A DNA stretch of 64,000 bases from Mesorhizobium sp. (GTDB lineage Bacteria; Pseudomonadota; Alphaproteobacteria; Rhizobiales; Rhizobiaceae). The translations under genes were made by a program, and so were the position numbers. Positions 1-64,000 of the stretch are shown here, piece by piece (the stretch's first letter is position 1; each line of letters starts with the position of its first letter). The notes beneath the pieces were generated by a model, which saw only the letters and a list, made by a program, of their open reading frames with translations, was not told the origin of the DNA and searched no databases. The stretch spans positions 1 to 64,000 of the forward strand of contig SAKE01000004.1 in assembly GCA_004017275.1 (NCBI GenBank). The letters are read 5' to 3'.

Positions 1-75
1 CAACCCCAAACCAGATGAGCTTCGCATATGCATGACTTTCCCCGGACAGCCCTGCGTTCTACGGGGAGAGGAGAG

Positions 76-1497
76 CTATCCCTGCCACACTCCCTCTTTC
101 CTCAAATCATCCATCGTCCGCGAAATGCCTTCGCACAAAATGCCGACCATGTCGTCGATCTGCTCGCGCGTAATCACCAGCGGCGGCGACATCACGCACA
201 TATTGATCAGCGGCCGGACCAACAGGCCGAGTTCATGGCAATGGGCGTCGATGCGTTTACCCACATCCTTGTCGAGCTGCAGCGGATCCTTGCTTTCGCG
301 GTCCGCGACGCATTCGACGCAGCCCATCAACCCCATCCCGCGCACTTCGCCGACCAGCGGCAGTTCTTCAAGCGTCTTCAGCTGTGCCTGGAAATAGGGC
401 GCGACCGCCTGCGTGTGGGCAAGCACGTCCTCTTCCAGAAGATCGAGGTTTTTCAGCGCCACGGCGCAGCCGACGGGATGGCTGGTGTAAGTCAGGCCGT
501 GGCCGAACATCGCGTCGGGATGGTTCGACCGGCGCAACTCTTCCAGCAGCCGGTCGGAGATGATGACGCCGCCGAGCGGGAAATAGCCCGAGGTGACGCC
601 CTTAGCGAAGGTGATCATATCCGGATCGATGCCGAACATTTCGCCTGATGCAAAGACATGGCCGAGCCGGCCGAAGGCCGTCACCACCTCGTCGGATACA
701 TAGAGGATGTCGTTGTCGCGGCAGATCTCACGGATACGCTTGAGGTAGCCGTCGGGCGGCACCACGACGCCGCCGGACGCCTGTACCGGCTCGCCGACGA
801 AGGCGCCAATCCGCTCGGCGCCGACACGGGCGACCGTGTCGCGGAATTGATCGACGAGAAAATCGGTGAAGGCGGCAAGGCTCATGCCGCGCGGGCGACG
901 GAATGGATCGGGCGACGACAGCTTGATCACCAGCTCGTCGGCGCCGTCCATCCAGTCGCGGTCGCGCGGTCGGCCGTTGAGCGAGGCCGAAAGATAGGTC
1001 GAGCCGTGATAGGCGCCGCCGCGGCTCAGGATCAGCTTCTTCTCCGGCCGGCCGCGCACATTGTTGTAGAACTGCATGAAGCGCAGCGCCGTCTCGACGG
1101 CAGAGGAGCCGCCCGTGGTGTAGAAGACATGGCTGAGATCGCCCGGCGCATGGCCGGCGATGCGCTTTGCGAGTTCCGCCGACGGCGCGTTCATCGTGTA
1201 CCACGGCGTGTTGTAGGACAGCGCCATCGCCTGCTCGTACATCACCTTGGCGAGCTCCTCGCGGCGGTGGCCGACATTGACGCACCACATGCCGGCCGGC
1301 CCGTCGATCAGCCGCTTACCGGTGCCGTCGGTGATGTAGATGCCGTCGCCTTCGCCGATCAGCGCGCGCGCTTCCGCACCGACTGAGCCGGCGAATGGCC
1401 AGGGCTGGATCAGATGGCGCTTGGCCAGTTCGACGGCATCGTCGCCGGGTTCCGCGCCGGCTATCTCGGTCGCCTTCAGGTCTCTTGCCGCAGCCAT
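76..1497 (-). CDS. class III (PLP-dependent) aminotransferase
   Basis: Class III aminotransferase of 473 residues, the family of omega-amino acid:pyruvate and putrescine/taurine aminotransferases. It should move an amino group from an amine or omega-amino acid to pyruvate or 2-oxoglutarate using PLP in the cytoplasm. Visible: a glycine/serine PLP-phosphate segment (TTGGSSAVETA), the cofactor Asp in YVSDEVVTAFGR and the Schiff-base Lys in TFAKGVTSGY. I start at the second ATG because a GTGAGG ribosome site lies directly before it; an upstream in-frame ATG at 1518 would place that site inside the gene. It diverges from the polyamine-type ABC operon across a BetI-like operator, so the substrate is probably derived from the imported amine. 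The exact substrate is not readable. Confidence 0.9.
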   Translation of the reverse strand: MAAARDLKATEIAGAEPGDDAVELAKRHLIQPWPFAGSVGAEARALIGEGDGIYITDGTGKRLIDGPAGMWCVNVGHRREELAKVMYEQAMALSYNTPWYTMNAPSAELAKRIAGHAPGDLSHVFYTTGGSSAVETALRFMQFYNNVRGRPEKKLILSRGGAYHGSTYLSASLNGRPRDRDWMDGADELVIKLSSPDPFRRPRGMSLAAFTDFLVDQFRDTVARVGAERIGAFVGEPVQASGGVVVPPDGYLKRIREICRDNDILYVSDEVVTAFGRLGHVFASGEMFGIDPDMITFAKGVTSGYFPLGGVIISDRLLEELRRSNHPDAMFGHGLTYTSHPVGCAVALKNLDLLEEDVLAHTQAVAPYFQAQLKTLEELPLVGEVRGMGLMGCVECVADRESKDPLQLDKDVGKRIDAHCHELGLLVRPLINMCVMSPPLVITREQIDDMVGILCEGISRTMDDLRKEGVWQG

Positions 1498-1583
1498 CGT
1501 TGCCTCACATCGCTTCACAAATTTTCATCGGACACGAAATGACAGGCCCCGCGTTGGAAACAGTCGTTTTCTTCACTTCATTT

Positions 1584-1597
1584 TGAATGTCCGTTCA
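1584..1597. promoter_or_regulatory. BetI/TetR-type operator between divergent genes
   Basis: The 14-mer TGAATGTCCGTTCA is an inverted TGAA/TTCA pair embedded in TTGAATGTCCGTTCAATCA. It closely resembles the E. coli BetI box (TTGAACGTCCAATCA, from memory). The second site at 9787-9800 shares TGAATG-N3-GTTCA on the other strand. It sits between the aminotransferase and the ABC permease, so it could control both directions. Binding by the TetR protein at 8193-8903 is inferred. Confidence 0.7.
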
Positions 1598-1768
1598 ATC
1601 AATATTGCAGAATTGGCGCTTGATTTCAATCCAAGGATGCGCGCATGATGAAGAAAGCTGGCAAGGGGAACGAGCAGCCGGCACCAGCACAATGGGATGC
1701 CGCATGGCGGGACAGTCCAGGCCAGCAACCGAGATCGCGCCAGGAGCCCTGCCCCCCGGAGCTTGGCA

Positions 1769-2686
1769 ATGACGGCGGCGGCGGAAAGGTCGCCCCCGTT
1801 GCGCATGACGCGGGCCAGACGAAATGCCCTTCTGCAGTCCGAACCCGTTCAGGGTCTTGCCCTGATCAGCCCGACCTTCATCTACGCACTCATCCTTCTG
1901 GTGCTGCCGATCCTGGTGGTCATCGCGCATTCCTTCTGGACGCAGCACTATTTGACCATCGACCGTACCTTCACACTGGAAAACTACCGCGTCGCGCTGA
2001 CCGAGCCTATCTACCGTGATCTCCTGCGGCGCTCGCTCTACATTTCGCTGACGGTCAGCGTGCTCACCGTCCTTCTGGCCTACCCGATCGCATACTTCAT
2101 CTCCTTCCATGGCGGCCGCCACAAGAGCCTGTGGCTGTTCCTCATCACCATCCCGTTCTGGACCAGCTACCTGCTGCGGGTGATGTCGTGGAAGGTCATC
2201 CTCGGCTACAACGGCGTCTTGAATTCCGGCCTGATGGGCCTCGGCATCATCGACGAACCGTCGACCGCGCTGCTCTACAATTCGAGCGCCGTCATCATCA
2301 CGCTGACGCATGCCTGGGCGGCCTTCGCCATCCTGCCGATCTTCGTCTCGCTGGAAAAAGTCGACCGCACGCTGGTCGAGGCGGCCACCGATCTCGGCGA
2401 TGGTCCGCTGCGCTCGTTCCTGCGCGTGACCTTGCCGCTGTCTGCGCCTGGCGTTATCTCGGCGGCACTGATCGTCATGATCCCAACCGTCGGCGACTAC
2501 GTCACGCCGAAGCTGGTCGGCGGCAAGGACGGCGTCATGATCGCCAATGCCATCCAGGCGCAGTTCGGCAAGGCCTCCAACTGGCCGCTGGGTGCCGCCC
2601 TTTCCGTCACCACCATGCTGATCGTGACGCTGATGGCGGGCGCCACGGTGCTGATTATCCGCGCCTTGCAGAGGCTCGCACGGTGA
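1769..2686 (+). CDS. ABC transporter permease, PotB type
   Basis: Inner-membrane permease of about 305 residues from the spermidine/putrescine importer family. It has several hydrophobic segments and the EAA cytoplasmic loop (VEAATDLGDGPLRSFLRVTLP) that contacts the ATPase. The start at 1769 has a GGAG about nine bases upstream; a longer in-frame start at 1697 adds a poorly conserved leader. The stop overlaps the GTG of the next gene, showing translational coupling. It is first in a permease-permease-ATPase operon; the binding proteins are encoded on the other strand at 5889-8163. Polyamine-like or quaternary-amine cargo is inferred from family and neighbours. Confidence 0.9.
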   Translation: MTAAAERSPPLRMTRARRNALLQSEPVQGLALISPTFIYALILLVLPILVVIAHSFWTQHYLTIDRTFTLENYRVALTEPIYRDLLRRSLYISLTVSVLTVLLAYPIAYFISFHGGRHKSLWLFLITIPFWTSYLLRVMSWKVILGYNGVLNSGLMGLGIIDEPSTALLYNSSAVIITLTHAWAAFAILPIFVSLEKVDRTLVEAATDLGDGPLRSFLRVTLPLSAPGVISAALIVMIPTVGDYVTPKLVGGKDGVMIANAIQAQFGKASNWPLGAALSVTTMLIVTLMAGATVLIIRALQRLAR

Positions 2687-3507
2687 TTGCGGTGCGGCGT
2701 TTCCTGCCCGGCGGCTGGCTGGCGGCCTATGCGTTTCTCTACGTCGTCTTTCTCTACCTGCCAGTGATTTTCCTGCCGATCTTCTCGGTTAACACGGCGG
2801 CGACGCCGAAATTTCCGCTCACCGGATTCACCTTGCATTGGTATGAGGATTTGCCGCGCACGCCGGCCCTGCTCGACGCCGCCTGGAATAGCCTGATTGT
2901 CGGCGTGTCGGCCGCTGTCCTGTCCACCCTGCTTGGCATCCTCGCGGCCCGTTCGATCACCCGCTATCGCTATCCCGGTCGCAGCACCATCCACGGCCTG
3001 ATCATGGCGCCGCTGGTGCTGCCCGAGGTGATCGTCGCCATCTCCATGCTGTTGGTGATGCTGCAGCTTGGCCTCAGCCTGTCGCTGTTCACCGTCGTGC
3101 TCGGCCATGTGCTGGTCTGCATTCCCTATTCGATGACGGTGCTGACCTCCGGCTTCGAAGGTTTCGATCGCAGTCTGGAAGAGGCTTCCGCCGATCTCGG
3201 CGAGAGCGCCTTCGGCACCTTCCGGAGGGTGACGCTGCCGATGGTGGCGCCGGCCATCATCTCCAGCCTGCTGGTCTGCTTCACCATCTCGCTCGACGAG
3301 TTCATCATCGCCTTCTTCCTGACCGGGACCGAAGCGACGCTGCCGATCTACATCTGGGGCCAGCTACGCTTTGCAGCGAAATTGCCGGGCGTGCTGGCGC
3401 TGGGCACGTTGTTGCTGGTTGCCTCGTTCCTGCTGATGACCGTCGCTGAAATCCTGCGTCGCCGCGCGGCCAGGCGCACCCAGAACGAGGGAGGCCTCTA
3501 TGCCTGA
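2683..3507 (+). CDS. ABC transporter permease, PotC type
   Basis: Second permease subunit, 274 residues, partner of the PotB-like protein. An N-terminal membrane helix (AYAFLYVVFLYLPVIF) precedes a periplasmic segment, further helices and an EAA loop (LEEASADLGESAFGTFRRVTLP). The start is GTG at 2683, overlapping the previous TGA in the string GTGA, which fits tight coupling. The last eight bases overlap the ATPase gene. Length and layout match PotC-family permeases. Two different permeases imply a heterodimeric pore, as usual in this family. Confidence 0.9.
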   Translation: MIAVRRFLPGGWLAAYAFLYVVFLYLPVIFLPIFSVNTAATPKFPLTGFTLHWYEDLPRTPALLDAAWNSLIVGVSAAVLSTLLGILAARSITRYRYPGRSTIHGLIMAPLVLPEVIVAISMLLVMLQLGLSLSLFTVVLGHVLVCIPYSMTVLTSGFEGFDRSLEEASADLGESAFGTFRRVTLPMVAPAIISSLLVCFTISLDEFIIAFFLTGTEATLPIYIWGQLRFAAKLPGVLALGTLLLVASFLLMTVAEILRRRAARRTQNEGGLYA

Positions 3508-4618
3508 GCAGCCCCAAATCTTGCGCCCCCAATCCGACCGATCCATGATCGAGATCGAGAACGTTACCCGCAGCTACGGGGCGTTCAAGGCGCTCGACGA
3601 CGCCTCCTTGACCATCCGGGAAGGCGAGTTCTTCTCGTTGCTCGGCCCGTCCGGCTGCGGCAAGACCACGCTGCTGCGCATGATCGCCGGCTTCGACAAT
3701 CCGACCAGCGGTTCGATCTCTGTCGGCGGTCAGCCGATGGAAGGCATCCCCGCCAACCGCCGGCCGACCAACATGGTGTTCCAGAGCTATGCGATCTTCC
3801 CGCATCTCAATGTCGAGCAGAACGTTGCCTATGGGCTGAAGCGGTTGAGGTTGCAGGGCGGCGAGGAAAAACGCCGCGTCGAGGAGGCGCTGGCGCAGGT
3901 CTCGCTGACCGGCCTCGGCAAGCGCCTGGCGACAGAACTTTCTGGCGGCCAGCGGCAGCGCGTGGCGCTCGCCCGCGCGCTGGTCATGCGGCCCAAGGTG
4001 CTGCTGCTCGACGAACCATTGTCGGCGCTCGACAAGAAACTGCGCGAGCAGATGCAGGTCGAACTGCGCCGCCTGCAGCAGGCGGTCGGCATCACCTTCG
4101 TGCTCGTCACCCACGACCAGTATGAGGCGCTCGCCATGTCCGACCGCATCGCCGTGATGTTCGGTGGCAAGATCGCGCAGGTGGCCTCGCCCAAGGAGAT
4201 TTACCAGCGGCCGGTCACCCGCCAGGTCGCTGACTTTCTCGGCGGCATGAACTTCGTCAAGGCACAGATCGTCGAGGAGAACGGCGCATCGCTGGTCGTC
4301 GACACGCTTGGCTTCGGCCGGATCAAGACCGACAAGCCCAAGGCTTTCGTGCGCAATGGTGGCGGCACCACGCTCGGCATAAGACCGGAGCGCCTGCGTG
4401 TGCTTTGGGACAATGCGACGGCCAAGTTCGAGGTCGCCGGCAAGGTCGTCGAACGCCACTATTTCGGCGAGATCACCCATCTGATCGTCGAGATACCTGG
4501 CCTGGAAAAGCCACTGTCGGTGACCGAAACCAACGATTTCGGCGCCGACGACATTCCGGTCGGCACCTCGATCCGCCTCGCCTACGATCCCGAGGCTTTG
4601 GTGGCGATGGCCGACTGA
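3500..4618 (+). CDS. ABC transporter ATP-binding protein, PotA type
   Basis: ATPase subunit of the importer, 372 residues. Walker A is GPSGCGKTT, the Q-loop lies in MVFQSYAIFPH, the signature is LSGGQRQR, Walker B is VLLLDEP and the switch histidine is in LVTHDQ. The C-terminal part of about 120 residues is the TOBE-type regulatory domain of PotA/MalK-like ATPases. The ribosome site GAGGG sits before the ATG, inside the end of the upstream gene; an internal ATG at 3545 would be a shorter alternative. The 3' end overlaps the convergent amine oxidase gene by 37 bp. Confidence 0.93.
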   Translation: MPEQPQILRPQSDRSMIEIENVTRSYGAFKALDDASLTIREGEFFSLLGPSGCGKTTLLRMIAGFDNPTSGSISVGGQPMEGIPANRRPTNMVFQSYAIFPHLNVEQNVAYGLKRLRLQGGEEKRRVEEALAQVSLTGLGKRLATELSGGQRQRVALARALVMRPKVLLLDEPLSALDKKLREQMQVELRRLQQAVGITFVLVTHDQYEALAMSDRIAVMFGGKIAQVASPKEIYQRPVTRQVADFLGGMNFVKAQIVEENGASLVVDTLGFGRIKTDKPKAFVRNGGGTTLGIRPERLRVLWDNATAKFEVAGKVVERHYFGEITHLIVEIPGLEKPLSVTETNDFGADDIPVGTSIRLAYDPEALVAMAD

Positions 4619-5892
4619 AGCTCCGCGATGATCTTGCGCGCGGCGATGCGACCGGCAACGATCGCGCCTTCGACATAGCCGGGAAATGACGGCGACAGTT
4701 CCGATGCCGCAAAATAGAGCAATGGTGCGCCGGCCAAAATCCTGCGCTCGGCATCCGTCGCCGTCACGTCGACAATGAGGTCGCTGTAAGCGCCACCGCT
4801 CCAGCGGTCTCGCGTCCAGTCGCGATGACTGAAATCAATGATAGCGGCGGCTTCCAGACCAAGCGCATCCACCAGCCTTGCCTTCACCTCGGCGAGCAAC
4901 GCGGCATCGCTGAATTCTCGCCAGCGGAGCGCCAATGGCCCGCCGATGAAGACGACAAGCGCAGCATGGTCGGCATCCTTGCTGGCGTCGCAGGCAAACA
5001 GGCCCGGCACGTCGCGCCACATCAGCATGCCGCTCAGACCGCGTTCGCGCCAGAAGGGTTTGGGGTAGCGCACCAGCAACTTGATCACCGCACCGCTGTC
5101 CCAGATGTCAAGCGCCTTGGCGAGCGTTGCCGGCAAGGCGGGGGAGAAATCGAGCCTGGAGGCCGTCGCCGGAGGCAGGGCAATCAGCGCCGCGCGTGCT
5201 TCGATGACGTCGTTGGCCGAGACGGCGCGAACGCCATACGGTCCATGTTCGACGCGCGTGACCGGTTCGGCCAGCCTTACCCAGTCGCCGAGATCACCGG
5301 CCAGGTCTTCGGCCAGCGATTGCATCGTCTCGCCCAGGAAATATTGCAGCTCCGGGACCTCATTGGTGATGCGCCGGTCATTGTCGATCAGATGCCAGAG
5401 AGGCACCTTTTCCAACGCCAGGCACCACAGACCCTCGATCATCGAACGGAAGGCCGCCTTGGCATCGGCCGTGTCGTGCTGGCAGGCGAGCCAGTCGGCA
5501 ACGGTCAGTCCGGCAATCGAGGCATCGTCCGGAACGATCTCGTTCATGCGCTCGCGGATTGCCATCGCGGCATGGTAGGTCCGCCCGGCCTGTTGTGCGG
5601 ACATCGCCGGATGGGTGATGAAATCGCCGTCGAGATAGGTTTCCACCAATGTCTTGCCGCGCGCCGCGACCAGCGCCATCAATTCCGGCATGTCCTCGCA
5701 CAGGAACTGGCCGCCGCTATCGATGCGTTCGCCAAGCCCGTTCTGCCGAGACTCGACGCGTCCGCCGACGCGGTCGCGTGCTTCTAGCAGGACGAGATCG
5801 ATGCCGGCCTTCTTCAGCTCAAGCGCTGCCGACAGGCCGGTGAAGCCTGCGCCGACGATGACGACTTCAGTCCTTTCAGGGTCGCTCTTCAA
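4582..5892 (-). CDS. flavin monoamine oxidase family protein
   Basis: FAD-dependent amine oxidase of 436 residues. The N-terminal dinucleotide fold carries VVIVGAGFTGLSAALELKKAG and the GG-doublet DRVGGRVES; the C-terminal FAD segment includes YFAASELSPSFPGYVEGAIVAG. The family oxidises primary, secondary or polyamines to imines with H2O2 release. The start is TTG, overlapping the stop of the upstream binding-protein gene in TTGA, so it is translationally coupled to it, and a potential AAGG site lies seven bases upstream. Its place after two PotD-like proteins suggests that it oxidises the imported amine. The substrate is not determinable from sequence. Confidence 0.9.
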   Translation of the reverse strand: MKSDPERTEVVIVGAGFTGLSAALELKKAGIDLVLLEARDRVGGRVESRQNGLGERIDSGGQFLCEDMPELMALVAARGKTLVETYLDGDFITHPAMSAQQAGRTYHAAMAIRERMNEIVPDDASIAGLTVADWLACQHDTADAKAAFRSMIEGLWCLALEKVPLWHLIDNDRRITNEVPELQYFLGETMQSLAEDLAGDLGDWVRLAEPVTRVEHGPYGVRAVSANDVIEARAALIALPPATASRLDFSPALPATLAKALDIWDSGAVIKLLVRYPKPFWRERGLSGMLMWRDVPGLFACDASKDADHAALVVFIGGPLALRWREFSDAALLAEVKARLVDALGLEAAAIIDFSHRDWTRDRWSGGAYSDLIVDVTATDAERRILAGAPLLYFAASELSPSFPGYVEGAIVAGRIAARKIIAELQSAIATKASGS

Positions 5893-6968
5893 TAGCCGGC
5901 CTTGATCTTCTCGAACTCGGCGACCATGCGCTGCTTAAGTTCCGGCGCCACCGGCTGCTGGAACAGCGTCTTGTCGAGAAACTTGTCGAGATTGTCGAAG
6001 CCGCGATCGACCAGCACGGTGTGGTCGATATCAGCCATGCCCGCGCCATTGCCATGGCCATAGCCGAAGGTCTTGACCACGTAGTCCGAGACGGCGGGTG
6101 CATTGACGGCGCTGAGGAAATCATAGGCTTCATCGAGCTTGCCAGGTGCGTCCTTCATCAGCACATAGCCGCACACCCAGGTCGAAATGCCTTCCCTGGT
6201 GTCGCGGTTCATGGCGATCGGCATGCCTTGCCCTTTGAGCGTGACAAAGGTTTCGTTCCAACCCCAGACTAGATCGACCTCATTGCCGATAAAAGCCTGA
6301 TTGAGGTCGGTGTCATCGGTCCAGTAGAAGCGGATGTTCTTGTGCACATCACGCAGGAAGGCGGACGCCTCCTGGAATTGCGCGTCGGTCATCTTGGTCC
6401 AGTCCTTCAGCCCGATGACCAGGCTCGCCAGCGCGTAGGCGTCGTCGACATTGTCGCCGATGGTGACGCGACCCTTGAATTTCGGATCGGCGAAAATCCT
6501 CAGTGATTGCGCCTGTTCAGCAGACACCTTGTCGGTGCGGTAGAGCAGCGAGGTGTTGCCCCAGTCGAACGGCATGAACCAGGCTTTGCCGTCTGCGGTG
6601 ACGGCGAGATCCTTCATCGCCATGATGCCGGGATTGAGGTCCTTCCAGCCTGATATCCTGGAGGTGTCGAGCGGCTGCAGCATGCCGGCCTCGCGCCACT
6701 TGACCACGCTTTGCGAGCAGGGGTGCGCGATATCAGCCTTGAAGCCCGCCCGCATCTTCTCGAAGGCTTCGTCCTCGTCGCCGAAGAAAGCGAAGGTCGG
6801 CTCGGCGCCATATTTGGCGGTGTAGGCGGGATGCAGCAACGGATCCTCGTAGCCCGACCAGTCGAACACGACGAGGTCGCCGCCGCCTTCGGCGAAGGCA
6901 TGGACCGCACCGGCGCCGATCATGCACGCGGCGGCAAGGGCAAGGCGGCGTAGCAATGACTTCATCAC
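5889..6968 (-). CDS. PotD-like extracellular solute-binding protein (copy 2)
   Basis: Periplasmic binding protein of 359 residues in the spermidine/putrescine-binding family. It has a Sec signal peptide of about 26 residues with a hydrophobic core (LALAAACMIGAGAVHAF). It is clearly paralogous to the neighbour at 7081-8163: both share GDEDEAFEKMRAGFKAD-like and HPCSQSVVKWREAG segments and end in AEFEKIKAGY. A GGGGGAG ribosome site lies before the ATG. It is separated from the upstream copy by 112 bp containing a strong hairpin, and its stop overlaps the amine oxidase start. It presumably feeds the permeases at 1769-3507. Confidence 0.9.
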   Translation of the reverse strand: MMKSLLRRLALAAACMIGAGAVHAFAEGGGDLVVFDWSGYEDPLLHPAYTAKYGAEPTFAFFGDEDEAFEKMRAGFKADIAHPCSQSVVKWREAGMLQPLDTSRISGWKDLNPGIMAMKDLAVTADGKAWFMPFDWGNTSLLYRTDKVSAEQAQSLRIFADPKFKGRVTIGDNVDDAYALASLVIGLKDWTKMTDAQFQEASAFLRDVHKNIRFYWTDDTDLNQAFIGNEVDLVWGWNETFVTLKGQGMPIAMNRDTREGISTWVCGYVLMKDAPGKLDEAYDFLSAVNAPAVSDYVVKTFGYGHGNGAGMADIDHTVLVDRGFDNLDKFLDKTLFQQPVAPELKQRMVAEFEKIKAGY

Positions 6969-7035
6969 GCGAAACTCCCCCGGTCGCGAAAAAGGTTGCT
7001 GCGAGGTTAGGAGAATTCGACCGCTTTGGCGAGCC

Positions 7036-7060
7036 CGTCCGCCCGCCGTGCGGGCGGACG
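7036..7060 (-). terminator. GC-rich hairpin between the two binding-protein genes
   Basis: Perfect 11-bp stem CGTCCGCCCGC / GCGGGCGGACG with a three-base loop, just after the stop of the upstream binding-protein gene. No T-run follows on either strand, so it may act as a partial terminator or an RNA-stabilising hairpin that raises expression of the first binding protein over downstream genes. That role is inferred. Confidence 0.65.
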
Positions 7061-7080
7061 AACGGGCGTTCGGACCATGC

Positions 7081-8163
7081 TCAGTACCCGGCTTTGATCT
7101 TCTCGAACTCGGCGATCATCTTGAGCTTAAGGTCGGACGGCACCGGCGACTGGAACAGCGTCTTGTCGACGAATTTCTGCACGTCGTCATAGCCTTTTTC
7201 CTTCAGCACCGCCTGATCGACGCCGGCCATGCCCTTGGCATTGGCCTGGCCATAGCCCCAGTCCTTGACCAGCACCTTGGCGGTCTCCGGATCGTTGACG
7301 GCGTTCAGGTAGTCGTAAGCCTTGTCGATATTGCCGGGCGCGTCCTTGAACAGCACATAGCCGCAGACCCAGGTCGAGATGCCTTCGTCGGTGTCCTTCT
7401 TCGCCATGATCGGTACGCCGGCGGCGACCGACTGCACGGTGGCGTCATTCCAGGCCCAGGCGAGATCGACCTCGCCGCCGCTCAGCAGCTGCACCACGTC
7501 GGTGGTGTCGGTCCAGTAGGAGCGCACGTTCTTGTGTACCTGGCGCAGGAAATCGGATGCCTGCTTGAACTGGTCGTCGGTCATCTTGGTCCAGTCCTTG
7601 AGGCCGATGGCAAGGCTTGCCAGCGCGTAGGCGTCGTCGACATTGTCGCCGATCGACACCCTGCCCTTGAATTTGGGATCGGCAAAAGCCTTCAGCGATT
7701 GCACGTCCTTGGCGTCGATCTTGGAGGTGTTGTAGGTGAGCTGGGTGTTGCCCCAGTCCCAGGGCATGAACCACGCCTTGCCGTCCGGCGTGGTCGCAAG
7801 ATCCTTCATCGCCATAATGCCGGGATTGAGGTCTTTCCAGCCCGTGATCTTCGATGTGTCCAGCGGCTGCAGCAGGCCGGCCTCGCGCCATTTCACCACG
7901 CTTTGCGAGCAGGGGTGGCCGAGATCGGCCTTGAAGCCGGAGCGCACCTTCTCGAACGCCTCGTCCTCGTCGCCGAAGAAGGCGAAGGTCGGTGAGTCGC
8001 CGTTCTTCTCGACATATTTCGGGTGGAAGCTCGGGTCCTCATAGCCAGACCAGTCGAACACGATCAGGTTCTTGTCGGCGGCGACCGCAAGTGCGGCGGC
8101 CGAAGCCGCCAGCGCACCAGTCAGCGCCAGGGTCAATGTCAGGCGTCGGGTCAGTTTCTTCAT
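7081..8163 (-). CDS. PotD-like extracellular solute-binding protein (copy 1)
   Basis: Periplasmic binding protein of 360 residues with a Sec signal peptide (LTLALTGALAASAAALAVAA, cleavage near residue 28). The mature part matches the PotD-like family: VFDWSGYEDPSFH near the N terminus, then the conserved GRVSIGDNVDDAYALASL segment. It is preceded by AGAGGATGG as ribosome site, only 29 bp after the TetR regulator, so it is probably in the regulator's operon. The differences from its paralogue at 5889-6968 are spread along the protein, which suggests two related ligands or different affinities rather than a very recent duplication. Confidence 0.92.
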   Translation of the reverse strand: MKKLTRRLTLTLALTGALAASAAALAVAADKNLIVFDWSGYEDPSFHPKYVEKNGDSPTFAFFGDEDEAFEKVRSGFKADLGHPCSQSVVKWREAGLLQPLDTSKITGWKDLNPGIMAMKDLATTPDGKAWFMPWDWGNTQLTYNTSKIDAKDVQSLKAFADPKFKGRVSIGDNVDDAYALASLAIGLKDWTKMTDDQFKQASDFLRQVHKNVRSYWTDTTDVVQLLSGGEVDLAWAWNDATVQSVAAGVPIMAKKDTDEGISTWVCGYVLFKDAPGNIDKAYDYLNAVNDPETAKVLVKDWGYGQANAKGMAGVDQAVLKEKGYDDVQKFVDKTLFQSPVPSDLKLKMIAEFEKIKAGY

Positions 8164-8192
8164 TGTTCCATCCTCTGTCTGTTCTGGTGTTC

Positions 8193-8903
8193 TTATGGTT
8201 TTGTCGCGCCGGCCTTCGACGGATAGTGTTTCGGGAAGGCCACCGACAGGAATTCACTGGCCGCGAGCAAGGCGGTTTCGCGGGTGGTGTCCTCGGTCCC
8301 CATCATCAACCGCAGCCACAGCCCCTCCAGCATGGCGCTGAGTGCCAACGCCATGACCTGCGGCTCATAGGCATAGGAGCCGCTTTGCCTGAGCGTCGTG
8401 CACAGGTCGATGAAGATGGTCTGATAGACGGCATCGCGCGCACTGCTCAGCGCCTGGTAGGTCGGCCGCGACTTGGCCTCGCCCCAAAAGGCGCACCAGG
8501 CGGCGAGCTTGCGCTTGTTGCAAATCGAACGGTCGAAATCGGCCGCGACCAAGGCCTGGAGCTGATCGGCGGGATCGTCGCCTGCCTTCTGCAGGGCATT
8601 ACGCCAATGCGCCGAGTACTCGTCATACATATGCTGCAAGGTCGCGATGAGCAGCTTTTCCTTGCTCTCGAAATGGAAATTGACGATGCCGCGCGACAGG
8701 CCGGCGCCGTCGGCGACATCGGCCATCGTCGTTTCCGAATAACCGCGCTTGGCCAGGGAATCGATCGTCGCCTCGATGAGTTGAAGCTGCCTGACCTCCT
8801 TCGAGGCCTTGCGTCCGCGCTTTTCGGCCTCGCTTTTCCGCGCCGATTCGAGGAGGGCTTCCCTGGCCACTGCTGTCTTCATGGGTCTGATGGTCTCCAG
8901 CAT
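8193..8903 (-). CDS. TetR/AcrR-family regulator, BetI-like
   Basis: DNA-binding repressor of 236 residues. The N-terminal helix-turn-helix region (ATIDSLAKRGYSETTMADVADGAGLSRGIVNFHFESKEKLL) has the BetI-type GxxNFHF/SHYF pattern, and the ligand domain (about residues 90-220) resembles BetI. It is longer than E. coli BetI (about 195 residues) because of a basic N-terminal extension; a start at 8882 would remove seven residues. It lies six bases after the methyltransferase gene and 29 bp before the first binding-protein gene. It probably represses through the two TGAATG-N3-GTTCA sites; the inducer is likely an N-methylated amine, which is inference. Confidence 0.87.
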   Translation of the reverse strand: MLETIRPMKTAVAREALLESARKSEAEKRGRKASKEVRQLQLIEATIDSLAKRGYSETTMADVADGAGLSRGIVNFHFESKEKLLIATLQHMYDEYSAHWRNALQKAGDDPADQLQALVAADFDRSICNKRKLAAWCAFWGEAKSRPTYQALSSARDAVYQTIFIDLCTTLRQSGSYAYEPQVMALALSAMLEGLWLRLMMGTEDTTRETALLAASEFLSVAFPKHYPSKAGATKP

Positions 8904-8909
8904 CGCCGG

Positions 8910-9701
8910 CTATCCAACCGGCTTTCGACCGCGAAGATGAGTGGGACGGTGCTCACCACTGTCAAGCACCTTCTGCATGGCTTCCCAGGTTCGTATGTTC
9001 TTGTCGACATAGGCTGCGCCAACCGCGGCCGCGGCCATCGGATAGAGCGGTCCTTTCAGCCTTTCGAGTTCGCCGCGCGCAACGTCGCGGTACCATGGGT
9101 TTCGGTCCCTGACGGTGACATCGGCAAAGCCGGCGCTACGCATCGCCTGCGCGTAGCGCGACGGCGACGCCATGGCGAAGGACAGCCCTTCCGCCGCGAT
9201 ATAGGCTTTCATCTCGGGCGACGGTTCGCCGTCATGCGAGATCATCCAGTTGGAGGCGGCAAAGACGCCGTCTGGCCTGAGCACCCGGAAGATTTCGGCA
9301 AACAGCGCGTCCTTGTCAGGCACATGCAGCAGCGCATCCTTGGAGAAGACGACATCGAAGGCGCCATCAGCGAAAGGCAGCGGTCCCGGTGGCGCCTGGA
9401 TGAAGCTGGCGCGGTCCGCGAGCCCTCGCGCAGCGGCTCGCTGCCTCGCCGTTTCGATCACCGGCTGTTCGACATCGAAGCCGGTGGCGTGGGCGGCACC
9501 GCGCTCGACCAGATGCAGCGTGATGCCGCCGCAGCCGCAGCCGATGTCGAGGATCGTCTTGCCCTCGAGCGACAGCCCTTCGACCACCCGGTCGACTTCG
9601 TCCGGACCACCCGGCGACAGATAGCCATCGCCCCATAGCGCCTCGAGGAAGCGGATTGCGGTATCGTCATACTCCGGCTCGGCATCTGCCCTTTCGATCA
9701 T
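8910..9701 (-). CDS. SAM-dependent methyltransferase, phosphoethanolamine N-methyltransferase-like
   Basis: Class I methyltransferase of about 263 residues. Motif I is [10 protein letters not shown], the post-I acidic residue lies in TGFDVEQ, and [12 protein letters not shown] matches motif II. The layout around these motifs ([11 protein letters not shown] before motif [16 protein letters not shown] after it) resembles the plant phosphoethanolamine N-methyltransferase catalytic domain, so an amine N-methyltransferase is likely. The start at 9701 fits the conserved domain; a longer frame to 9797 would run through the BetI-like site and is unlikely. It is the first gene of the minus-strand operon with the regulator, binding proteins and amine oxidase. 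The substrate is unknown. Confidence 0.8.
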
Positions 9702-9786
9702 CGGATGTCGTCCCGTCAGCCGATTTGAGTACTTTCGAATGCCGGCAAAGCGTAATGCATAGATGAGAAAACGCAATACCATTTGT

Positions 9787-9800
9787 TGAACATTCATTCA
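9787..9800. promoter_or_regulatory. BetI/TetR-type operator
   Basis: TGAACATTCATTCA; its reverse complement TGAATGAATGTTCA matches the site at 1584-1597 at TGAATG-N3-GTTCA. It lies in the 278-bp divergent region between the methyltransferase-led operon and the FAD oxidoreductase operon, so it could control both. Recognition by the adjacent BetI-like protein is inferred. Confidence 0.65.
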
Positions 9801-9888
9801 GTATGGCTGGACAAAACGGCCGCCCTCATGCCAAATTCTGCGCATTCGGGAACAGGCCACGCAAAAACGAAGAGCGGGTCGCACAGAG

Positions 9889-9963
9889 TAATTCCAGGAA
9901 AAGTGTGAGCGGTTTTCCCGGGAAAAGCGCGCAGCGCTTTCCCTAGGGAATTGCGTAGAAACA
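9889..9963. repeat. palindromic intergenic repeat in the 5' leader
   Basis: Composite palindrome: AATTCC...GGAATT outer arms, an inner perfect TTTTCCCGGGAAAA and a second hairpin AAAGCGCGCAGCGCTTT. It shares the AAAAGTG...GCGGTTTT core and the AGAAACAA end with the repeats at 25931, 37263 and 62685. It ends immediately before the AAGGAG ribosome site of the next gene, so it may fold in that mRNA leader. Confidence 0.6.
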
Positions 9964-9979
9964 AGGAGACTGGGCCAAA

Positions 9980-11599
9980 ATGAAAGCTTGGGATGCGATC
10001 ATCATAGGCGGCGGGCACAATGGCCTGGTCAACGCCTGCTACCTGCAGCGCGCCGGCCTTGAGGTGCTGGTGGTCGAGAAGAACGACTGGGTCGGCGGCG
10101 CCGCCACCAGCCGCGAGCTGACGCCGGGATTCCTCTACTCCAACTGCTCCTATGTCTGCTCGCTGTTTCGCCCCGAGATCATGCGCGATCTGGAACTGCC
10201 GCGCTTCGGCCTGCAGGTCATCTCCTACGAGGGCGGCGCGGTGTTCACCCGCGACGGCGACTATCTCGCCAATTACCGCGACCATGATGCCCACCGGCGC
10301 GAGTTCGCCCGATTCTCCAAGCGCGATGCCGAAGCCTATGACCGCTACGCCCGCGACGTGACGCGGCAGTGCCGCTTCATCCAGCCGCTGTTGATGCGCA
10401 CCGCGCCCGACCCCACCAGCCTGCGGCCGCGCGACCTCGGCGAACTGCTCTATCTCGGCAAGAAATTCGCCGGCCTGTCGGCTGAGGAAATGGCGCTGAC
10501 GCTGCGCTTCTGGACCATGTCGATCTCGGAGTTCCTCGACGAGTATTTCGAGACCGAGGTCATCAAGGCGAACTTCGCTCTGTCCGGCATCATCGGCACC
10601 GCGCTCGGACCGATGTCGCCAGGTACGGCCTACGTGCTTCTGCACCACTACATGGGCGAGGTCGACGGCTCGGTCGGCGCCTGGGGGTATGCGCGCGGCG
10701 GCATGGGCGCCGTCACCAAGGCTCTGGCCGCGTCCTTCAAGGCCTCCGGCGGCACCATCCGAACCGGTGCCGAGGTCGACCATGTGCTCGTCCGGCGCGG
10801 CAAGGCCAAAGGCGTGGTGCTGGCCGGCGGCGAGGAGATTTACGGCAAGCTCGTCGTCTCCAACGCCGACGTGAAGCGCACCTTCCTGAAGCTGGTCGAG
10901 GAAAAGGAACTACCCGACATCTTCCTGCGTCGGGTCAAGAACTTCAAGATCCGAGGCTCCTCCGGCAAGGTCAACATCGCGCTCGATTCGCTGCCGGAAT
11001 TCCCGGCGCTGCCGAAGGATTCGCCGGTCTATCGCGGCGACATGCATTTCACCGATTCGATGGAGCGCATGGAGCGCGCCTATGACGACTGGAAGGCCGG
11101 GCGCTGGTCGGCCGACCCGTTCCTCGACATGGTCATCCCGACGACGCTCGACCCGACCATGGCGCCCCCCGGCAAGCATTTCATGAGCTGCTTCGTGCAA
11201 TACGCCCCGCCCAAGATCGGCGGTCGCGAATGGACCGATGCCGATCGCGACGGCTTTGCCGAAAGCGTGATTGCGCAGATCGCGGAATACTCGCCTGGCT
11301 TCCGCGACCGCATCGTCCACATGGAGGTGCGCACCCCACGCGAGATCGAGGCCGAGGTCGGCCTCACCGAAGGCAACATCTTCCAGGGCGAACTGACCTT
11401 CGACCAGCTTCTGTTCAACCGCCCGGTGCCGGGCTACGCGCAGTACCGCTCACCGGTAGGCGGCCTCTATATGTGCGGCTCCTCGACTCACCCTGGCGGC
11501 GGCGTGATGGGCGCACCCGGCCGCAATGCCGCGGCTGAGATTCTGCGCGATCTCGCCAAATCCACCTCGCATATGAGCCCGGCCCATGACGTCATTTGA
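9980..11599 (+). CDS. FAD-dependent oxidoreductase, phytoene dehydrogenase/PYROXD2-like (first of pair)
   Basis: Flavoprotein of 539 residues in the phytoene-dehydrogenase-like family (COG1233). The FAD fold is at the N terminus (IIIGGGHNGLVNACYLQRAG, then VGGAATSRELTPGF), and the C-terminal FAD segment is MCGSSTHPGGGVMGAPGRNAA. No carotenoid genes are nearby, so carotenoid desaturation is unlikely; the layout is closer to PYROXD2-type proteins, for which amine-linked roles have been suggested. The ribosome site is AAGGAG. It overlaps its paralogue by 14 bp, so the two are probably made together. Oxidation of a C-N bond is inferred from context only. Confidence 0.82.
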   Translation: MKAWDAIIIGGGHNGLVNACYLQRAGLEVLVVEKNDWVGGAATSRELTPGFLYSNCSYVCSLFRPEIMRDLELPRFGLQVISYEGGAVFTRDGDYLANYRDHDAHRREFARFSKRDAEAYDRYARDVTRQCRFIQPLLMRTAPDPTSLRPRDLGELLYLGKKFAGLSAEEMALTLRFWTMSISEFLDEYFETEVIKANFALSGIIGTALGPMSPGTAYVLLHHYMGEVDGSVGAWGYARGGMGAVTKALAASFKASGGTIRTGAEVDHVLVRRGKAKGVVLAGGEEIYGKLVVSNADVKRTFLKLVEEKELPDIFLRRVKNFKIRGSSGKVNIALDSLPEFPALPKDSPVYRGDMHFTDSMERMERAYDDWKAGRWSADPFLDMVIPTTLDPTMAPPGKHFMSCFVQYAPPKIGGREWTDADRDGFAESVIAQIAEYSPGFRDRIVHMEVRTPREIEAEVGLTEGNIFQGELTFDQLLFNRPVPGYAQYRSPVGGLYMCGSSTHPGGGVMGAPGRNAAAEILRDLAKSTSHMSPAHDVI

Positions 11600-13151
11600 T
11601 GCAATCGTCGTTGGCGGCGGCCACAATGGCCTCGTCGCTGCTGCCACGCTGGCCAAAGCCGGCCGCAAGGTGCTGCTGCTGGAAGCCGGAAGCAAAGTCG
11701 GCGGCGCCGCGCGCACCGAAGAATTCGCACCCGGCTTTCGCGTCTCCTCGGTCGCCCATCTGCTGAACCGGCTGCATCCCGATGTGGTGAAGACGCTGGA
11801 GCTTGAGAAGCACGGGCTAAGAGTCGCGCGCGCCGACTTCATGCCGTCGGTGGCTTTGTCGAAAGACGGCGCGCCGCTTGTCCTGGATGGCACCTATGGC
11901 GAGGTGCTGACTGGAGCCAGTTCGTCCGAGCAATGCGCCTGGAAAGAGTTGCGCGCGCAGTTGCTGCGCTATGCCGGCATCCTGAAGCCGTTCCTGTCCC
12001 GCCGGCCACCCGATCTCGCCGGCATGTCGCTGCTGGAAGCAGCTTCACTCGGTCAGACCGCGCTGGCGTTGAAGAAGCTTGGCAAGGAAGACATGCGCGA
12101 CTTCTTGCGCGTGCTGTTGATGAACGTTGCCGACCTGCTCGACGAACAGCTTGCCGATATCAGGCTGAAGGGCCTGCTCGCCTTCGACGCGACGCTGGGC
12201 AGTCACCTCGGCCCGCGCTCGCCGACCTCATTGCTCGGCCTCTACTACCGGCTGGCCGGCGAGGCCGGTGGTACGGCCGGCGCGCAAGTCCTGCCGCAAG
12301 GCGGCATGGGCGCGGTCGTCGCCACCATCCGCGCTTCGGCTGAAAAGGCTGGCGTCGAAATCCGCACATCGGCGCCCGTAGCAAAAATCATCGTCGAGAA
12401 AGGTCGCGCTGTCGGTGTCGCGCTCGACAATGGCGAGGTGCTGCGCGCCAACACGATAGTCTCCGCCATCAACCCGGCGACGACTTTCCTCGACCTTGTC
12501 GGACCGCGCGAGATCGACACCGGCTTCGTGCGCAAGGTAAAAAACATCCGCATGAAGGGCGATGCGGCCAAGCTCAATCTGGCGCTTGACCGGTCGCCGC
12601 AATTCACCGACGTCGATGCGGCCGGCCACAAGGGCCGGCTGGTCATCGCCCCCTCGCCCGATCACGTCGAGCGCGCCTTCAACCCGTCCAAATATGGAGA
12701 GTTCTCGCCCGAGCCGGTGATGGAGATCACGCTGCCAAGCCTCGCCGACCCGTCGCTCGCGCCCGCCGGCGCCTGCGTGCTGTCGGCGGTCGTGCAATAC
12801 GCACCTTATGCCCTGAAAGAGGGCTGGGATGCCGGCAAGCCGAAATTCCTCAAGGCGATCATGGCTCAGCTCGAGTCTCACGCGCCTGGGATCGGCAAGA
12901 GCGTGGTGCACACCGAGCTTCTGACGCCGGCCGACATCGAAACGCGCTACCGCATGCCGGGCGGCCACTGGCACCACGGCGAATTGCAGGCCGACCAGAT
13001 GCTGGTCTCGCGCCCCGTCTCCGGCTGGTCGGGCTACGACACGCCGCTTGAAGGGCTGTTCCTGGCTGGCGCCGGCTCGCATCCCGGCGGCGGCGTCTCC
13101 GGCGCACCTGGCCTCAACGCCGCGCGGCGCATTATCGCGATAAAGGGGTGA
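11586..13151 (+). CDS. FAD-dependent oxidoreductase, phytoene dehydrogenase/PYROXD2-like (second of pair)
   Basis: Paralogue of the preceding flavoprotein, 521 residues, with the same GGGHNGLVAAATLAKAG FAD motif, VGGAARTEEFAPGF and a C-terminal AGAGSHPGGGVSGAPGLNAA segment. The start lies inside the upstream gene (14-bp overlap). The two proteins differ throughout, so they are probably distinct subunits or act on successive intermediates. A large palindrome follows before the demethylase-like gene. The substrate cannot be read from the sequence. Confidence 0.82.
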   Translation: MTSFDAIVVGGGHNGLVAAATLAKAGRKVLLLEAGSKVGGAARTEEFAPGFRVSSVAHLLNRLHPDVVKTLELEKHGLRVARADFMPSVALSKDGAPLVLDGTYGEVLTGASSSEQCAWKELRAQLLRYAGILKPFLSRRPPDLAGMSLLEAASLGQTALALKKLGKEDMRDFLRVLLMNVADLLDEQLADIRLKGLLAFDATLGSHLGPRSPTSLLGLYYRLAGEAGGTAGAQVLPQGGMGAVVATIRASAEKAGVEIRTSAPVAKIIVEKGRAVGVALDNGEVLRANTIVSAINPATTFLDLVGPREIDTGFVRKVKNIRMKGDAAKLNLALDRSPQFTDVDAAGHKGRLVIAPSPDHVERAFNPSKYGEFSPEPVMEITLPSLADPSLAPAGACVLSAVVQYAPYALKEGWDAGKPKFLKAIMAQLESHAPGIGKSVVHTELLTPADIETRYRMPGGHWHHGELQADQMLVSRPVSGWSGYDTPLEGLFLAGAGSHPGGGVSGAPGLNAARRIIAIKG

Positions 13152-13189
13152 TGGAATGTTTCAGCCAGCCAACGCCGCACTCCAAGGCA

Positions 13190-13344
13190 CCCCCCTCTGT
13201 CCTGCCGGACATCTCCCCCTCTCGGGGGGAGATCGGCTGTCACCCACGCTTTCGCCAATCGTCGCCTTTGTAAGAAAATCGCCAGCATTCCCGCAAGCCG
13301 ATCTCCCCACTAGAGGGGGAGATGTCCGGCAGGACAGAGGGGGG
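13190..13344. repeat. large nested palindromic repeat (perfect 33-bp arms)
   Basis: Arms 13190-13222 and 13312-13344 are perfect reverse complements over 33 bp, starting CCCCCCTCTGTCCTGCCGGA on the left. A second inverted pair inside (GGGGAGATCGGCT near 13225, AGCCGATCTCCCC near 13296) makes a nested cruciform with a loop of about 58 bp. No transposase is present. It resembles rhizobial intergenic mosaic-type palindromes. It separates the oxidoreductase pair from the GcvT-like gene and could terminate or stabilise the transcript. Confidence 0.85.
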
Positions 13345-13361
13345 CGCGAAGGAACGCCATC

Positions 13362-14594
13362 ATGAATCAGCAATCCGCCACCAACCCATCAGGCCGCATC
13401 GCCGCGCAAAACCACTTCCGCACGTTGCGACTGGGCACACCGTTCCAGCCGCGCATCGATGCGCTGGCCAGAACCCGGGACTGGTACAATTGGGCCGGCT
13501 ACCGCGCCCCGCACTCACTGTGGGACGAGGAACTGGAATATTTCGCCATCCGCAGCCAGGCGGCGCTGTTCGACATTTCGCCGATGACCAAATACCGGAT
13601 CGAGGGACCGGACGCCGAAGCCTTGCTCAATCGCGTCACCTTGCACGACGTCACCAAGCTCAAGCCCGGTCGCGTCCATTACACCGCCTGGTGCGACGAC
13701 GAGGGCTTTGTCCTCGATGACGGTACGCTGTTCCGGCTGTCGCCGACACGCTTCCGGCTGTGCTCGCAGGAGCGGCATTTGCCTTGGCTGCTCGACAGCG
13801 CCGTTGGTTTCGATGTGATCGTTGAGGAAGAGACTGAGGCGGTGGCCGGCCTCGCCTTGCAAGGCCCGACCTCCTTTGCCGTGCTGCGCGATGCAGGCTT
13901 TGCCGGCGTCGAGAGGCTGAAAATATTCGACCTCGCCGACTTCCCGCATGATGGCGGCACCATCAGCATTTCGCGCACCGGCTTCACCGGTGATCTCGGC
14001 TACGAGCTGTTCGTCCCGGCCGGCAAGGCGCTGAGCCTGTGGGACCGGCTGATGACATCAGGCGAACTGCGCGGCATCCGCGCCATCGGCTACACCGCGC
14101 TCAACCGCGCCCGTCTCGAAGCCGGGCTGATCGTTGCCAATGCGGATTTTACAACCGCCGAGCACGCCATCCGCGCCGACCGCCTGCGCATGCCTGACGA
14201 GATCGGGCTCGGCTTCATGATCGATCTGGAAAAGGGCCATTTCAACGGCCGCCGCGCGATCCTTGAGGCGCGCGCCAAACGCAAGCTGCGCCACGTGCTG
14301 GTTGGGCTGGAGATCGAAGGCAACATCCCGGCGGAACACGCCATCGTCTACCACAAGAAAGCCCAGGAGGTCGGCCTGGTCAGCGCCGCCATGTGGTCGC
14401 CGATGGCCAAGCGCAACATCGCCATCGCCTCGCTGGCGCGGCCATACGGTGATACAATGGTCGAGGACCTCTGGGTCGAGATCTATGCCATGCGCGAGCT
14501 GCAGTATCAGAAGCTGATGAAGCGGGCCAAGGTGGTGGCGCGACCGTTCATCAAGCTCGACCGCCGCACCGCCAATCCACCGGCGGATTTCTGA
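13362..14594 (+). CDS. GcvT-family aminomethyltransferase (folate-dependent demethylase-like)
   Basis: Protein of 410 residues with the folate-binding GcvT fold and its C-terminal barrel. Family marks include ALFDISPMTKYRIEGPDAEALLNRV near the N terminus, RTGFTGDLGYELFVP in the middle and ARLEAGLIVANADF, where a catalytic acidic residue usually lies. Relatives move one-carbon units from N- or S-methyl groups to tetrahydrofolate (GcvT, dimethylglycine/sarcosine dehydrogenase C-terminal domains, DmdA). After two FAD oxidoreductases, an oxidase plus one-carbon acceptor pathway for an N-methylated compound is plausible. A small conserved-looking protein follows two bases later. Confidence 0.85.
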   Translation: MNQQSATNPSGRIAAQNHFRTLRLGTPFQPRIDALARTRDWYNWAGYRAPHSLWDEELEYFAIRSQAALFDISPMTKYRIEGPDAEALLNRVTLHDVTKLKPGRVHYTAWCDDEGFVLDDGTLFRLSPTRFRLCSQERHLPWLLDSAVGFDVIVEEETEAVAGLALQGPTSFAVLRDAGFAGVERLKIFDLADFPHDGGTISISRTGFTGDLGYELFVPAGKALSLWDRLMTSGELRGIRAIGYTALNRARLEAGLIVANADFTTAEHAIRADRLRMPDEIGLGFMIDLEKGHFNGRRAILEARAKRKLRHVLVGLEIEGNIPAEHAIVYHKKAQEVGLVSAAMWSPMAKRNIAIASLARPYGDTMVEDLWVEIYAMRELQYQKLMKRAKVVARPFIKLDRRTANPPADF

Positions 14595-14596
14595 CC

Positions 14597-14857
14597 ATGA
14601 CCGACGAAGCCGACAGACTGGATGGAGACGAGGAAGCCGCCGAGCAGTGGGAGCTGGTCAACACGCCGCTCGGCGAAAAATGGTCGGGCCGCACGCGCTA
14701 TGCCGCCGCCATGTTCTTCTACAAGCGCGACGAGATGACCTCCGAAACGCTCGAGATCTACCGCATCTGCGCGCGGCTCGATTCCGAAAATCCCCTGCCC
14801 ATCATCCGCGATCGCGGCGTCGGCAAGGACTGGCTGGAGCGCATGGGCTTCCGATAG
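14597..14857 (+). CDS. small uncharacterised protein downstream of the GcvT-like gene
   Basis: Acidic 86-residue protein without signal peptide or membrane segment; I do not recognise the family. The N terminus is Asp/Glu rich, and the rest is a compact segment with several aromatic and charged residues (YAAAMFFYKRDEMTSE, DWLERMGF). The ATG lies two bases after the upstream stop, so expression is coupled to the demethylase-like enzyme. It could be an accessory subunit; no catalytic motif is visible. Confidence 0.75.
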   Translation: MTDEADRLDGDEEAAEQWELVNTPLGEKWSGRTRYAAAMFFYKRDEMTSETLEIYRICARLDSENPLPIIRDRGVGKDWLERMGFR

Positions 14858-14863
14858 GCCGTT

Positions 14864-15922
14864 CTAACCTATCGTTTTCTCGAGCACATTGAGCCAATTG
14901 CGATAAGCGATCTTCTCGATCAGCGCGCGGCCGAAACCACGTGCCGCCAAGGCATCGATCAGCTTCGGCAGACCGGCGACATCGCCGATGACGGCCGGGA
15001 TCATGGCGCCGTCGAAATCCGAGCCGAGGCCGACGCCATCTTCGCCCAGCGCCTGCAGCAGCGAATCGACATGGCGCACCATGATGTCGAGGCTGGTGTC
15101 GGCGTTCATGCGCCCGTCCTCGCGCAGGAAGCCGGTTGCGAAGTTCAGTCCGACCATGCCGCCTGACTCGCGGATCGCGCCGAGCTGCCAGTCGGTGAGA
15201 TTACGCGAATGGCCGCAGATCGCATGCACGTTGGAATGGGTGGCGATCAGCGGCGCATCGCTGAGCGCGGCGACATCGCGAAAACCCTTCTCGTTGAGAT
15301 GCGAGAGGTCGATCATGATGTTCAGCTGGTTGCAGGCCTTGACCAGCGCCTTGCCTGCATCGGTCAGCCCGGGTCCGGTGTCGGGCGAGGACGGAAAGCG
15401 GAACGGCACGCCGTGGCCGAATGCATTCGGCCGGCTCCAGACGATGCCGAGCGAGCGCAAGCCGGCTTCATGCAATACGTCGAGCATGGTGAGCTCTGGA
15501 TCGATCGCCTCGACCCCTTCGATATGGAACACCGCCGCGATCGAACCCTGCGCCATCGCATTGCGCACATCGCCGGCGCTGCGGCAGACGGTAAGCGCTC
15601 CGGCCCGTTCCAGTCGGAACAGGATCGAGGCCATCGCGATCGTCGAGGTCAGCGCATCATTGCGCGGAACCTCGGGGGGCAACGGCTCGGCAGCGCTGGG
15701 CGCCAGGGGCACGGCGCTGCGCCGCGATTTCTCGACAGGTGGCGGGAAGATGGCGAACATGCCACCGGCAAAGCCACCGGCTTTGGCACGCGGCAGGTCG
15801 ATATGGCCGCCCGATTTCCCCTCCATGAACAGCTTTTCGACGTCCGTGTCTTTCGACTGATAGAGTCTGAGCAGCGTATCGTTATGGCCGTCGAAGACGG
15901 GAACGAGGTCGGGTTCGGTCAT
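14864..15922 (-). CDS. membrane dipeptidase, peptidase M19 family
   Basis: Zinc-dependent dipeptidase-like enzyme of 352 residues. M19 motifs are present: FDGHNDTLLRL (metal ligands), the FHIEGVEAID glutamate, IDLSHLNEKGF, THSNVHAICGHSRN and GLGSDFDGA. There is no signal peptide, so it is probably cytoplasmic. It converges on the small protein gene with a six-base gap. An M19 dipeptidase also occurs in the Pseudomonas dimethylglycine-demethylase locus (from memory), so its role may be in one-carbon or amine catabolism rather than peptide turnover. No clear ribosome site precedes the ATG. Confidence 0.87.
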   Translation of the reverse strand: MTEPDLVPVFDGHNDTLLRLYQSKDTDVEKLFMEGKSGGHIDLPRAKAGGFAGGMFAIFPPPVEKSRRSAVPLAPSAAEPLPPEVPRNDALTSTIAMASILFRLERAGALTVCRSAGDVRNAMAQGSIAAVFHIEGVEAIDPELTMLDVLHEAGLRSLGIVWSRPNAFGHGVPFRFPSSPDTGPGLTDAGKALVKACNQLNIMIDLSHLNEKGFRDVAALSDAPLIATHSNVHAICGHSRNLTDWQLGAIRESGGMVGLNFATGFLREDGRMNADTSLDIMVRHVDSLLQALGEDGVGLGSDFDGAMIPAVIGDVAGLPKLIDALAARGFGRALIEKIAYRNWLNVLEKTIG

Positions 15923-16064
15923 GGGGGATCATTCGGTTGGTTTGTCGGCAAGGGGCTGAGATATATCATATCTACTTAGGCAAGATGCGCCACCCGCGCA
16001 AATGCCAGAGCCATCCCGATTGGGTAGCAGCCGCTCGCCGCACCGTTTCCAAGCGACTAAATCC

Positions 16065-16364
16065 CTACCGCTTCAGCACGTCGGCCCATTCCTGGTGACG
16101 GCGGAACTGGGCGTTGGCGAAGGGGCAGAGCGGGATGATCTTCTTGCCCGCCGCACGCGCATCCTCGACGGCGCGGGTGACGAGCCGAAGCCCGGCACCT
16201 TGGCCGCGAAATACGTCTGGGACTTCGGTATGATCAATGATGATCTGGTGCTCGCCGATCTTGGTGAACGTCATCTCGGCCTCGGCGCCATCAGGTCCGC
16301 GCAGGACATAGCGGCCCTTGGAGCCGCGATCCTCCAGTTCGATCTCGGGCAGTTGGTCAGGCAT
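16065..16364 (-). CDS. GNAT-family N-acetyltransferase (short type)
   Basis: Short GNAT protein of 99 residues. The acetyl-CoA loop is VFRGQGAGLRLVTRAVEDARAAG (R/QxxGxG/A type), followed by IIPLCPFANAQFRRH, which is typical of the small YjdJ-like acetyltransferases. It is the last gene of a three-gene minus-strand operon, two bases after the hydrolase gene. The acceptor is unknown. Confidence 0.85.
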   Translation of the reverse strand: MPDQLPEIELEDRGSKGRYVLRGPDGAEAEMTFTKIGEHQIIIDHTEVPDVFRGQGAGLRLVTRAVEDARAAGKKIIPLCPFANAQFRRHQEWADVLKR

Positions 16365-16366
16365 CG

Positions 16367-16987
16367 CTATACTCCTTGGGTAGCATCGGCAAAAAACCGC
16401 CGTGCCGCCTCGATCTCATTTGGCCGCACCTCGTGCCCGCCTTCATGCCATTCCACTGTGACATCGGCGCCGTCGGCACGCAAATAGGCTTCGAGCCGCG
16501 TGGTCAGGTTCGGCGGGCAGATCGGATCGCGCTTGCCTGCAGTCAGCAGAATATCGCGACCGGTGAGACTGCCCTTCACCTCCGGTTCGAACGGGATCAG
16601 CGGATGCATCAGCACCGATGCATCGAGCAGTGTTGGCGCCACAAACACCACCGAGGCCAGGATGTTGGCGCCGTTGGAGTAACCGAGGCCCAGCACGGCC
16701 GACGGCCTCGTCGCTTCGACATGGGCTTTGACGAAGCCGGCCATCTTGTCCGTCGCCCGCGCCAGATCGTCCATGTCGTAGACACCCTCGCCGGTGCGGC
16801 GAAAGAAGCGCGCCGAACCATGTTCCGACACATCGCCGCGCGGCGAGACGATGGTCGCCAGGGGCGCAAGTTCGCGCCCCAGCGACAGAAGCTGGTTCTC
16901 ATCGGCTCCCGTGCCGTGGAAGACGAACAGCATTGGGCCACCTGGCGAGCCGGGCAGCAGCCTGTGGATGTAAGCGTCCTTGCTCAT
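16367..16987 (-). CDS. alpha/beta hydrolase, MhqD/carboxylesterase type
   Basis: Hydrolase of 206 residues. It has the oxyanion-side FHGTGADENQ, the nucleophile elbow GLGYSNGAN, the catalytic Asp in AGKRDPICPP and the His in HEGGHEV. Segments such as SPRGDVSEHGSARFFRR match Bacillus MhqD-like hydrolases. It starts four bases after the stop of the VOC dioxygenase gene, with GGAGG inside that gene's end. The pairing with a ring-cleaving dioxygenase mirrors the methylhydroquinone-resistance mhqO/mhqD arrangement, suggesting quinone or aromatic electrophile detoxification (inference). Confidence 0.87.
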   Translation of the reverse strand: MSKDAYIHRLLPGSPGGPMLFVFHGTGADENQLLSLGRELAPLATIVSPRGDVSEHGSARFFRRTGEGVYDMDDLARATDKMAGFVKAHVEATRPSAVLGLGYSNGANILASVVFVAPTLLDASVLMHPLIPFEPEVKGSLTGRDILLTAGKRDPICPPNLTTRLEAYLRADGADVTVEWHEGGHEVRPNEIEAARRFFADATQGV

Positions 16988-16991
16988 GGCC

Positions 16992-17924
16992 TCAGCCCTC
17001 CAGCTTCTGCAGATGCTGTTCGAGGTAGGGCCGCAGGTGCTGATGCTGCGACGGCAGCTTCAGCGCCTCACCGAGATGAGCGGTGTCCTCATCCCTGTCG
17101 AAACCCGGCTCGTTGGTGGCGACTTCGAACAGCACGCCACCTGGCGTGCGGAAATAGATCGCCCAGAAATAATCGCGATCGATCACCGGCGTCACCCCAT
17201 AGCCGGTGTCCATCAATGCCTTGCGCACTTCGAGCTGCTTGGCACGGTTCTCGACGGCGAAGGCGACATGGTGGACGGAGCCGGCGCCGAGATCGGCGAA
17301 GCCCGCGGTCGGCAGCGATTCGATATCCACGACATCGGCGCCATTGCCGTTCTTCACAGCGAGCCGCCTGACATTGCCCGATCTCTCGATTTCCTCGTAG
17401 CCCATGAATTTCAAAAGCTCCTCAGTGGCGCCGCCATCCTTCAGCCTGAGCGACACTGAGTGAAAGCCACGGATCGCCTCGTCCGTGGGAATCCCGCCTT
17501 TGGCCCATGGTAGGCGACGGTCGGCCTTGTCCTCGACCAGGGCGAAGCCATCGCCGTCCGGTCCGGCAAAGGCCAGACGCTTCTCGCCGAATGTCTCGTC
17601 GCGCGACACACCGGTGACGCCTTCATCGGCAAAACGCTTTTCCCAGTAGGCAAGCGTGCCTTCCGGCACCGAATAGACCGTGGTGCCGACTTCGCCGACG
17701 CCATGCCGGCCCCTGCCGATGTCAGGGAACGGAAAATAGGTCATCACCGAACCGGGCGTCCCGGCCTCGTCGCCATAATAGAGGTGGTAGACGTCAGGCG
17801 CGTCGAAATTCACGGTCTTCTTGACCCGGCGCTGGCCGAGCTTTTTGGTGAAGAACTCGTTGTTCTGGCGGGCATCCCTGGCCATCGATGTGACGTGATG
17901 CAGGCCCTTGATCTGGTCGAGCAT
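16992..17924 (-). CDS. ring-cleaving dioxygenase, VOC family (MhqO-like)
   Basis: Two-domain VOC protein of 310 residues. Likely Fe(II) ligands are the His in KGLHHVTSM (N-terminal domain), the His in SVHHVAF and the Glu in GVLFEVATN (C-terminal domain). Conserved MhqO/LinE-like segments include VNFDAPDVYHLYYGDEAGTPG. The ATG at 17924 has GGAG upstream; the longer in-frame extension to 18272 overlaps the divergent sulfatase and is rejected. First gene of the operon with the hydrolase and GNAT. The substrate is probably a hydroquinone or catechol-like compound (inference). Confidence 0.88.
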   Translation of the reverse strand: MLDQIKGLHHVTSMARDARQNNEFFTKKLGQRRVKKTVNFDAPDVYHLYYGDEAGTPGSVMTYFPFPDIGRGRHGVGEVGTTVYSVPEGTLAYWEKRFADEGVTGVSRDETFGEKRLAFAGPDGDGFALVEDKADRRLPWAKGGIPTDEAIRGFHSVSLRLKDGGATEELLKFMGYEEIERSGNVRRLAVKNGNGADVVDIESLPTAGFADLGAGSVHHVAFAVENRAKQLEVRKALMDTGYGVTPVIDRDYFWAIYFRTPGGVLFEVATNEPGFDRDEDTAHLGEALKLPSQHQHLRPYLEQHLQKLEG

Positions 17925-18037
17925 TGTCTTGCTCCTTCCCTTGGTGCTTGTGCGGCCCTTGCCGCTGTCCACGCCAATATGAGAACCAGAGCACGTTAGG
18001 CAAAGGCTGCAAACATAGAATGGACTGTGCTGCAAAA

Positions 18038-18064
18038 GTGAACAATGAAAAGAAATTTGTTCAC
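18038..18064. promoter_or_regulatory. inverted repeat, candidate operator
   Basis: Perfect 8-bp inverted repeat GTGAACAA / TTGTTCAC with an 11-base AT-rich spacer, in the divergent region between the dioxygenase operon and the sulfatase gene. The size and place fit a MarR- or TetR-type operator. No regulator gene is adjacent, so the binding protein is unknown. Confidence 0.5.
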
Positions 18065-18111
18065 CAATCGAGTTACAAGACAGGCTTGCGCCGTCGTCAG
18101 AATTCGGTTCC

Positions 18112-19697
18112 ATGAGCACCGTTCGACCATCTCGGAACAAGGTATCGCGCGTGACCGGAAAAGCCAGGCGGCCCAACATTCTCCTGATCACCTGCGACCA
18201 GTGGCGCGGCGACTGTCTGTCGTCCGCGGGCCATCCGGTTGTGAAGACGCCGAATGCCGACGCGCTGGCCACTGAGGGTGTGCTGTTCAGGCGGCATTAT
18301 GGCGGTGCGGCACCCTGTTCGCCGGCCCGCGCCTGCCTCTACACCGGCCTCTATCAGATGAACAACCGGGTCTGCCGCAATGGCACGCCGCTCGATGCCC
18401 GTCATGGCAACATCGCGCTGCACGCGCGTAGCCTGGGCTATGATCCGACGCTGTTCGGCTACACCGACGTCTCGCTCGACCCCCGCCTGCTGGCGCCGGG
18501 TGATCCGCGGCTGCAAAGCTATGAAGGCGTGCTGCCGGGCTTTGCAGTGCGCCAGTTGCTCCCCGAGCATCAGAAACAATGGCTGTCCTGGCTGAAGCTG
18601 AGGGGCGCCGATGCTGGCGCCGGATATCCCGACATTCATAGCCCAGCGACCGGCGATAAGGCCGGCGCTGTCAGCAACGCACCGCCCGTCTACTCCAGGG
18701 ACGAGACTCCGGCCGCCTTCCTGACCGGCGAATTCACGCGCTGGCTTGGCGAGCAGGAGCCCGCCGCGCCATGGTTCGCGCATCTTTCCTTCATCAGCCC
18801 GCATCCGCCCTTCATCGTGCCGGAGCCCTACAACACAATGTACGACCCGGCTGACGGCCCGGCCTTCAAGCGTGCGGCAAGCTGGCAGGAAGAGGCGGAA
18901 AGCCATCCCTATCTCGCCTATGATCTCGGCCGGCAGAAACAGATAAAATTCCGCCCCGACGCCAACGGCAAGGTGCATGACTGGAGCGAAGACGATTTCC
19001 GCCGTATCCGCGCGATCTATTACGGTATGGTCTCGGAGGTGGACGCGCAGCTCGGCCGCGTCTGGCAAGCGGTCAAGGCAGTGGGCGCCTGGGACGACAC
19101 CATCATCGTGCTGACATCGGACCACGCCGAGATGATGGGCGACCATTTCATGCTGGGCAAGGGCGGCTACTTCGACGGCAGCTACCACATTCCGCTGATT
19201 ATCCGCGACCCGCGCCACGGCAAGGCTGCTGGCGGCAGCGTCGATCGTTTCACCGAAGCGGTCGACATTGTGCCGACGCTTCTCGACCTGCTCGGCAAAG
19301 ATCCCGCGCCGCACCTCGACGGCTTGTCGCTCAAGCCGTTCCTAAGCGGCGAGAGTCCCGCAGCCTGGCGCGATGCCGCGCATTGGGAGTTTGATTTCCG
19401 CTCGATTGCCGAAGGCGAAGCCGAACGTCATTTCGGCATCGCCTCGCGCCAGTGCAACCTCGCCGTCATCCGTACGGAAAAATTCAAATATGTGCATTTC
19501 GGCGGCGGCCTGCCGCCGTTACTGTTCGACCTTGAAAGCGATCCGGGCGAACTCGACAATCTCGCAGCCGACCCAAAGCATCTTGCCGTACGGCTGGAAT
19601 TCGCCGAACGGCTGCTCGCCTGGCGGGGCGAACATCTCGACCAGTCGCTAGCGCTGGCAGAGCTGACGGAGCACGGCGTGGTTGGCCACGTAGCTGG

Positions 19698-19704
<7 letters not shown>
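18112..19704 (+). CDS. sulfatase-family hydrolase, phosphonate monoester hydrolase-like
   Basis: Alkaline-phosphatase-superfamily sulfatase of 530 residues. The active-site segment CSPARACLYTGLY carries the C-x-P-x-R motif whose Cys is normally converted to formylglycine. Metal and substrate residues include ITCDQ near the N terminus and LTSDHAEMMGDH in the C-terminal half. The order of blocks (MNNRVCRNGTPLD, GYDPTLFGYTD, FKYVHFGGGLPPLLFDLESD) resembles rhizobial phosphonate/phosphate monoester hydrolases more than choline sulfatase. An alternative GTG start at 18151 has AAGG upstream. No signal peptide. The substrate could be a sulfate or phosphonate ester. Confidence 0.87.
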
Positions 19705-21109
<1,405 letters not shown>

Positions 21110-21194
21110 GATAATCTCTCCTCGTGCGTGATTTCGTGCACGCCGTGTCCGGAACCGTCGCTTGGGAGATCGGACGCGGCACCTACCAGTTCAC

Positions 21195-21219
21195 AACGTC
21201 GTGAGCATAGTGTTGTTCC
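21195..21219 (-). promoter_or_regulatory. EcfG-type promoter of the PRC-barrel gene
   Basis: On the minus strand it reads GGAAC-N16-CGTT, the exact alphaproteobacterial general stress sigma consensus, about 85 bp before the gene start. Confidence 0.82.
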
Positions 21220-21309
21220 GACAAAAGCGGCGGCATCCGTGGCAAAGATCACAGCGCGGACACGCGGCGGCCGTAGAATGCGCCGGCGAGTGTCGCCACC
21301 CCTCAAAAC

Positions 21310-21334
21310 GGAACCTTTCCCGCCTCGTCGCGTT
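21310..21334 (+). promoter_or_regulatory. EcfG-type promoter of the lipid kinase-like gene
   Basis: GGAAC at 21310, 16-base spacer, CGTT at 21331; about 55 bp upstream of the ATG at 21390. With the minus-strand site at 21195-21219 it forms a divergent pair. Confidence 0.82.
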
Positions 21335-21389
21335 TCAGCCTGCGGCTGGGTTTGTCCTGGCCCATCATGTTTTAACGACGGAGCGGGGC

Positions 21390-22310
21390 ATGAAATTCGC
21401 AGCGGTGCTGAACCGGGACGGTGGCACCTTGCGCAACGCTGACCTTGCCGCCCTCTGCGATAGGATGTGTCAGACCCTGGAGACGGCAGGGCATTCTCTC
21501 AGCATTGACGTTGTTGCCGGCAAGGATCTTGTGGACGCGCTCGACGGTGCTACATCGCGCCGCTCCGTCGACATCGTGCTGGCCGGCGGCGGCGACGGAA
21601 CCATTTCCGCCGCGGCCGCCCGGCTGATGGGCACCAAAAAGGCGCTTGCCATCCTGCCGGCCGGCACGATGAATTTGTTTGCGCGCGGGTTGGGTATCCC
21701 GCAGTCCCTTGAGGCCGCGCTGAAATCCTTCACTGACGGCGAAATCATTGCGGTCGATATGGCCACGGCCAACGGCCGACCCTTCGTTCACCAATTCTCG
21801 ATCGGCATTCATGCGAAGATGGTGCAACTGCGCCAAAAAATGGAATTCGGTTCGCGCCTGGGAAAGATCCGCGCCTCGGTCAAGGCAGCCTGGGCGACGA
21901 TCAACAATCCACCGGCGATGAACGTGACGCTCAGCATTGGCAAAGCCGAGATCGCGGCCCGTATTACCGGCATCGGCATCACCAACAATTTGTTCGGCGA
22001 GGGTCACCTGCCATACGCCGACAACCCGGCGGGCGGCGTGCTTGGCGTCTATGTCACGGTGGCGCAACAGCGTACCGAATTGCTCAAATTCTTCTTCAAC
22101 ATGGCGCGCGGTAAATGGCGCGACAACCAGCATGTCGAAATCCATCAGGCGGACAGAACGGTCTTGAAAATCCATTCGGGGAGCAGCAAATTTCGCGCCG
22201 TGATGGATGGAGAACTGGTCCGGCTCGACCGTGAAACGACGATCGAAATTCAGCCTGGCGCGCTGAACGTCCTGGTGCCGGCGAGCATCGCCAAGGCAGA
22301 GGCTGCCTGA
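21390..22310 (+). CDS. diacylglycerol kinase-family protein (YegS/BmrU-like)
   Basis: Lipid-kinase-fold protein of 306 residues. The N-terminal domain has the nucleotide motif LAGGGDGTISAAAARLMG and the LPAGTMNLFARGLGIP segment; the C-terminal half is the beta-sandwich seen in YegS/DgkB-like kinases (AVMDGELVRLD). It would phosphorylate diacylglycerol or another lipid at the membrane surface. The start is ATG at 21390 with GGAG ahead; the open frame continues upstream through the promoter and is not coding there. An EcfG promoter suggests stress induction. Confidence 0.87.
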   Translation: MKFAAVLNRDGGTLRNADLAALCDRMCQTLETAGHSLSIDVVAGKDLVDALDGATSRRSVDIVLAGGGDGTISAAAARLMGTKKALAILPAGTMNLFARGLGIPQSLEAALKSFTDGEIIAVDMATANGRPFVHQFSIGIHAKMVQLRQKMEFGSRLGKIRASVKAAWATINNPPAMNVTLSIGKAEIAARITGIGITNNLFGEGHLPYADNPAGGVLGVYVTVAQQRTELLKFFFNMARGKWRDNQHVEIHQADRTVLKIHSGSSKFRAVMDGELVRLDRETTIEIQPGALNVLVPASIAKAEAA

Positions 22311-22337
22311 ATGCGATCCCGACCGATGGCCCAAAAT

Positions 22338-22511
22338 CTAGCCGCTTGGCGCACTTTCTTGCTCAGTCGCCGGGGTCTTGACCATTTCACCATAAATCTC
22401 GGCGATACCCCAGGCGGCGAACGCCAGGAGCAACGCGGCAATCAGGATACGCAAGCCGTGCCAACCCCATCGTCCCTGACGCGCTTTGTTTTCGGGAATG
22501 ATCTTGGGCAT
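22338..22511 (-). CDS. small single-pass membrane protein (57 aa)
   Basis: A 57-residue open frame: a basic N-terminal segment (PENKARQGRWGWHG), one hydrophobic helix (LRILIAALLLAFAAWGIAEIYG) and a short polar tail. AAGGA lies about eight bases before the ATG. A perfect EcfG-type promoter is 58 bp upstream, which supports a real, stress-induced gene despite its size. I do not recognise a named family. Confidence 0.72.
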   Translation of the reverse strand: MPKIIPENKARQGRWGWHGLRILIAALLLAFAAWGIAEIYGEMVKTPATEQESAPSG

Positions 22512-22568
22512 GGTCGATCCTTGTCTCGTTTTGCGCCAGCTGCCACGTCTGGCACAACATGGTCAGGT

Positions 22569-22593
22569 AACGGTTCCTCGCTAGGATGGTTCC
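22569..22593 (-). promoter_or_regulatory. EcfG-type promoter of the 57-aa gene
   Basis: The minus strand carries GGAAC-N16-CGTT, ending 58 bp before the small protein start. It overlaps the region upstream of the divergent kinase gene. Confidence 0.8.
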
Positions 22594-22665
22594 GGGTCGG
22601 TGGGCTGCTCCTGGGCCGGCAAGACGGCGCAAGGACGGGGACCAAGGCGGGGCATTGGGGGCTTG

Positions 22666-24198
22666 GTGAATAGCAAGGCAGAAACGGAGCCGGGTCTGCC
22701 GGCCGAAGTTGTACGCGCGGTCAAGGATGTCGACCGGCTGGCCGTGCTGCACGGGCTGAAGATGTTGGATACGGCGGCAGACCCGGATTTCGACCGCATA
22801 AGCAGCCTTGCCGCGGCGGTAATGCAGGTGCCGATCGCCCTGGTTACGCTCGTCGACAACGAGCGGCAGTGGTTCAAATCCCGTTTCGGCCTGGACGAGA
22901 CCGAAACGGCGGCCGACATCTCCTTTTCCGCCCATGCGATCGCCGCCGGCGACGAGCCGATGGTGGTGGCGGATGCAACGACGGACCCACGTTTCAAGGC
23001 CAACCCGCTGGTCACCGGCAAGCATCACGTCCGCTTCTATGCCGGCGCCCCGATGATCGTTGCCGGCGCCGCCATCGGCACGCTGTGCGTGCTCGACCGC
23101 AAACCGCATCCCTTTCCATCCCGCGCCAGGCTCGAGCAGTTGAAGGCGCTTGCCGACCTCGCCGCCAGCCTGTTCACCTTGAAGGATGCGACCCGCAGCG
23201 GCGCCATCGCCGAGGCAGCACTGGCGCGTGAGGAAAAGCGGCGCGCCATCGCACTCGATGCGGCTTCGCTCGCCAGTTGGGCATGGGACATCCGCACCGA
23301 CATCATCGAATGTGACACCCTGCTTTCGGAGCTGTTCAACCTGCCGCGCTCGAACCGGCTGCGGGCACGCGACATCCTCACCGCCATCGATCCGCGCGAC
23401 GTTTACCAGACCGAAACGCGCTTTCGCGACGCCTTGACTGGCAGCGACGACTATTTCGGCGAATACCGGGTGAAGGGCCTTCATCCCCCGCGCTGGCTCG
23501 CCACGCGCGGCCGCGTCATCGAGCGCGACGGCGACGGCAAGCCGACGCTGATCTTCGGCGTCAATTACGACATATCGGAGCGCAAGCTTGGCGACGAGCG
23601 CCAACGGCTGCTGCTGCGCGAGCTCAACCATCGCGTCAAGAATACGCTGGCGACCGTGCAGGCGCTGGCAACGCAGACTGTACGCCATGCCCGCCAGCCA
23701 AGCGAGTTCCTCGAAGCTTTCAGCGCCCGACTCCAGGCGCTGGGTATCGCCCATAACCTGTTGTCCGACCGTGAGTGGCGCGGCATCGGCATCCGTGAAC
23801 TCGTCCAGATCGAGGTCAAGCCCTTCGACACGGCCGAACAGCCGCGCATGACGATCTCCGGCGCCGACCTACTGCTGTCGCCCGACCAGGCCGTCGGGCT
23901 TGGCCTGATCCTGCATGAGTTGGCCAGCAATGCGCTGAAATATGGCTCGCTGTCCGTGCTGTCGGGCAAGGTTGATCTCGACTGGAGGACGCAAGGCAGG
24001 AAAGGCGCCCGGCGCCTCGTGCTGACCTGGCGCGAAAGCGGCGGCCCGCAAGTCGCCCCGCCGGAGCGGCACGGCTTCGGCTCGATCCTCATCCGCCGCA
24101 GCCTTGCCAAGGTCATTTCAAGCGAGGTGACCCATGAATTCCGGCCGGAAGGCGTGTTTGCCGAAATATCGATGCCGCTGGAAGATCTGTCGAAGTGA
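22666..24198 (+). CDS. GAF-PAS HWE-type sensor histidine kinase
   Basis: Cytoplasmic sensor kinase of about 510 residues. A GAF domain (about residues 20-160, LAVLHGLKMLDTAADPDFDRI onward) is followed by a PAS-like segment (200-305) and an HWE/HisKA_2 kinase core: phosphoacceptor in LLRELNHRVKNTLATVQ, N-box HELASNALKYGSL and the WRESGG segment. GTG at 22666 with a G-rich site upstream is the likely start; another GTG at 22600 is possible. HWE kinases in this order are known inputs to PhyR, and this gene is 3-5 kb from phyR. Confidence 0.85.
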   Translation: MNSKAETEPGLPAEVVRAVKDVDRLAVLHGLKMLDTAADPDFDRISSLAAAVMQVPIALVTLVDNERQWFKSRFGLDETETAADISFSAHAIAAGDEPMVVADATTDPRFKANPLVTGKHHVRFYAGAPMIVAGAAIGTLCVLDRKPHPFPSRARLEQLKALADLAASLFTLKDATRSGAIAEAALAREEKRRAIALDAASLASWAWDIRTDIIECDTLLSELFNLPRSNRLRARDILTAIDPRDVYQTETRFRDALTGSDDYFGEYRVKGLHPPRWLATRGRVIERDGDGKPTLIFGVNYDISERKLGDERQRLLLRELNHRVKNTLATVQALATQTVRHARQPSEFLEAFSARLQALGIAHNLLSDREWRGIGIRELVQIEVKPFDTAEQPRMTISGADLLLSPDQAVGLGLILHELASNALKYGSLSVLSGKVDLDWRTQGRKGARRLVLTWRESGGPQVAPPERHGFGSILIRRSLAKVISSEVTHEFRPEGVFAEISMPLEDLSK

Positions 24199-24223
24199 CA
24201 GACCTCCCGAACCGAAGGTCAGC

Positions 24224-24285
24224 GCAGCAAAAAGTGGAAAGCCGGTTTTCACGGACAAACGATTTCCGTTTGTCCGGAGATCATG
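24224..24285. repeat. AAAGTG...CGGTTTT palindromic repeat with hairpin
   Basis: Shares the AAAAAGTGG...CCGGTTTTC core with the other intergenic repeats, then a perfect 10-bp stem CGGACAAACG / CGTTTGTCCG (24252-24276) with a five-base loop. It lies downstream of the kinase gene and could act as its terminator. Confidence 0.6.
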
Positions 24286-24286
24286 A

Positions 24287-24763
24287 TCAAACAGACCGGT
24301 CGTCCTGTTTTCGTTCGGATTCATCCGGATCGTCGGGGTTCACGTTTTCGCGGTAGATGGCATAGGCCGCCAGCGCCACGGCAGGCCCCAGAAGGACACC
24401 GAGACCGCCTTTTCCCTTCAGCAGTGTCGGCAGCACGGCAAGCGCCGCGGCGATGCCGATCGCTTTCAGGTCGGCGTTGCGTCGTTGAGCCCGGCGCCGG
24501 GCTCGCGAACCTGCGGATATCTGGTAAATCAGCAGGATCAACCCGGCAAGCACCAGGAAACCGGCGCCAAAGCCCGACGCAGCGGCAAATGACCCGTAGC
24601 GACTTGCCGTCCAGATATAGGCTGCCCCAACCAGGAAGCCGAGACCGCAGAGCGCGGCCGATATGGCGAGCATATAGACGATTGCCGCCGTGCGCGCCCG
24701 CCGCATGGCGGCAACGGTTTCACCCGAGGCGAGACCCGAAATCAGGGATGCGAGCATTCCCAT
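24287..24763 (-). CDS. holin-like integral membrane protein
   Basis: About 158 residues, resembling the actinobacterial-phage-holin-type (DUF1469-like) membrane proteins common in alphaproteobacteria, though I am not sure of the family. Two close hydrophobic helices (AAIVYMLAISAALCGLGFLVGAAYIW and FGAGFLVLAGLILLIYQI) and a weaker third near residue 115, then an acidic/basic tail. The start is ATG at 24763; a TTG at 24769 is an alternative. It follows the DUF883 gene closely and is probably co-transcribed from the EcfG promoter at 25413-25437. A lysis role is not implied. Confidence 0.7.
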   Translation of the reverse strand: MGMLASLISGLASGETVAAMRRARTAAIVYMLAISAALCGLGFLVGAAYIWTASRYGSFAAASGFGAGFLVLAGLILLIYQISAGSRARRRAQRRNADLKAIGIAAALAVLPTLLKGKGGLGVLLGPAVALAAYAIYRENVNPDDPDESERKQDDRSV

Positions 24764-24774
24764 CTGCAATGCGG

Positions 24775-25101
24775 CTACCGACGCGCGATGAGCGCGACGA
24801 GGAAGCCGACGCCGGCAGCGATCGCCAGTGACGTCACCGGCTTTTCGCGCACGCTTGCCATCATCTGCGCTTCGATATCCTTGGCGTTGCTGCGCAGGCT
24901 GTCAAAGGCTGCCTCGCCCTGCGCGCGCAGCTGCTCGACCCCTTCCGTGGCCGCACGGCGCGCGGTGCCGTAGCCATGCTCGCCGGTCTTGGCCAATTGC
25001 TTGGTAAGCTTGTCGATGTCGGCCTTCAATTGCCTGATGTCGGCTTCGAGGTCTGAATTCGTGCGCGCTTCGCTGGCGGTCTTTCCTGCGGCAGTTGCCA
25101 T
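24775..25101 (-). CDS. DUF883 (YqjD/ElaB-like) membrane-anchored protein
   Basis: A 108-residue protein with a long amphipathic, coiled-coil-like region (about residues 15-85) and one C-terminal membrane helix ending in Arg-Arg (VTSLAIAAGVGFLVALIARR). This is the DUF883 layout; E. coli YqjD is an inner-membrane, stationary-phase protein that associates with ribosomes (from memory). A GGAG-like site precedes the ATG. It leads a two-gene operon with the holin-like protein. Confidence 0.87.
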   Translation of the reverse strand: MATAAGKTASEARTNSDLEADIRQLKADIDKLTKQLAKTGEHGYGTARRAATEGVEQLRAQGEAAFDSLRSNAKDIEAQMMASVREKPVTSLAIAAGVGFLVALIARR

Positions 25102-25518
25102 TGCTTAACTCCTTGTGATTGCTTGATTTCAAACGCGCCGCATGTCTCATGGTTCCGAGATCGGGGACAAAGTAGCCGAAAACGCATCCATGCGCATCCG
25201 ACCTGCCGGCGATGGCGAGGAGACGCTGTTCCTCAGATCAGCGGCCGGCGCGCCTCACCCAACCCTTCCCAGCCAGCGAGTCGCTTGAGCCCTTCACCTC
25301 GCAACGGCCGTCGCGCCAGACGATCAGTTTGGCGGCTGGAAAAAGCACGACTGTTCTGGGTTGACATTTCGACCCCTCTTCGAAAGCCCGCTCTTTGAAA
25401 AAGCTGCGTTTCAACGCGTTGCAAGGATTGAGGTTCCACCGCCGGCCACATGTCTTTTTTTAAATGACAGCACGCCAATTAACGATCATGACTCTATCGT
25501 TTCAAGGAGTCCTTGCCT
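25102..25518. other. 417-bp intergenic region
   Basis: Between divergent DUF883 and response-regulator genes. It contains the minus-strand EcfG promoter at 25413-25437, leaving a leader of about 300 nt before the DUF883 gene, and the AAGGAG site of the regulator at 25504. I see no further gene or strong repeat in it. Confidence 0.6.
25413..25437 (-). promoter_or_regulatory. EcfG-type promoter upstream of DUF883
   Basis: The minus strand reads GGAAC-N16-CGTT. It lies about 310 bp before the DUF883 start, farther than the other sites, so the leader is long. Confidence 0.65.
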
Positions 25519-25899
25519 GTGCCCACATTGCTTGACGGATTGCGGATTCTCGTCCTGGAGGACGAATTTCTGATCGCCATGGATGTCGAGCAACTTTGCC
25601 GCGACCACGGCGCCGGTGAGGTAGTGATCGCCCGCGATCTGACCGAGGTCGATGGCCGGGAGGTCGCCACGCAATTCGACGCGGCCATTGTCGACCTCAT
25701 GCTGGGCGGCGCCTCGACGATCGATTTCGCCTCGGGGCTGCGTGCGGCAGGCGTACCTTTCGTGTTTGCATCGGGCTACTCGGATGCCGATGAAATCAGG
25801 GCATCCTTTCCGGGCGTCAGGCTGGTCGGCAAACCCTATTCGGGTGAAGACCTCGTGCAAGCGGTGGCGGCGGCCTGTGGACGCACTTCTCCCGGTTGA
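25519..25899 (+). CDS. single-domain response regulator, FAT GUY-like
   Basis: Receiver domain only, about 126 residues. An acidic cluster LVLEDEFLIAMDVE, phosphoacceptor Asp in AAIVDLMLGG and Lys in LVGKPYSGED are present. The usual Thr/Ser block is replaced by PFVFASGYSD, the pattern of the FAT GUY single-domain regulators. One such protein, SdrG, acts in the Sphingomonas general stress pathway. The start is GTG at 25519 with AAGGAG nine bases ahead; a TTG at 25513 is too close to that site. It sits beside ecfG-nepR-phyR, supporting a phosphorelay role. Confidence 0.85.
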   Translation: MPTLLDGLRILVLEDEFLIAMDVEQLCRDHGAGEVVIARDLTEVDGREVATQFDAAIVDLMLGGASTIDFASGLRAAGVPFVFASGYSDADEIRASFPGVRLVGKPYSGEDLVQAVAAACGRTSPG

Positions 25900-25930
25900 G
25901 ATAAGCCCGACCCCTTGCGGGTCGCGCCTG

Positions 25931-26030
25931 ATGCGTGTCGCTCGAAAGTAGCCCCGGTTTTGAGACAACGAGATGCATAGAAACAAAGGCCTTAAAGCGC
26001 GTCGGACGAATCCGTTTCGATGCGCTTTGG
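25931..26030. repeat. two-hairpin intergenic repeat (copy A)
   Basis: ATGCGTGTCG ... CGAGATGCAT arms flank a GAAAGTAGCCCCGGTTTTGA core, then AGAAACAAAGGCC and a second palindrome AAAGCGCGTCGGACGAA...TTCGATGCGCTTT. Nearly the same element occurs at 37263-37363. It lies between the response regulator and ecfG. Confidence 0.75.
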
Positions 26031-26041
26031 CGGATTGCAGA

Positions 26042-26593
26042 TCAGCTGGCCGGCGAGCCCGTTACCTGAGCCGAAATCGCATCCGGGCCATACTCGTCTT
26101 CGCCTGATATTTTCAGGATCTCCTGCAAGCGGGTGCGGGCTCGGCTGACGCGGCTCTTGATCGTTCCGACCGCGCAACCGCAAATCTCGGCGGCCTCCTC
26201 ATAGGAGAAACCCGACGCACCGATGAGGATGATGGCCTCGCGCTGGTCCTCCGGCAATTGTTCAAGGGCGGTGCGGAAATCCTTCAGGTCGAGCTGGCCA
26301 TGCTGGGCCGGATGAACGGCCAGCCTGGCCGTCATGATGCCGTCGCTATCTTGCACTTCGCGTCCGCGCTTGCGCATCTGCGAATAGAATTCATTGCGCA
26401 GGATGGTGAAAAGCCATGCCTTGAGATTGGTGCCGGGCTGGAAGCTCTCATGCTTGTCCCAGGCCTTGACCAGCGTTTCCTGGACGAGGTCGTCCGCCTT
26501 GTCGGCATTTTGCGTCAGCGACACGGCAAAGGCGCGCAAGCTCGGGATCGCCCCAAGCAGATCGGTCTTGAAGCCTTGTGAGACCGCTGCCAT
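26042..26593 (-). CDS. ecfG: ECF sigma factor EcfG, general stress response
   Basis: Group ECF15 sigma factor, 183 residues. Region 2 contains DLVQETLVKAWDKHESFQPGTNLKAWLFTILRNEF, and region 4 contains ALEQLPEDQREAIILIGASGFSYEEAAEICGCAVGTIKSRVSRARTRL. It directs RNA polymerase to GGAAC-N16-CGTT promoters and is held inactive by NepR. The gene starts three bases after nepR, and an EcfG-type promoter precedes that pair, so it is autoregulated. Length and gene order are typical of rhizobia. Confidence 0.95.
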   Translation of the reverse strand: MAAVSQGFKTDLLGAIPSLRAFAVSLTQNADKADDLVQETLVKAWDKHESFQPGTNLKAWLFTILRNEFYSQMRKRGREVQDSDGIMTARLAVHPAQHGQLDLKDFRTALEQLPEDQREAIILIGASGFSYEEAAEICGCAVGTIKSRVSRARTRLQEILKISGEDEYGPDAISAQVTGSPAS

Positions 26594-26596
26594 GCC

Positions 26597-26800
26597 TCAG
26601 TCTTTCTTCTGTGCGGGTTCGGCCTGTTCCAGCTGGCTGAGCAACTGGGCGAAGCGATCCGGCACATCGTCGGAGACCAGCTCGTCGTAATATTGCTGGA
26701 GTTTTCGTCCGATTTCGGAGTTCGGTCCCAGTGCGTCACTGGAACCGTTCCGGCGCCTGCCTGCGGCGCCAGCCAGAATATCTTTCGTCATATCCTTCAT
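26597..26800 (-). CDS. nepR: anti-sigma factor NepR
   Basis: Small anti-sigma factor of 67 residues. The conserved core LGPNSEIGRKLQQYYDELV plus VPDRFAQLLSQLEQ is the two-helix NepR signature that binds EcfG or, under stress, phosphorylated PhyR. The N-terminal tail is basic and variable. I start at ATG 26800 (AAGGG eight bases upstream); ATG 26791 is a close alternative. The open frame further upstream spans the promoter and is not coding. Confidence 0.93.
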   Translation of the reverse strand: MKDMTKDILAGAAGRRRNGSSDALGPNSEIGRKLQQYYDELVSDDVPDRFAQLLSQLEQAEPAQKKD

Positions 26801-26893
26801 TTTGCCCTTATATTCCAGTACCGAAGCCGCCCATAATATTACTGAACACAACGCAAGCGACGCCCTCGTCTGGTTGCCCATCCCGAACCCCCA

Positions 26894-26918
26894 AACGCCG
26901 TCCCGGCATATTAGTTCC
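26894..26918 (-). promoter_or_regulatory. EcfG-type promoter of nepR-ecfG
   Basis: The minus strand reads GGAAC-N16-CGTT, with the -10 element about 94 bp before nepR. It gives positive autoregulation of the sigma factor operon. It lies nine bases from the divergent phyR promoter. Confidence 0.9.
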
Positions 26919-26927
26919 ACCAGGACC

Positions 26928-26952
26928 GGAACTTTTTCTCAGGACCGACGTT
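26928..26952 (+). promoter_or_regulatory. EcfG-type promoter of phyR
   Basis: GGAAC at 26928, 16-base spacer, CGTT at 26949, about 70 bp before the phyR ATG. It is back to back with the nepR-ecfG promoter. Confidence 0.9.
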
Positions 26953-27024
26953 GTTTGACCGGGCTTGCAATCAGCTTGACCTGCAATCTATGCAATCACG
27001 TCATTCTGAGGGAGACGTCTGATC

Positions 27025-27819
27025 ATGAGCTTATCCGCCACCATCGCACCACACCTGCCGTTTCTGCGCCGCTTCTCGCGAGCCGTTTCAGGATCGCAGG
27101 AGAGTGGCGACGCGCTGGTCGCCGCGATGCTCGAAGCCATCATCGCCGATATCGATATCTTTCCCGAGGCGTCGAGCGACCGCATCGCGCTGTACAAGGT
27201 TTTCGCCAAGCTGTTCACATCGGTCGCCATCCGCGTTCCGCAGGAGCAGGCGCAATCGGCATGGGAACAGCGGGCCGCCGCCAATCTGAATGCGATTGCG
27301 CCGCGCCCCCGCCAGGCCTTCCTGCTGGTTGCGGTCGAAGGTTTCAGCGAGGACGAGGCGGCAGAGATCCTCGATGTCGGCGACCAGGAGTTTTCAGAGT
27401 TGCTTGCCCAGGCAAGCAACGAGATATCCCGTCAGGTCGCAACCGACGTGCTGATCATCGAGGATGAACCGCTGATCGCCATGGATATAGAAGAAATGGT
27501 CGAGAGCCTCGGTCACCGCGTCGTTGGAACGGCACGCACCCATGCCGAGGCGGTGACGATGTTCGGCAAGACACGGCCGAAGATGGTGCTGGCCGACATC
27601 CAGCTTGCCGACGGCAGTTCGGGCATCGAAGCCGTGAACGAGATCCTGTCGTCGACATCGGTGCCGGTCATCTTCATCACCGCCTTTCCCGAGCGTTTGT
27701 TGACAGGCGAACGTCCCGAACCAGCCTTTCTGGTCACCAAGCCGTTCAACCCCGACATGGTCAAGGCACTGATCAGCCAGGCGCTGTTCTTCGACCGGCA
27801 GGCGAAAGCCGCCGCGTAG
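27025..27819 (+). CDS. phyR: general stress response regulator PhyR
   Basis: Response regulator of 264 residues that acts as a partner-switching anti-anti-sigma factor. Residues 1-130 are the sigma-like domain that mimics EcfG (AFLLVAVEGFSEDEAAEILDVGDQEF is its region 4-like part). Residues 140-264 are the receiver: LIIEDEPLIAMDIEEMV, phosphoacceptor Asp in MVLADIQLADGSSG, Thr in FITAFPERL and Lys in LVTKPFNPD. When phosphorylated by HWE kinases it binds NepR and frees EcfG. A hairpin at 27885-27905 follows. Confidence 0.96.
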   Translation: MSLSATIAPHLPFLRRFSRAVSGSQESGDALVAAMLEAIIADIDIFPEASSDRIALYKVFAKLFTSVAIRVPQEQAQSAWEQRAAANLNAIAPRPRQAFLLVAVEGFSEDEAAEILDVGDQEFSELLAQASNEISRQVATDVLIIEDEPLIAMDIEEMVESLGHRVVGTARTHAEAVTMFGKTRPKMVLADIQLADGSSGIEAVNEILSSTSVPVIFITAFPERLLTGERPEPAFLVTKPFNPDMVKALISQALFFDRQAKAAA

Positions 27820-27884
27820 AGTGGTGTGAAACGGGTGAGCCGCCTAGGCTGGCGGCACGCCCTGACGACACGACATCAAAGACC

Positions 27885-27905
27885 GCCCGACGCGATGCAT
27901 CGGGC
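27885..27905 (+). terminator. putative terminator downstream of phyR
   Basis: Stem GCCCGA / TCGGGC with a nine-base loop, followed by TGCTTTCT. Weak stem and short T-run, so efficiency is uncertain. Confidence 0.5.
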
Positions 27906-27995
27906 TGCTTTCTGACGTTCGGGTCCGCTCATCGGCGAATTTCCAGCGCACCTGCTCCGAACGATTTGCAAGCATCGTCTTTTTCGGCAAAGGGT

Positions 27996-28020
27996 GGAAC
28001 AAACCGCATCTACTCACGTT
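27996..28020 (+). promoter_or_regulatory. EcfG-type promoter of the DUF1328 gene
   Basis: GGAAC at 27996, 16-base spacer, CGTT at 28017; 30 bp before the ATG at 28051. Confidence 0.87.
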
Positions 28021-28050
28021 TTCATCGCACCCATTCGAAGGAGATGGATC

Positions 28051-28218
28051 ATGCTTTACTGGGCGCTCGTATTTCTCGTTGTAGCGATCATCGCTGGCGC
28101 GCTTGGTTTCGGCGGCATCGCCGGCACCTCCGCCGGTATCGCACAGATATTGTTCTTCATCTTTCTCGCTTTCCTGATCATTTCGCTACTTGCAGGCCTG
28201 TTCAAACGGGCTTCGTGA
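28051..28218 (+). CDS. DUF1328 (YtjA-like) small membrane protein
   Basis: A 55-residue protein of two membrane helices ([24 protein letters not shown] and [21 protein letters not shown]) joined by a short Gly/Ser turn: the DUF1328 pattern. AAGGAG lies before ATG 28051. The EcfG promoter just upstream makes it a likely stress-induced gene; the function of the family is unknown. The frame continues upstream to 27994, but that overlaps the promoter. Confidence 0.88.
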
Positions 28219-28271
28219 GGACGAACGGCACCGAACACTGGAAGCCGCACCCCTCAAACGGTTTCCAGCCA

Positions 28272-28309
28272 CCGCCGGGCGGTATCCTGCAAAGGACACC
28301 GTCCGGCGG
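28272..28309. terminator. strong hairpin with GCAA tetraloop
   Basis: Arms CCGCCGGGCGGTATCCT and AGGACACCGTCCGGCGG pair with two G-U-type mismatches around a GCAA (GNRA) loop; a CTTTT follows shortly after. It lies between the DUF1328 gene and the next kinase gene, so it probably ends the DUF1328 transcript. It may also be part of a wider repeat. Confidence 0.6.
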
Positions 28310-28348
28310 ACCGCTTTTAGAGCATGTTTTCGGGGAAACCTCTTTTTG

Positions 28349-28373
28349 GGAACCCATTCTACAGTGAGCCGTT
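28349..28373 (+). promoter_or_regulatory. EcfG-type promoter of the HWE kinase gene
   Basis: GGAAC at 28349, 16-base spacer, CGTT at 28370; 29 bp before the ATG at 28403. Confidence 0.85.
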
Positions 28374-28402
28374 CAGCCTGAGTTGGGTGGACAGGTTGGC
28401 CG

Positions 28403-29431
28403 ATGCGTTCCAGAACCGGAGATGTCAAGGAAAGCACGAGCGATGAAGTCATCGCCCTGCATCCCGCTGAAAGTGGCATGCAGCTGGGCCGGGCTCTTCT
28501 CCACGCCCTGCACAATGCCGGCATCTCCGTTCTCTACCAGGATCGCGAAATGAAAACGGTATGGGCGCGCAACATGCGCGCGCCCTGGGCCTCTGATAGC
28601 GCCGAAGGCGTCAGCATCCTGCCCGCGGCGCAAGCCGACCGCATCAGTGCGGCCAAGCGTGACGTCACCGCATCCGGCAATCCGCAGCGCCTCGAAATCA
28701 GTGTTCCCGTCGAGGATGGCATCCGTTGGTTTCAGGTCTGGATCGATGCCGACCATGGTGATGGCGGCACGGTGCAAGGCGTCGTCACCACGATGGTCGA
28801 GACGACCGAGCAGAAGCGCCGGGAGCAGACCCTGACCACGCTGCTGCGCGAAGTCAGTCATCGCTCGAAGAACCTGCTGGCGATCATTCAAAGCATAGCC
28901 ACTCAGACCGGGCGCTACTCCGACGGTATCGGTGATTTCCTGACACGTTTTCGCGGCCGGCTGCAATCGCTGGCGTCGTCCCAGGATTTGGTAACCTCTT
29001 CCAATTGGCGAGGTGCTGCGCTTCGCGAACTGATATCGGGCCAGGTTGGCCGCTACGGCGGGGATCCGGTGCGCAGCCTGCGTTTCCAGGGGGCAAACCC
29101 CTATCTCAATCCGAACGCTGCCCTGCATATCGGCCTCGCCATGCACGAGCTCGCCGTCAACTCGGTGAGCTATGGCGCCCTGTCGCGGCCCGATGGCTTC
29201 GTCGAGGTTACGGCCAAGCTGACCGCCGTCGACGCTGGGACCTCGCTGTCTCTGACATGGGCAGAGGCGATCGGAGCCAATGACAACCGGCGTAGCGAGA
29301 AGCGCTTCGGCAGCGTCGCGCTCGAACGGGTCGTGCCGGCGTCGCTGAACGGTACGGCGACGCTTGAAATCGCGGCTGGTCGCCTCGAATACCGTCTTGT
29401 CGTTCCGCACGGCAATTTCGAGACGGAATGA
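28403..29431 (+). CDS. PAS-HWE sensor histidine kinase
   Basis: Soluble HWE kinase of 342 residues. A PAS-like sensor (about residues 25-140) is followed by the dimerisation/phosphoacceptor segment LLREVSHRSKNLLAIIQSIATQTG (His near residue 152) and a degenerate ATPase domain with N-box HELAVNSVSYGAL. The H-box carries Ser/Lys variation relative to the kinase at 22666 (SHRSKN versus NHRVKN). Under its own EcfG promoter, it is probably a feedback input to PhyR (inference). The ribosome site before ATG 28403 is weak. Confidence 0.85.
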   Translation: MRSRTGDVKESTSDEVIALHPAESGMQLGRALLHALHNAGISVLYQDREMKTVWARNMRAPWASDSAEGVSILPAAQADRISAAKRDVTASGNPQRLEISVPVEDGIRWFQVWIDADHGDGGTVQGVVTTMVETTEQKRREQTLTTLLREVSHRSKNLLAIIQSIATQTGRYSDGIGDFLTRFRGRLQSLASSQDLVTSSNWRGAALRELISGQVGRYGGDPVRSLRFQGANPYLNPNAALHIGLAMHELAVNSVSYGALSRPDGFVEVTAKLTAVDAGTSLSLTWAEAIGANDNRRSEKRFGSVALERVVPASLNGTATLEIAAGRLEYRLVVPHGNFETE

Positions 29432-29568
29432 GCGACCGCCATTTGCCGGATGCTTAACCGGCTGTTCACCATAAAAGCGGATGCTGTTTTTCCCAGATAC
29501 TGCTGGATCCTGCCGCACCGCCGAACCTTTCCGCAGCAGGACTTGCAGCATCGTATGGGAGGAATGCG

Positions 29569-29748
29569 TTGACAATTGCCGACATGAACAGACTGGAGCA
29601 GGCCGCTCGCGTTTCGATGGGCGAGTTTGAGGATTCCGAGGCATCCGCGCCGCTGCGGCCTCCTGTTCCCTACGCTTCATCAGGCCTTGTCGCCTTGGGT
29701 TTGGTCGCGGTGATCACCGCGATCGCCCTGTACGAGCTGATCTACTGA
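29569..29748 (+). CDS. small single-pass membrane protein (59 aa)
   Basis: Short open frame with a TTG start and GGGAGG six to seven bases upstream; an in-frame ATG at 29584 lacks a ribosome site. It encodes a soluble N-terminal stretch (MNRLEQAARVSMGEFEDSE), a Pro-rich linker and one C-terminal membrane helix (SGLVALGLVAVITAIALYEL). No EcfG promoter is seen directly upstream, unlike its neighbours. The family is not recognised. Confidence 0.6.
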   Translation: MTIADMNRLEQAARVSMGEFEDSEASAPLRPPVPYASSGLVALGLVAVITAIALYELIY

Positions 29749-29811
29749 GGCCGTCACGCCCAGCTTTGTGGCGTCGCCCCAGCCTAATTCGCTGGCAGGC
29801 CCGGCAGCACA

Positions 29812-29836
29812 GGAACTTTGGCGAATTCGGACCGTT
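29812..29836 (+). promoter_or_regulatory. EcfG-type promoter of the 108-aa gene
   Basis: GGAAC at 29812, 16-base spacer, CGTT at 29833; about 25 bp before the chosen ATG at 29861. Confidence 0.82.
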
Positions 29837-29860
29837 ACTATGGCGAGAGGAAACCTCCCC

Positions 29861-30187
29861 ATGGAACACATCGCTGCATTGTTGCTGGTCATCGGTTGCT
29901 CGAACACGATGGCCAACTGCCGTGAACTCCAGGTACCCGTAAGCGTTTTCGAAACCGCCGACCAATGCGTTGCCGAACGGCCGTTTGCCTTGGAAGACGT
30001 GCAAGGGCAGGCCGACCATGTCGTCGCCCAATGCCTCGCTGTCGATCCGGCGCTGGAAGACGACTACGATCAGATCGTCTGGAATGTGCGTGCGGATGGC
30101 ACGCTCGACGCGTCCCTGTCAATTTCCAGCCTCGTGATGGCGTCGAACGGCGTACGCCCAGAAAAAGACTATCTTCGCCAACAATAG
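29861..30187 (+). CDS. hypothetical protein, probably exported or membrane-anchored
   Basis: A 108-residue protein with a short hydrophobic N terminus (MEHIAALLLVIGCSNTM) that could be a weak signal or anchor. The rest has several Cys residues (three in the mature part) and an acidic middle. ATG 29861 is preferred because the EcfG promoter at 29812-29836 would start transcription downstream of the alternative ATG at 29840. No known domain recognised; stress induction is the main clue. Confidence 0.72.
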   Translation: MEHIAALLLVIGCSNTMANCRELQVPVSVFETADQCVAERPFALEDVQGQADHVVAQCLAVDPALEDDYDQIVWNVRADGTLDASLSISSLVMASNGVRPEKDYLRQQ

Positions 30188-30270
30188 ATTGCAGCAGCAA
30201 AGGCCTCCATTTCATGCTAGATGGCAGCTGGAGCTTACTAAAGTGAGGACACAAAGTGAGGAGTGACTCG

Positions 30271-30516
30271 ATGCGGAAGATCATTATTGCCATGGTTGCA
30301 GTGGTCGCGGTCAGCGGCTGCACCTCGACCGAGCAGGACGTGGTTGGCGGCGGCTTGATTGGCGCTGGTGTCGGCGGCTTGGTCGGCGGCGGCAAGGGCG
30401 CGCTGATCGGCGCGGCCGTTGGTGCCGGTTCCGGCCTGCTGGTGCGCAATCTGCGCAACGGCTATTGCCAGTATCGCGATCATCGCGGCCGGATCTACAC
30501 GGCTCGCTGCAACTAG
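30271..30516 (+). CDS. glycine-zipper lipoprotein
   Basis: An 81-residue lipoprotein: signal MRKIIIAMVAVVAVSGC with lipobox VSGC, then a Gly-rich zipper (VVGGGLIGAGVGGLVGGGKG and a further GAAVGAGSG) that can span or insert into a membrane, then a short Cys-containing tail (YCQYRDHRGRIYTARCN). GAGGAG precedes ATG 30271. It resembles the 17-kDa-antigen/YmgG-like glycine-zipper proteins. A strong terminator follows. Confidence 0.85.
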   Translation: MRKIIIAMVAVVAVSGCTSTEQDVVGGGLIGAGVGGLVGGGKGALIGAAVGAGSGLLVRNLRNGYCQYRDHRGRIYTARCN

Positions 30517-30537
30517 GTCGGCGATAATCGAAACGTC

Positions 30538-30572
30538 AATCCGGAGACCGGTCCGTCGGTCTCCGGATTTTC
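30538..30572. terminator. bidirectional intrinsic terminator
   Basis: Perfect 13-bp stem AATCCGGAGACCG / CGGTCTCCGGATT with a six-base loop and TTTTC after it. It serves the lipoprotein gene and, on the other strand, the end of the CHASE-HWE kinase gene. Confidence 0.8.
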
Positions 30573-30612
30573 GATGTCTGGATGCTTGATCCCGCTCGCC
30601 CGACGATCGCGG

Positions 30613-32259
30613 TCAGTTCGCCAGAGGGATTGTGATTTCCACGTTCAGCCCATTGGCCTGGTAATCGCGCTTGATCGTTCCGCGCAATTCGCGCGTGACA
30701 TTGAGGTCGATCAGCTTGGTGCCGAATCCGGTCTTGGCCGGCGTTTCGAGTTTCTTCTGCCCGCTCTCGCGCCAATTGAGGACCAGCGTCCTGTCGCGCC
30801 CCCGCCCTTCGAGCGACCAGTCCACTTTCAGCGCCCAGTCACCCTTAAGTGAATTGGCGGAATTGCCGGCTTCGCCGTATTTCAGCGCATTCGTCGCCAG
30901 TTCGTGAAAGGTCAGGCCGAGCGCTTGCGTGGTGGTTTCGTCGAGCAGCACTTCCGGTCCCGACAAAAGCCCTTCGGGCAGCTCCTTGCCAAACACCTGG
31001 CCAAGCTCGATGCGCAAGAGATCGCCAAGATCGGCCTTCTGCCAGCGCGAGCGAGTCAGCATGTCCTGGGACGCCGCCATCGCTTGCAATCTGGCCGAAA
31101 AGGATGAAGAGAACTCGTTGACGTCGGTGGCTCGCGAAGCCGTCTGGCGCGCGATGGCCAGCACCCTGGTGATGGAATTCTTGATGCGATGCTTCATCTC
31201 CTGCAGCATCAGATCCTTCTCGAGCAGGCTCTTTTCCGTCGTCTCGTGCAGGCGCGACGCCGCCTCATAAGCCCGCTCCTGATAGCGCGCTACCAGCGCG
31301 ATAGCGCCCGCCAAAAGCAGGCCGAACAACCCCAACATCACCGGGATGGCGCGCGATGACGGCTGCGAGAACGCGCTGGTCGGTCGGAACAGAATGGTCC
31401 ATGGCCGGCCAGCCACTATGATCTTGCGGGTGACCAGCAGCCTGTCGCGGAAGGTTGAAGCCGGTGGCGTCTCCGACCGGAACAACAGATTGTCGCCGCT
31501 CACCGCGCCGTCGCCATCATAGATTTCGGTGTTGACCGGCAGCAGCGGCGACCGGCTGAGTGCGACCTGGAACAGGTCACGAGCTCGAAAAGCCGCATAG
31601 AGAAAACCGGCCGTGGAGGATCTGGACGCATTGATGACATCGGGCGCGGTTTCGACATTGAGCCGCACGAAGACGAGGAAGCCGGTGAACGTCTGCGCGG
31701 CATTGGTGTTCTGGCCCAGTTGCACCAGCCCACTGGCATGCTGCTGGTCGTCCGACATCGCCTTTTCGATCGCCGCGCGCCGTACTGGCTGGCTGAACAT
31801 GTCATAGCCGATGCTGGCTTGGTTGGACGGATCCAGCGGCTCGAACAGCATGATGGGCGTGCGCCAGGGTTGCGTTGTGTCAGGATAGATTGGATGGCTG
31901 ACGCCCTGGTCACGCAGCATATCGCGTTCGACCGACGCCTCGTCTCCGGTCTTCACCAGCCTAAGAAAGCCAATGCCGCGCAAACCGGCGAAATTCTTGT
32001 CGACATCGAGCGCTTTGAAGAACGCTTTGAACTCATTGTCGGAAATATCGCCATTGCGGGCATCGAACAGGGCCTGCGTCGAGCGCAGCAGCGACAAATG
32101 CAGGTCGATGCGACTCTCGATCCGGTTGAGCGCGTCGTCGGCCGTCGCGTCGAACTTGATGCGGGCGGCCTCCTGCGTCGCGAAATAGGCGAACCCCGCC
32201 ATCGTCATGCTGATCAGCGCAACGGCGATGAACGCGACGATTGGAAAAAGCTTCTTCAA
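30613..32259 (-). CDS. CHASE-domain HWE sensor histidine kinase
   Basis: Membrane-bound HWE kinase of about 548 residues. An N-terminal helix (LFPIVAFIAVALISMTMAGFAYF), a periplasmic CHASE domain (about residues 35-275; FDATADDALNRIESRIDLHL, FKALDVDKNFAGLRGIGF), a second membrane helix (IPVMLGLFGLLLAGAIALVARY) and the kinase core with H-box LQEMKHRIKNSITRVLAIARQT and N-box HELATNALKYGEA. The start is uncertain: TTG 32259 places the protein at the first helix; the open frame runs to 32331. It senses an external small molecule (family knowledge) and may feed PhyR. Confidence 0.85.
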   Translation of the reverse strand: MKKLFPIVAFIAVALISMTMAGFAYFATQEAARIKFDATADDALNRIESRIDLHLSLLRSTQALFDARNGDISDNEFKAFFKALDVDKNFAGLRGIGFLRLVKTGDEASVERDMLRDQGVSHPIYPDTTQPWRTPIMLFEPLDPSNQASIGYDMFSQPVRRAAIEKAMSDDQQHASGLVQLGQNTNAAQTFTGFLVFVRLNVETAPDVINASRSSTAGFLYAAFRARDLFQVALSRSPLLPVNTEIYDGDGAVSGDNLLFRSETPPASTFRDRLLVTRKIIVAGRPWTILFRPTSAFSQPSSRAIPVMLGLFGLLLAGAIALVARYQERAYEAASRLHETTEKSLLEKDLMLQEMKHRIKNSITRVLAIARQTASRATDVNEFSSSFSARLQAMAASQDMLTRSRWQKADLGDLLRIELGQVFGKELPEGLLSGPEVLLDETTTQALGLTFHELATNALKYGEAGNSANSLKGDWALKVDWSLEGRGRDRTLVLNWRESGQKKLETPAKTGFGTKLIDLNVTRELRGTIKRDYQANGLNVEITIPLAN

Positions 32260-32410
32260 CGGATGATGCGGTCCCTGAGCATGTCGGGTCTTTATGGGCA
32301 AGTCGCCGTGCCAACACAATGGCAAGGCCAAGCCATCCTGACGGCTGGCACATCGGATGGCCCGAGACCCGGCACATTCGTCCGGCCACGCAGTATCGCT
32401 ACGGCAAGCC

Positions 32411-33211
32411 TCAGGCGGCGATCTTCAGCGCGCCTGGTCCGGGGATTGCGCCTGGCGGGCATTTGCCCAGAATGATCATGCCGAGCACCTCGTCCTGGGT
32501 CACATCCGTGGTGCGGGCGGTGCCGACGACCTGACCGTTCTTCATGACGCAGACGCGATCGGCAAGCTCGAACACGTCGTGGATGTCGTGGCTGATCAGG
32601 AAGATGCCGATGCCGTCGGACTTGAGCTGCTTGACCAGTTCGCCGACCTGCGCCGTTTCCTGCGGACCGAGAGCCGCCGTCGGCTCGTCCATGATCAGGA
32701 TGCGAGCATTGAACAGGATCGCGCGCGCGATCGCCACCGATTGCCGCTGGCCACCAGACAGCTTGATCACCGGCTCCTTGAAGCGCTGGAAACGGGGATT
32801 GAGGCGGCCCATCACCTTGCGCGCCTCAGCCTCCATGGCAACGTCGTCGAGCGTGCCCCAGGCGGTCATCAGCTCACGGCCGAGGAACAGATTGGCGGCG
32901 GAATCGACATTGTCGGCCAAGGCCAGTGTCTGGTAGATCGTCTCGATGCCGTATTTCTTGGCGTCGCGCGGATTGGAGATCGATGCCTCCTCGCCGTTGA
33001 CGAAGATCTGGCCCGCATCGCGCTTGTAGGCGCCGGACAGTATCTTGATCAGCGTCGACTTGCCGGCGCCATTGTGGCCGAGCAGCGCCACGACCTCACC
33101 CGGGAAAAGATCGATCGAAGCGTCGTCGACGGCGCGGATGCCGCCAAACGCGATCGAGATGTTGCGCATATCGATCAGCGCGGTGGCTGCAGGAGCAGTC
33201 TTGTCGGTCAT
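32411..33211 (-). CDS. xylG: D-xylose ABC transporter ATP-binding protein (single-domain)
   Basis: ATPase of 266 residues with one nucleotide domain: Walker [12 protein letters not shown], signature [10 protein letters not shown], Walker [13 protein letters not shown] and switch LISHDIHDV. Classical XylG/RbsA proteins have two fused domains and about 500 residues; this single-domain form is like the rhizobial FrcA type. A GGAGG site precedes the ATG. Third gene of the xylF-xylH-xylG operon, ten bases after xylH. Confidence 0.88.
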
Positions 33212-33221
33212 GGCGTGCCTC

Positions 33222-34553
33222 CTAGACGCGCTTGCGATAGACGGTGTCGAGCCAGACGGCGATGACCAGCACGGCGCCGACGACGATGCTCTGCAGCGGC
33301 GAGTCGATACCGAGCAGCACCATGCCGGACTGCAGCGACTGCATCAAAAGCGCGCCTAGCATGGCGCCCATCACCGTTCCGGCGCCGCCGGCCAGCGACG
33401 TGCCGCCGATGACGGCCGCCGCGATGACCAGCAACTCGTCCAGCGTGCCCAGCGCATTGGTCGACGCGTTGAGGCGGGCCGATGAGATCGCCGCGCTGAT
33501 GGCCGCCAGCACGCCCATGATCATGAACACCTTCATAGTCACCCAGCGCGTGTTGATGCCGGCAAGTTCCGCGGCCTCCGGATTGCCGCCGATGGCGAAA
33601 ACATAGCGGCCGAAACGCGTGCGCTTGGTGATGAAGGTCATGATGATGCCCACCGCCACCGCCATCAGCACCGGTATGGCGATGCCATGTGCGATGAACA
33701 GCCCGCCTTCGGGAATTGTGATGCCGTTCTGCTGCGCATATTGGCGCACGATGCCGATCGGCCATGGATAGGAATTGGCGATCCAGACGGCGCCAAGGAT
33801 GGCGACGCAGGCGACCACGCCAAGCAAAGTCTCAGCCCAGACGGGGCGCAATGGAAAGGCGAACCGCTTGCGCTGCGAACGGCCGTTGAGCAGCGCGAAG
33901 GCAACCGCCGCACAGGCAACGACGCCGACGATCCAGCTGGCTGTGGCGCCGATCGAGCCGCGTGGCCCGCCGCCCATCAGCTGGAAGGTGGCGTCGAGCG
34001 GCGCGACCGTGCGACCGCTGGTGATCAGCCACGCCATGCCGCGCCAGACCAGCAGGCCGCCCAGCGTCACGATGAAAGCCGGAACCTCCATATAGGCGAT
34101 GATGAAGCCCTGGAACCCGCCGATCAGCAGACCAAGCACCACGCCGGCGGCAAGCGCGATGATCCAGAGCCAGGGATTTCCAAGCTGGAAGCCGATGACG
34201 CGAATGAGGAATTCGGCCTGCGCCACACCCATGATCATGCCGATCACGCCTTCGACGGAGCCAACCGAAAGGTCGATGTTGCGCATGACGATGACCAGCA
34301 CCATGCCGGTCGCCATGATCGCGACCGAGGAGGTCTGCACCGACAGGTTCCACAGATTGCGCGGCGTCAGGAAAAGCCCGCCCGACAGGATGTGTATGCC
34401 GACCCAGATGACCAGTAGCGCGCCGACCATGCCGAGCATGCGCGTGTCGAGCTCGGTAGCCTTGAGAAACCGCCCTGCGGCGCTGAGTTCGGATGCCCGC
34501 GCCCGGTCCGCTGAAGTGCTGGCGACCGGCTGATTTGAGGTCGTGTCGGTCAT
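33222..34553 (-). CDS. xylH: D-xylose ABC transporter permease
   Basis: Monosaccharide ABC permease of 443 residues with at least ten hydrophobic segments. It contains the family pattern [15 protein letters not shown] and the C-terminal [41 protein letters not shown] block. Larger than RbsC (about 320), as XylH-type permeases are. GGGAGG precedes the ATG. Separated from xylF by 147 bp with a GC hairpin. Confidence 0.9.
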
Positions 34554-34651
34554 CTTGCTATCCTCCCACCGGTTGCCGTCTGGCGCGGATGCCGGAATAT
34601 GGATGCTATGTGCTTTCCGCTGTCATTTGAAGCGGAAGCCCCTTGAGAAAC

Positions 34652-34672
34652 GCCGCGGCTTGGGGCCGCGGC
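34652..34672 (-). terminator. GC hairpin between xylF and xylH
   Basis: Perfect GCCGCGGC / GCCGCGGC stem with a five-base loop, no T-run. The likely function is to lower downstream transcription or protect the xylF mRNA, giving an excess of binding protein (inference). Confidence 0.6.
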
Positions 34673-34700
34673 GCCGAGATTCGAATCGATGACGGCCTGG

Positions 34701-35741
34701 TTAGTTGCAGGCCGCAACGCTGCCGGCCGCAACGCCCGCGCAGACTTCGTCCTTCTTGATCCAACCGGCGTCGATGACGACGTTGAGATTGTCCTTGGTG
34801 ATGGCAACCGGGGTCAGGAACAGCGACTTGACGGTGTTGCCGCCCGGCGTCGTGAAGTCCTTGGCGCCGGCAATGTCACCTGTCTTCTTGCCGTCGGCGA
34901 GCTGTGAAGCGATCTCGGCGGCGTTCTTGCCGAGTTCGCGCGCGTCCTTCCACACCGACACGGTCTGCGTGCCGAGCGCGATGCGGTTGAGTGCTGCATG
35001 GTCGCCGTCCTGACCCGAGACCGGCACGGTACCGGCAAGGCCCTGCGCCGTCAGCGCCGCGACGACGCCGCCTGCGGTGCCGTCATTGGCAGCGACCACG
35101 GCATCGACCTTGTTGTCGTTGGCGGTCAGGAACTGTTCCATGTTCTTCTGGGCATTGGCGGGCAGCCAGCCGTCCGTATAGGCCTCGCCGACATTCTTGA
35201 TCTTGCCGCTGTCGATGGCGTCCTTGAGCACTTCCATGGAGCCGGCGAACAGGAAATCGGCATTCGGATCGGCACCCGAACCTTTGATGAAGACATAGTT
35301 GCCTTCCGGCTTGGCCTTGAACACTTCGCGGGCCTGCATGCGGCCGACTTCCTTGTTGTCGAAAGTCAGGTAGAAGACGTCCTTGTTCTCGATCAGCCGG
35401 TCATAGCCGACGACCGGAATGCCTTCGTCCAGCGCCTTCTGCACGGCCGGGCCGATGGCCGAGGCATCCTGCGCCAGGATGATCAGCGAATTGGCGCCCT
35501 GCGAGATCAGGCTCTCGACATCGGTAAGCTGCTTGCCGGGATTGGACTGCGCGTCGGCGGAGATGTATTTGTCGCCGGCGGCCTCGATCGCCGTTTTCAT
35601 GGCAGCCTCGTCGGTCTTCCAGCGCTCTTCCTGGAAGTTGGACCAGGAAACGCCGATGACCTTGTCCTTCGCCTGCGCGACCGACGCGAGCGTCAGCGAC
35701 ATGGCGACACCCGCCAGGATGGCGGCTGTGAATCTTTTCAT
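34701..35741 (-). CDS. xylF: D-xylose-binding periplasmic protein
   Basis: Type I periplasmic binding protein of 346 residues with a Sec signal ([19 protein letters not shown]). The mature segment resembles Xyl[72 protein letters not shown] and [30 protein letters not shown] is the ribosome site of ATG 35741; the longer open frame runs through the operator region and is rejected. First gene of xylFHG, transcribed away from the ROK regulator. Confidence 0.92.
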
Positions 35742-35803
35742 ATTATCCTCCCTGCGCCGCGTATGGCGCGACCAAACTGACCCTAAGGCCGGCATAGAGG
35801 CCC

Positions 35804-35828
35804 TATTTTTTCGAGCCTCGAAAAAATA
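35804..35828. promoter_or_regulatory. palindromic operator 1 for the ROK regulator
   Basis: Perfect 25-bp palindrome: 12-bp arms TATTTTTTCGAG / CTCGAAAAAATA around a central C, 63 bp before xylF. The form (A/T-rich outer arms with CGAG-C-CTCG core) fits ROK/NagC-type operators. Predicted site of the divergent regulator. Confidence 0.78.
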
Positions 35829-35887
35829 CTGATCCAACACCCGAACGCTGTCAACATCGATTCTGATGGATTTTGATGTCCTTCCGA

Positions 35888-35912
35888 GATTTTTTCGAGC
35901 CTCGGAATAAAT
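35888..35912. promoter_or_regulatory. palindromic operator 2 for the ROK regulator
   Basis: Imperfect copy of operator 1 (ATTTTTTCGAG C CTCGGAATAA). Its centre is 84 bp from the first, eight helical turns at 10.5 bp, which would let dimers on one DNA face loop. Confidence 0.73.
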
Positions 35913-36010
35913 AAATGACAGGGCGGCCTACGTCTGCCAGTATTTGACCGCGTTGCCGGCAGCGTTCCAGGGCAGGAAGAACCGCGGCGACCGGGAGGAT
36001 GTGAAGAAAC

Positions 36011-37258
36011 ATGTCGGTCGGAATCCGCCACGACGATTTGCGCCGTCGCAACCGCGCGATGGTGATCGCGGCCGTGCGCCGCTCCGGGCAACCCTCGCGC
36101 ACCGAGATCGCCGCGACAACCGGCCTCAGCCATTCGACCATATCGGCGATCTCTTCCGATCTCATTGGCGAAGGCATCCTGGCCGAAAGCAAGCCGAGCG
36201 AGGCCGTCTCGCTCAAACGCGGCCGGCCGCAGGTCGGCCTCAGCCTCAATCCGGAAGCAGCGGCGGTGATGACCGTGGTGCTGTCGCTGAATTTTCTCTC
36301 CGTCACCGTCATCGACTATGCCGGCCAGGTGGTCGCCGAGGAACAGCGCCGGCTGGACACGCTGACCATGCCACGCGATGCGCTGATCGGCGAATGCGTA
36401 GCAATCGTGCGGCGCCGCCTCGAAGATCCCGACCTTGACATACGCAGCATCGCCCGCATCGCGCTGGCGATCCAGGGCATCACCGACACGCGTGCCCGCG
36501 CCATGCTGTGGTCGCCGATCACGCCGCACACGGATATCGCCTTCGCCGACATTCTCGAAGATGAGTTCGGCATTCCCGCCACCATGGAAAACGACTGCAA
36601 CATGATGGCGATAGCGCTGCGCTGGCGCGATCCCCAGCGCTACCGCGACGATTTCATCGCCATCCTCCTGTCGCACGGCATCGGCATGGGCCTAGTGCTG
36701 AAGGGCGAGCTGTTCACCGGCACCCATTCCTCGGGCGGCGAGTTCGGCCACATGATCCACCGGCCGAACGGCGCGCTGTGTCGCTGCGGACGGCGCGGCT
36801 GCGTCGAGGCCTATGCCGGCAACTACGCCATCTGGCGCAACGCAAGGCAGCTGGGTGAGGACGCGGAACCCGTCGCCGATGTCAGCGATGCCGACATGCG
36901 TGCCCTGGCGACCGCGGCCCGCGAAAGGGATGGACCGGAGCGGGAAGCCTACCGCAAAGCCGGTGAAGCGCTCGGCTACGGCCTCGGCAGCCTGTTTGCG
37001 CTGATTGACCCGGCACCCGTTGCCATGGTCGGCGCCAGTGCTGCCGCCTTCGACCTGATCGAACCGGCACTACGCGAGGCGATTGCCCAGACCGCCGGCG
37101 GCCAGCACTCGAAATCGATTTCCTTCGACACCGAGCCCAACGAACTGCCGCTGATTCGCGAAGGCTGCGCGATGCGTGCGCTGACCTTCGTCGACCAGGA
37201 GATTTTCGCGCCCGGCGCGCAGGCGAGATCCGGCCTCGTCGGCAAGAACGTCGCTTGA
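36011..37258 (+). CDS. ROK-family transcriptional regulator (XylR-type)
   Basis: ROK/NagC-type regulator of 415 residues. A winged helix-turn-helix at residues 15-65 (GQPSRTEIAATTGLSHSTISAISSDL) precedes the sugar-kinase-like ROK domain with the zinc motif GALCRCGRRGCVEAYAG. The ATPase pocket has MENDCNMMAIAL. It diverges from xylF across two palindromes, so it most likely represses xylFHG and is released by xylose. GGGAGG lies 12 bases before the ATG. Confidence 0.9.
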   Translation: MSVGIRHDDLRRRNRAMVIAAVRRSGQPSRTEIAATTGLSHSTISAISSDLIGEGILAESKPSEAVSLKRGRPQVGLSLNPEAAAVMTVVLSLNFLSVTVIDYAGQVVAEEQRRLDTLTMPRDALIGECVAIVRRRLEDPDLDIRSIARIALAIQGITDTRARAMLWSPITPHTDIAFADILEDEFGIPATMENDCNMMAIALRWRDPQRYRDDFIAILLSHGIGMGLVLKGELFTGTHSSGGEFGHMIHRPNGALCRCGRRGCVEAYAGNYAIWRNARQLGEDAEPVADVSDADMRALATAARERDGPEREAYRKAGEALGYGLGSLFALIDPAPVAMVGASAAAFDLIEPALREAIAQTAGGQHSKSISFDTEPNELPLIREGCAMRALTFVDQEIFAPGAQARSGLVGKNVA

Positions 37259-37262
37259 GTTA

Positions 37263-37363
37263 ATGCATGTCGCTCAAAAGTGGCCCGGTTTTGAGACAAC
37301 GACATGCATAGAAACAAAGGCCTAAAGCGTGTCGCACGAAGCCGGTTCGTCGCGACGCGCTTT
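37263..37363. repeat. two-hairpin intergenic repeat (copy B)
   Basis: Perfect ATGCATGTCG / CGACATGCAT arms around AAAAGTGGCCCGGTTTTGA, then AGAAACAAAGGCC and a second palindrome AAAGCGTGTCG...CGCGCTTT. It matches the element at 25931-26030 almost base for base. It fills the convergent gap between the ROK regulator and phoB and overlaps the phoB stop. Confidence 0.8.
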
Positions 37364-38051
37364 AGTCTTCCCTGATCGCGTATCCGGCGCCTCGGATCGT
37401 GCGGATGACGTCCGGCATCCGGCCGTTGTTGACCGCCTTGCGCAGCCGGCCGACATGCACGTCGACCGTGCGCTCGTCGATGTAGATCGTCTCGCCCCAG
37501 ACATTGTCGAGCAGCTGGCTGCGCGAGAACACGCGGCCGGGATGACGCATCATGAATTCGAGCAGGCGGAATTCGGTCGGTCCGAGCCGGATCTCGCTCT
37601 TCTTGCGATAGACCCGGTGCGACTCGCGATCGAGCACGATGTCGCCGACCTTGAGCACGCTGGACAGCACTTCCGGCTTGGCGCGGCGCAGCAGCGCCTT
37701 GACGCGGGCCATGAACTCCGGGGTCGAGAACGGCTTGACCAGATAGTCGTCGGCGCCGGTCGAAAGACCGCGCACGCGATCGCTTTCCTCGCCGCGCGCG
37801 GTCAGCATGATGATCGGCAGCCGCTCGGTCTCGGGGCGCATTCGCAGGCGCCGGCAGAGTTCGATGCCGGAAACCGCCGGCACCATCCAGTCGAGTACCA
37901 GAAGGTCGGGAACGTTCTCCTGCAGCCGGATCTCGGCTTCGTCGCCACGCGTCACCACTTCGACCTGGTAACCCTCGGACTCCAGATTGTAGCGAAGCAG
38001 CACGCCTAGCGGCTCCTCATCCTCCACCACCATGATGCGTGGCGCGATCAT
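37362..38051 (-). CDS. phoB: phosphate regulon response regulator PhoB
   Basis: OmpR-type response regulator of 229 residues: receiver (1-120) with VEDEEPLGVLLRYNLE, phosphoacceptor Asp in LLVLDWMVP, Thr in IIMLTARGEE and Lys in LVKPFS; a winged-helix effector (130-229) with LGPTEFRLLEFMMRHPGRVFSRSQLLDNVWG. Binds Pho boxes when phosphorylated. Last gene of pstSCAB-phoU-phoB. No PhoR is in the window. Confidence 0.95.
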   Translation of the reverse strand: MIAPRIMVVEDEEPLGVLLRYNLESEGYQVEVVTRGDEAEIRLQENVPDLLVLDWMVPAVSGIELCRRLRMRPETERLPIIMLTARGEESDRVRGLSTGADDYLVKPFSTPEFMARVKALLRRAKPEVLSSVLKVGDIVLDRESHRVYRKKSEIRLGPTEFRLLEFMMRHPGRVFSRSQLLDNVWGETIYIDERTVDVHVGRLRKAVNNGRMPDVIRTIRGAGYAIRED

Positions 38052-38067
38052 CGGCTGGTTACCCCTG

Positions 38068-38775
38068 TCATGCCGCCGGCGCGGACATTGCCGTCTCGTC
38101 CTGCTTCGGACGATTGGCGGGCAGCTGCGTGCCGGTCAAAACATAATAGGCATTTTCGGCGATATTGGTCACATGGTCGCCGATGCGCTCGAGGTTCTTG
38201 GCGCAGAACAACAGATGCGTGCAGGCCGTGATGTTGCGCGGGTCTTCCATCATGTAGGTCAGCAGCTCGCGAAACACGGAGGTGTATTTCACGTCGATGC
38301 GCTCGTCGTCGGCACGCAGTTTGGCCAGGGCCGCGGCGTCACGCGCCGCATATTCCTCGATCACGCCCTGCACCTGGATCAACACCAGCTGCGCCATCCC
38401 GTCGATCGAATGCGACAGGTCGCGCGGCGTGACGCTCAGCCCGACGGTGCCGACGCGCTTGGCGATGTTCTTGGCAAGGTCGCCGATGCGTTCGAGATCG
38501 CCGGCCATGCGGATCGAACCGACCACCGCACGCAGGTCGTTGGCCATCGGCTGGCGCTTTGCGATCAGCGTGATGGCCCGGTCGTCGAGCTCACGCTGGC
38601 GCGCGTCCATGATGGCGTCGTCGGAGACGACGCGCTGTGCAAGCGCATTGTCCGAATTGAGCAACGCCTTGGTCGAGCCACTGACCATCAAGCGGGCGAG
38701 ATCGCCCATGTCGCGGATCAGCCGGCTGATCTGCTCCAGATCCTCATCGAAAGATGCGACGGTATGTTCACCCAT
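38068..38775 (-). CDS. phoU: phosphate signalling protein PhoU
   Basis: Two-repeat helical regulator of 235 residues. Each repeat has an E/DxxxD metal-binding pattern (LERIGDLAKNIAKR and LERIGDHVTNIAEN). It couples the PstSCAB transporter to PhoR-PhoB signalling and represses the Pho regulon at high phosphate (family knowledge). It lies between pstB and phoB. Confidence 0.95.
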   Translation of the reverse strand: MGEHTVASFDEDLEQISRLIRDMGDLARLMVSGSTKALLNSDNALAQRVVSDDAIMDARQRELDDRAITLIAKRQPMANDLRAVVGSIRMAGDLERIGDLAKNIAKRVGTVGLSVTPRDLSHSIDGMAQLVLIQVQGVIEEYAARDAAALAKLRADDERIDVKYTSVFRELLTYMMEDPRNITACTHLLFCAKNLERIGDHVTNIAENAYYVLTGTQLPANRPKQDETAMSAPAA

Positions 38776-38801
38776 GATCTTCGTCCCTCGTATGCCTGAA
38801 C

Positions 38802-39626
38802 TCAGCCGAACCGGCCGGTGATGTAGTCCTGGGTGCGTTTGTCGTCGGGGGTGGTGAACATCTTGTCGGTGGCTCCCTCCTCAACCAGATAGCCGAGATG
38901 GAACATCGCGGTGCGCTGCGACACGCGCGCCGCCTGCTGCATCGAGTGGGTGACGATGACGATCGTATAGTTCTGACGCAGTTCGTCGATCAGTTCCTCG
39001 ACGCGAGCGGTGGCGATCGGGTCGAGCGCCGAACACGGTTCGTCCATCAGGATCACCTCGGGCGACACGGCGATGGCGCGTGCAATGCACAGACGCTGCT
39101 GCTGGCCACCGGAAAGGCCGGTGCCAGGCTCCTGCAAGCGGTCCTTGACCTCGTTCCAGATTGCCGCCTTCTTCAGGCTCGACTCGACGATCTGATCCAT
39201 GTCGGCCTTGCGCTTGGCCAGTCCGTGGATGCGCGGGCCATAGGCGACGTTCTCGTAGATCGACTTGGGGAACGGATTGGGCTTCTGGAACACCATGCCG
39301 ACGCGCGCCCTGAGCTCGACGACGTCGATGTTCTTGTCGTAGATGTCCTCTTCGTCGAGCGTTATCTTGCCGGTTACCCGCGCTGAATCGATGGTGTCGT
39401 TCATGCGGTTGAGGCAGCGCAGGAAAGTGGACTTGCCGCAGCCAGAGGGGCCGATCAGCGCCGTCACCTGATTGAGGCGGACGTCGAGATTGACATCGAA
39501 CAGCGCCTGCTTCTCGCCGTAGAACACGCCGACCTTGTCGCCGCGCATTTTGATCACTTCGTTCGACTTGGCGTTCATCTTGTCGCCCACTGCGTTTTCA
39601 AGGGACTGTTCGGTCATGATGTTCAT
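38802..39626 (-). CDS. pstB: phosphate ABC transporter ATP-binding protein PstB
   Basis: ATPase of 274 residues: Walker [12 protein letters not shown], PstB-specific [30 protein letters not shown], signature [16 protein letters not shown], Walker [14 protein letters not shown] and switch [14 protein letters not shown] start at ATG 39626; a second ATG three codons later is possible. The longer open frame overlaps pstA and is rejected. Confidence 0.94.
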
Positions 39627-39643
39627 ACCAAAATGCCTTTTTT

Positions 39644-40960
39644 CTACCAGCGCCGCTCGAACCGACGCCGAAGCACGATCGCGGTGATGTTCATGGCCAT
39701 GAGGAAGACGAGCAGGATGATGATGGCGCCGGACATGCGCTCGACGAAGGCGCGTTCGGCTTCGTTCGCCCACATATAGATCTGCACCGGCAGCGCGGTG
39801 GCCGGATCGAAAGGCGTCTTCGGATAATCGGCGACGAAGGCGACCATGCCGATCAAAAGCAACGGTGCGGTTTCGCCGAGCGCACGCGCCAGACCGATAA
39901 TAGTGCCCGTGAGGATGCCGGGCGCGGCAAGCGGCAGGATGTGCTGGAACACCATCTGCATTTTGGAGGCGCCAAGACCGAGAGCTGCCGAGCGGATCGA
40001 CGGTGGCACGGCGGCAAGCGCCGCGCGCGTCGCGATGATGATCGTCGGCAGCGTCATCAGCGTCAGCACCAGGCCGCCGACGAAAGCGGCGGAGCGCGGC
40101 ATGCCTAGGAAGTTGATAAACACCGAGAGGCCGAGCAGGCCGAAGACGATCGACGGCACGGCGGCCAGATTGTTGATATTGACCTCGATCAGGTCGGTGA
40201 GGCGGTTCTTCTTGGCGAATTCCTCAAGATAGATCGAAGCGGCGACACCGATTGGCAGCGCCAAGAGCAACACGATCACCATCATGTAAAAGGAGCCGAT
40301 GATCGCCACGCCCATGCCCGACGTTTCCGGGCGGCTGGAGGCGCCATAGGAGAACAGTCCGGTGTTGAAATGCTCCGCCATCACGCCATCGGCCTTAAGC
40401 TTGTTCATCCAGGCGATCTGCTGGTCCGAGACCTTGCGTCGCGCTTCCTCGACACTGAGGTCGATCTGGCCCTTGAAAGCCGAGTCGAGATTGGCGGCGG
40501 TGAGGATATTGACGTCGCGCGTCGTGCCGATGACCGACGGATCGGCGGCAACGATGTCGCGCAGCTGGACGCGGGCGCCTTCCGACAGGAAGCCCTTGAG
40601 CTGCCTGATCGCCGGCTTGTCGTCGGGATTGATGCCGAGCTTGGCGACAAGCGCGTTTTCCGCGAGCTTGGGGTAGTTCGCCTTGATCAGCACGCTCGGA
40701 TCGGCGGCACGCTTGTTGGACGGGTCAATCACCTTCTCGTCGAAGGAGATCGGCAGCGACACCGTCGTCTGCCAGAAGGCGGTGTAGCCTTTCGAGACGA
40801 TGGTGATCAGCATGATGGCCAGGAACGCCAGGCCAACGGAAATCGCCACGGCGCCGTAGATGCGGAAACGGCGTTCGGCAGCGTAACGGGCCTTCAGGCC
40901 GATGTCGCGACGCGGATGGGCCGCGGCCCTGACCATCGTATCCATGGGGATGTCGGTCAT
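39644..40960 (-). CDS. pstA: phosphate ABC transporter permease PstA
   Basis: Permease of 438 residues, longer than E. coli PstA (about 296) because of an extra region of about 150 residues between the first and second membrane helices, as is common in rhizobia. The core has [23 protein letters not shown], the EAA-like segment [30 protein letters not shown] and [15 protein letters not shown]. Its start overlaps pstC by four bases (ATGA). Confidence 0.93.
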
Positions 40961-42423
40961 TCGTACTGCTCCCGGTATTTGCGCACGATGTAGAGCGCGA
41001 CGATGTTCATCACCAGCGTCAGCGCGAACAGCGTCAGTCCGAGCGCGAAGGCGACCAGCGTCTGCGGCGAATTGAACTCGAGGTCGCCGGTGAGCTGGTT
41101 GACGATCTTGACGGTGATGGTCGTCATCGCCTCGAACGGGTTGATGGTGAGGTTGGCGGCGACGCCTGCCGCCAGCACGACGATCATCGTTTCGCCGATG
41201 GCGCGCGAGGCGGTCAACAGGATGGCACCGACGATGCCGGGCAGTGCCGCCGGCAGGATCACCCGCTTGATCGTCTCGGAGCGGGTCGCGCCGAGGCCTA
41301 GCGAGCCGTCGCGCATGGCGCGCGGCACCGCAGTGATGATATCGTCGGACAGAGAGGACACGACCGGGATCAGCATGACGCCCATGACCAGGCCGGCGGT
41401 GAAGATGCTCTGGCCCTGGATGAAGGGCGACCCGCCGGTCAGCGCCGCGGACAGGTCGCGCAGGAATGGCCCGAGCGTGACGACGGCGAAGATGCCGTAG
41501 ACGATGGTCGGTATGCCGGCCAGCAGTTCAAGCGCCGGCTTGACCACGGAGCGCACCCTGGGTGTTGCGTATTCGGCCATGTAGACAGCCGACATCAGCC
41601 CGACCGGCACCGCCACCAGCAGGGCGACGGCGGCGATGTAGAGCGTGCCGGCAAGCAGCGGAATCAGGCCGAACTGGCCCTGGCTGCCGCCCGAACCGGC
41701 AGCGGCAAAACGCGGATCCCAGACCGTGCCGAAGAAGAAATTCATCGGCGAGACGCTCTCGAAGAAGGTGATCGTCTGGAACAGCATCGAAAGCACGATG
41801 CCGACCGTGGTCAGGATGGCGATGGTGGAGGCAGCGAGCAGTCCCCACAGCATCAGCCTCTCGACATTGTTGCGCGCCCTGGAGCGCGGCGCGATCTGCC
41901 TGAGCGCATAGAAGGCGCCGGCGATCGACAAAGCGAGAATGACGACGGCACCGAACAAGCCGAGCCGGTCCTGGACCTTGTTCGCCTCGACGGCGATCGG
42001 GATCATGTAGTCCTGGGTGTCGCTCGCCAGTGCCACGCCCTTGGCGGCGAGCAGCGGCTGCAGCTCGGCGAAGCTGGCAGGCAGCGCGGCCAATGTGCCT
42101 GCATCGAGTTTGCGCAGGCCCCTGGCGAGGCTCTTTACCAGGCTGACGTCCAGCGCCTCGCTGGCAACCTTGCTGTTGACGGTGCGCTCGGGCAAGGCAG
42201 CGTGAATGTTTCGGTCAAGATAGACCGAAGAGCCGACGGCCCAGACGGCAAGCAGCAAAAGAGCAGGCAGGACGGCGAGCAGGAAGGCCCACCAGCCGTG
42301 ATAATGGGCACGCGAATGCGGCTTGACCTTGCCATTGTCCTGGGCCGCGGCACGCTGGCGGCCGATGAAAAAGGCAACCAGGCCGATGGCAACGACGATG
42401 GCCAGTACGAGCAAGGACGACAT
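40957..42423 (-). CDS. pstC: phosphate ABC transporter permease PstC
   Basis: Permease of 488 residues, longer than the usual 320 owing to an N-terminal region with extra membrane helices. The core contains GLIPLLAGTLYIAAVALLVAVPVGLMSAVYMAEYA, the EAA-like loop and ASRAIGETMIVVLAAG. It is separated from pstS by 96 bp with a hairpin. Confidence 0.93.
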   Translation of the reverse strand: MSSLLVLAIVVAIGLVAFFIGRQRAAAQDNGKVKPHSRAHYHGWWAFLLAVLPALLLLAVWAVGSSVYLDRNIHAALPERTVNSKVASEALDVSLVKSLARGLRKLDAGTLAALPASFAELQPLLAAKGVALASDTQDYMIPIAVEANKVQDRLGLFGAVVILALSIAGAFYALRQIAPRSRARNNVERLMLWGLLAASTIAILTTVGIVLSMLFQTITFFESVSPMNFFFGTVWDPRFAAAGSGGSQGQFGLIPLLAGTLYIAAVALLVAVPVGLMSAVYMAEYATPRVRSVVKPALELLAGIPTIVYGIFAVVTLGPFLRDLSAALTGGSPFIQGQSIFTAGLVMGVMLIPVVSSLSDDIITAVPRAMRDGSLGLGATRSETIKRVILPAALPGIVGAILLTASRAIGETMIVVLAAGVAANLTINPFEAMTTITVKIVNQLTGDLEFNSPQTLVAFALGLTLFALTLVMNIVALYIVRKYREQYE

Positions 42424-42477
42424 GGACCCACCCCAAGGGAAATTCTAACGCAGCCGCCATTGCGACATGCGGTGAAA

Positions 42478-42506
42478 CCAGGGCGCGGATTTGGCCCGCG
42501 CCCTGG
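42478..42506 (-). terminator. hairpin between pstS and pstC
   Basis: Perfect 11-bp stem CCAGGGCGCGG / CCGCGCCCTGG with a seven-base loop, 13 bp after pstS ends. No T-run. It likely attenuates read-through or stabilises the pstS mRNA so that PstS is made in excess. Confidence 0.65.
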
Positions 42507-42519
42507 TCCGGTAGTTTGA

Positions 42520-43548
42520 CTACATCGCCTTTCCGGCGGCGAAAGCGTCGCGCTGGGCCTGACGCTCGGCGTCCGGAGCAGCCACGAGGCCGTATTCGGC
42601 GAGCGGGCTCTCGGGGCCAACCATCTGGTCGTCAAGGAAGAATTCGACATATTCCTTCAGGCCCGGAACAACGCCGAGATGCGCCTTCTTCACGTAGAAG
42701 AACAGCGGGCGCGAAACCGGGTATTTGCCGGTAGCGATCGTTTCGGTCGAAGGCACGATGCCTTCCACGGTGGCGACCTTCAGCTTGTCGGCGTTGTTCT
42801 CGTAGAAGGAGAGGCCGAACACGCCGACACCGGTCTTGTTGGAGTCGATGCGTGCAAGTGTCTCGGTGTAATCGCCATCGATGTCGACAGCCTTGCCGTC
42901 CTTGCGGATGGCGATGCAGGTCTTGCCGATTTCCTTGTCGTCGCTGATGCCGGTGGCCTTGATGGCGGCCTTGTCGCAGCCGGCGTCGAGAAGCTTGGTC
43001 TCGAACACTTCGCGGGTGCCGTGCTTTTCGCCGGGGATATAGGCGGCAATGTCCCAGTCGGGCAGCTTCGGATTGACCTGGCTCCACTTGGTGTTCGGAT
43101 TGTCGACCAGTTTGCCATCGACGACCAGCTTGGCGGCGAGCGCCTTGTAGATGTCGGCGGGAACCAGCGCCCAGTCCGGACCCTTGATGTCGGTGGCGAA
43201 GACGATGCCGTCATAGCCGATGCGGACTTCCTGGACTTCCTTCACGCCGGCGTCGGCGCAGGACTTCAGTTCGTCCTTCTTGATCGGACGCGACGAGTTG
43301 GCGATGTCGATCGTGTCTTCGCCAACGCCCTTGCAGAATTCCTTGATGCCGGCGCCGCTGCCGCCGGATTCGACAACTGGGGTCTTGAAGTTCGTGAAGG
43401 TTTCGCCGAACTGCTCGGCGACGATCTTGGCATAGGGTAGCACGGTCGATGATCCGGCGACCTGTATCTGGTCGCGCGCGGCGGCGAAGCCGGACGACGC
43501 GGCGAGCGCAAGCGCCGCGGCCGACGCCGTATAGAGGAATTTCTTCAT
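42520..43548 (-). CDS. pstS: phosphate-binding periplasmic protein PstS
   Basis: Periplasmic phosphate-binding protein of 342 residues with a Sec signal (LYTASAAALALAASSGFAAA). Phosphate-binding segments: VAGSSTVLPYA, VESGGSGAGIKEFCKG and NSSRPIKKDE. GGAG precedes the ATG. First gene of the pst-pho operon, behind a Pho box at 43629-43657. Confidence 0.93.
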   Translation of the reverse strand: MKKFLYTASAAALALAASSGFAAARDQIQVAGSSTVLPYAKIVAEQFGETFTNFKTPVVESGGSGAGIKEFCKGVGEDTIDIANSSRPIKKDELKSCADAGVKEVQEVRIGYDGIVFATDIKGPDWALVPADIYKALAAKLVVDGKLVDNPNTKWSQVNPKLPDWDIAAYIPGEKHGTREVFETKLLDAGCDKAAIKATGISDDKEIGKTCIAIRKDGKAVDIDGDYTETLARIDSNKTGVGVFGLSFYENNADKLKVATVEGIVPSTETIATGKYPVSRPLFFYVKKAHLGVVPGLKEYVEFFLDDQMVGPESPLAEYGLVAAPDAERQAQRDAFAAGKAM

Positions 43549-44070
43549 GTGGCCTGCTCCTGTTCGGAAGATGGTCTCTCGGCGCCTGTGTCTCTCTCGA
43601 CGCCCGCTGAGGCCAATAGCCTTCGATTATAACAGTCGCATGACAGTTTGATGTCACCCCGGTAACGCGTCATCGCGATGAGCAAAACGCTGCCTGGCAG
43701 ACGCTCCAGATGCAGCACGGCTTTGTCTCCGGAATCAGAGACTTGCTCCGTTTGGACCGAAGCTGGCCGGCGATTTGGGATTAGCCGGCCTTTATGAAGA
43801 AAAGCCGGACGGGAGCGCGTTGCTCTCGGCCAGACGGTGTCGTGGCCGGGCCATCGCCGAAAACAGGTCCGTTGGGGTAGGTTGACGCTGTTCCATGCTG
43901 GCGGTCGCTGCTCCCGCCCGTAACTGGAGAGCGGAATTCGAATGTGGCCATTGTCTCGGCTGGCCGCCGCCTTTGATATGGTGCGATCGCGCCATAGTCT
44001 TTGGCGTTGGCTGGGGCGCGAATCTTCACCGCATCCCGCAATCGGCCAGAACCGGCGCGGCGCCGACCTC
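43549..44070. other. 522-bp intergenic region upstream of pstS
   Basis: It holds the pstS leader, the Pho box (43629-43657) and a GGCCGGC / GCCGGCC stem-loop at 43765-43790 of unknown role. Short frames in it are not convincing as genes. It also lies downstream of the hybrid kinase stop. Confidence 0.6.
43629..43657 (-). promoter_or_regulatory. Pho box (three 11-bp units)
   Basis: Minus strand reads GTGACAT-CAAA-CTGTCAT-GCGA-CTGTTAT: three 7-mers at exact 11-bp spacing. The last two fit the CTGTCAT-N4-CTGTCAT PhoB consensus with one mismatch. It lies about 80 bp before pstS, so PhoB activates its own operon. Confidence 0.87.
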
Positions 44071-48642
<4,572 letters not shown>

Positions 48643-48832
48643 GCCGTCCCCACCCCGAAAACCAAGGCCGAACCCTCCTCCGCGGTTCGTCGGCGGAATG
48701 TGCCCGAGAAGCATTAACGATCCGCTAACCTTAACGGCCGGGTGCACACATCGGCTGGCGCGGCTTGCTTCATTGCCCCCGGTTGTCGGCGGGGTCGAAG
48801 CCGCTATATAAGCGCCGGCAGAGGTATTGCTG

Positions 48833-49183
48833 ATGTTTGGACGGATTGTGCCTTTTTGCGTGGGGCTGGCGCTGCTTTTCGGCAGTGGCTGCTCGCGCAG
48901 TTATGACGGCACTGTCGTCATTCCGAGACCGCTCGATGTCCGGCGTTTCTGGGATCGTCCGCCATCGAATGTCGACTACGGGCCATCCGAGGTCGAGAAC
49001 GGCGCCTTTCCGGTGGCGCCGCAGCCGCCGAGGCGATTTTCCGAGCGCAAGGTCACCCATGCCGCGCCGAGACGGCACCAGACAAGGCAGCCCCCGTCAG
49101 CGTCCCTGTCCGCGCCAGCGAGACCGCTCACATGCAGGAACGTCAGCGTACCCGGCAAGAGACCTCGCATGGTCTGCGATTAG
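48833..49183 (+). CDS. small putative lipoprotein
   Basis: A 116-residue protein with a hydrophobic signal (IVPFCVGLALLFGSGC); the Gly-Ser-Gly-Cys resembles a lipobox but is not ideal. The mature part is Pro/Arg-rich with no domain recognised. AGAGG precedes ATG 48833. It diverges from the hybrid kinase. Confidence 0.6.
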   Translation: MFGRIVPFCVGLALLFGSGCSRSYDGTVVIPRPLDVRRFWDRPPSNVDYGPSEVENGAFPVAPQPPRRFSERKVTHAAPRRHQTRQPPSASLSAPARPLTCRNVSVPGKRPRMVCD

Positions 49184-49245
49184 AGCAGTCGGTTTTCGGC
49201 TAAGATCACGCTCAAACGACACGATAAGCAGACGTGAACTGGCCT

Positions 49246-49482
49246 CTACAGCGAGGCAGCGCCCTTTCTCGGCTCTTTCGCACCGAGCTTGTCGAGTGCA
49301 AGGCGAACCTGACGCAGATCGTCCTGCCAGCCGTCATCGTCGTCCATTGGGCTCTCCGTGGCGGCCCGCTGCAGCCCACGAGCCTCGGATTCGATCTCAC
49401 GCAGTTCAGCGATTTTCTGTTCGGTGGTCAGGGAGTCGTCTACGACGATCTCCAGCACCCGCATTTCCCTGAACGTAGCCAT
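49246..49482 (-). CDS. small acidic hypothetical protein (78 aa), EcfG-type promoter
   Basis: A 78-residue, soluble, mostly helical-looking protein (TTEQKIAELREIESEARGLQ, then an Asp-rich MDDDDGWQDDLRQVR). GGGAGA precedes the ATG. An exact EcfG promoter lies about 30 bp upstream, which both supports the gene and places it in the general stress regulon, 20 kb from the ecfG locus. Confidence 0.75.
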   Translation of the reverse strand: MATFREMRVLEIVVDDSLTTEQKIAELREIESEARGLQRAATESPMDDDDGWQDDLRQVRLALDKLGAKEPRKGAASL

Positions 49483-49510
49483 GGCGTTTCTCCCGGCTGA
49501 TGTCGATCAC

Positions 49511-49535
49511 AACGCCGTGAGCGCCTCTCTGTTCC
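49511..49535 (-). promoter_or_regulatory. EcfG-type promoter of the 78-aa gene
   Basis: Minus strand reads GGAAC-N16-CGTT, 29 bp before the ATG at 49482. Confidence 0.8.
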
Positions 49536-49571
49536 AGCGAGGGCTAGCTGTTGAGGCTCCACAGCTAGCGG

Positions 49572-50486
49572 TCAATCGGCCGGGAAAAATGCCGGGCCGA
49601 CGACGCGCACCAGCCGCTTGCCGGCCTCGATCGACTGCTGGGCGGCGCCCGAGGCTTCGGTGCCGGTCGCGGCAATGGCCGCAACGGTGTCCAGATCCGG
49701 TTTTACCGTTGGCAGCGGAATGATGGCGTTGCTCATGTCGGCGGGCGTCACCGTCCTTGCCCGCAGTTCGGTGACCCGCTGGTAATAGCGCTTGACGTCG
49801 CATGCCTTGAAATTCGCGTCATCGCGGTATCTGAAGGCCGCTGGCAGCTCGGTATAGGGCTTGCGCGTATCGAGCGCGACCATCTGGTCGGTTTCGAGGC
49901 TGGCGTCGCTCAACGTGTAGAGGTCGACGCTTGGATCATCACAGATGTAGCGGCACTGATCGGCCGTCTCCTTCATGTCGCCGCTGGCGGCAAATTGCGA
50001 CTTTGGCGCTGGGAAGAAATATCCGTCCGACAGGCGCACGCAAAACAGCATCGCATTGCCACCGAGCGTGGCTCCCGCTGATTGGGTGGTACCGGGCGCG
50101 GCGCGCGCAGGCCGTTGCTTTGCAGAAGGCGTGCAGCCAAGCGCGATGAAACGCGCCTGCAGGCCCGATGTGTCGCGGGCCGAATTCCCAGCCGCAGCGA
50201 TCCGGCGCTGCACATCCGTGCGGCTCCTGACGAGGTCGGCGCAAGCGTTGAAGAGGCCACCGAGCGAACTTTTCGCCATGCACTGCCGCTGTCTCTCGAT
50301 AGTCTGGATGGCGGCAAGTTGCCGGCGCAGCTGGGCAAGCTCCGGGCTCGCCCCGCCGCTGGGGCCGGCCGAAAGCAACTGGCTTCTGATCGCGCCGCAG
50401 CTGTCCGCGTAGGACGAAAGCGTGCCGAGAAAAAACGCCGACGCCGATATCAGCGCGATCATCATGAGAAGCGAGAAACGGGTCAT
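49572..50486 (-). CDS. DUF2865-like exported protein
   Basis: A 304-residue protein with a signal-anchor or signal peptide (LLMMIALISASAFFLGTLSSYA). A helical region (SPELAQLRRQLAAIQTIERQRQC) is followed by MLFCVRLSDGYFFPAPKSQF and CRYICDDPSVDLYTL, a Cys-containing segment found in rhizobial DUF2865 proteins. The function is unknown. AAGGACC lies before the ATG. Confidence 0.75.
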   Translation of the reverse strand: MTRFSLLMMIALISASAFFLGTLSSYADSCGAIRSQLLSAGPSGGASPELAQLRRQLAAIQTIERQRQCMAKSSLGGLFNACADLVRSRTDVQRRIAAAGNSARDTSGLQARFIALGCTPSAKQRPARAAPGTTQSAGATLGGNAMLFCVRLSDGYFFPAPKSQFAASGDMKETADQCRYICDDPSVDLYTLSDASLETDQMVALDTRKPYTELPAAFRYRDDANFKACDVKRYYQRVTELRARTVTPADMSNAIIPLPTVKPDLDTVAAIAATGTEASGAAQQSIEAGKRLVRVVGPAFFPAD

Positions 50487-50799
50487 CGGGACGACTTGGT
50501 CCTTGTTGCTGAGAACCTCGAATTACAGTCCTTGACTTCGGCAAGCTTACGCTAAATGAGTAAAGTCTAATTTTCTCAATCTTTTCAACATGAAGAGACT
50601 TCCATATTGCATTAGATCGCCTCCTGTAAATTCGATATTACATTTTTATTTCAAGATTGAGACGAACCCCAAAAGAAAGCGCAAGGCCATCGCCGACGGC
50701 CCGCAGCGCAATGAACCGGGAAAAGTCCGCCGTTACCCGCCAGATGCGCTTGAAACCTTTGTCCGTCCTTCGGCGTTGAAGGACCAAAGGAGAACGCAG
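50487..50799. other. 313-bp AT-rich intergenic region
   Basis: It contains the promoter-side region of the divergent DUF2865 and 71-aa genes; 50550-50660 is clearly A/T-richer than the surroundings. I see no gene, repeat or recognised regulatory motif here besides the AAGGAG site at 50785-50790. Confidence 0.5.
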
Positions 50800-51015
50800 A
50801 TGTCGATCCACTTCACCGTCTCGGACCTGACAAGAAACCTGTTTCACTCGCTGGGGCTGGATCACGAGCGTGCGCCAAGGCCTCTCAACCCCGAGCAAAG
50901 CCTGCTGCTGGAATGCTATCTGGCCGGCCAGGTTCCGGAATCGGCCTGGAGCGATTACGTCTTCGAGACGCCTGATCTTGCCCGGCACGCCGAGGCAAGG
51001 CGCAGTCGCCATTGA
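50800..51015 (+). CDS. small hypothetical protein (71 aa)
   Basis: A 71-residue soluble protein (MSIHFTVSDLTRNLFHSLGL...). ATG 50800 has an AAGGAG site; the open frame begins earlier, but that part is unlike coding sequence. No known domain recognised. It converges on the exported protein gene at 51026. Confidence 0.68.
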   Translation: MSIHFTVSDLTRNLFHSLGLDHERAPRPLNPEQSLLLECYLAGQVPESAWSDYVFETPDLARHAEARRSRH

Positions 51016-51025
51016 GCCGACGGGC

Positions 51026-51394
51026 TTACTTAGGAGAGGCGAATTGCAACGTGAACACGTTGCCGGCGACCCCTTGCGCCAGCTTCGGTGAGAAGGTCAG
51101 GGGCAGACAATTCTGCAAAGCCGCCGTCGCGGCATCGACGAACGATTTTTTTGCCTTGGCGTCGCCATCCACCTTGATGGCCGTCGGCCTCGGTGGACCG
51201 ATCAGCGAGCCGTCCCGCTTGAAACTGAAGCTCAGGGTGACGCTTGCGGTTCCGGCATCTGCCGGCGGCGTCCAGCATGCCTGGATCGCGGCCCCGACAT
51301 CGTCCATTGTGTTGAGTTCAGCCGCATTCGAAGGATGAACGGCGCCCGCCAGCATCATACCCGCAATCGCAACCCGCCTCGCAACGCTCTTCAT
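51026..51394 (-). CDS. exported TonB-C-terminal-like hypothetical protein
   Basis: A 122-residue exported protein: signal VAIAGMMLAGAVHPSNA, then a domain with QACWTPPADAGTASVTLSFSFKRDGSLIGPP, typical of TonB/TolA C-terminal-like secreted proteins in rhizobia. The start at 51394 fits the signal peptide; the frame continues upstream but is probably not coding. No TonB system is nearby. Confidence 0.75.
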   Translation of the reverse strand: MKSVARRVAIAGMMLAGAVHPSNAAELNTMDDVGAAIQACWTPPADAGTASVTLSFSFKRDGSLIGPPRPTAIKVDGDAKAKKSFVDAATAALQNCLPLTFSPKLAQGVAGNVFTLQFASPK

Positions 51395-51676
51395 CGCCAG
51401 CCCTCGTCTCGCACGTGACCGACAATCCATGTCGGACCGCCGAAATGGATGGTAGGGCCGACGCCGGTAATGACAACATCTCCCGGCAAAAATTGACGCC
51501 AAAAAGGCGACACCAGATGAGGTTTGCCTGGCCCGGCGATTGTGCACAAAGCAAAAAGGCCGGCATTGCGCCGACCTTTCCCATCGCTGTGACGTTCCGC
51601 GCCAGTCCATCCGTGGTCGCGGGCCGAAAGCGAATTGCCTCCAGTAGACAAGGCTTTGGTTAACGAATCCCTAACC

Positions 51677-52534
51677 TCAGGCCTTGGCCTGCGACTTCAC
51701 ATAAGCGATGTAGCCGCGCACGTCACCGGCCGGCTCGCTATAGGCATTGCCGAGCTTCTTCTCGACCGCCGCCAGATAGTCCTTCGCCCATTTGGGCAGA
51801 GGATAGTCGACGACAGCCAGGAATTCGAGCGTCGCCGCCAGACGGATGTCGGCGATGGACGGGTTCTTGCCGCCGATGAACGGCTTGCCGTCCCTGAAGA
51901 AGCTGTGAAACACCTCCAGCGGCTCGGCGATCGCGGCCATCGCTGCCTTCTGGGCTTCGGACTTCTTGTCGGGGTGGGCGTCGCTGTGGCCGACCTCGCC
52001 GGCATATTGCGGGAAGCCGAGCGCCGGATAGGTGGCGCGGGCCACGTAGGGATAGAGCGTGCCGATCAGATAGAACATGGCGCTGTCGATCATCGCCCGC
52101 TTGGCCGGCGCCTTGGGATAGAATTTCTCCAGCCCATGCTTGTTGGCGAGATACTGCATGATGGCGCAGCTCTCCCACAACACGCCTCTGGGAAGGCCCT
52201 TGTCCTCGATCATCGGTGTCAAATGGGCGGGATTTCGCGCCATGAATTCCGGCGAACGGGTGTGGCCCCAGGCATCGGTCTCGGCATGATCGAAACCGGC
52301 CGCGCGCGCAAACACCCGCACGGTCATATTGTTGACGCTCGGCTTCAGCATGCTGAGCTTCAGCGCAGGCTTCTTAGCCGGCTTCGCCTTCGCCGTAGGC
52401 GCGGCTTTTGCCGTCGCTTTCACGGCAGGCTTGGCAGCTGCCTTGGCTGCCGGCTTTGCCGCAGCTTTCGCCGCCGGCTTGGCGGCTGCCTTAGCGGCCG
52501 GTTTCCTAGCACTCTTCGTCGCTGTCTTGGCCAT
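51677..52534 (-). CDS. glutathione S-transferase family protein with histone H1-like tail
   Basis: A 285-residue protein. Residues 1-60 are an Ala/Lys/Pro tail with near-repeats of KPAAKAAA, similar to histone H1/AlgP-like tails and likely DNA- or RNA-binding or acidic-surface-binding. The rest is a GST: N-terminal thioredoxin-like (LSMLKPSVNNMTVRVFARAAG, PMIEDKGLPRGVLWESCAIMQYLANKHG) and the C-terminal helical domain (FIGGKNPSIADIRLAATLEFL). GGGAGG precedes the ATG. Fusion is intact in frame. Confidence 0.87.
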   Translation of the reverse strand: MAKTATKSARKPAAKAAAKPAAKAAAKPAAKAAAKPAVKATAKAAPTAKAKPAKKPALKLSMLKPSVNNMTVRVFARAAGFDHAETDAWGHTRSPEFMARNPAHLTPMIEDKGLPRGVLWESCAIMQYLANKHGLEKFYPKAPAKRAMIDSAMFYLIGTLYPYVARATYPALGFPQYAGEVGHSDAHPDKKSEAQKAAMAAIAEPLEVFHSFFRDGKPFIGGKNPSIADIRLAATLEFLAVVDYPLPKWAKDYLAAVEKKLGNAYSEPAGDVRGYIAYVKSQAKA

Positions 52535-52554
52535 CTTGTTCCTCCCTGATCTGT

Positions 52555-53136
52555 TCAGTATGGGTTCTTCGGTGCCCGGTCGTCCGACAAGGTTGCGCGG
52601 GAACGCTCTACGAGCGCCTGGATCGCGTCGGCGAGATGCATTTCGGCGATGTTGTAGTCGCCGCGCGCAACGCGCAGCCTGTGCGCCTCCATCAGCACGT
52701 CGGCATGGGTGAAGCCCGCCGGCGGCTCGAAGCGGTAGGATGCGAGCTCGATCAGCAGGCCGAGTGGGTCCTCGAAATAGATCGAATCCATGAAGCCGCG
52801 ATCCTTGACGCCGCTGTGCTTGATGCCACGCTCGTCAAGCCGGGCGACCGCCTGCAGGAAGGTGACGCGCGACACCGAAAAGGCGATGTGATGGACGCAA
52901 CCCGGATCGGTCGGCGTGCGCCGCTTCTCCGGCGTGCGGCTCTCGTCGGTGAAGATAGTGATCAGCCGGCCGTCACCCGGATCGAAATAGAGGTGGCTTT
53001 CCCTCGGCTTGTCGAGGTTGGGCTGCTCGAAGATGAACGGCATGCCGAGCACGCCTTCCCAGAAATCGATCGAGGTCTGGCGTCCGGCGCCGACCAGCGT
53101 GATGTGATGGACGCCTTGCGATTGCAGCTTCTGCAT
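52555..53136 (-). CDS. VOC-family protein (glyoxalase/dioxygenase type)
   Basis: A 193-residue VOC protein with two repeats. The metal ligands are probably His in GVHHITLV, His in CVHHIAFSV and Glu in LLIELASY. C-terminal helices follow. ATG 53136 has GGGAGG nearby; a second ATG further upstream at 53160 is possible. The gene follows the GST's promoter region on the same strand. Substrate unknown. Confidence 0.83.
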   Translation of the reverse strand: MQKLQSQGVHHITLVGAGRQTSIDFWEGVLGMPFIFEQPNLDKPRESHLYFDPGDGRLITIFTDESRTPEKRRTPTDPGCVHHIAFSVSRVTFLQAVARLDERGIKHSGVKDRGFMDSIYFEDPLGLLIELASYRFEPPAGFTHADVLMEAHRLRVARGDYNIAEMHLADAIQALVERSRATLSDDRAPKNPY

Positions 53137-53350
53137 CGGCCTTCCTCCCCATGGCATCAAATGCCGGTCCGGATCTGCCCGGCACCCCGGCGTTCTGCGC
53201 GCCGCCTGAGCCGTGCCTCAGGATTCATGAAGGGATGCTAATGCAATCGGCCCCGCTGCGCCAGAAGCCACGAACGCGGCCAGGATCGGAAGATTGGCTA
53301 AGAGATTCGCGGTCTTCGGTCGAAAGCGAATTGCGTCCAATTCCGGCACG

Positions 53351-53683
53351 CTAGTCGAGAAATTTGATTTTCTTGAAAGCCATCATCTCCCCCATGACAT
53401 TGCCGCCGTCGTCGACCTGCTGGCCTTGCCCGACCGTGACCGTCACGCGTTTTCCCTTGTAGCGGGACGGCATCACGGTTCGCTCATTCCAGCTTTCACA
53501 CTCGGGTGCGGCACACAGGCCGACTTGCTCGGCCTTCCTGCTGTCGACAATCGTCAGATAGCAATTGTCGCCGCATTCGAACGCTCCAATGGTGCCCGTG
53601 ATCCTCCTGTCCTTGGAGAAGGACGGGCCACACTGGGCAATCAGGGACAGGGACACGAGGAGGATAAAGGTAAGTTGTTTCAT
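53351..53683 (-). CDS. small exported hypothetical protein
   Basis: A 110-residue protein with a signal peptide (LTFILLVSLSLIAQCGPSFS). The mature domain has four Cys (CGDNCY and CAAPEC) that could form disulfides and a basic/acidic beta-rich sequence. No domain recognised. The ribosome site before ATG 53683 is weak. It diverges from the glycosyltransferase gene. Confidence 0.68.
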   Translation of the reverse strand: MKQLTFILLVSLSLIAQCGPSFSKDRRITGTIGAFECGDNCYLTIVDSRKAEQVGLCAAPECESWNERTVMPSRYKGKRVTVTVGQGQQVDDGGNVMGEMMAFKKIKFLD

Positions 53684-53759
53684 GCGGACAACTTGCTGCA
53701 ACATGTGATGCGGCGCAAGCATTGCACGCCGGAACACGCTTTGTGGCCGCGGCCGTTCG

Positions 53760-54530
53760 GTGCGCATAGACTTTCAAAATGCCAGTGGCTATACGGGTCG
53801 CATGCTGAGATTTCCCGATGATCAAGTCTATGTGCGTATTTGCCACGTCAAGAAGGGCTATGAGGACCGCGAACAGCACATCGCAAGGCAGATCGACCGA
53901 CATGGTATTCCGGCCACCTGGTATCTGCACTGGGATGTTCCAGATATTACTGATGAAGACGTCAAAAGATTTACCACGCCAAGCGCCCTCAAGATGGCGG
54001 AACTGTCCTGCTCCTTGAAACACATCGGCATCTGGCGTGAGTTTCTGAAAACCGACAAGCCTTATTGTCTGGTTTTAGAGGATGACGTGTTCCTGGCAGC
54101 CAATTTCAACACAAAATTCAACTTCGCTTTGGCAGAACTCGGCGATCCAAATCGCAAAGCCGCCATCTATATCGGCAACGCCGGCACATACTATATTTCG
54201 GCGTTCAAGTTGAAGCGTGGACAACATCTCTATCCGGCCCCTCACGGCAAAGCGACCGATTCCTACATCATCACCCGCTCCGCCGCAGCGGCGAGATGCG
54301 CCTGGTTTGACGAACGCAAGATGTCGGCGCCGATCGGTCACGAAATCGACCGTGCCGATGCAGCGCTTGGCGTCGAGGTGCTTTGGTTCGAGAGACCCTT
54401 TGTTGAGCAAGGCACCCACATTGGCGCCTTCCTGACGTCCATCAACCCCGATAAACAGAGGCCGCTTTGGTACAAGCGCATTGAGTGGCTGTATAAAAAA
54501 TATCGCCGACAACTGGTTGGCCATGTCTAG
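53760..54530 (+). CDS. glycosyltransferase family 25-like protein
   Basis: A 256-residue GT25-like enzyme. The catalytic-type EDD segment is YCLVLEDDVFLAANFN, after SLKHIGIWREFL; AYIITRSAAAA-like motif (DSYIITRSAAAARCAWF) follows. GT25 enzymes transfer sugars to LPS or glycoproteins. The start is GTG 53760, with ATG 53802 an alternative. The base composition is lower in GC than the neighbours, which is a sign of possible horizontal origin, and tRNA-Glu lies 100 bp downstream. Confidence 0.78.
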   Translation: MRIDFQNASGYTGRMLRFPDDQVYVRICHVKKGYEDREQHIARQIDRHGIPATWYLHWDVPDITDEDVKRFTTPSALKMAELSCSLKHIGIWREFLKTDKPYCLVLEDDVFLAANFNTKFNFALAELGDPNRKAAIYIGNAGTYYISAFKLKRGQHLYPAPHGKATDSYIITRSAAAARCAWFDERKMSAPIGHEIDRADAALGVEVLWFERPFVEQGTHIGAFLTSINPDKQRPLWYKRIEWLYKKYRRQLVGHV

Positions 54531-54629
54531 AGCCAGCAGTTATGCATCGCGTAGGTCCGACTGCCCCAGCAGGATGTTTGACCAATGCTGAACAGTCTTT
54601 GTGCCTGCATGGCTAAGTGCTGGAAAGCT

Positions 54630-54704
54630 TGGTACGCCCAAGGGGAATCGAACCCCTGTTCCCGCCGTGAGAGGGCGGTGTCCTGACCGCTAGACGATGG
54701 GCGC
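54630..54704 (-). tRNA. tRNA-Glu (CTC)
   Basis: Cloverleaf on the minus strand: acceptor GCGCCCA / TGGGCGT, anticodon stem CCGCC / GGCGG with loop CTCTCAC (anticodon CTC), and T-arm AGGGGTTCGATTCCCCT. A genomic CCA follows. It reads Glu codon GAG. 75 bases. Confidence 0.93.
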
Positions 54705-54794
54705 GTTCAAGAACCGGCGATATAGGCTGAGAGCCGGGAAAAAGCAACTGGGGTTCGGCCGCTTTACCGTATCGCAGAAAAACCGGCTGCAAGC

Positions 54795-55202
54795 CTAGCG
54801 TTTCGGCTCGATCAGATCCCAGAGATTGCCGTGCAGATCGGCGAAAACGGCCACCGTGCCATAGGGCTCGAAACGCGGTGCTTCGCGGAATTCGACGCCC
54901 TTCTCCAGCATCGCCTTGTGGTCACGGGCAAAGTCGTCGGTTTCGAGGAACAGGAAGACACGGCCGCCGGTCTGGTTGCCGATGCTTTTGCGCTGTGCCT
55001 CGTCCGAAGCCTCGGCCAGCAGCAACCTGGCGCCTTGCCCGTTGGCCGGCGCCACCGTGACCCAGCGCTTGCCGCTGCCGAGATCGACATCTTCGACGGG
55101 CAGGAAGCCCAGCCGCTCGACATACCAGGCAATCGCCTCGTCATAGCTGGCGACGACGAGGGCGACAGTCGCGACACGACGATGTTCGGCGAACCCGGTC
55201 AT
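54795..55202 (-). CDS. VOC-family protein, glyoxalase/bleomycin resistance-like
   Basis: Single VOC unit of 135 residues: HRRVATVALVVASYDEAIAWYVERLGF at the N terminus, a middle RVFLFLETDDFARDHKAML and ending in VFADLHGNLWDLIEPK with the Glu metal ligand. Likely a dimer. Substrate unknown. No conserved operon partner. Confidence 0.82.
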   Translation of the reverse strand: MTGFAEHRRVATVALVVASYDEAIAWYVERLGFLPVEDVDLGSGKRWVTVAPANGQGARLLLAEASDEAQRKSIGNQTGGRVFLFLETDDFARDHKAMLEKGVEFREAPRFEPYGTVAVFADLHGNLWDLIEPKR

Positions 55203-55232
55203 CCCTGAGGCTTGCTCATCGCTGCGGCCCGC

Positions 55233-55616
55233 TCATTTGTTGCGAATTGCAAAACGACCGATCACGCGGCGCTCGGTGATATCGTAGACGAAGATCGTGC
55301 GGCTGCCGTCGGCAAGCTCGGCGTCGATCGAGACCCGGTTGCCGGACAGCGACTGGCTGATCACCTTGGCGCCGACCGGCAGCACGATATCGCCGCTGAT
55401 CGGCTCGCCAGCGGGCGTCTGGATATCGCCGGCCAGCGGCGGGGTCGCCGGCGGAGCATTGCGCGCTTTGTAGACAAGGGCGCCGATCACCACCATAAGG
55501 GCGAGGAACAGCAGGCCGAGATTGATGCCGACGAAGCGGACGAGTTTCCTGCGCACCTTTTCGACCTCGGGGTCGAGCGGTTTTTCCTGATCGTCCTCGG
55601 CAATAGGGCTGGCCAT
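55233..55616 (-). CDS. DUF6476-like single-pass membrane protein
   Basis: A 127-residue protein with a basic N terminus, one membrane helix (FVGINLGLLFLALMVVIGALVYKA) and a C-terminal beta-rich domain (VISQSLSGNRVSIDAELADGSRTIFVYDITERRVIG). It diverges from rluD with only 26 bp between starts, an arrangement conserved in rhizobia as far as I recall. Function unknown. Confidence 0.78.
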   Translation of the reverse strand: MASPIAEDDQEKPLDPEVEKVRRKLVRFVGINLGLLFLALMVVIGALVYKARNAPPATPPLAGDIQTPAGEPISGDIVLPVGAKVISQSLSGNRVSIDAELADGSRTIFVYDITERRVIGRFAIRNK

Positions 55617-55642
55617 GGCAAAATAGTCCGGAACTTTTTTCA

Positions 55643-56680
55643 ATGAGCGCTCATAGCGAAGAGGCCCCTGAATTGATAGAGGCACCCACCGTGCTGGTGG
55701 CGGGCGCTGATGCGGCCGGTCAGCGCCTCGACCAATGGCTGGCGGCGGGCCTTGGCCCCGACATGTCGCGCAGCCGCGTGCAGATGCTGATCAGGCAGGG
55801 CGCGGTTTCGATCGACGGCAGGCCTGTTGACGAGACCAAGCGCAAGATGACGCCAGGCGAAAGCGTCTCGGTGGTCATGCCCGAGCCGGAGCCGGCGGCA
55901 CCACAGGGCGAGAACATCGCGCTCGACGTGCTCTATGAGGATGACGAATTGATCGTCATCAACAAGCCGGCCGGACTTGTCGTGCATCCCGGCGCCGGCA
56001 ACTGGACCGGCACGCTGGTCAACGCGCTGATCCATCATTGCGGCGACAGCCTTTCCGGCATTGGCGGCGTGCGCCGGCCAGGCATCGTTCACCGCCTCGA
56101 CAAGGAGACCAGTGGCGTCATGGTGGTCGCCAAGACCGACCGCGCCCACAAGTCGCTGTCCGAGGCCTTCGCCGATCACGGCCTGACCGGCGACCTCGAA
56201 CGCGCCTATCTGGCGCTGGTCTGGGGCATACCGCAAAGGCCGACGGGAACGGTCGACGCGCCGCTTGGCCGCGCCGCCGACCGCGTGCGCCGCGCCGTGG
56301 TGCCGGAAGGGCGCGACGATGCTCGCCATGCGGTCACCCATTTTGCCGTGCAGGAGTGCTTCGGCGTCGATCAGCAGGAGTTCGCCACCGCCAGCCTGGT
56401 CGAGTGCCGGCTGGAAACCGGCCGCACCCACCAGATCCGTGTCCACATGGCGCATATCGGCCATCCGGTGGTCGGCGACCCGGACTATGGCCAGGCCTTT
56501 CGCACCAAGGCCAACCGGCTGCCGGAGCCCTTGAAAAGTCAGGTCAAGGCATTTTCCCGGCAAGCTTTGCATGCCTGGCTCCTTGCATTTCGCCACCCGA
56601 CTACCCATCTAACGATGAGGTTCGAGGCGCCATTACCGGGGGACATGGAGGAGCTCGTAGGCGGCTTTCGGAGGCTCTGA
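55643..56680 (+). CDS. rluD: RluA-family rRNA pseudouridine synthase (RluD-like)
   Basis: A 345-residue pseudouridine synthase. An S4 RNA-binding domain (about residues 20-80: QRLDQWLAAGLG, VQMLIRQGAVSIDGR) precedes the catalytic domain with HRLDKETSGVMVVAKTD, whose Asp is catalytic, and LETGRTHQIRVHMAHIGHPVVGD. It likely modifies 23S rRNA helix 69 (family role of RluD). Just upstream of rpoH, as in other Hyphomicrobiales. Confidence 0.9.
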   Translation: MSAHSEEAPELIEAPTVLVAGADAAGQRLDQWLAAGLGPDMSRSRVQMLIRQGAVSIDGRPVDETKRKMTPGESVSVVMPEPEPAAPQGENIALDVLYEDDELIVINKPAGLVVHPGAGNWTGTLVNALIHHCGDSLSGIGGVRRPGIVHRLDKETSGVMVVAKTDRAHKSLSEAFADHGLTGDLERAYLALVWGIPQRPTGTVDAPLGRAADRVRRAVVPEGRDDARHAVTHFAVQECFGVDQQEFATASLVECRLETGRTHQIRVHMAHIGHPVVGDPDYGQAFRTKANRLPEPLKSQVKAFSRQALHAWLLAFRHPTTHLTMRFEAPLPGDMEELVGGFRRL

Positions 56681-56867
56681 ACCGGTCACAGAAAACCTGA
56701 GCGGCATTGTTCACTTTAGCGTGACACACTGTTTCGTGTTGAACAAAAGCTGTCTTTTCTGGTTTTGTTCCTATATACATCGGCTGTCGCGGGCGAGCCT
56801 TTTGGTGCTCGCGTCACATGCCCGCCGCGTTTCGGGGGCATCACTCCAATAGAGAGGGGGCGCTATC

Positions 56868-57779
56868 ATGGCCCAGTCATTACCCAGTATCGTTTCCGGC
56901 GAAGGCGGCCTCAGCCGCTACCTGGAAGAAATCCGCCGCTTCCCCATGCTGCAGCCGCAGGAAGAGTACATGCTCGCCAAGCGTTACGCCGAGCATGAAG
57001 ACACATCCGCTGCGCACAAGCTCGTCACCAGCCACCTCAGGCTCGTCGCCAAGATCGCCATGGGCTATCGCGGCTACGGCCTGCCGATCGGCGAAGTGAT
57101 CTCGGAAGGCAATGTCGGCCTGATGCAGGCCGTCAAGAAATTCGAACCCGAGCGTGGCTTCCGCCTCGCGACCTATGCCATGTGGTGGATCAAGGCCTCG
57201 ATCCAGGAGTACATCCTGCGCTCGTGGAGCCTGGTCAAGATGGGCACGACGGCCAACCAGAAGCGCCTGTTCTTCAACCTGCGCAAGGTGAAGGGCAAGA
57301 TCCAGGCGCTGGACGACGGCGACTTGAAGCCCGACCAGATCGCCGAGATCGCCACCAGGCTGAACGTTTCCGAAGCCGAAGTGGTGTCGATGAACCGCCG
57401 CCTGTCCGGCGATGCCTCGCTCAATGCCCCGATCCGGGCGAGCGAAGGTGAGTCAGGCGAATGGCAGGACTGGCTGGTCGACGACCACGAAAGCCAGGAA
57501 GAGATGCTGATCGAGCAGGACGAGCTGGAAAACCGGCGCGGCATGCTGTCAGGCGCTCTTGCCGTGCTCAACGAGCGTGAGCGGCGCATCTTCGAGGCCC
57601 GTCGCCTCGCCGAGGAGCCGCTGACCCTGGAAGAGCTGTCGTCCGAGTTCGACATCAGCCGCGAGCGCGTGCGCCAGATCGAGGTGCGCGCCTTCGAGAA
57701 GGTGCAGGACGCGGTCAAGGCCGCCGCCAAGCGCCAGACCCAGGCGCTGCGCACCATCGAGGCACAGCCGGCGGCTTAG
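56868..57779 (+). CDS. rpoH: heat-shock sigma factor RpoH
   Basis: Sigma-32-type factor of 303 residues. Region 2 has EYMLAKRYAEHEDTSAAHKLVTSHLRLV, the RpoH box-type segment MGYRGYGLPIGEVISEGNVGLMQAVKKFEPERGFRLATYAMWWIKASIQEYILRSWSLVK, and region 4 has ALAVLNERERRIFEARRLAEEPLTLEELSSEFDISRERVRQIEVRAFEKVQ. It directs heat-shock transcription. GAGAGGGGG precedes the ATG; a strong terminator follows. Rhizobia often have more than one rpoH; this is the one near rluD. Confidence 0.95.
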   Translation: MAQSLPSIVSGEGGLSRYLEEIRRFPMLQPQEEYMLAKRYAEHEDTSAAHKLVTSHLRLVAKIAMGYRGYGLPIGEVISEGNVGLMQAVKKFEPERGFRLATYAMWWIKASIQEYILRSWSLVKMGTTANQKRLFFNLRKVKGKIQALDDGDLKPDQIAEIATRLNVSEAEVVSMNRRLSGDASLNAPIRASEGESGEWQDWLVDDHESQEEMLIEQDELENRRGMLSGALAVLNERERRIFEARRLAEEPLTLEELSSEFDISRERVRQIEVRAFEKVQDAVKAAAKRQTQALRTIEAQPAA

Positions 57780-57804
57780 GGTCAGCTTCGGCAACAAAGA
57801 TCAA

Positions 57805-57836
57805 GGCGGCGTCAGGAAACTGGCGCCGTCTTTTTT
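57805..57836 (+). terminator. intrinsic terminator of rpoH
   Basis: Stem GGCGGCGTCAG / CTGGCGCCGTC with a GAAA-type loop (one wobble and one mismatch), followed by six T residues. Confidence 0.88.
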
Positions 57837-57885
57837 GTGTCCAACGTCGGCGCTGTTGGTTGGCGAAAACGAGGACAACAGCCCC

Positions 57886-58821
57886 TCAAAGTCCATCCAG
57901 CGGAAACTTCAGGTACCGCCGTCCATTGGCTTCCGGTTCCGGCAGCCGCCCGCCATTCATGTTGACCTGCAGCGCGTGCAGGATCAGCCTTGGCATCGGC
58001 AGCGTCCTGTCGCGCGCCTCGCGCAAGGCGACGAACTCGGCCTCGCTGCGCGCGGCGACGAGGTGGATGTTGGTCGCCTTCTGCACAGCTACCGTGCTCT
58101 CCCATAGGGGCTCGCGGCCGCCGGGCTGATAGTCATGGCCGACGAAAACGCGGGTTTCGTCCGGCAACGCCAGGATGCCCTGGATCGAGTGCCACAGCCG
58201 CGCGGCACTGCCGCCGGGAAAGTCCGCCCTCGCGGTGCCGCTGTCGGGCACGAACAGCGTATCATGGACGAAGGCCGCATCGCCGATCACATAGGTGATC
58301 GAGGCCAGCGTGTGGCCGGGCGAGAACAGCACCTTCACCGGAAGCGTGCCCACCAGGAAGGCTTCGCCCTCGGCGAACAACCTGTCCCACTGCGAACCGT
58401 CGGCGGGAAAATCCGGCCAGTTGTAGATCGCCTTCCACAATTTCTGGACCTCGACGACCCTGTCGCCGATCCCTGTCGGCGCGCCCGTCTGCTCTTTCAG
58501 ATAATGCGCCGCCGAGAAATGGTCGGCATGCGGATGGGTGTCGAGGATCCACTCGACGCTCAGCCCCTGCTCGCTGACGAAGTCGAGCAGGGCATCGGCG
58601 CTCTTCGTCGCCGTGGCGCCGGACCTCTCGTCGAAGTCGAGGATCGGATCGATGATGGCGCATCGCTTCGTTGCCAGGTCGGCGACGACATACTGGATGG
58701 CCCCGGTCGGCTTGTCGTAGAAGCCGCTGACTTGCGGCTTAGCCAAAGCTAGGTCCAATTTCGGCTTCCCCACCCTTGGTCGACAGGAATGATTTTCTCT
58801 GCCGGCATCCGAGGAGAGCAT
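57886..58821 (-). CDS. MBL-fold hydrolase, persulfide dioxygenase-like (Blh/ETHE1 type)
   Basis: A 311-residue metallo-beta-lactamase-fold protein. Metal ligands are in ILDTHPHADHFSAA (HxHxDH), GHTLASI, and VGHDYQPGG. The sequence order matches bacterial persulfide dioxygenases (ETHE1/Blh type), which oxidise glutathione persulfide to sulfite (family knowledge). ATG 58821 has GAGGGG upstream; ATG 58848 is alternative. The N-terminal 25 residues are extra and unlike the family. Convergent with rpoH. Confidence 0.85.
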   Translation of the reverse strand: MLSSDAGRENHSCRPRVGKPKLDLALAKPQVSGFYDKPTGAIQYVVADLATKRCAIIDPILDFDERSGATATKSADALLDFVSEQGLSVEWILDTHPHADHFSAAHYLKEQTGAPTGIGDRVVEVQKLWKAIYNWPDFPADGSQWDRLFAEGEAFLVGTLPVKVLFSPGHTLASITYVIGDAAFVHDTLFVPDSGTARADFPGGSAARLWHSIQGILALPDETRVFVGHDYQPGGREPLWESTVAVQKATNIHLVAARSEAEFVALREARDRTLPMPRLILHALQVNMNGGRLPEPEANGRRYLKFPLDGL

Positions 58822-58903
58822 GGTTGTCCCCTCGGGTGACCCAGTCAAGTATCATTTCGCTCGCTGCCGCGAGAAAGCCAAAAGCTGTTCCGAAGGACCG
58901 TGG

Positions 58904-59563
58904 TCAGGCGGATGGCTGCTTGGTCTTCCTGAGATAGGGCAGGATGGTCTCGTAGGCGCCGAAACGCTTGATTGCATCCTCATTGGAAACAGCGGCGGTG
59001 ATGATGACATCCTCGCCCTGCTTCCAGTTCGCCGGCGTCGCCACTTGATGCTTGGCGGTGAGCTGCATGGAATCGACCGCGCGCAGAATCTCGTCGAAGT
59101 TGCGCCCCGTGGTCATCGGGTAGGTCAGCACCAGCTTGATCTTCTTGTCCGGTCCGATGACGTAGACCGAACGCACCGTGGCGTTGTCGGCGGGCGTGCG
59201 GCCTTCCGACGTCTCGCCGGCGCCGCCCGGCAGCATGTCGTAGAGCTTGGCGACCTTGAGGTCCTTGTCGCCGATCAGCGGATAGTTCACCGAATGGCCG
59301 GTCGCCGTCTTGATGTCGTCCTGCCACTTGTCGTGGCTCGCGACCGGATCGACCGAAATGCCGATGATCTTGACGTTGCGCTTCTTGAACTCCCCTTCGA
59401 GCCCCGCCATCGTGCCAAGTTCGGTCGTACAGACCGGTGTGAAATTTTTCGGATGACTGAACAGGATCGCCCAACCGTCACCGATCCAGTCGTGGAATTT
59501 GATCGTCCCTTGCGTGGTCTCGGCGGTGAAATCCGGCGCAATGTCGTTGATACGAAGGCTCAT
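58904..59563 (-). CDS. 1-Cys peroxiredoxin (Prx6 family)
   Basis: A 219-residue peroxiredoxin. The peroxidatic motif is HPKNFTPVCTTE, with Thr/Cys/Arg as expected; the extended C-terminal part (about residues 150-215) is the Prx6-type dimer arm, with AVDSMQLTAKHQVATPANWKQGEDVII. It reduces H2O2 and organic hydroperoxides. GGGGAG precedes ATG 59563; the longer frame is not coding. Confidence 0.92.
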   Translation of the reverse strand: MSLRINDIAPDFTAETTQGTIKFHDWIGDGWAILFSHPKNFTPVCTTELGTMAGLEGEFKKRNVKIIGISVDPVASHDKWQDDIKTATGHSVNYPLIGDKDLKVAKLYDMLPGGAGETSEGRTPADNATVRSVYVIGPDKKIKLVLTYPMTTGRNFDEILRAVDSMQLTAKHQVATPANWKQGEDVIITAAVSNEDAIKRFGAYETILPYLRKTKQPSA

Positions 59564-59777
59564 GGTACATCTCCCCTGTAAGCAGAACTCGTCGGCAGCG
59601 AGGACGACAAGCGGTAAACCATGCCGCCACCAAGGTGCCCACGCTCCGACATCGGCGCATCTTAGCGCAAAAATCACGGTCGCAAGACAATATGAAACTC
59701 TTGTCGGGGCGCAGCGAGCATTTTCATGCTGCCATCGGGCCAAAAGCGTAGCAAAGCCTTGGCTGAGAGGGGACCGT

Positions 59778-60140
59778 CTAGGCCTTGATCGCCAGCGTCG
59801 TTGCCAGGTCTTCCATGCGCTGTGCCAGCGCACCAAGCGCGTCGGTCAGCATGTTGTCGCTCTTGTCGGCCTTGGTCAGCGCGTCGTCACGCGTCTTGCG
59901 CAAGGTCAGCACTTCGCTTTCCATGCCCTTGACGCGCTTCTGCAGTTCGGAGAGTTCGTCCATCACCATGATGCCCGCCATCACGGTCAGCCGCTGGTCG
60001 CCGATCTCGCCAAACGAGTCCTTCAGGTGCGAAACATAGCGGTCGAAACGTTCGGCAAGATCGATCAGATGCTCTTCCTGGCCCTCGTCGCAGGCCATGC
60101 GATATTGCTTGCCGTCGATTGAAACCGTGACCTGTGCCAT
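59778..60140 (-). CDS. zapA: cell division protein ZapA
   Basis: A 120-residue ZapA: N-terminal beta segment VTVSIDGKQYRMACDEGQEEHLIDLAERFDRYV and a C-terminal coiled coil (MVMDELSELQKRVKGMESEVLTLRKTRDD). It binds FtsZ and promotes Z-ring bundling. AGGAG precedes the ATG. It follows the DUF4164 gene by 11 bp. Confidence 0.92.
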   Translation of the reverse strand: MAQVTVSIDGKQYRMACDEGQEEHLIDLAERFDRYVSHLKDSFGEIGDQRLTVMAGIMVMDELSELQKRVKGMESEVLTLRKTRDDALTKADKSDNMLTDALGALAQRMEDLATTLAIKA

Positions 60141-60151
60141 CGGGCCAGCTC

Positions 60152-60424
60152 CTATCTGTCCAACACGGCGCGGATGGTTTCCATGGCGGTCACCAGCCGT
60201 CGCGACACTTCCTTGTTGGCGTCTTCCAGCCGTTCGGCGCGCGCTTCGGAATTGTCGAGTTCCTGCGCCAGCCGGGAGCGATCGGCATTCATCCGCTGCA
60301 CCTCAGCCTCGGCTTCCGAGTAATCGCGTTCATGCTCAAGCTTGGCCGCGACGGCATTTTCCAGCCCTTCGATGGCCTTACCCAGCCTGGCGATGACTTC
60401 CTTGAGTGTCGTTTCCCCGGTCAT
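60152..60424 (-). CDS. DUF4164-family coiled-coil protein
   Basis: A 90-residue, nearly all-helical protein (LKEVIARLGKAIEGLENAVAAKL, then EAEAEVQRMNADRSRLAQELDNSEARAERLEDANKEV), the DUF4164 family found next to zapA in Hyphomicrobiales. Possibly a division or envelope partner of ZapA. GAAGG precedes the ATG. Confidence 0.88.
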   Translation of the reverse strand: MTGETTLKEVIARLGKAIEGLENAVAAKLEHERDYSEAEAEVQRMNADRSRLAQELDNSEARAERLEDANKEVSRRLVTAMETIRAVLDR

Positions 60425-60601
60425 GGCCTTCGTCCTGTGCCCTGCCCATCACCGAATCGCTCGCGTTCAGAACGCGTTATCAAGGAAACATTAGGCACCG
60501 GGTGAAGGCAACGTCAATAAAGCTCTCGCGACTGTCCCCTGCTAACGCTAATGTAGGCTCGCTGCCGGCATCACAAGACCGGCAAATGTGCACCCGATTT
60601 G

Positions 60602-60629
60602 TTGACTAAAAGCGCGCGCCTGCTATGTG
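60602..60629 (+). promoter_or_regulatory. putative housekeeping promoter of tkt
   Basis: TTGACT, 16-base spacer, TATGTG, about 60 bp before the tkt ATG. Fits a rhizobial sigma-70-type promoter, by sequence only. Confidence 0.45.
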
Positions 60630-60687
60630 TCGCGCACCTTTTTCAAGGGCTCTCCCAAGCCCCCAAACCCCCACTTCTGGAGGAACC

Positions 60688-62679
60688 ATGACGTCGCGTG
60701 AACAACATGACCGGATGGCCAATGCGATCCGCTTTCTCTCCATGGACGCCGTCGAGAAGGCAAATTCCGGCCATCCCGGCCTGCCCATGGGCTGCGCCGA
60801 CATCGCCACGGTGCTGTTCACGCGCTTCCTGAAATATGATCCCAAGGCCCCGCACTGGGCCGATCGCGACCGTTTCATCCTGTCGGCCGGCCACGGCTCG
60901 ATGCTGCTCTATTCGCTGCTGCATCTGACCGGCTACGAAGACATGACCCTCGACCAGATCAAGCACTTCCGCCAGTTGGGCTCGAAGACCGCCGGCCATC
61001 CCGAATACGGCCATGCCACCGGCATCGAGACGACGACCGGCCCGCTCGGCCAGGGCCTCGCCAATTCGGTCGGCTTCGCGCTCGGCGAGCGCATCATGAA
61101 CGCCGCCTTCGGCAATGACCTCGTCGACCATTACACCTATGTGCTGGCCGGCGACGGCTGCCTGATGGAAGGTGTTTCCCAGGAAGCCATCGCGCTTGCC
61201 GGTCACCTCAAGCTCAACAAGCTGATCGTCTTCTGGGACAACAACAACATCTCGATCGACGGTCCGGTCTCGCTCGCCGACAACACCGACCAGGTCGCCC
61301 GCTTCCAGGCCTCCGGCTGGAATGCCAGCCACATCGACGGCACCGATCCGGAAGCCATCGCCTATGCCATCGAAGCCGCGCGCCATTCCGACAAGCCGAC
61401 GATGATCGCCTGCAAGACGACCATCGGCTTCGGCGCGCCGACCAAGGCCGGCACCAACAAGGCGCACGGTTCGCCGCTCGGCGCCGACGAGATCGCCGGT
61501 GCGCGCAAATTCTTCAACTGGGATTCGCCGCCCTTCGAGATTCCGGCCGACATCCTCGACGCCTGGCGCACCGCCGGCAAGGCCGGCGTCAAGGCACGTA
61601 CGGACTGGGAAGGCCGCATGGCCAAGGCCGACGCCAAGCTGAAGGCCGAGTTCGAGCGCCGCATTGGTGGCAAGCTGCCGTCCAATTTCGACGCCGTCAT
61701 CGCCGACTACAAGAAGAAGCTCTCGGCCGACAAGCCGAAGGTGGCAACGCGCAAGTCGTCCGAGATGGCGCTGGAGGTCATCAACGGCGCGGTGCCCGAG
61801 ACCATCGGCGGCTCCGCCGACCTGACCGGCTCCAACAACACCAAGACCAGCCAGACCAAGAACATCACGTCGGACGACTACGGTCAGCGCTATGTCCACT
61901 ACGGCATCCGCGAGCACGGCATGGCCGCCGCGATCAACGGCCTGACGCTGCATGGCGGCCTCATCGCCTATGGCGGCACCTTCCTGTGCTTCTCCGATTA
62001 TGCTCGTCCGTCGATGCGGCTTTCCTCGCTGATGGGCATCCGCTCGATCTTCGTCATGACCCATGATTCCATCGGTCTGGGCGAAGACGGCCCGACCCAC
62101 CAGCCGGTCGAACATATGGCCGCGCTGCGCGCCATCCCCAACCACAATGTCTTCCGCCCGGCCGACGCAGTGGAGACCGCCGAGTGCTGGCAGATCGCTC
62201 TCGAGTCTGAAAAGACGCCTTCGACGCTGGCGTTGACCCGTCAGAATCTACCAACGGTGCGCACTGAGTTCGTTGTTGAGAATCTCAGCAGCCAGGGCGC
62301 CTACGAGCTGGCAGCCGCCAGCGGTGAAGCGGCGGTGACGATCTTCGCTAGCGGGTCTGAGGTCGAGATCGCGCTCGGCGCCCGCGACCTGCTGGAAAAG
62401 CATGGCCATCCGACCCGCGTCGTCTCGGTTCCCTGCTTCGAACTGTTCGACAAGCAGAGCGACGGCTACCGCAAGAAAACGATCGGCAACGCGCCGGTGA
62501 AAATGGCCATCGAAGCCGGCATCCGCCAAGGCTGGGATCAATTCATCGGCTCCGACGGCATCTTCGTCGGCATGACCGGCTTCGGCGCTTCAGGCACGAT
62601 CGAGCAACTCTATCCGCATTTCGGTATCACCGCCGAAGCGGCAGCCAAGGCGGCGGAAGCCCGCCTGCACACCAGGTAG
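60688..62679 (+). CDS. tkt: transketolase
   Basis: Transketolase of 663 residues. TPP-binding segment [35 protein letters not shown], active-site [16 protein letters not shown], the pyrimidine domain [23 protein letters not shown] and the C-terminal domain with [17 protein letters not shown]. It exchanges two-carbon units in the pentose-phosphate and possibly Calvin-type pathways. GGAGG precedes ATG 60688. It is followed by gap after a 213-bp gap, a common rhizobial order. Confidence 0.95.
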
Positions 62680-62684
62680 GACCT

Positions 62685-62790
62685 GTGCATGCCGCCCAAA
62701 AGTGTATCGCGGTTTTGGGATAACGGCATGCACAAACCAAAATCAGTCCGGCGGAATTGCACAAAGCGGTTTCGTCGGACTGGCCCAACC
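62685..62790. repeat. palindromic intergenic repeat (copy C)
   Basis: Perfect GTGCATGCCG / CGGCATGCAC arms (62685-62694, 62724-62733) around AAAAGTGTATCGCGGTTTTG, then a second, weaker palindromic part containing AAAGCGGTTTCGTC. It is a divergent member of the same family as the elements at 25931 and 37263. It sits between tkt and gap. Confidence 0.7.
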
Positions 62791-62892
62791 TAATCGATTT
62801 AAATCCACGTCGCTGCGGCTGGATTCTTTCCGCTTCCGCCGCTATGAAACTGCGGACCCATCGTCTGCCCTCCAACTCACAGGGAGAGAATA

Positions 62893-63903
62893 ATGACCGT
62901 CAGAGTTGCCATCAACGGATTCGGCCGCATCGGCCGCAACATCCTGCGCGCCATCCATGAATCCGGCCGCAGGGACATCGACGTCGTCGCCGTCAACGAC
63001 CTCGGCCCGGTCGAGACCAATGCGCATCTGTTGCGCTACGACAGCGTGCACGGCCGCTTCCCGCATGAAGTCTCGGTATCGGGCGACCAGATCACCGTCG
63101 GCAAGGAGACGTTCAAGGTCACCGCGATCAAGGATCCGACGCAGCTGCCGTGGAAGGAACTCGGCATCGACATCGCGCTCGAATGCACCGGCATCTTCAC
63201 CGCTCGCGACAAGGCAGCCGCGCACCTGACCGCCGGCGCCAAACGCGTCATCGTTTCGGCCCCGGCCGAAGGTGCCGACCTTACCGTGGTCTACGGCATC
63301 AACCACGACCAGCTGACCAAAGACCACATCGTCATCTCGAACGCGTCCTGCACCACCAACTGCCTGGCGCCGCTGGCAGCCGTGCTGCACGAGACGGTCG
63401 GCATCGAAAAGGGCATGATGACGACGATCCACTCCTACACCGGCGACCAGCCGACGCTGGACACCATGCACAAGGACCTCTACCGCGCCCGCGCCGCCGC
63501 CCTGTCGCAGATCCCGACCTCGACGGGTGCGGCCAAGGCGATCGGCCTGGTGCTGCCCGACCTCAAGGGCAAGCTCGACGGTATCTCGATCCGCGTGCCG
63601 ACCCCGAACGTCTCGGTCGTCGACTTCAAGTTCATCGCCAAGCGGTCGACCACGGTGCAGGAGATCAACGACGCGGTGATCGCCGCTTCCAACGGCAAGC
63701 TGAAGGGCATTCTCGGCGTCACCCATCACCCGAATGTCTCGATCGACTTCAACCACGATCCGCGCTCCTCAATCATGGCGCTCGACCAGACCAAGGTGAT
63801 GGACGGCAACTTCGTTTCGGTGCTGTCCTGGTACGACAATGAATGGGGTTTTTCCAACCGCATGGGCGACACCGCTGTCGCCTTCGGCAAGACCATCGCC
63901 TGA
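62893..63903 (+). CDS. gap: glyceraldehyde-3-phosphate dehydrogenase
   Basis: GAPDH of 336 residues. The NAD(P) fold has VAINGFGRIGRNILRAI; the catalytic Cys is in ISNASCTTNCLAPL with His in TTIHSYTGDQ; the C-terminal end is WYDNEWGFSNRM. It oxidises glyceraldehyde-3-phosphate to 1,3-bisphosphoglycerate in glycolysis/gluconeogenesis. GGGAGAG precedes the ATG. A terminator follows, so pgk, which often comes next, is not co-transcribed here unless by read-through. Confidence 0.96.
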   Translation: MTVRVAINGFGRIGRNILRAIHESGRRDIDVVAVNDLGPVETNAHLLRYDSVHGRFPHEVSVSGDQITVGKETFKVTAIKDPTQLPWKELGIDIALECTGIFTARDKAAAHLTAGAKRVIVSAPAEGADLTVVYGINHDQLTKDHIVISNASCTTNCLAPLAAVLHETVGIEKGMMTTIHSYTGDQPTLDTMHKDLYRARAAALSQIPTSTGAAKAIGLVLPDLKGKLDGISIRVPTPNVSVVDFKFIAKRSTTVQEINDAVIAASNGKLKGILGVTHHPNVSIDFNHDPRSSIMALDQTKVMDGNFVSVLSWYDNEWGFSNRMGDTAVAFGKTIA

Positions 63904-63930
63904 TCGCAAAGCTCTCTTTTCGAGACCTGG

Positions 63931-63957
63931 AACGCCCGGCTTTGTCCGGGCGTTTTC
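63931..63957 (+). terminator. intrinsic terminator of gap
   Basis: Perfect AACGCCCGG / CCGGGCGTT stem with a six-base loop followed by TTTTC. No gene is visible in the last 40 bases of the window. Confidence 0.85.
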
Positions 63958-64000
63958 ATGTGGGTGGCTTGCGTCCAGCAAATTTGTGTCCTGAGCGTCA

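Follow-up and report, generated by a model that had tools for sequence, protein, structure and literature searches.

What is done by a locus that combines a Pot-type ABC importer, several flavoproteins, a methyltransferase and a folate-binding protein of the GcvT type? The gene cluster lies at positions 76-15922 of the window, by which we mean the whole stretch of DNA that was analysed, namely 64,000 nt of Mesorhizobium sp. (GCA_004017275.1, contig SAKE01000004.1, positions 1-64,000 of the forward strand). A sequence-only reading of this DNA had proposed that the cluster imports an N-methylated amine, demethylates it oxidatively with folate as the carbon acceptor, and then carries out a transamination. 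Every gene that it had named was found, by open reading frames and Pfam matches, with the 86-aa frame lacking a domain match. The features are as follows.

76-1518, minus strand: class III aminotransferase (AT); Aminotran_3, E 7.5e-79; NCBIfam NF005447, 720 bits (cut-off 618)
1697-2686, plus strand: PotB-type permease; frame and translation as called, with homologues at the same place in related loci
2683-3507, plus strand: PotC-type permease; BPD_transp_1, 1.6e-15, in the longer frame 2131-3507
3500-4618, plus strand: PotA-type ATPase; ABC_tran, 2.6e-38, and TOBE_2
4582-5892, minus strand: monoamine-oxidase-type flavin amine oxidase (AO); Amino_oxidase, 1.9e-52
5889-6968, minus strand: solute-binding protein SBP1; SBP_bac_8, 4.5e-16
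7081-8163, minus strand: solute-binding protein SBP2; best PDB match Lmo0810, 1e-23, then PotD, 3.3e-21
8193-8903, minus strand: BetI-like TetR repressor; TetR_C_6, 1.3e-16
8910-9797, minus strand: PEAMT-like SAM methyltransferase; Methyltransf_25, 7.7e-24
9980-11599, plus strand: FAD1, flavoprotein of the Amino_oxidase/CrtI superfamily (by Pfam), core trio
11586-13151, plus strand: FAD2, second flavoprotein, 34% identical to FAD1 along its length, core trio
13152-13361, no strand: region separating FAD2 from GcvT, containing a palindromic repeat; a 20-mer at 13200 (plus) and 13315 (minus)
13362-14594, plus strand: GcvT-type folate-binding protein; GCV_T, 3.2e-56, and GCV_T_C, core trio
14597-14857, plus strand: 86-aa helical protein, accessory; no Pfam or NCBIfam match
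14864-15922, minus strand: M19 dipeptidase, lineage extra; Peptidase_M19, 1e-92

The proposed route is the one to which the gene families, the linkage of a Rieske oxygenase and the GcvT fold point best. We consider it somewhat probable that the cluster imports an N-methylated (quaternary) amine, that the Rieske enzyme and the FAD1-FAD2-GcvT trio strip its N-methyl groups onto tetrahydrofolate, and that transamination follows; within this explanation, the imported compound likely has a primary amine as well, or gives rise to one.

Importer and binding proteins

The importer resembles the PotABCD and PotFGHI polyamine importers in fold and gene order. The start of PotC was placed by its 4-bp GTGA overlap with PotB, and the protein scores 188 bits against the NCBIfam PotC model, under the cut-off of 326. 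The difference from these importers lies in the binding proteins, in both of which the positions of PotD E36, D168 and D257 are changed. The PotD ligand acids are E36, D168, E171 and D257; mapped through the SBP2-PotD alignment onto 78 SBP1/SBP2-type sequences, these positions hold G, N (77/78; one S), D and C, and SBP1 is changed at the same ligand positions as SBP2. An aromatic box (W38/Y41/W238/W265 in SBP2 numbering) is kept in 78/78. SBP1 and SBP2 do not fit the PotD-type pattern of polyamine binding, three of the four ligand acids being lost in all 78 sequences. Four loci (L032, L128, L131 and L179) carry a PotF-like binding protein instead, with acidic residues kept, and therefore the substrates in these lineages may differ, or may be diamines.

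These PotF-like proteins speak for catabolism of a polyamine without N-methyl groups (putrescine, spermidine or an acylated polyamine), with the trio doing other work, as does the AO, which resembles putrescine oxidase and MAO (its best PDB matches include cyclohexylamine oxidase, MAO B and putrescine oxidase). The AO gene is present in 59 of the 80 cluster loci that were collected with the GcvT alignment, at 45% identity or more and within the flanks available. In addition, two plasmid loci pair AT relatives with an ABC importer and an aldehyde dehydrogenase, and one of them adds a histone-deacetylase-fold protein. Polyamine catabolism would, however, leave GcvT and a Rieske oxygenase of the quaternary-ammonium type unexplained, and it sits poorly with the altered ligand positions of the window's own binding proteins, so that we regard it as unlikely.

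The Rieske oxygenase and the methyltransferase

The sequence-only reading had argued from the absence of a GbcA relative. This argument fails because the window starts with the very first base of its contig (labelled C95) and a GbcA/CntA-type Rieske oxygenase gene sits just outside it, with 143 bases between the gene's end and the end of a different contig (C94). In seven Mesorhizobium relatives, the Rieske gene adjoins the AT gene in six and lies ~3 kb off in the other (L122). The adjacency of C94 and C95 in this genome rests on that synteny, and at either contig end the last bases do not align; judged in this way, the Rieske oxygenase belongs to the cluster, with a predicted position just off the window's left edge.

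In close relatives, the trio and the Rieske gene are linked. From the 80 cluster loci, 50 genomes were tested; all of them contain the Rieske gene, which is on the GcvT contig in 48 and on a different contig in L050 and L080. A genus control of 25 genomes gave 17 with both genes, none with GcvT alone, two with Rieske alone and six with neither (Fisher p 1.6e-4, kinship ignored), and among 72,556 plasmid records the same seven carry GcvT and Rieske of at least 56% identity. Beyond close relatives the Rieske gene is not universal: three of 20 GcvT-bearing relatives (G028, G033 and G037) are without a close Rieske, and it was found in only 3/13 trio loci from other families, several of these loci being on short contigs.

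The best PDB match of the Rieske protein is carnitine monooxygenase, followed by 3vca, which we take to be the stachydrine demethylase Stc2. Its CxH...CxxH and NEGYH motifs occur in 12/12 sequences, and its E at the bridging position aligns with E in CntA and 3vca. In the quaternary-ammonium Rieske group (CntA, Stc2, GbcA), the bridging residue that precedes the iron histidines is characteristically Glu, and the protein thus has the motifs of this group, CxH...CxxH plus Glu. CntA and Stc2 are its nearest solved relatives and share the E..H....H iron motif, but they score only about 118 and 103 bits, align over the first ~220 of 393 residues and have other gene neighbours. No Rieske reductase was seen among the cluster genes scanned.

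In glycine betaine demethylation, the GbcAB Rieske system acts on the quaternary nitrogen, the flavin demethylases DgcAB and SoxBDAG follow, and a GcvT domain passes the carbon to folate. The pathway proposed here parallels this system in having a Rieske enzyme for a quaternary nitrogen, flavin demethylases next and GcvT-mediated carbon transfer to folate. It differs in its Rieske subfamily, in its separate GcvT, in two flavoproteins with CrtI- or PYROXD2-type names in place of Sox subunits, and in the final transamination. A second glycine betaine or choline route, in which the Rieske protein would be a variant GbcA and the trio would stand in for sarcosine oxidase, would fit the order of enzyme types (as in Gbc-Dgc-Sox) and the BetI-like repressor, which scores 128.3 bits against NCBIfam BetI model NF001978, over its cut-off of 118, and 126.8 against TIGR03384, under its cut-off of 201.3. 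We nevertheless think such a route improbable. Against GbcA model NF058607 (cut-off 670 bits), the C94 Rieske protein reaches 134.7 bits and was rejected as GbcA, while the best candidate of the genome, on contig C60, reaches 519 and is likewise under the cut-off; moreover, the betaine route has, to our knowledge, no role for a class III aminotransferase. The earlier view, that the cluster is something other than the standard betaine route, therefore stands on a different ground, because the Rieske protein falls far under the GbcA cut-off and a much better candidate lies on another contig.

The methyltransferase, whose best PDB match is phosphomethylethanolamine N-methyltransferase 2 (5wp5, 8.3e-37), has no place in the proposed N-demethylation and counts against it. 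Methyltransferase genes occur in 68/80 loci and are related to phosphoethanolamine N-methyltransferases, as would suit an osmolyte cycle in which the PEAMT-like enzyme builds an N-methylated compatible solute that the Rieske enzyme and the trio dismantle. The gene lies in a separate, divergent gene run, however, and the presence of an ABC importer and a class III aminotransferase suggests that a compound is taken up and broken down, which leaves a cycle of this kind with little probability.

The FAD1-FAD2-GcvT trio

FAD1, FAD2 and GcvT form the fixed core of the cluster. The FAD1 and FAD2 genes overlap by 14 bp, and the order FAD1-FAD2-GcvT-86-aa recurs in 78 of the 80 loci, the exceptions being L102, where the contig ends within the locus, and L078, where FAD1 is missing; because of this recurrence, the arrangement is not a matter of chance. 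It is also the contrary of the outcome that the sequence-only reading had named as fatal to its proposal, namely homologues in which these genes are never adjacent. The module that it had delimited keeps its order, but one member, the 86-aa protein, is not core. A tree separated FAD2 (25 rows, support 100/100), FAD1 (25 rows, 100/100) and single-copy relatives (25 rows, 97/88); the groups were assigned by reading the finished tree with each row taken as the protein that it really is, and some long branches were flagged. The FAD1 group takes in L159, which has FAD2 beside it, and L162-L166 are Mesorhizobium FAD2. A FAD2 neighbour was found for 25/25 rows of the FAD1 clade vs 0/25 of the single-copy relatives. 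Strain G005 has PotABC, AT and Rieske genes and no such GcvT, and its locus is without FAD1 and FAD2. The palindromic repeat stretch at 13152-13361 is outside the pathway; its 20-mer has 104 matches with at most one mismatch across the genome.

The 86-aa protein and the M19 dipeptidase are lineage extras. The former has 394 homologues at E<=1e-3 and is present in 80/80 loci found with the GcvT alignment; no match was seen in L032 and L033 (E<=1e-8), nor in the G037 and G028 loci, or, among loci from other families, in L179-L182, L184 and L186-L190 (E<=1e-6), and in L183, L185 and L194 the position after GcvT is lost to a contig end. Its predicted structure consists of five helices (pLDDT 80.5), for which none of the 25 PDB fold matches listed reached E<=0.001. 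The dipeptidase occurs in 43/80 loci. Related clusters also contain OYE/FadH-type flavoproteins, an MttB-type methyltransferase (L182) and, in L179, an aldehyde dehydrogenase whose gene separates GcvT from AT.

Both flavoproteins exceed the 19.8-bit cut-off of Pfam PF01593 (FAD1 61.3 bits, FAD2 90.4 bits), a wide family that also covers CrtI-type proteins. Amine-oxidising members of the flavin amine oxidase family are marked by a lysine near flavin N5. FAD2 K329 aligns with the AO lysine (by profile alignment only), and this position holds K in 107, R in 19 and V in one of 127 sequences; the FAD1-AO alignment ends before the matching position, and FAD1 K330 is K in 44/44 sequences. The predicted structure of FAD1 was too poor for use (mean pLDDT 54.8). 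Membership in the CrtI/CrtO carotenoid enzymes was rejected for both, as all scores are under the NCBIfam cut-offs, at 305 and 224 bits for CrtO (cut-off 1000) and 138 and 111 bits for crtI_fam (cut-off 238). Lipid- or carotenoid-type desaturation of an isoprenoid substrate is accordingly very improbable, despite CrtO being the best NCBIfam model for both proteins, phytoene dehydrogenase the nearest solved structure to FAD1 by sequence, and "phytoene desaturase family" or "phytoene dehydrogenase-like" the database name of many relatives, since every locus examined couples the FAD1 group with GcvT, and many couple it with an amine-type importer.

GcvT carries a T-protein folate domain (GCV_T, 192.3 bits, cut-off 25.6). 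The folate site of T-protein has a conserved Asp pair, with which D119-D120 of GcvT, invariant in five aligned sequences, is aligned. The best PDB match is trimethylamine N-oxide (TMAO) demethylase (1e-63, DD pair aligned), and the folate-binding GcvT domain is common to this enzyme, sarcosine oxidase and dimethylglycine dehydrogenase. In those enzymes it is fused, whereas here it is a separate protein of 410 aa, accompanied by two separate flavoprotein chains of another family. Two assignments were rejected: the alpha subunit of heterotetrameric sarcosine oxidase SoxBDAG, for which there is no fusion and the score is 137 bits to TIGR01372 (cut-off 1164), and TMAO demethylase, with 242 bits to NF053776 (cut-off 1100), a match that covers only 387-728 of the 763 model positions.

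Proposed pathway and the PYROXD2 family

Three clues fit an amine oxidation by flavoproteins in which folate is the acceptor: GcvT has the folate domain, the Rieske protein the Glu motif, and the binding proteins an aromatic box with the acids lost. In the N-demethylation route that we favour, the BetI-like repressor would sense the amine, and the Pot-type ABC genes with the two binding proteins would import it. The Rieske oxygenase would act first and demethylate the quaternary nitrogen once, the AO, or an OYE/FadH-type flavoprotein in some relatives, may do the middle step, and the paired flavoproteins FAD1-FAD2 would oxidise the remaining N-methyl groups to methylene, from which GcvT would form 5,10-methylene-THF; the class III aminotransferase would then convert the amine to an aldehyde. 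The OYE/FadH-type, MttB-type and aldehyde dehydrogenase genes of related clusters, and the two plasmid loci with AT relatives, also count for this route. For catabolism of homarine, trigonelline or methyl-lysine as candidate substrates, no cluster-specific evidence was found, and among the titles and abstract openings listed from the open-licence PMC literature none described this cluster.

FAD1, FAD2 and human PYROXD2 presumably belong to the same family. The likeness is one of database name: truncated UniRef names starting "Pyridine nucleotide-d" are borne by two of the best 120 of 7,999 homologues, these 120 all being at least 86% identical, with no eukaryotic sequence among the matches listed. 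PYROXD2 differs in being a single protein, which is not known to have a GcvT partner. The link of human PYROXD2 variants to methylamine levels, which the sequence-only reading had cited, is in print for dimethylamine and trimethylamine, as is one to methyl-lysines, in passages of four articles (PMC3169529, PMC9730628, PMC13352909, PMC7878905); among these, a 2011 paper calls the role of the protein "relatively uncharacterized", and the available part of a 2026 paper gives only a role in mitochondrial function. We suggest, tentatively, that FAD1-FAD2-GcvT might represent a new class of folate-coupled N-demethylase, and that the same chemistry, on lysine-like or other amines, might be the job of human PYROXD2.

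If true, the cluster would provide a route of N-demethylation that runs alongside the betaine pathway, and a role would be assigned to a group of "phytoene desaturase-like" proteins in Alphaproteobacteria. The ligand of the cluster's binding protein would name the substrate, and the cluster would allow the PYROXD2 family to be studied in a tractable bacterium.

Gene content and order of the cluster

The window (bases 1–64000) is the start of contig C95 in a 6.58-Mb genome whose closest named relatives are Mesorhizobium. The gene families listed by the sequence-only reading for the left part of the window were borne out by Pfam and NCBIfam, with PotB assigned solely via homology with other loci. 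The features are arranged as follows:

Plus strand: PotB-PotC-PotA (importer); farther along, FAD1-FAD2 (flavoproteins), GcvT (stand-alone folate-binding protein) and the 86-aa protein
Minus strand: aminotransferase; the run methyltransferase, BetI-like repressor, SBP2, SBP1 (binding proteins) and amine oxidase; M19 dipeptidase
13152–13361, FAD2-GcvT gap: palindromic repeat
18112–19704: downstream open reading frame

One 20-mer arm of the repeat has 104 genome matches (at most one mismatch), frequently as oppositely oriented pairs spaced about 115 bp, and the repeat resembles a RIME-type intergenic element. The downstream frame, by eye like the sulfatase/phosphonate monoester hydrolase family, shows no sign of belonging to the cluster. 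Across the genome 19 GCV_T domain matches occur, 13 lying within open frames of 800–1056 aa, and many folate-coupled demethylases are therefore to be expected.

A Rieske oxygenase gene probably across the contig edge

In four annotated relatives, one or two genes inside the same cluster are labelled as ring-hydroxylating (Rieske) oxygenases, and a search of this genome found a Rieske gene, 74% identical to a Shinella protein, at C94:21227–22405. Contig C94 is 22,548 bases long and the match stops 143 bases short of its end, and the aminotransferase ends 75 bases from the start of C95. Seven Mesorhizobium relatives were retrieved with sufficient flanking sequence: in six of them the Rieske gene adjoins the aminotransferase, and in the seventh (L122) it lies about 3 kb away, across an insert of an aldo/keto reductase, a short-chain dehydrogenase and a TetR regulator. 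When six loci were compared, the facing ends of C94 and C95 aligned to the two flanks of the Rieske-aminotransferase junction in five, with 40–206 bases between them, and to either side of the insert in the sixth, again L122; the outermost 54–79 bases of C95 and at least 58 of C94 had no match in these alignments. We infer from this sequence comparison that the two contigs are probably physically joined in this strain. The earlier proposal of a pathway for an N-methylated amine had set aside the standard betaine route on the ground that no GbcAB or DgcAB relative was visible; that argument falls, as a Rieske gene linked to the cluster in relatives lies at the end of C94, and the linkage strengthens the pathway reading itself.

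We sampled 63 of the 80 relatives' loci found with the cluster GcvT, searching 50 genomes, and each genome held one Rieske match at E ≤ 1e-100 (67–98% identical). GcvT and Rieske genes shared a contig in 48 of these, at distances of about 7 to 31 kb, and lay on separate contigs in G701 and G717 (second search). Across 25 genomes of the genus, 17 had both genes, two the Rieske gene only, six neither and none GcvT only (Fisher p = 1.6e-4, without phylogenetic correction). A close Rieske gene was absent from three GcvT-bearing genomes outside the genus (G028, G033 and G037); the G028 stretch showed Rieske similarity as a 32% fragment only and the G037 stretch showed none. Among plasmid records, the same seven carry GcvT, Rieske (at least 56% identity) and FAD1 (at least 63%). 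In G005, a one-contig Mesorhizobium genome, the locus (L199, L202) keeps PotABC, aminotransferase and Rieske genes and shows no FAD1, FAD2 or GcvT of the cluster type.

The FAD1-FAD2-GcvT trio across families

Sixteen wider loci came from a search covering 385 genomes of the class, and 13 of them had FAD1 at 54% identity or more, with FAD1, FAD2 and GcvT together in all 13; the remaining three had a FAD1-like protein (43–44%) and neither FAD2 nor GcvT within the stretch. A Rieske gene was present in three trio loci (L179, L182, L185), several others being short contigs. Counting a 1.5-kb flank among matches assigned loci, FAD2 lay beside FAD1 in 17/17 class-wide matches at 54% identity or more versus 1/12 at 48% or less (p = 3.5e-7), and beside none of 12 more loci (40–43% identical to FAD1) from a phylum-wide search. 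The tree resolved three groups, FAD1 (support 100/100), FAD2 (100/100) and single-copy relatives (97/88), and the lone exception, L159, is explained by its place in the FAD1 clade.

Among 25 single-copy relatives, a Rieske gene adjoins a few (L167, L168, L177, L214), a gcvT gene follows one (L195), and L150 has a GcvT-like stretch on the opposite strand; these few cases hint at a common tie of this flavoprotein family to N-demethylation. At L195:8991–15158 (Shinella sumterensis plasmid), gcvT comes directly after a single FAD1-like protein (42%), near genes for a 3-hydroxyacyl-CoA dehydrogenase and a beta-keto acid cleavage enzyme. At L214:8166–10958 (Sphingobium TomTYG65 plasmid), the Rieske gene (34% to the cluster's) directly precedes the FAD1-like gene, with no annotated GcvT in the stretch shown.

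Chemistry, substrate and the PYROXD2 family

FAD1 and FAD2 share 34% identity along their length. In a profile alignment, FAD2 K329 (K in 107/127, R in 19/127) matches a lysine of the cluster's MAO-type amine oxidase that presumably serves flavin N5 in amine oxidases; the FAD1 alignment stops short of K330, which is K in 44/44. The best alignment of the cluster GcvT was to the corresponding domain of TMAO demethylase, followed by bacterial T-proteins, its DD pair being conserved. The Rieske protein is nearest to carnitine monooxygenase and 3vca, which we take to be Stc2, and the NEGYH....H motif is present in 12/12 sequences. The glycine betaine route runs from a Rieske enzyme through flavin demethylases to folate; as proposed from its genes, the cluster would share this general logic but depart from that route in its folate-coupling enzymes and in the final transamination.

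W38, Y41, W238 and W265 are conserved in all 78 non-redundant SBP1/SBP2-type sequences. Where PotD has its acidic ligand residues E36, D168, E171 and D257, these sequences carry G, N (S in one), D and C. Judged from these residues, an aromatic box with one acid would accommodate a single cationic group, perhaps a quaternary one, more readily than a polyamine. L032, L128, L131 and L179 instead have a PotF-like binding protein that retains the acids, and the trio may therefore serve several related amines.

Additional genes in related clusters encode an OYE/FadH-type flavoprotein (L030, L033, L179, L182), an MttB-type trimethylamine methyltransferase (L182), an aldehyde dehydrogenase (L179), and an acyl-CoA dehydrogenase or CoA ligase (L130, L131, L184). 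Members of the aminotransferase subfamily also lie near an ABC importer and an aldehyde dehydrogenase in two further plasmid loci, and a histone-deacetylase-fold protein is present in one of the two; these neighbours suggest a diamine or omega-amine skeleton. Candidate substrates are methylated lysines, omega-amino acid betaines and N-methylated diamines. Reached via the binding protein alone, L212:4194–14973 (Leisingera sp. S132 plasmid) has an SBP2 relative (44%) beside an arginase-family enzyme, an OYE/FadH-type flavoprotein, a Rieske oxygenase and an MttB-type methyltransferase, with no trio gene annotated within 9 kb; this locus may handle the same kind of substrate.

The flavoproteins' likeness to PYROXD2 is by name alone, 2 of 120 homologues among the matches listed bearing truncated UniRef names that start 'Pyridine nucleotide-d'. 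Variants of human PYROXD2 have been linked to N6-methyl- and N6,N6-dimethyl-lysine (PMC9730628), to trimethylamine in urine and dimethylamine in plasma (PMC3169529), and to how likely N2-acetyl-N6,N6-dimethyl-lysine values are to be missing (PMC13352909); a rare-variant test likewise tied urinary N6,N6-dimethyl-lysine to PYROXD2, a signal that was gone after conditioning on common variants (PMC7878905). The association in bacteria with a folate T-protein and a quaternary-amine-type oxygenase provides separate grounds for testing this family for N-methylamine oxidation.
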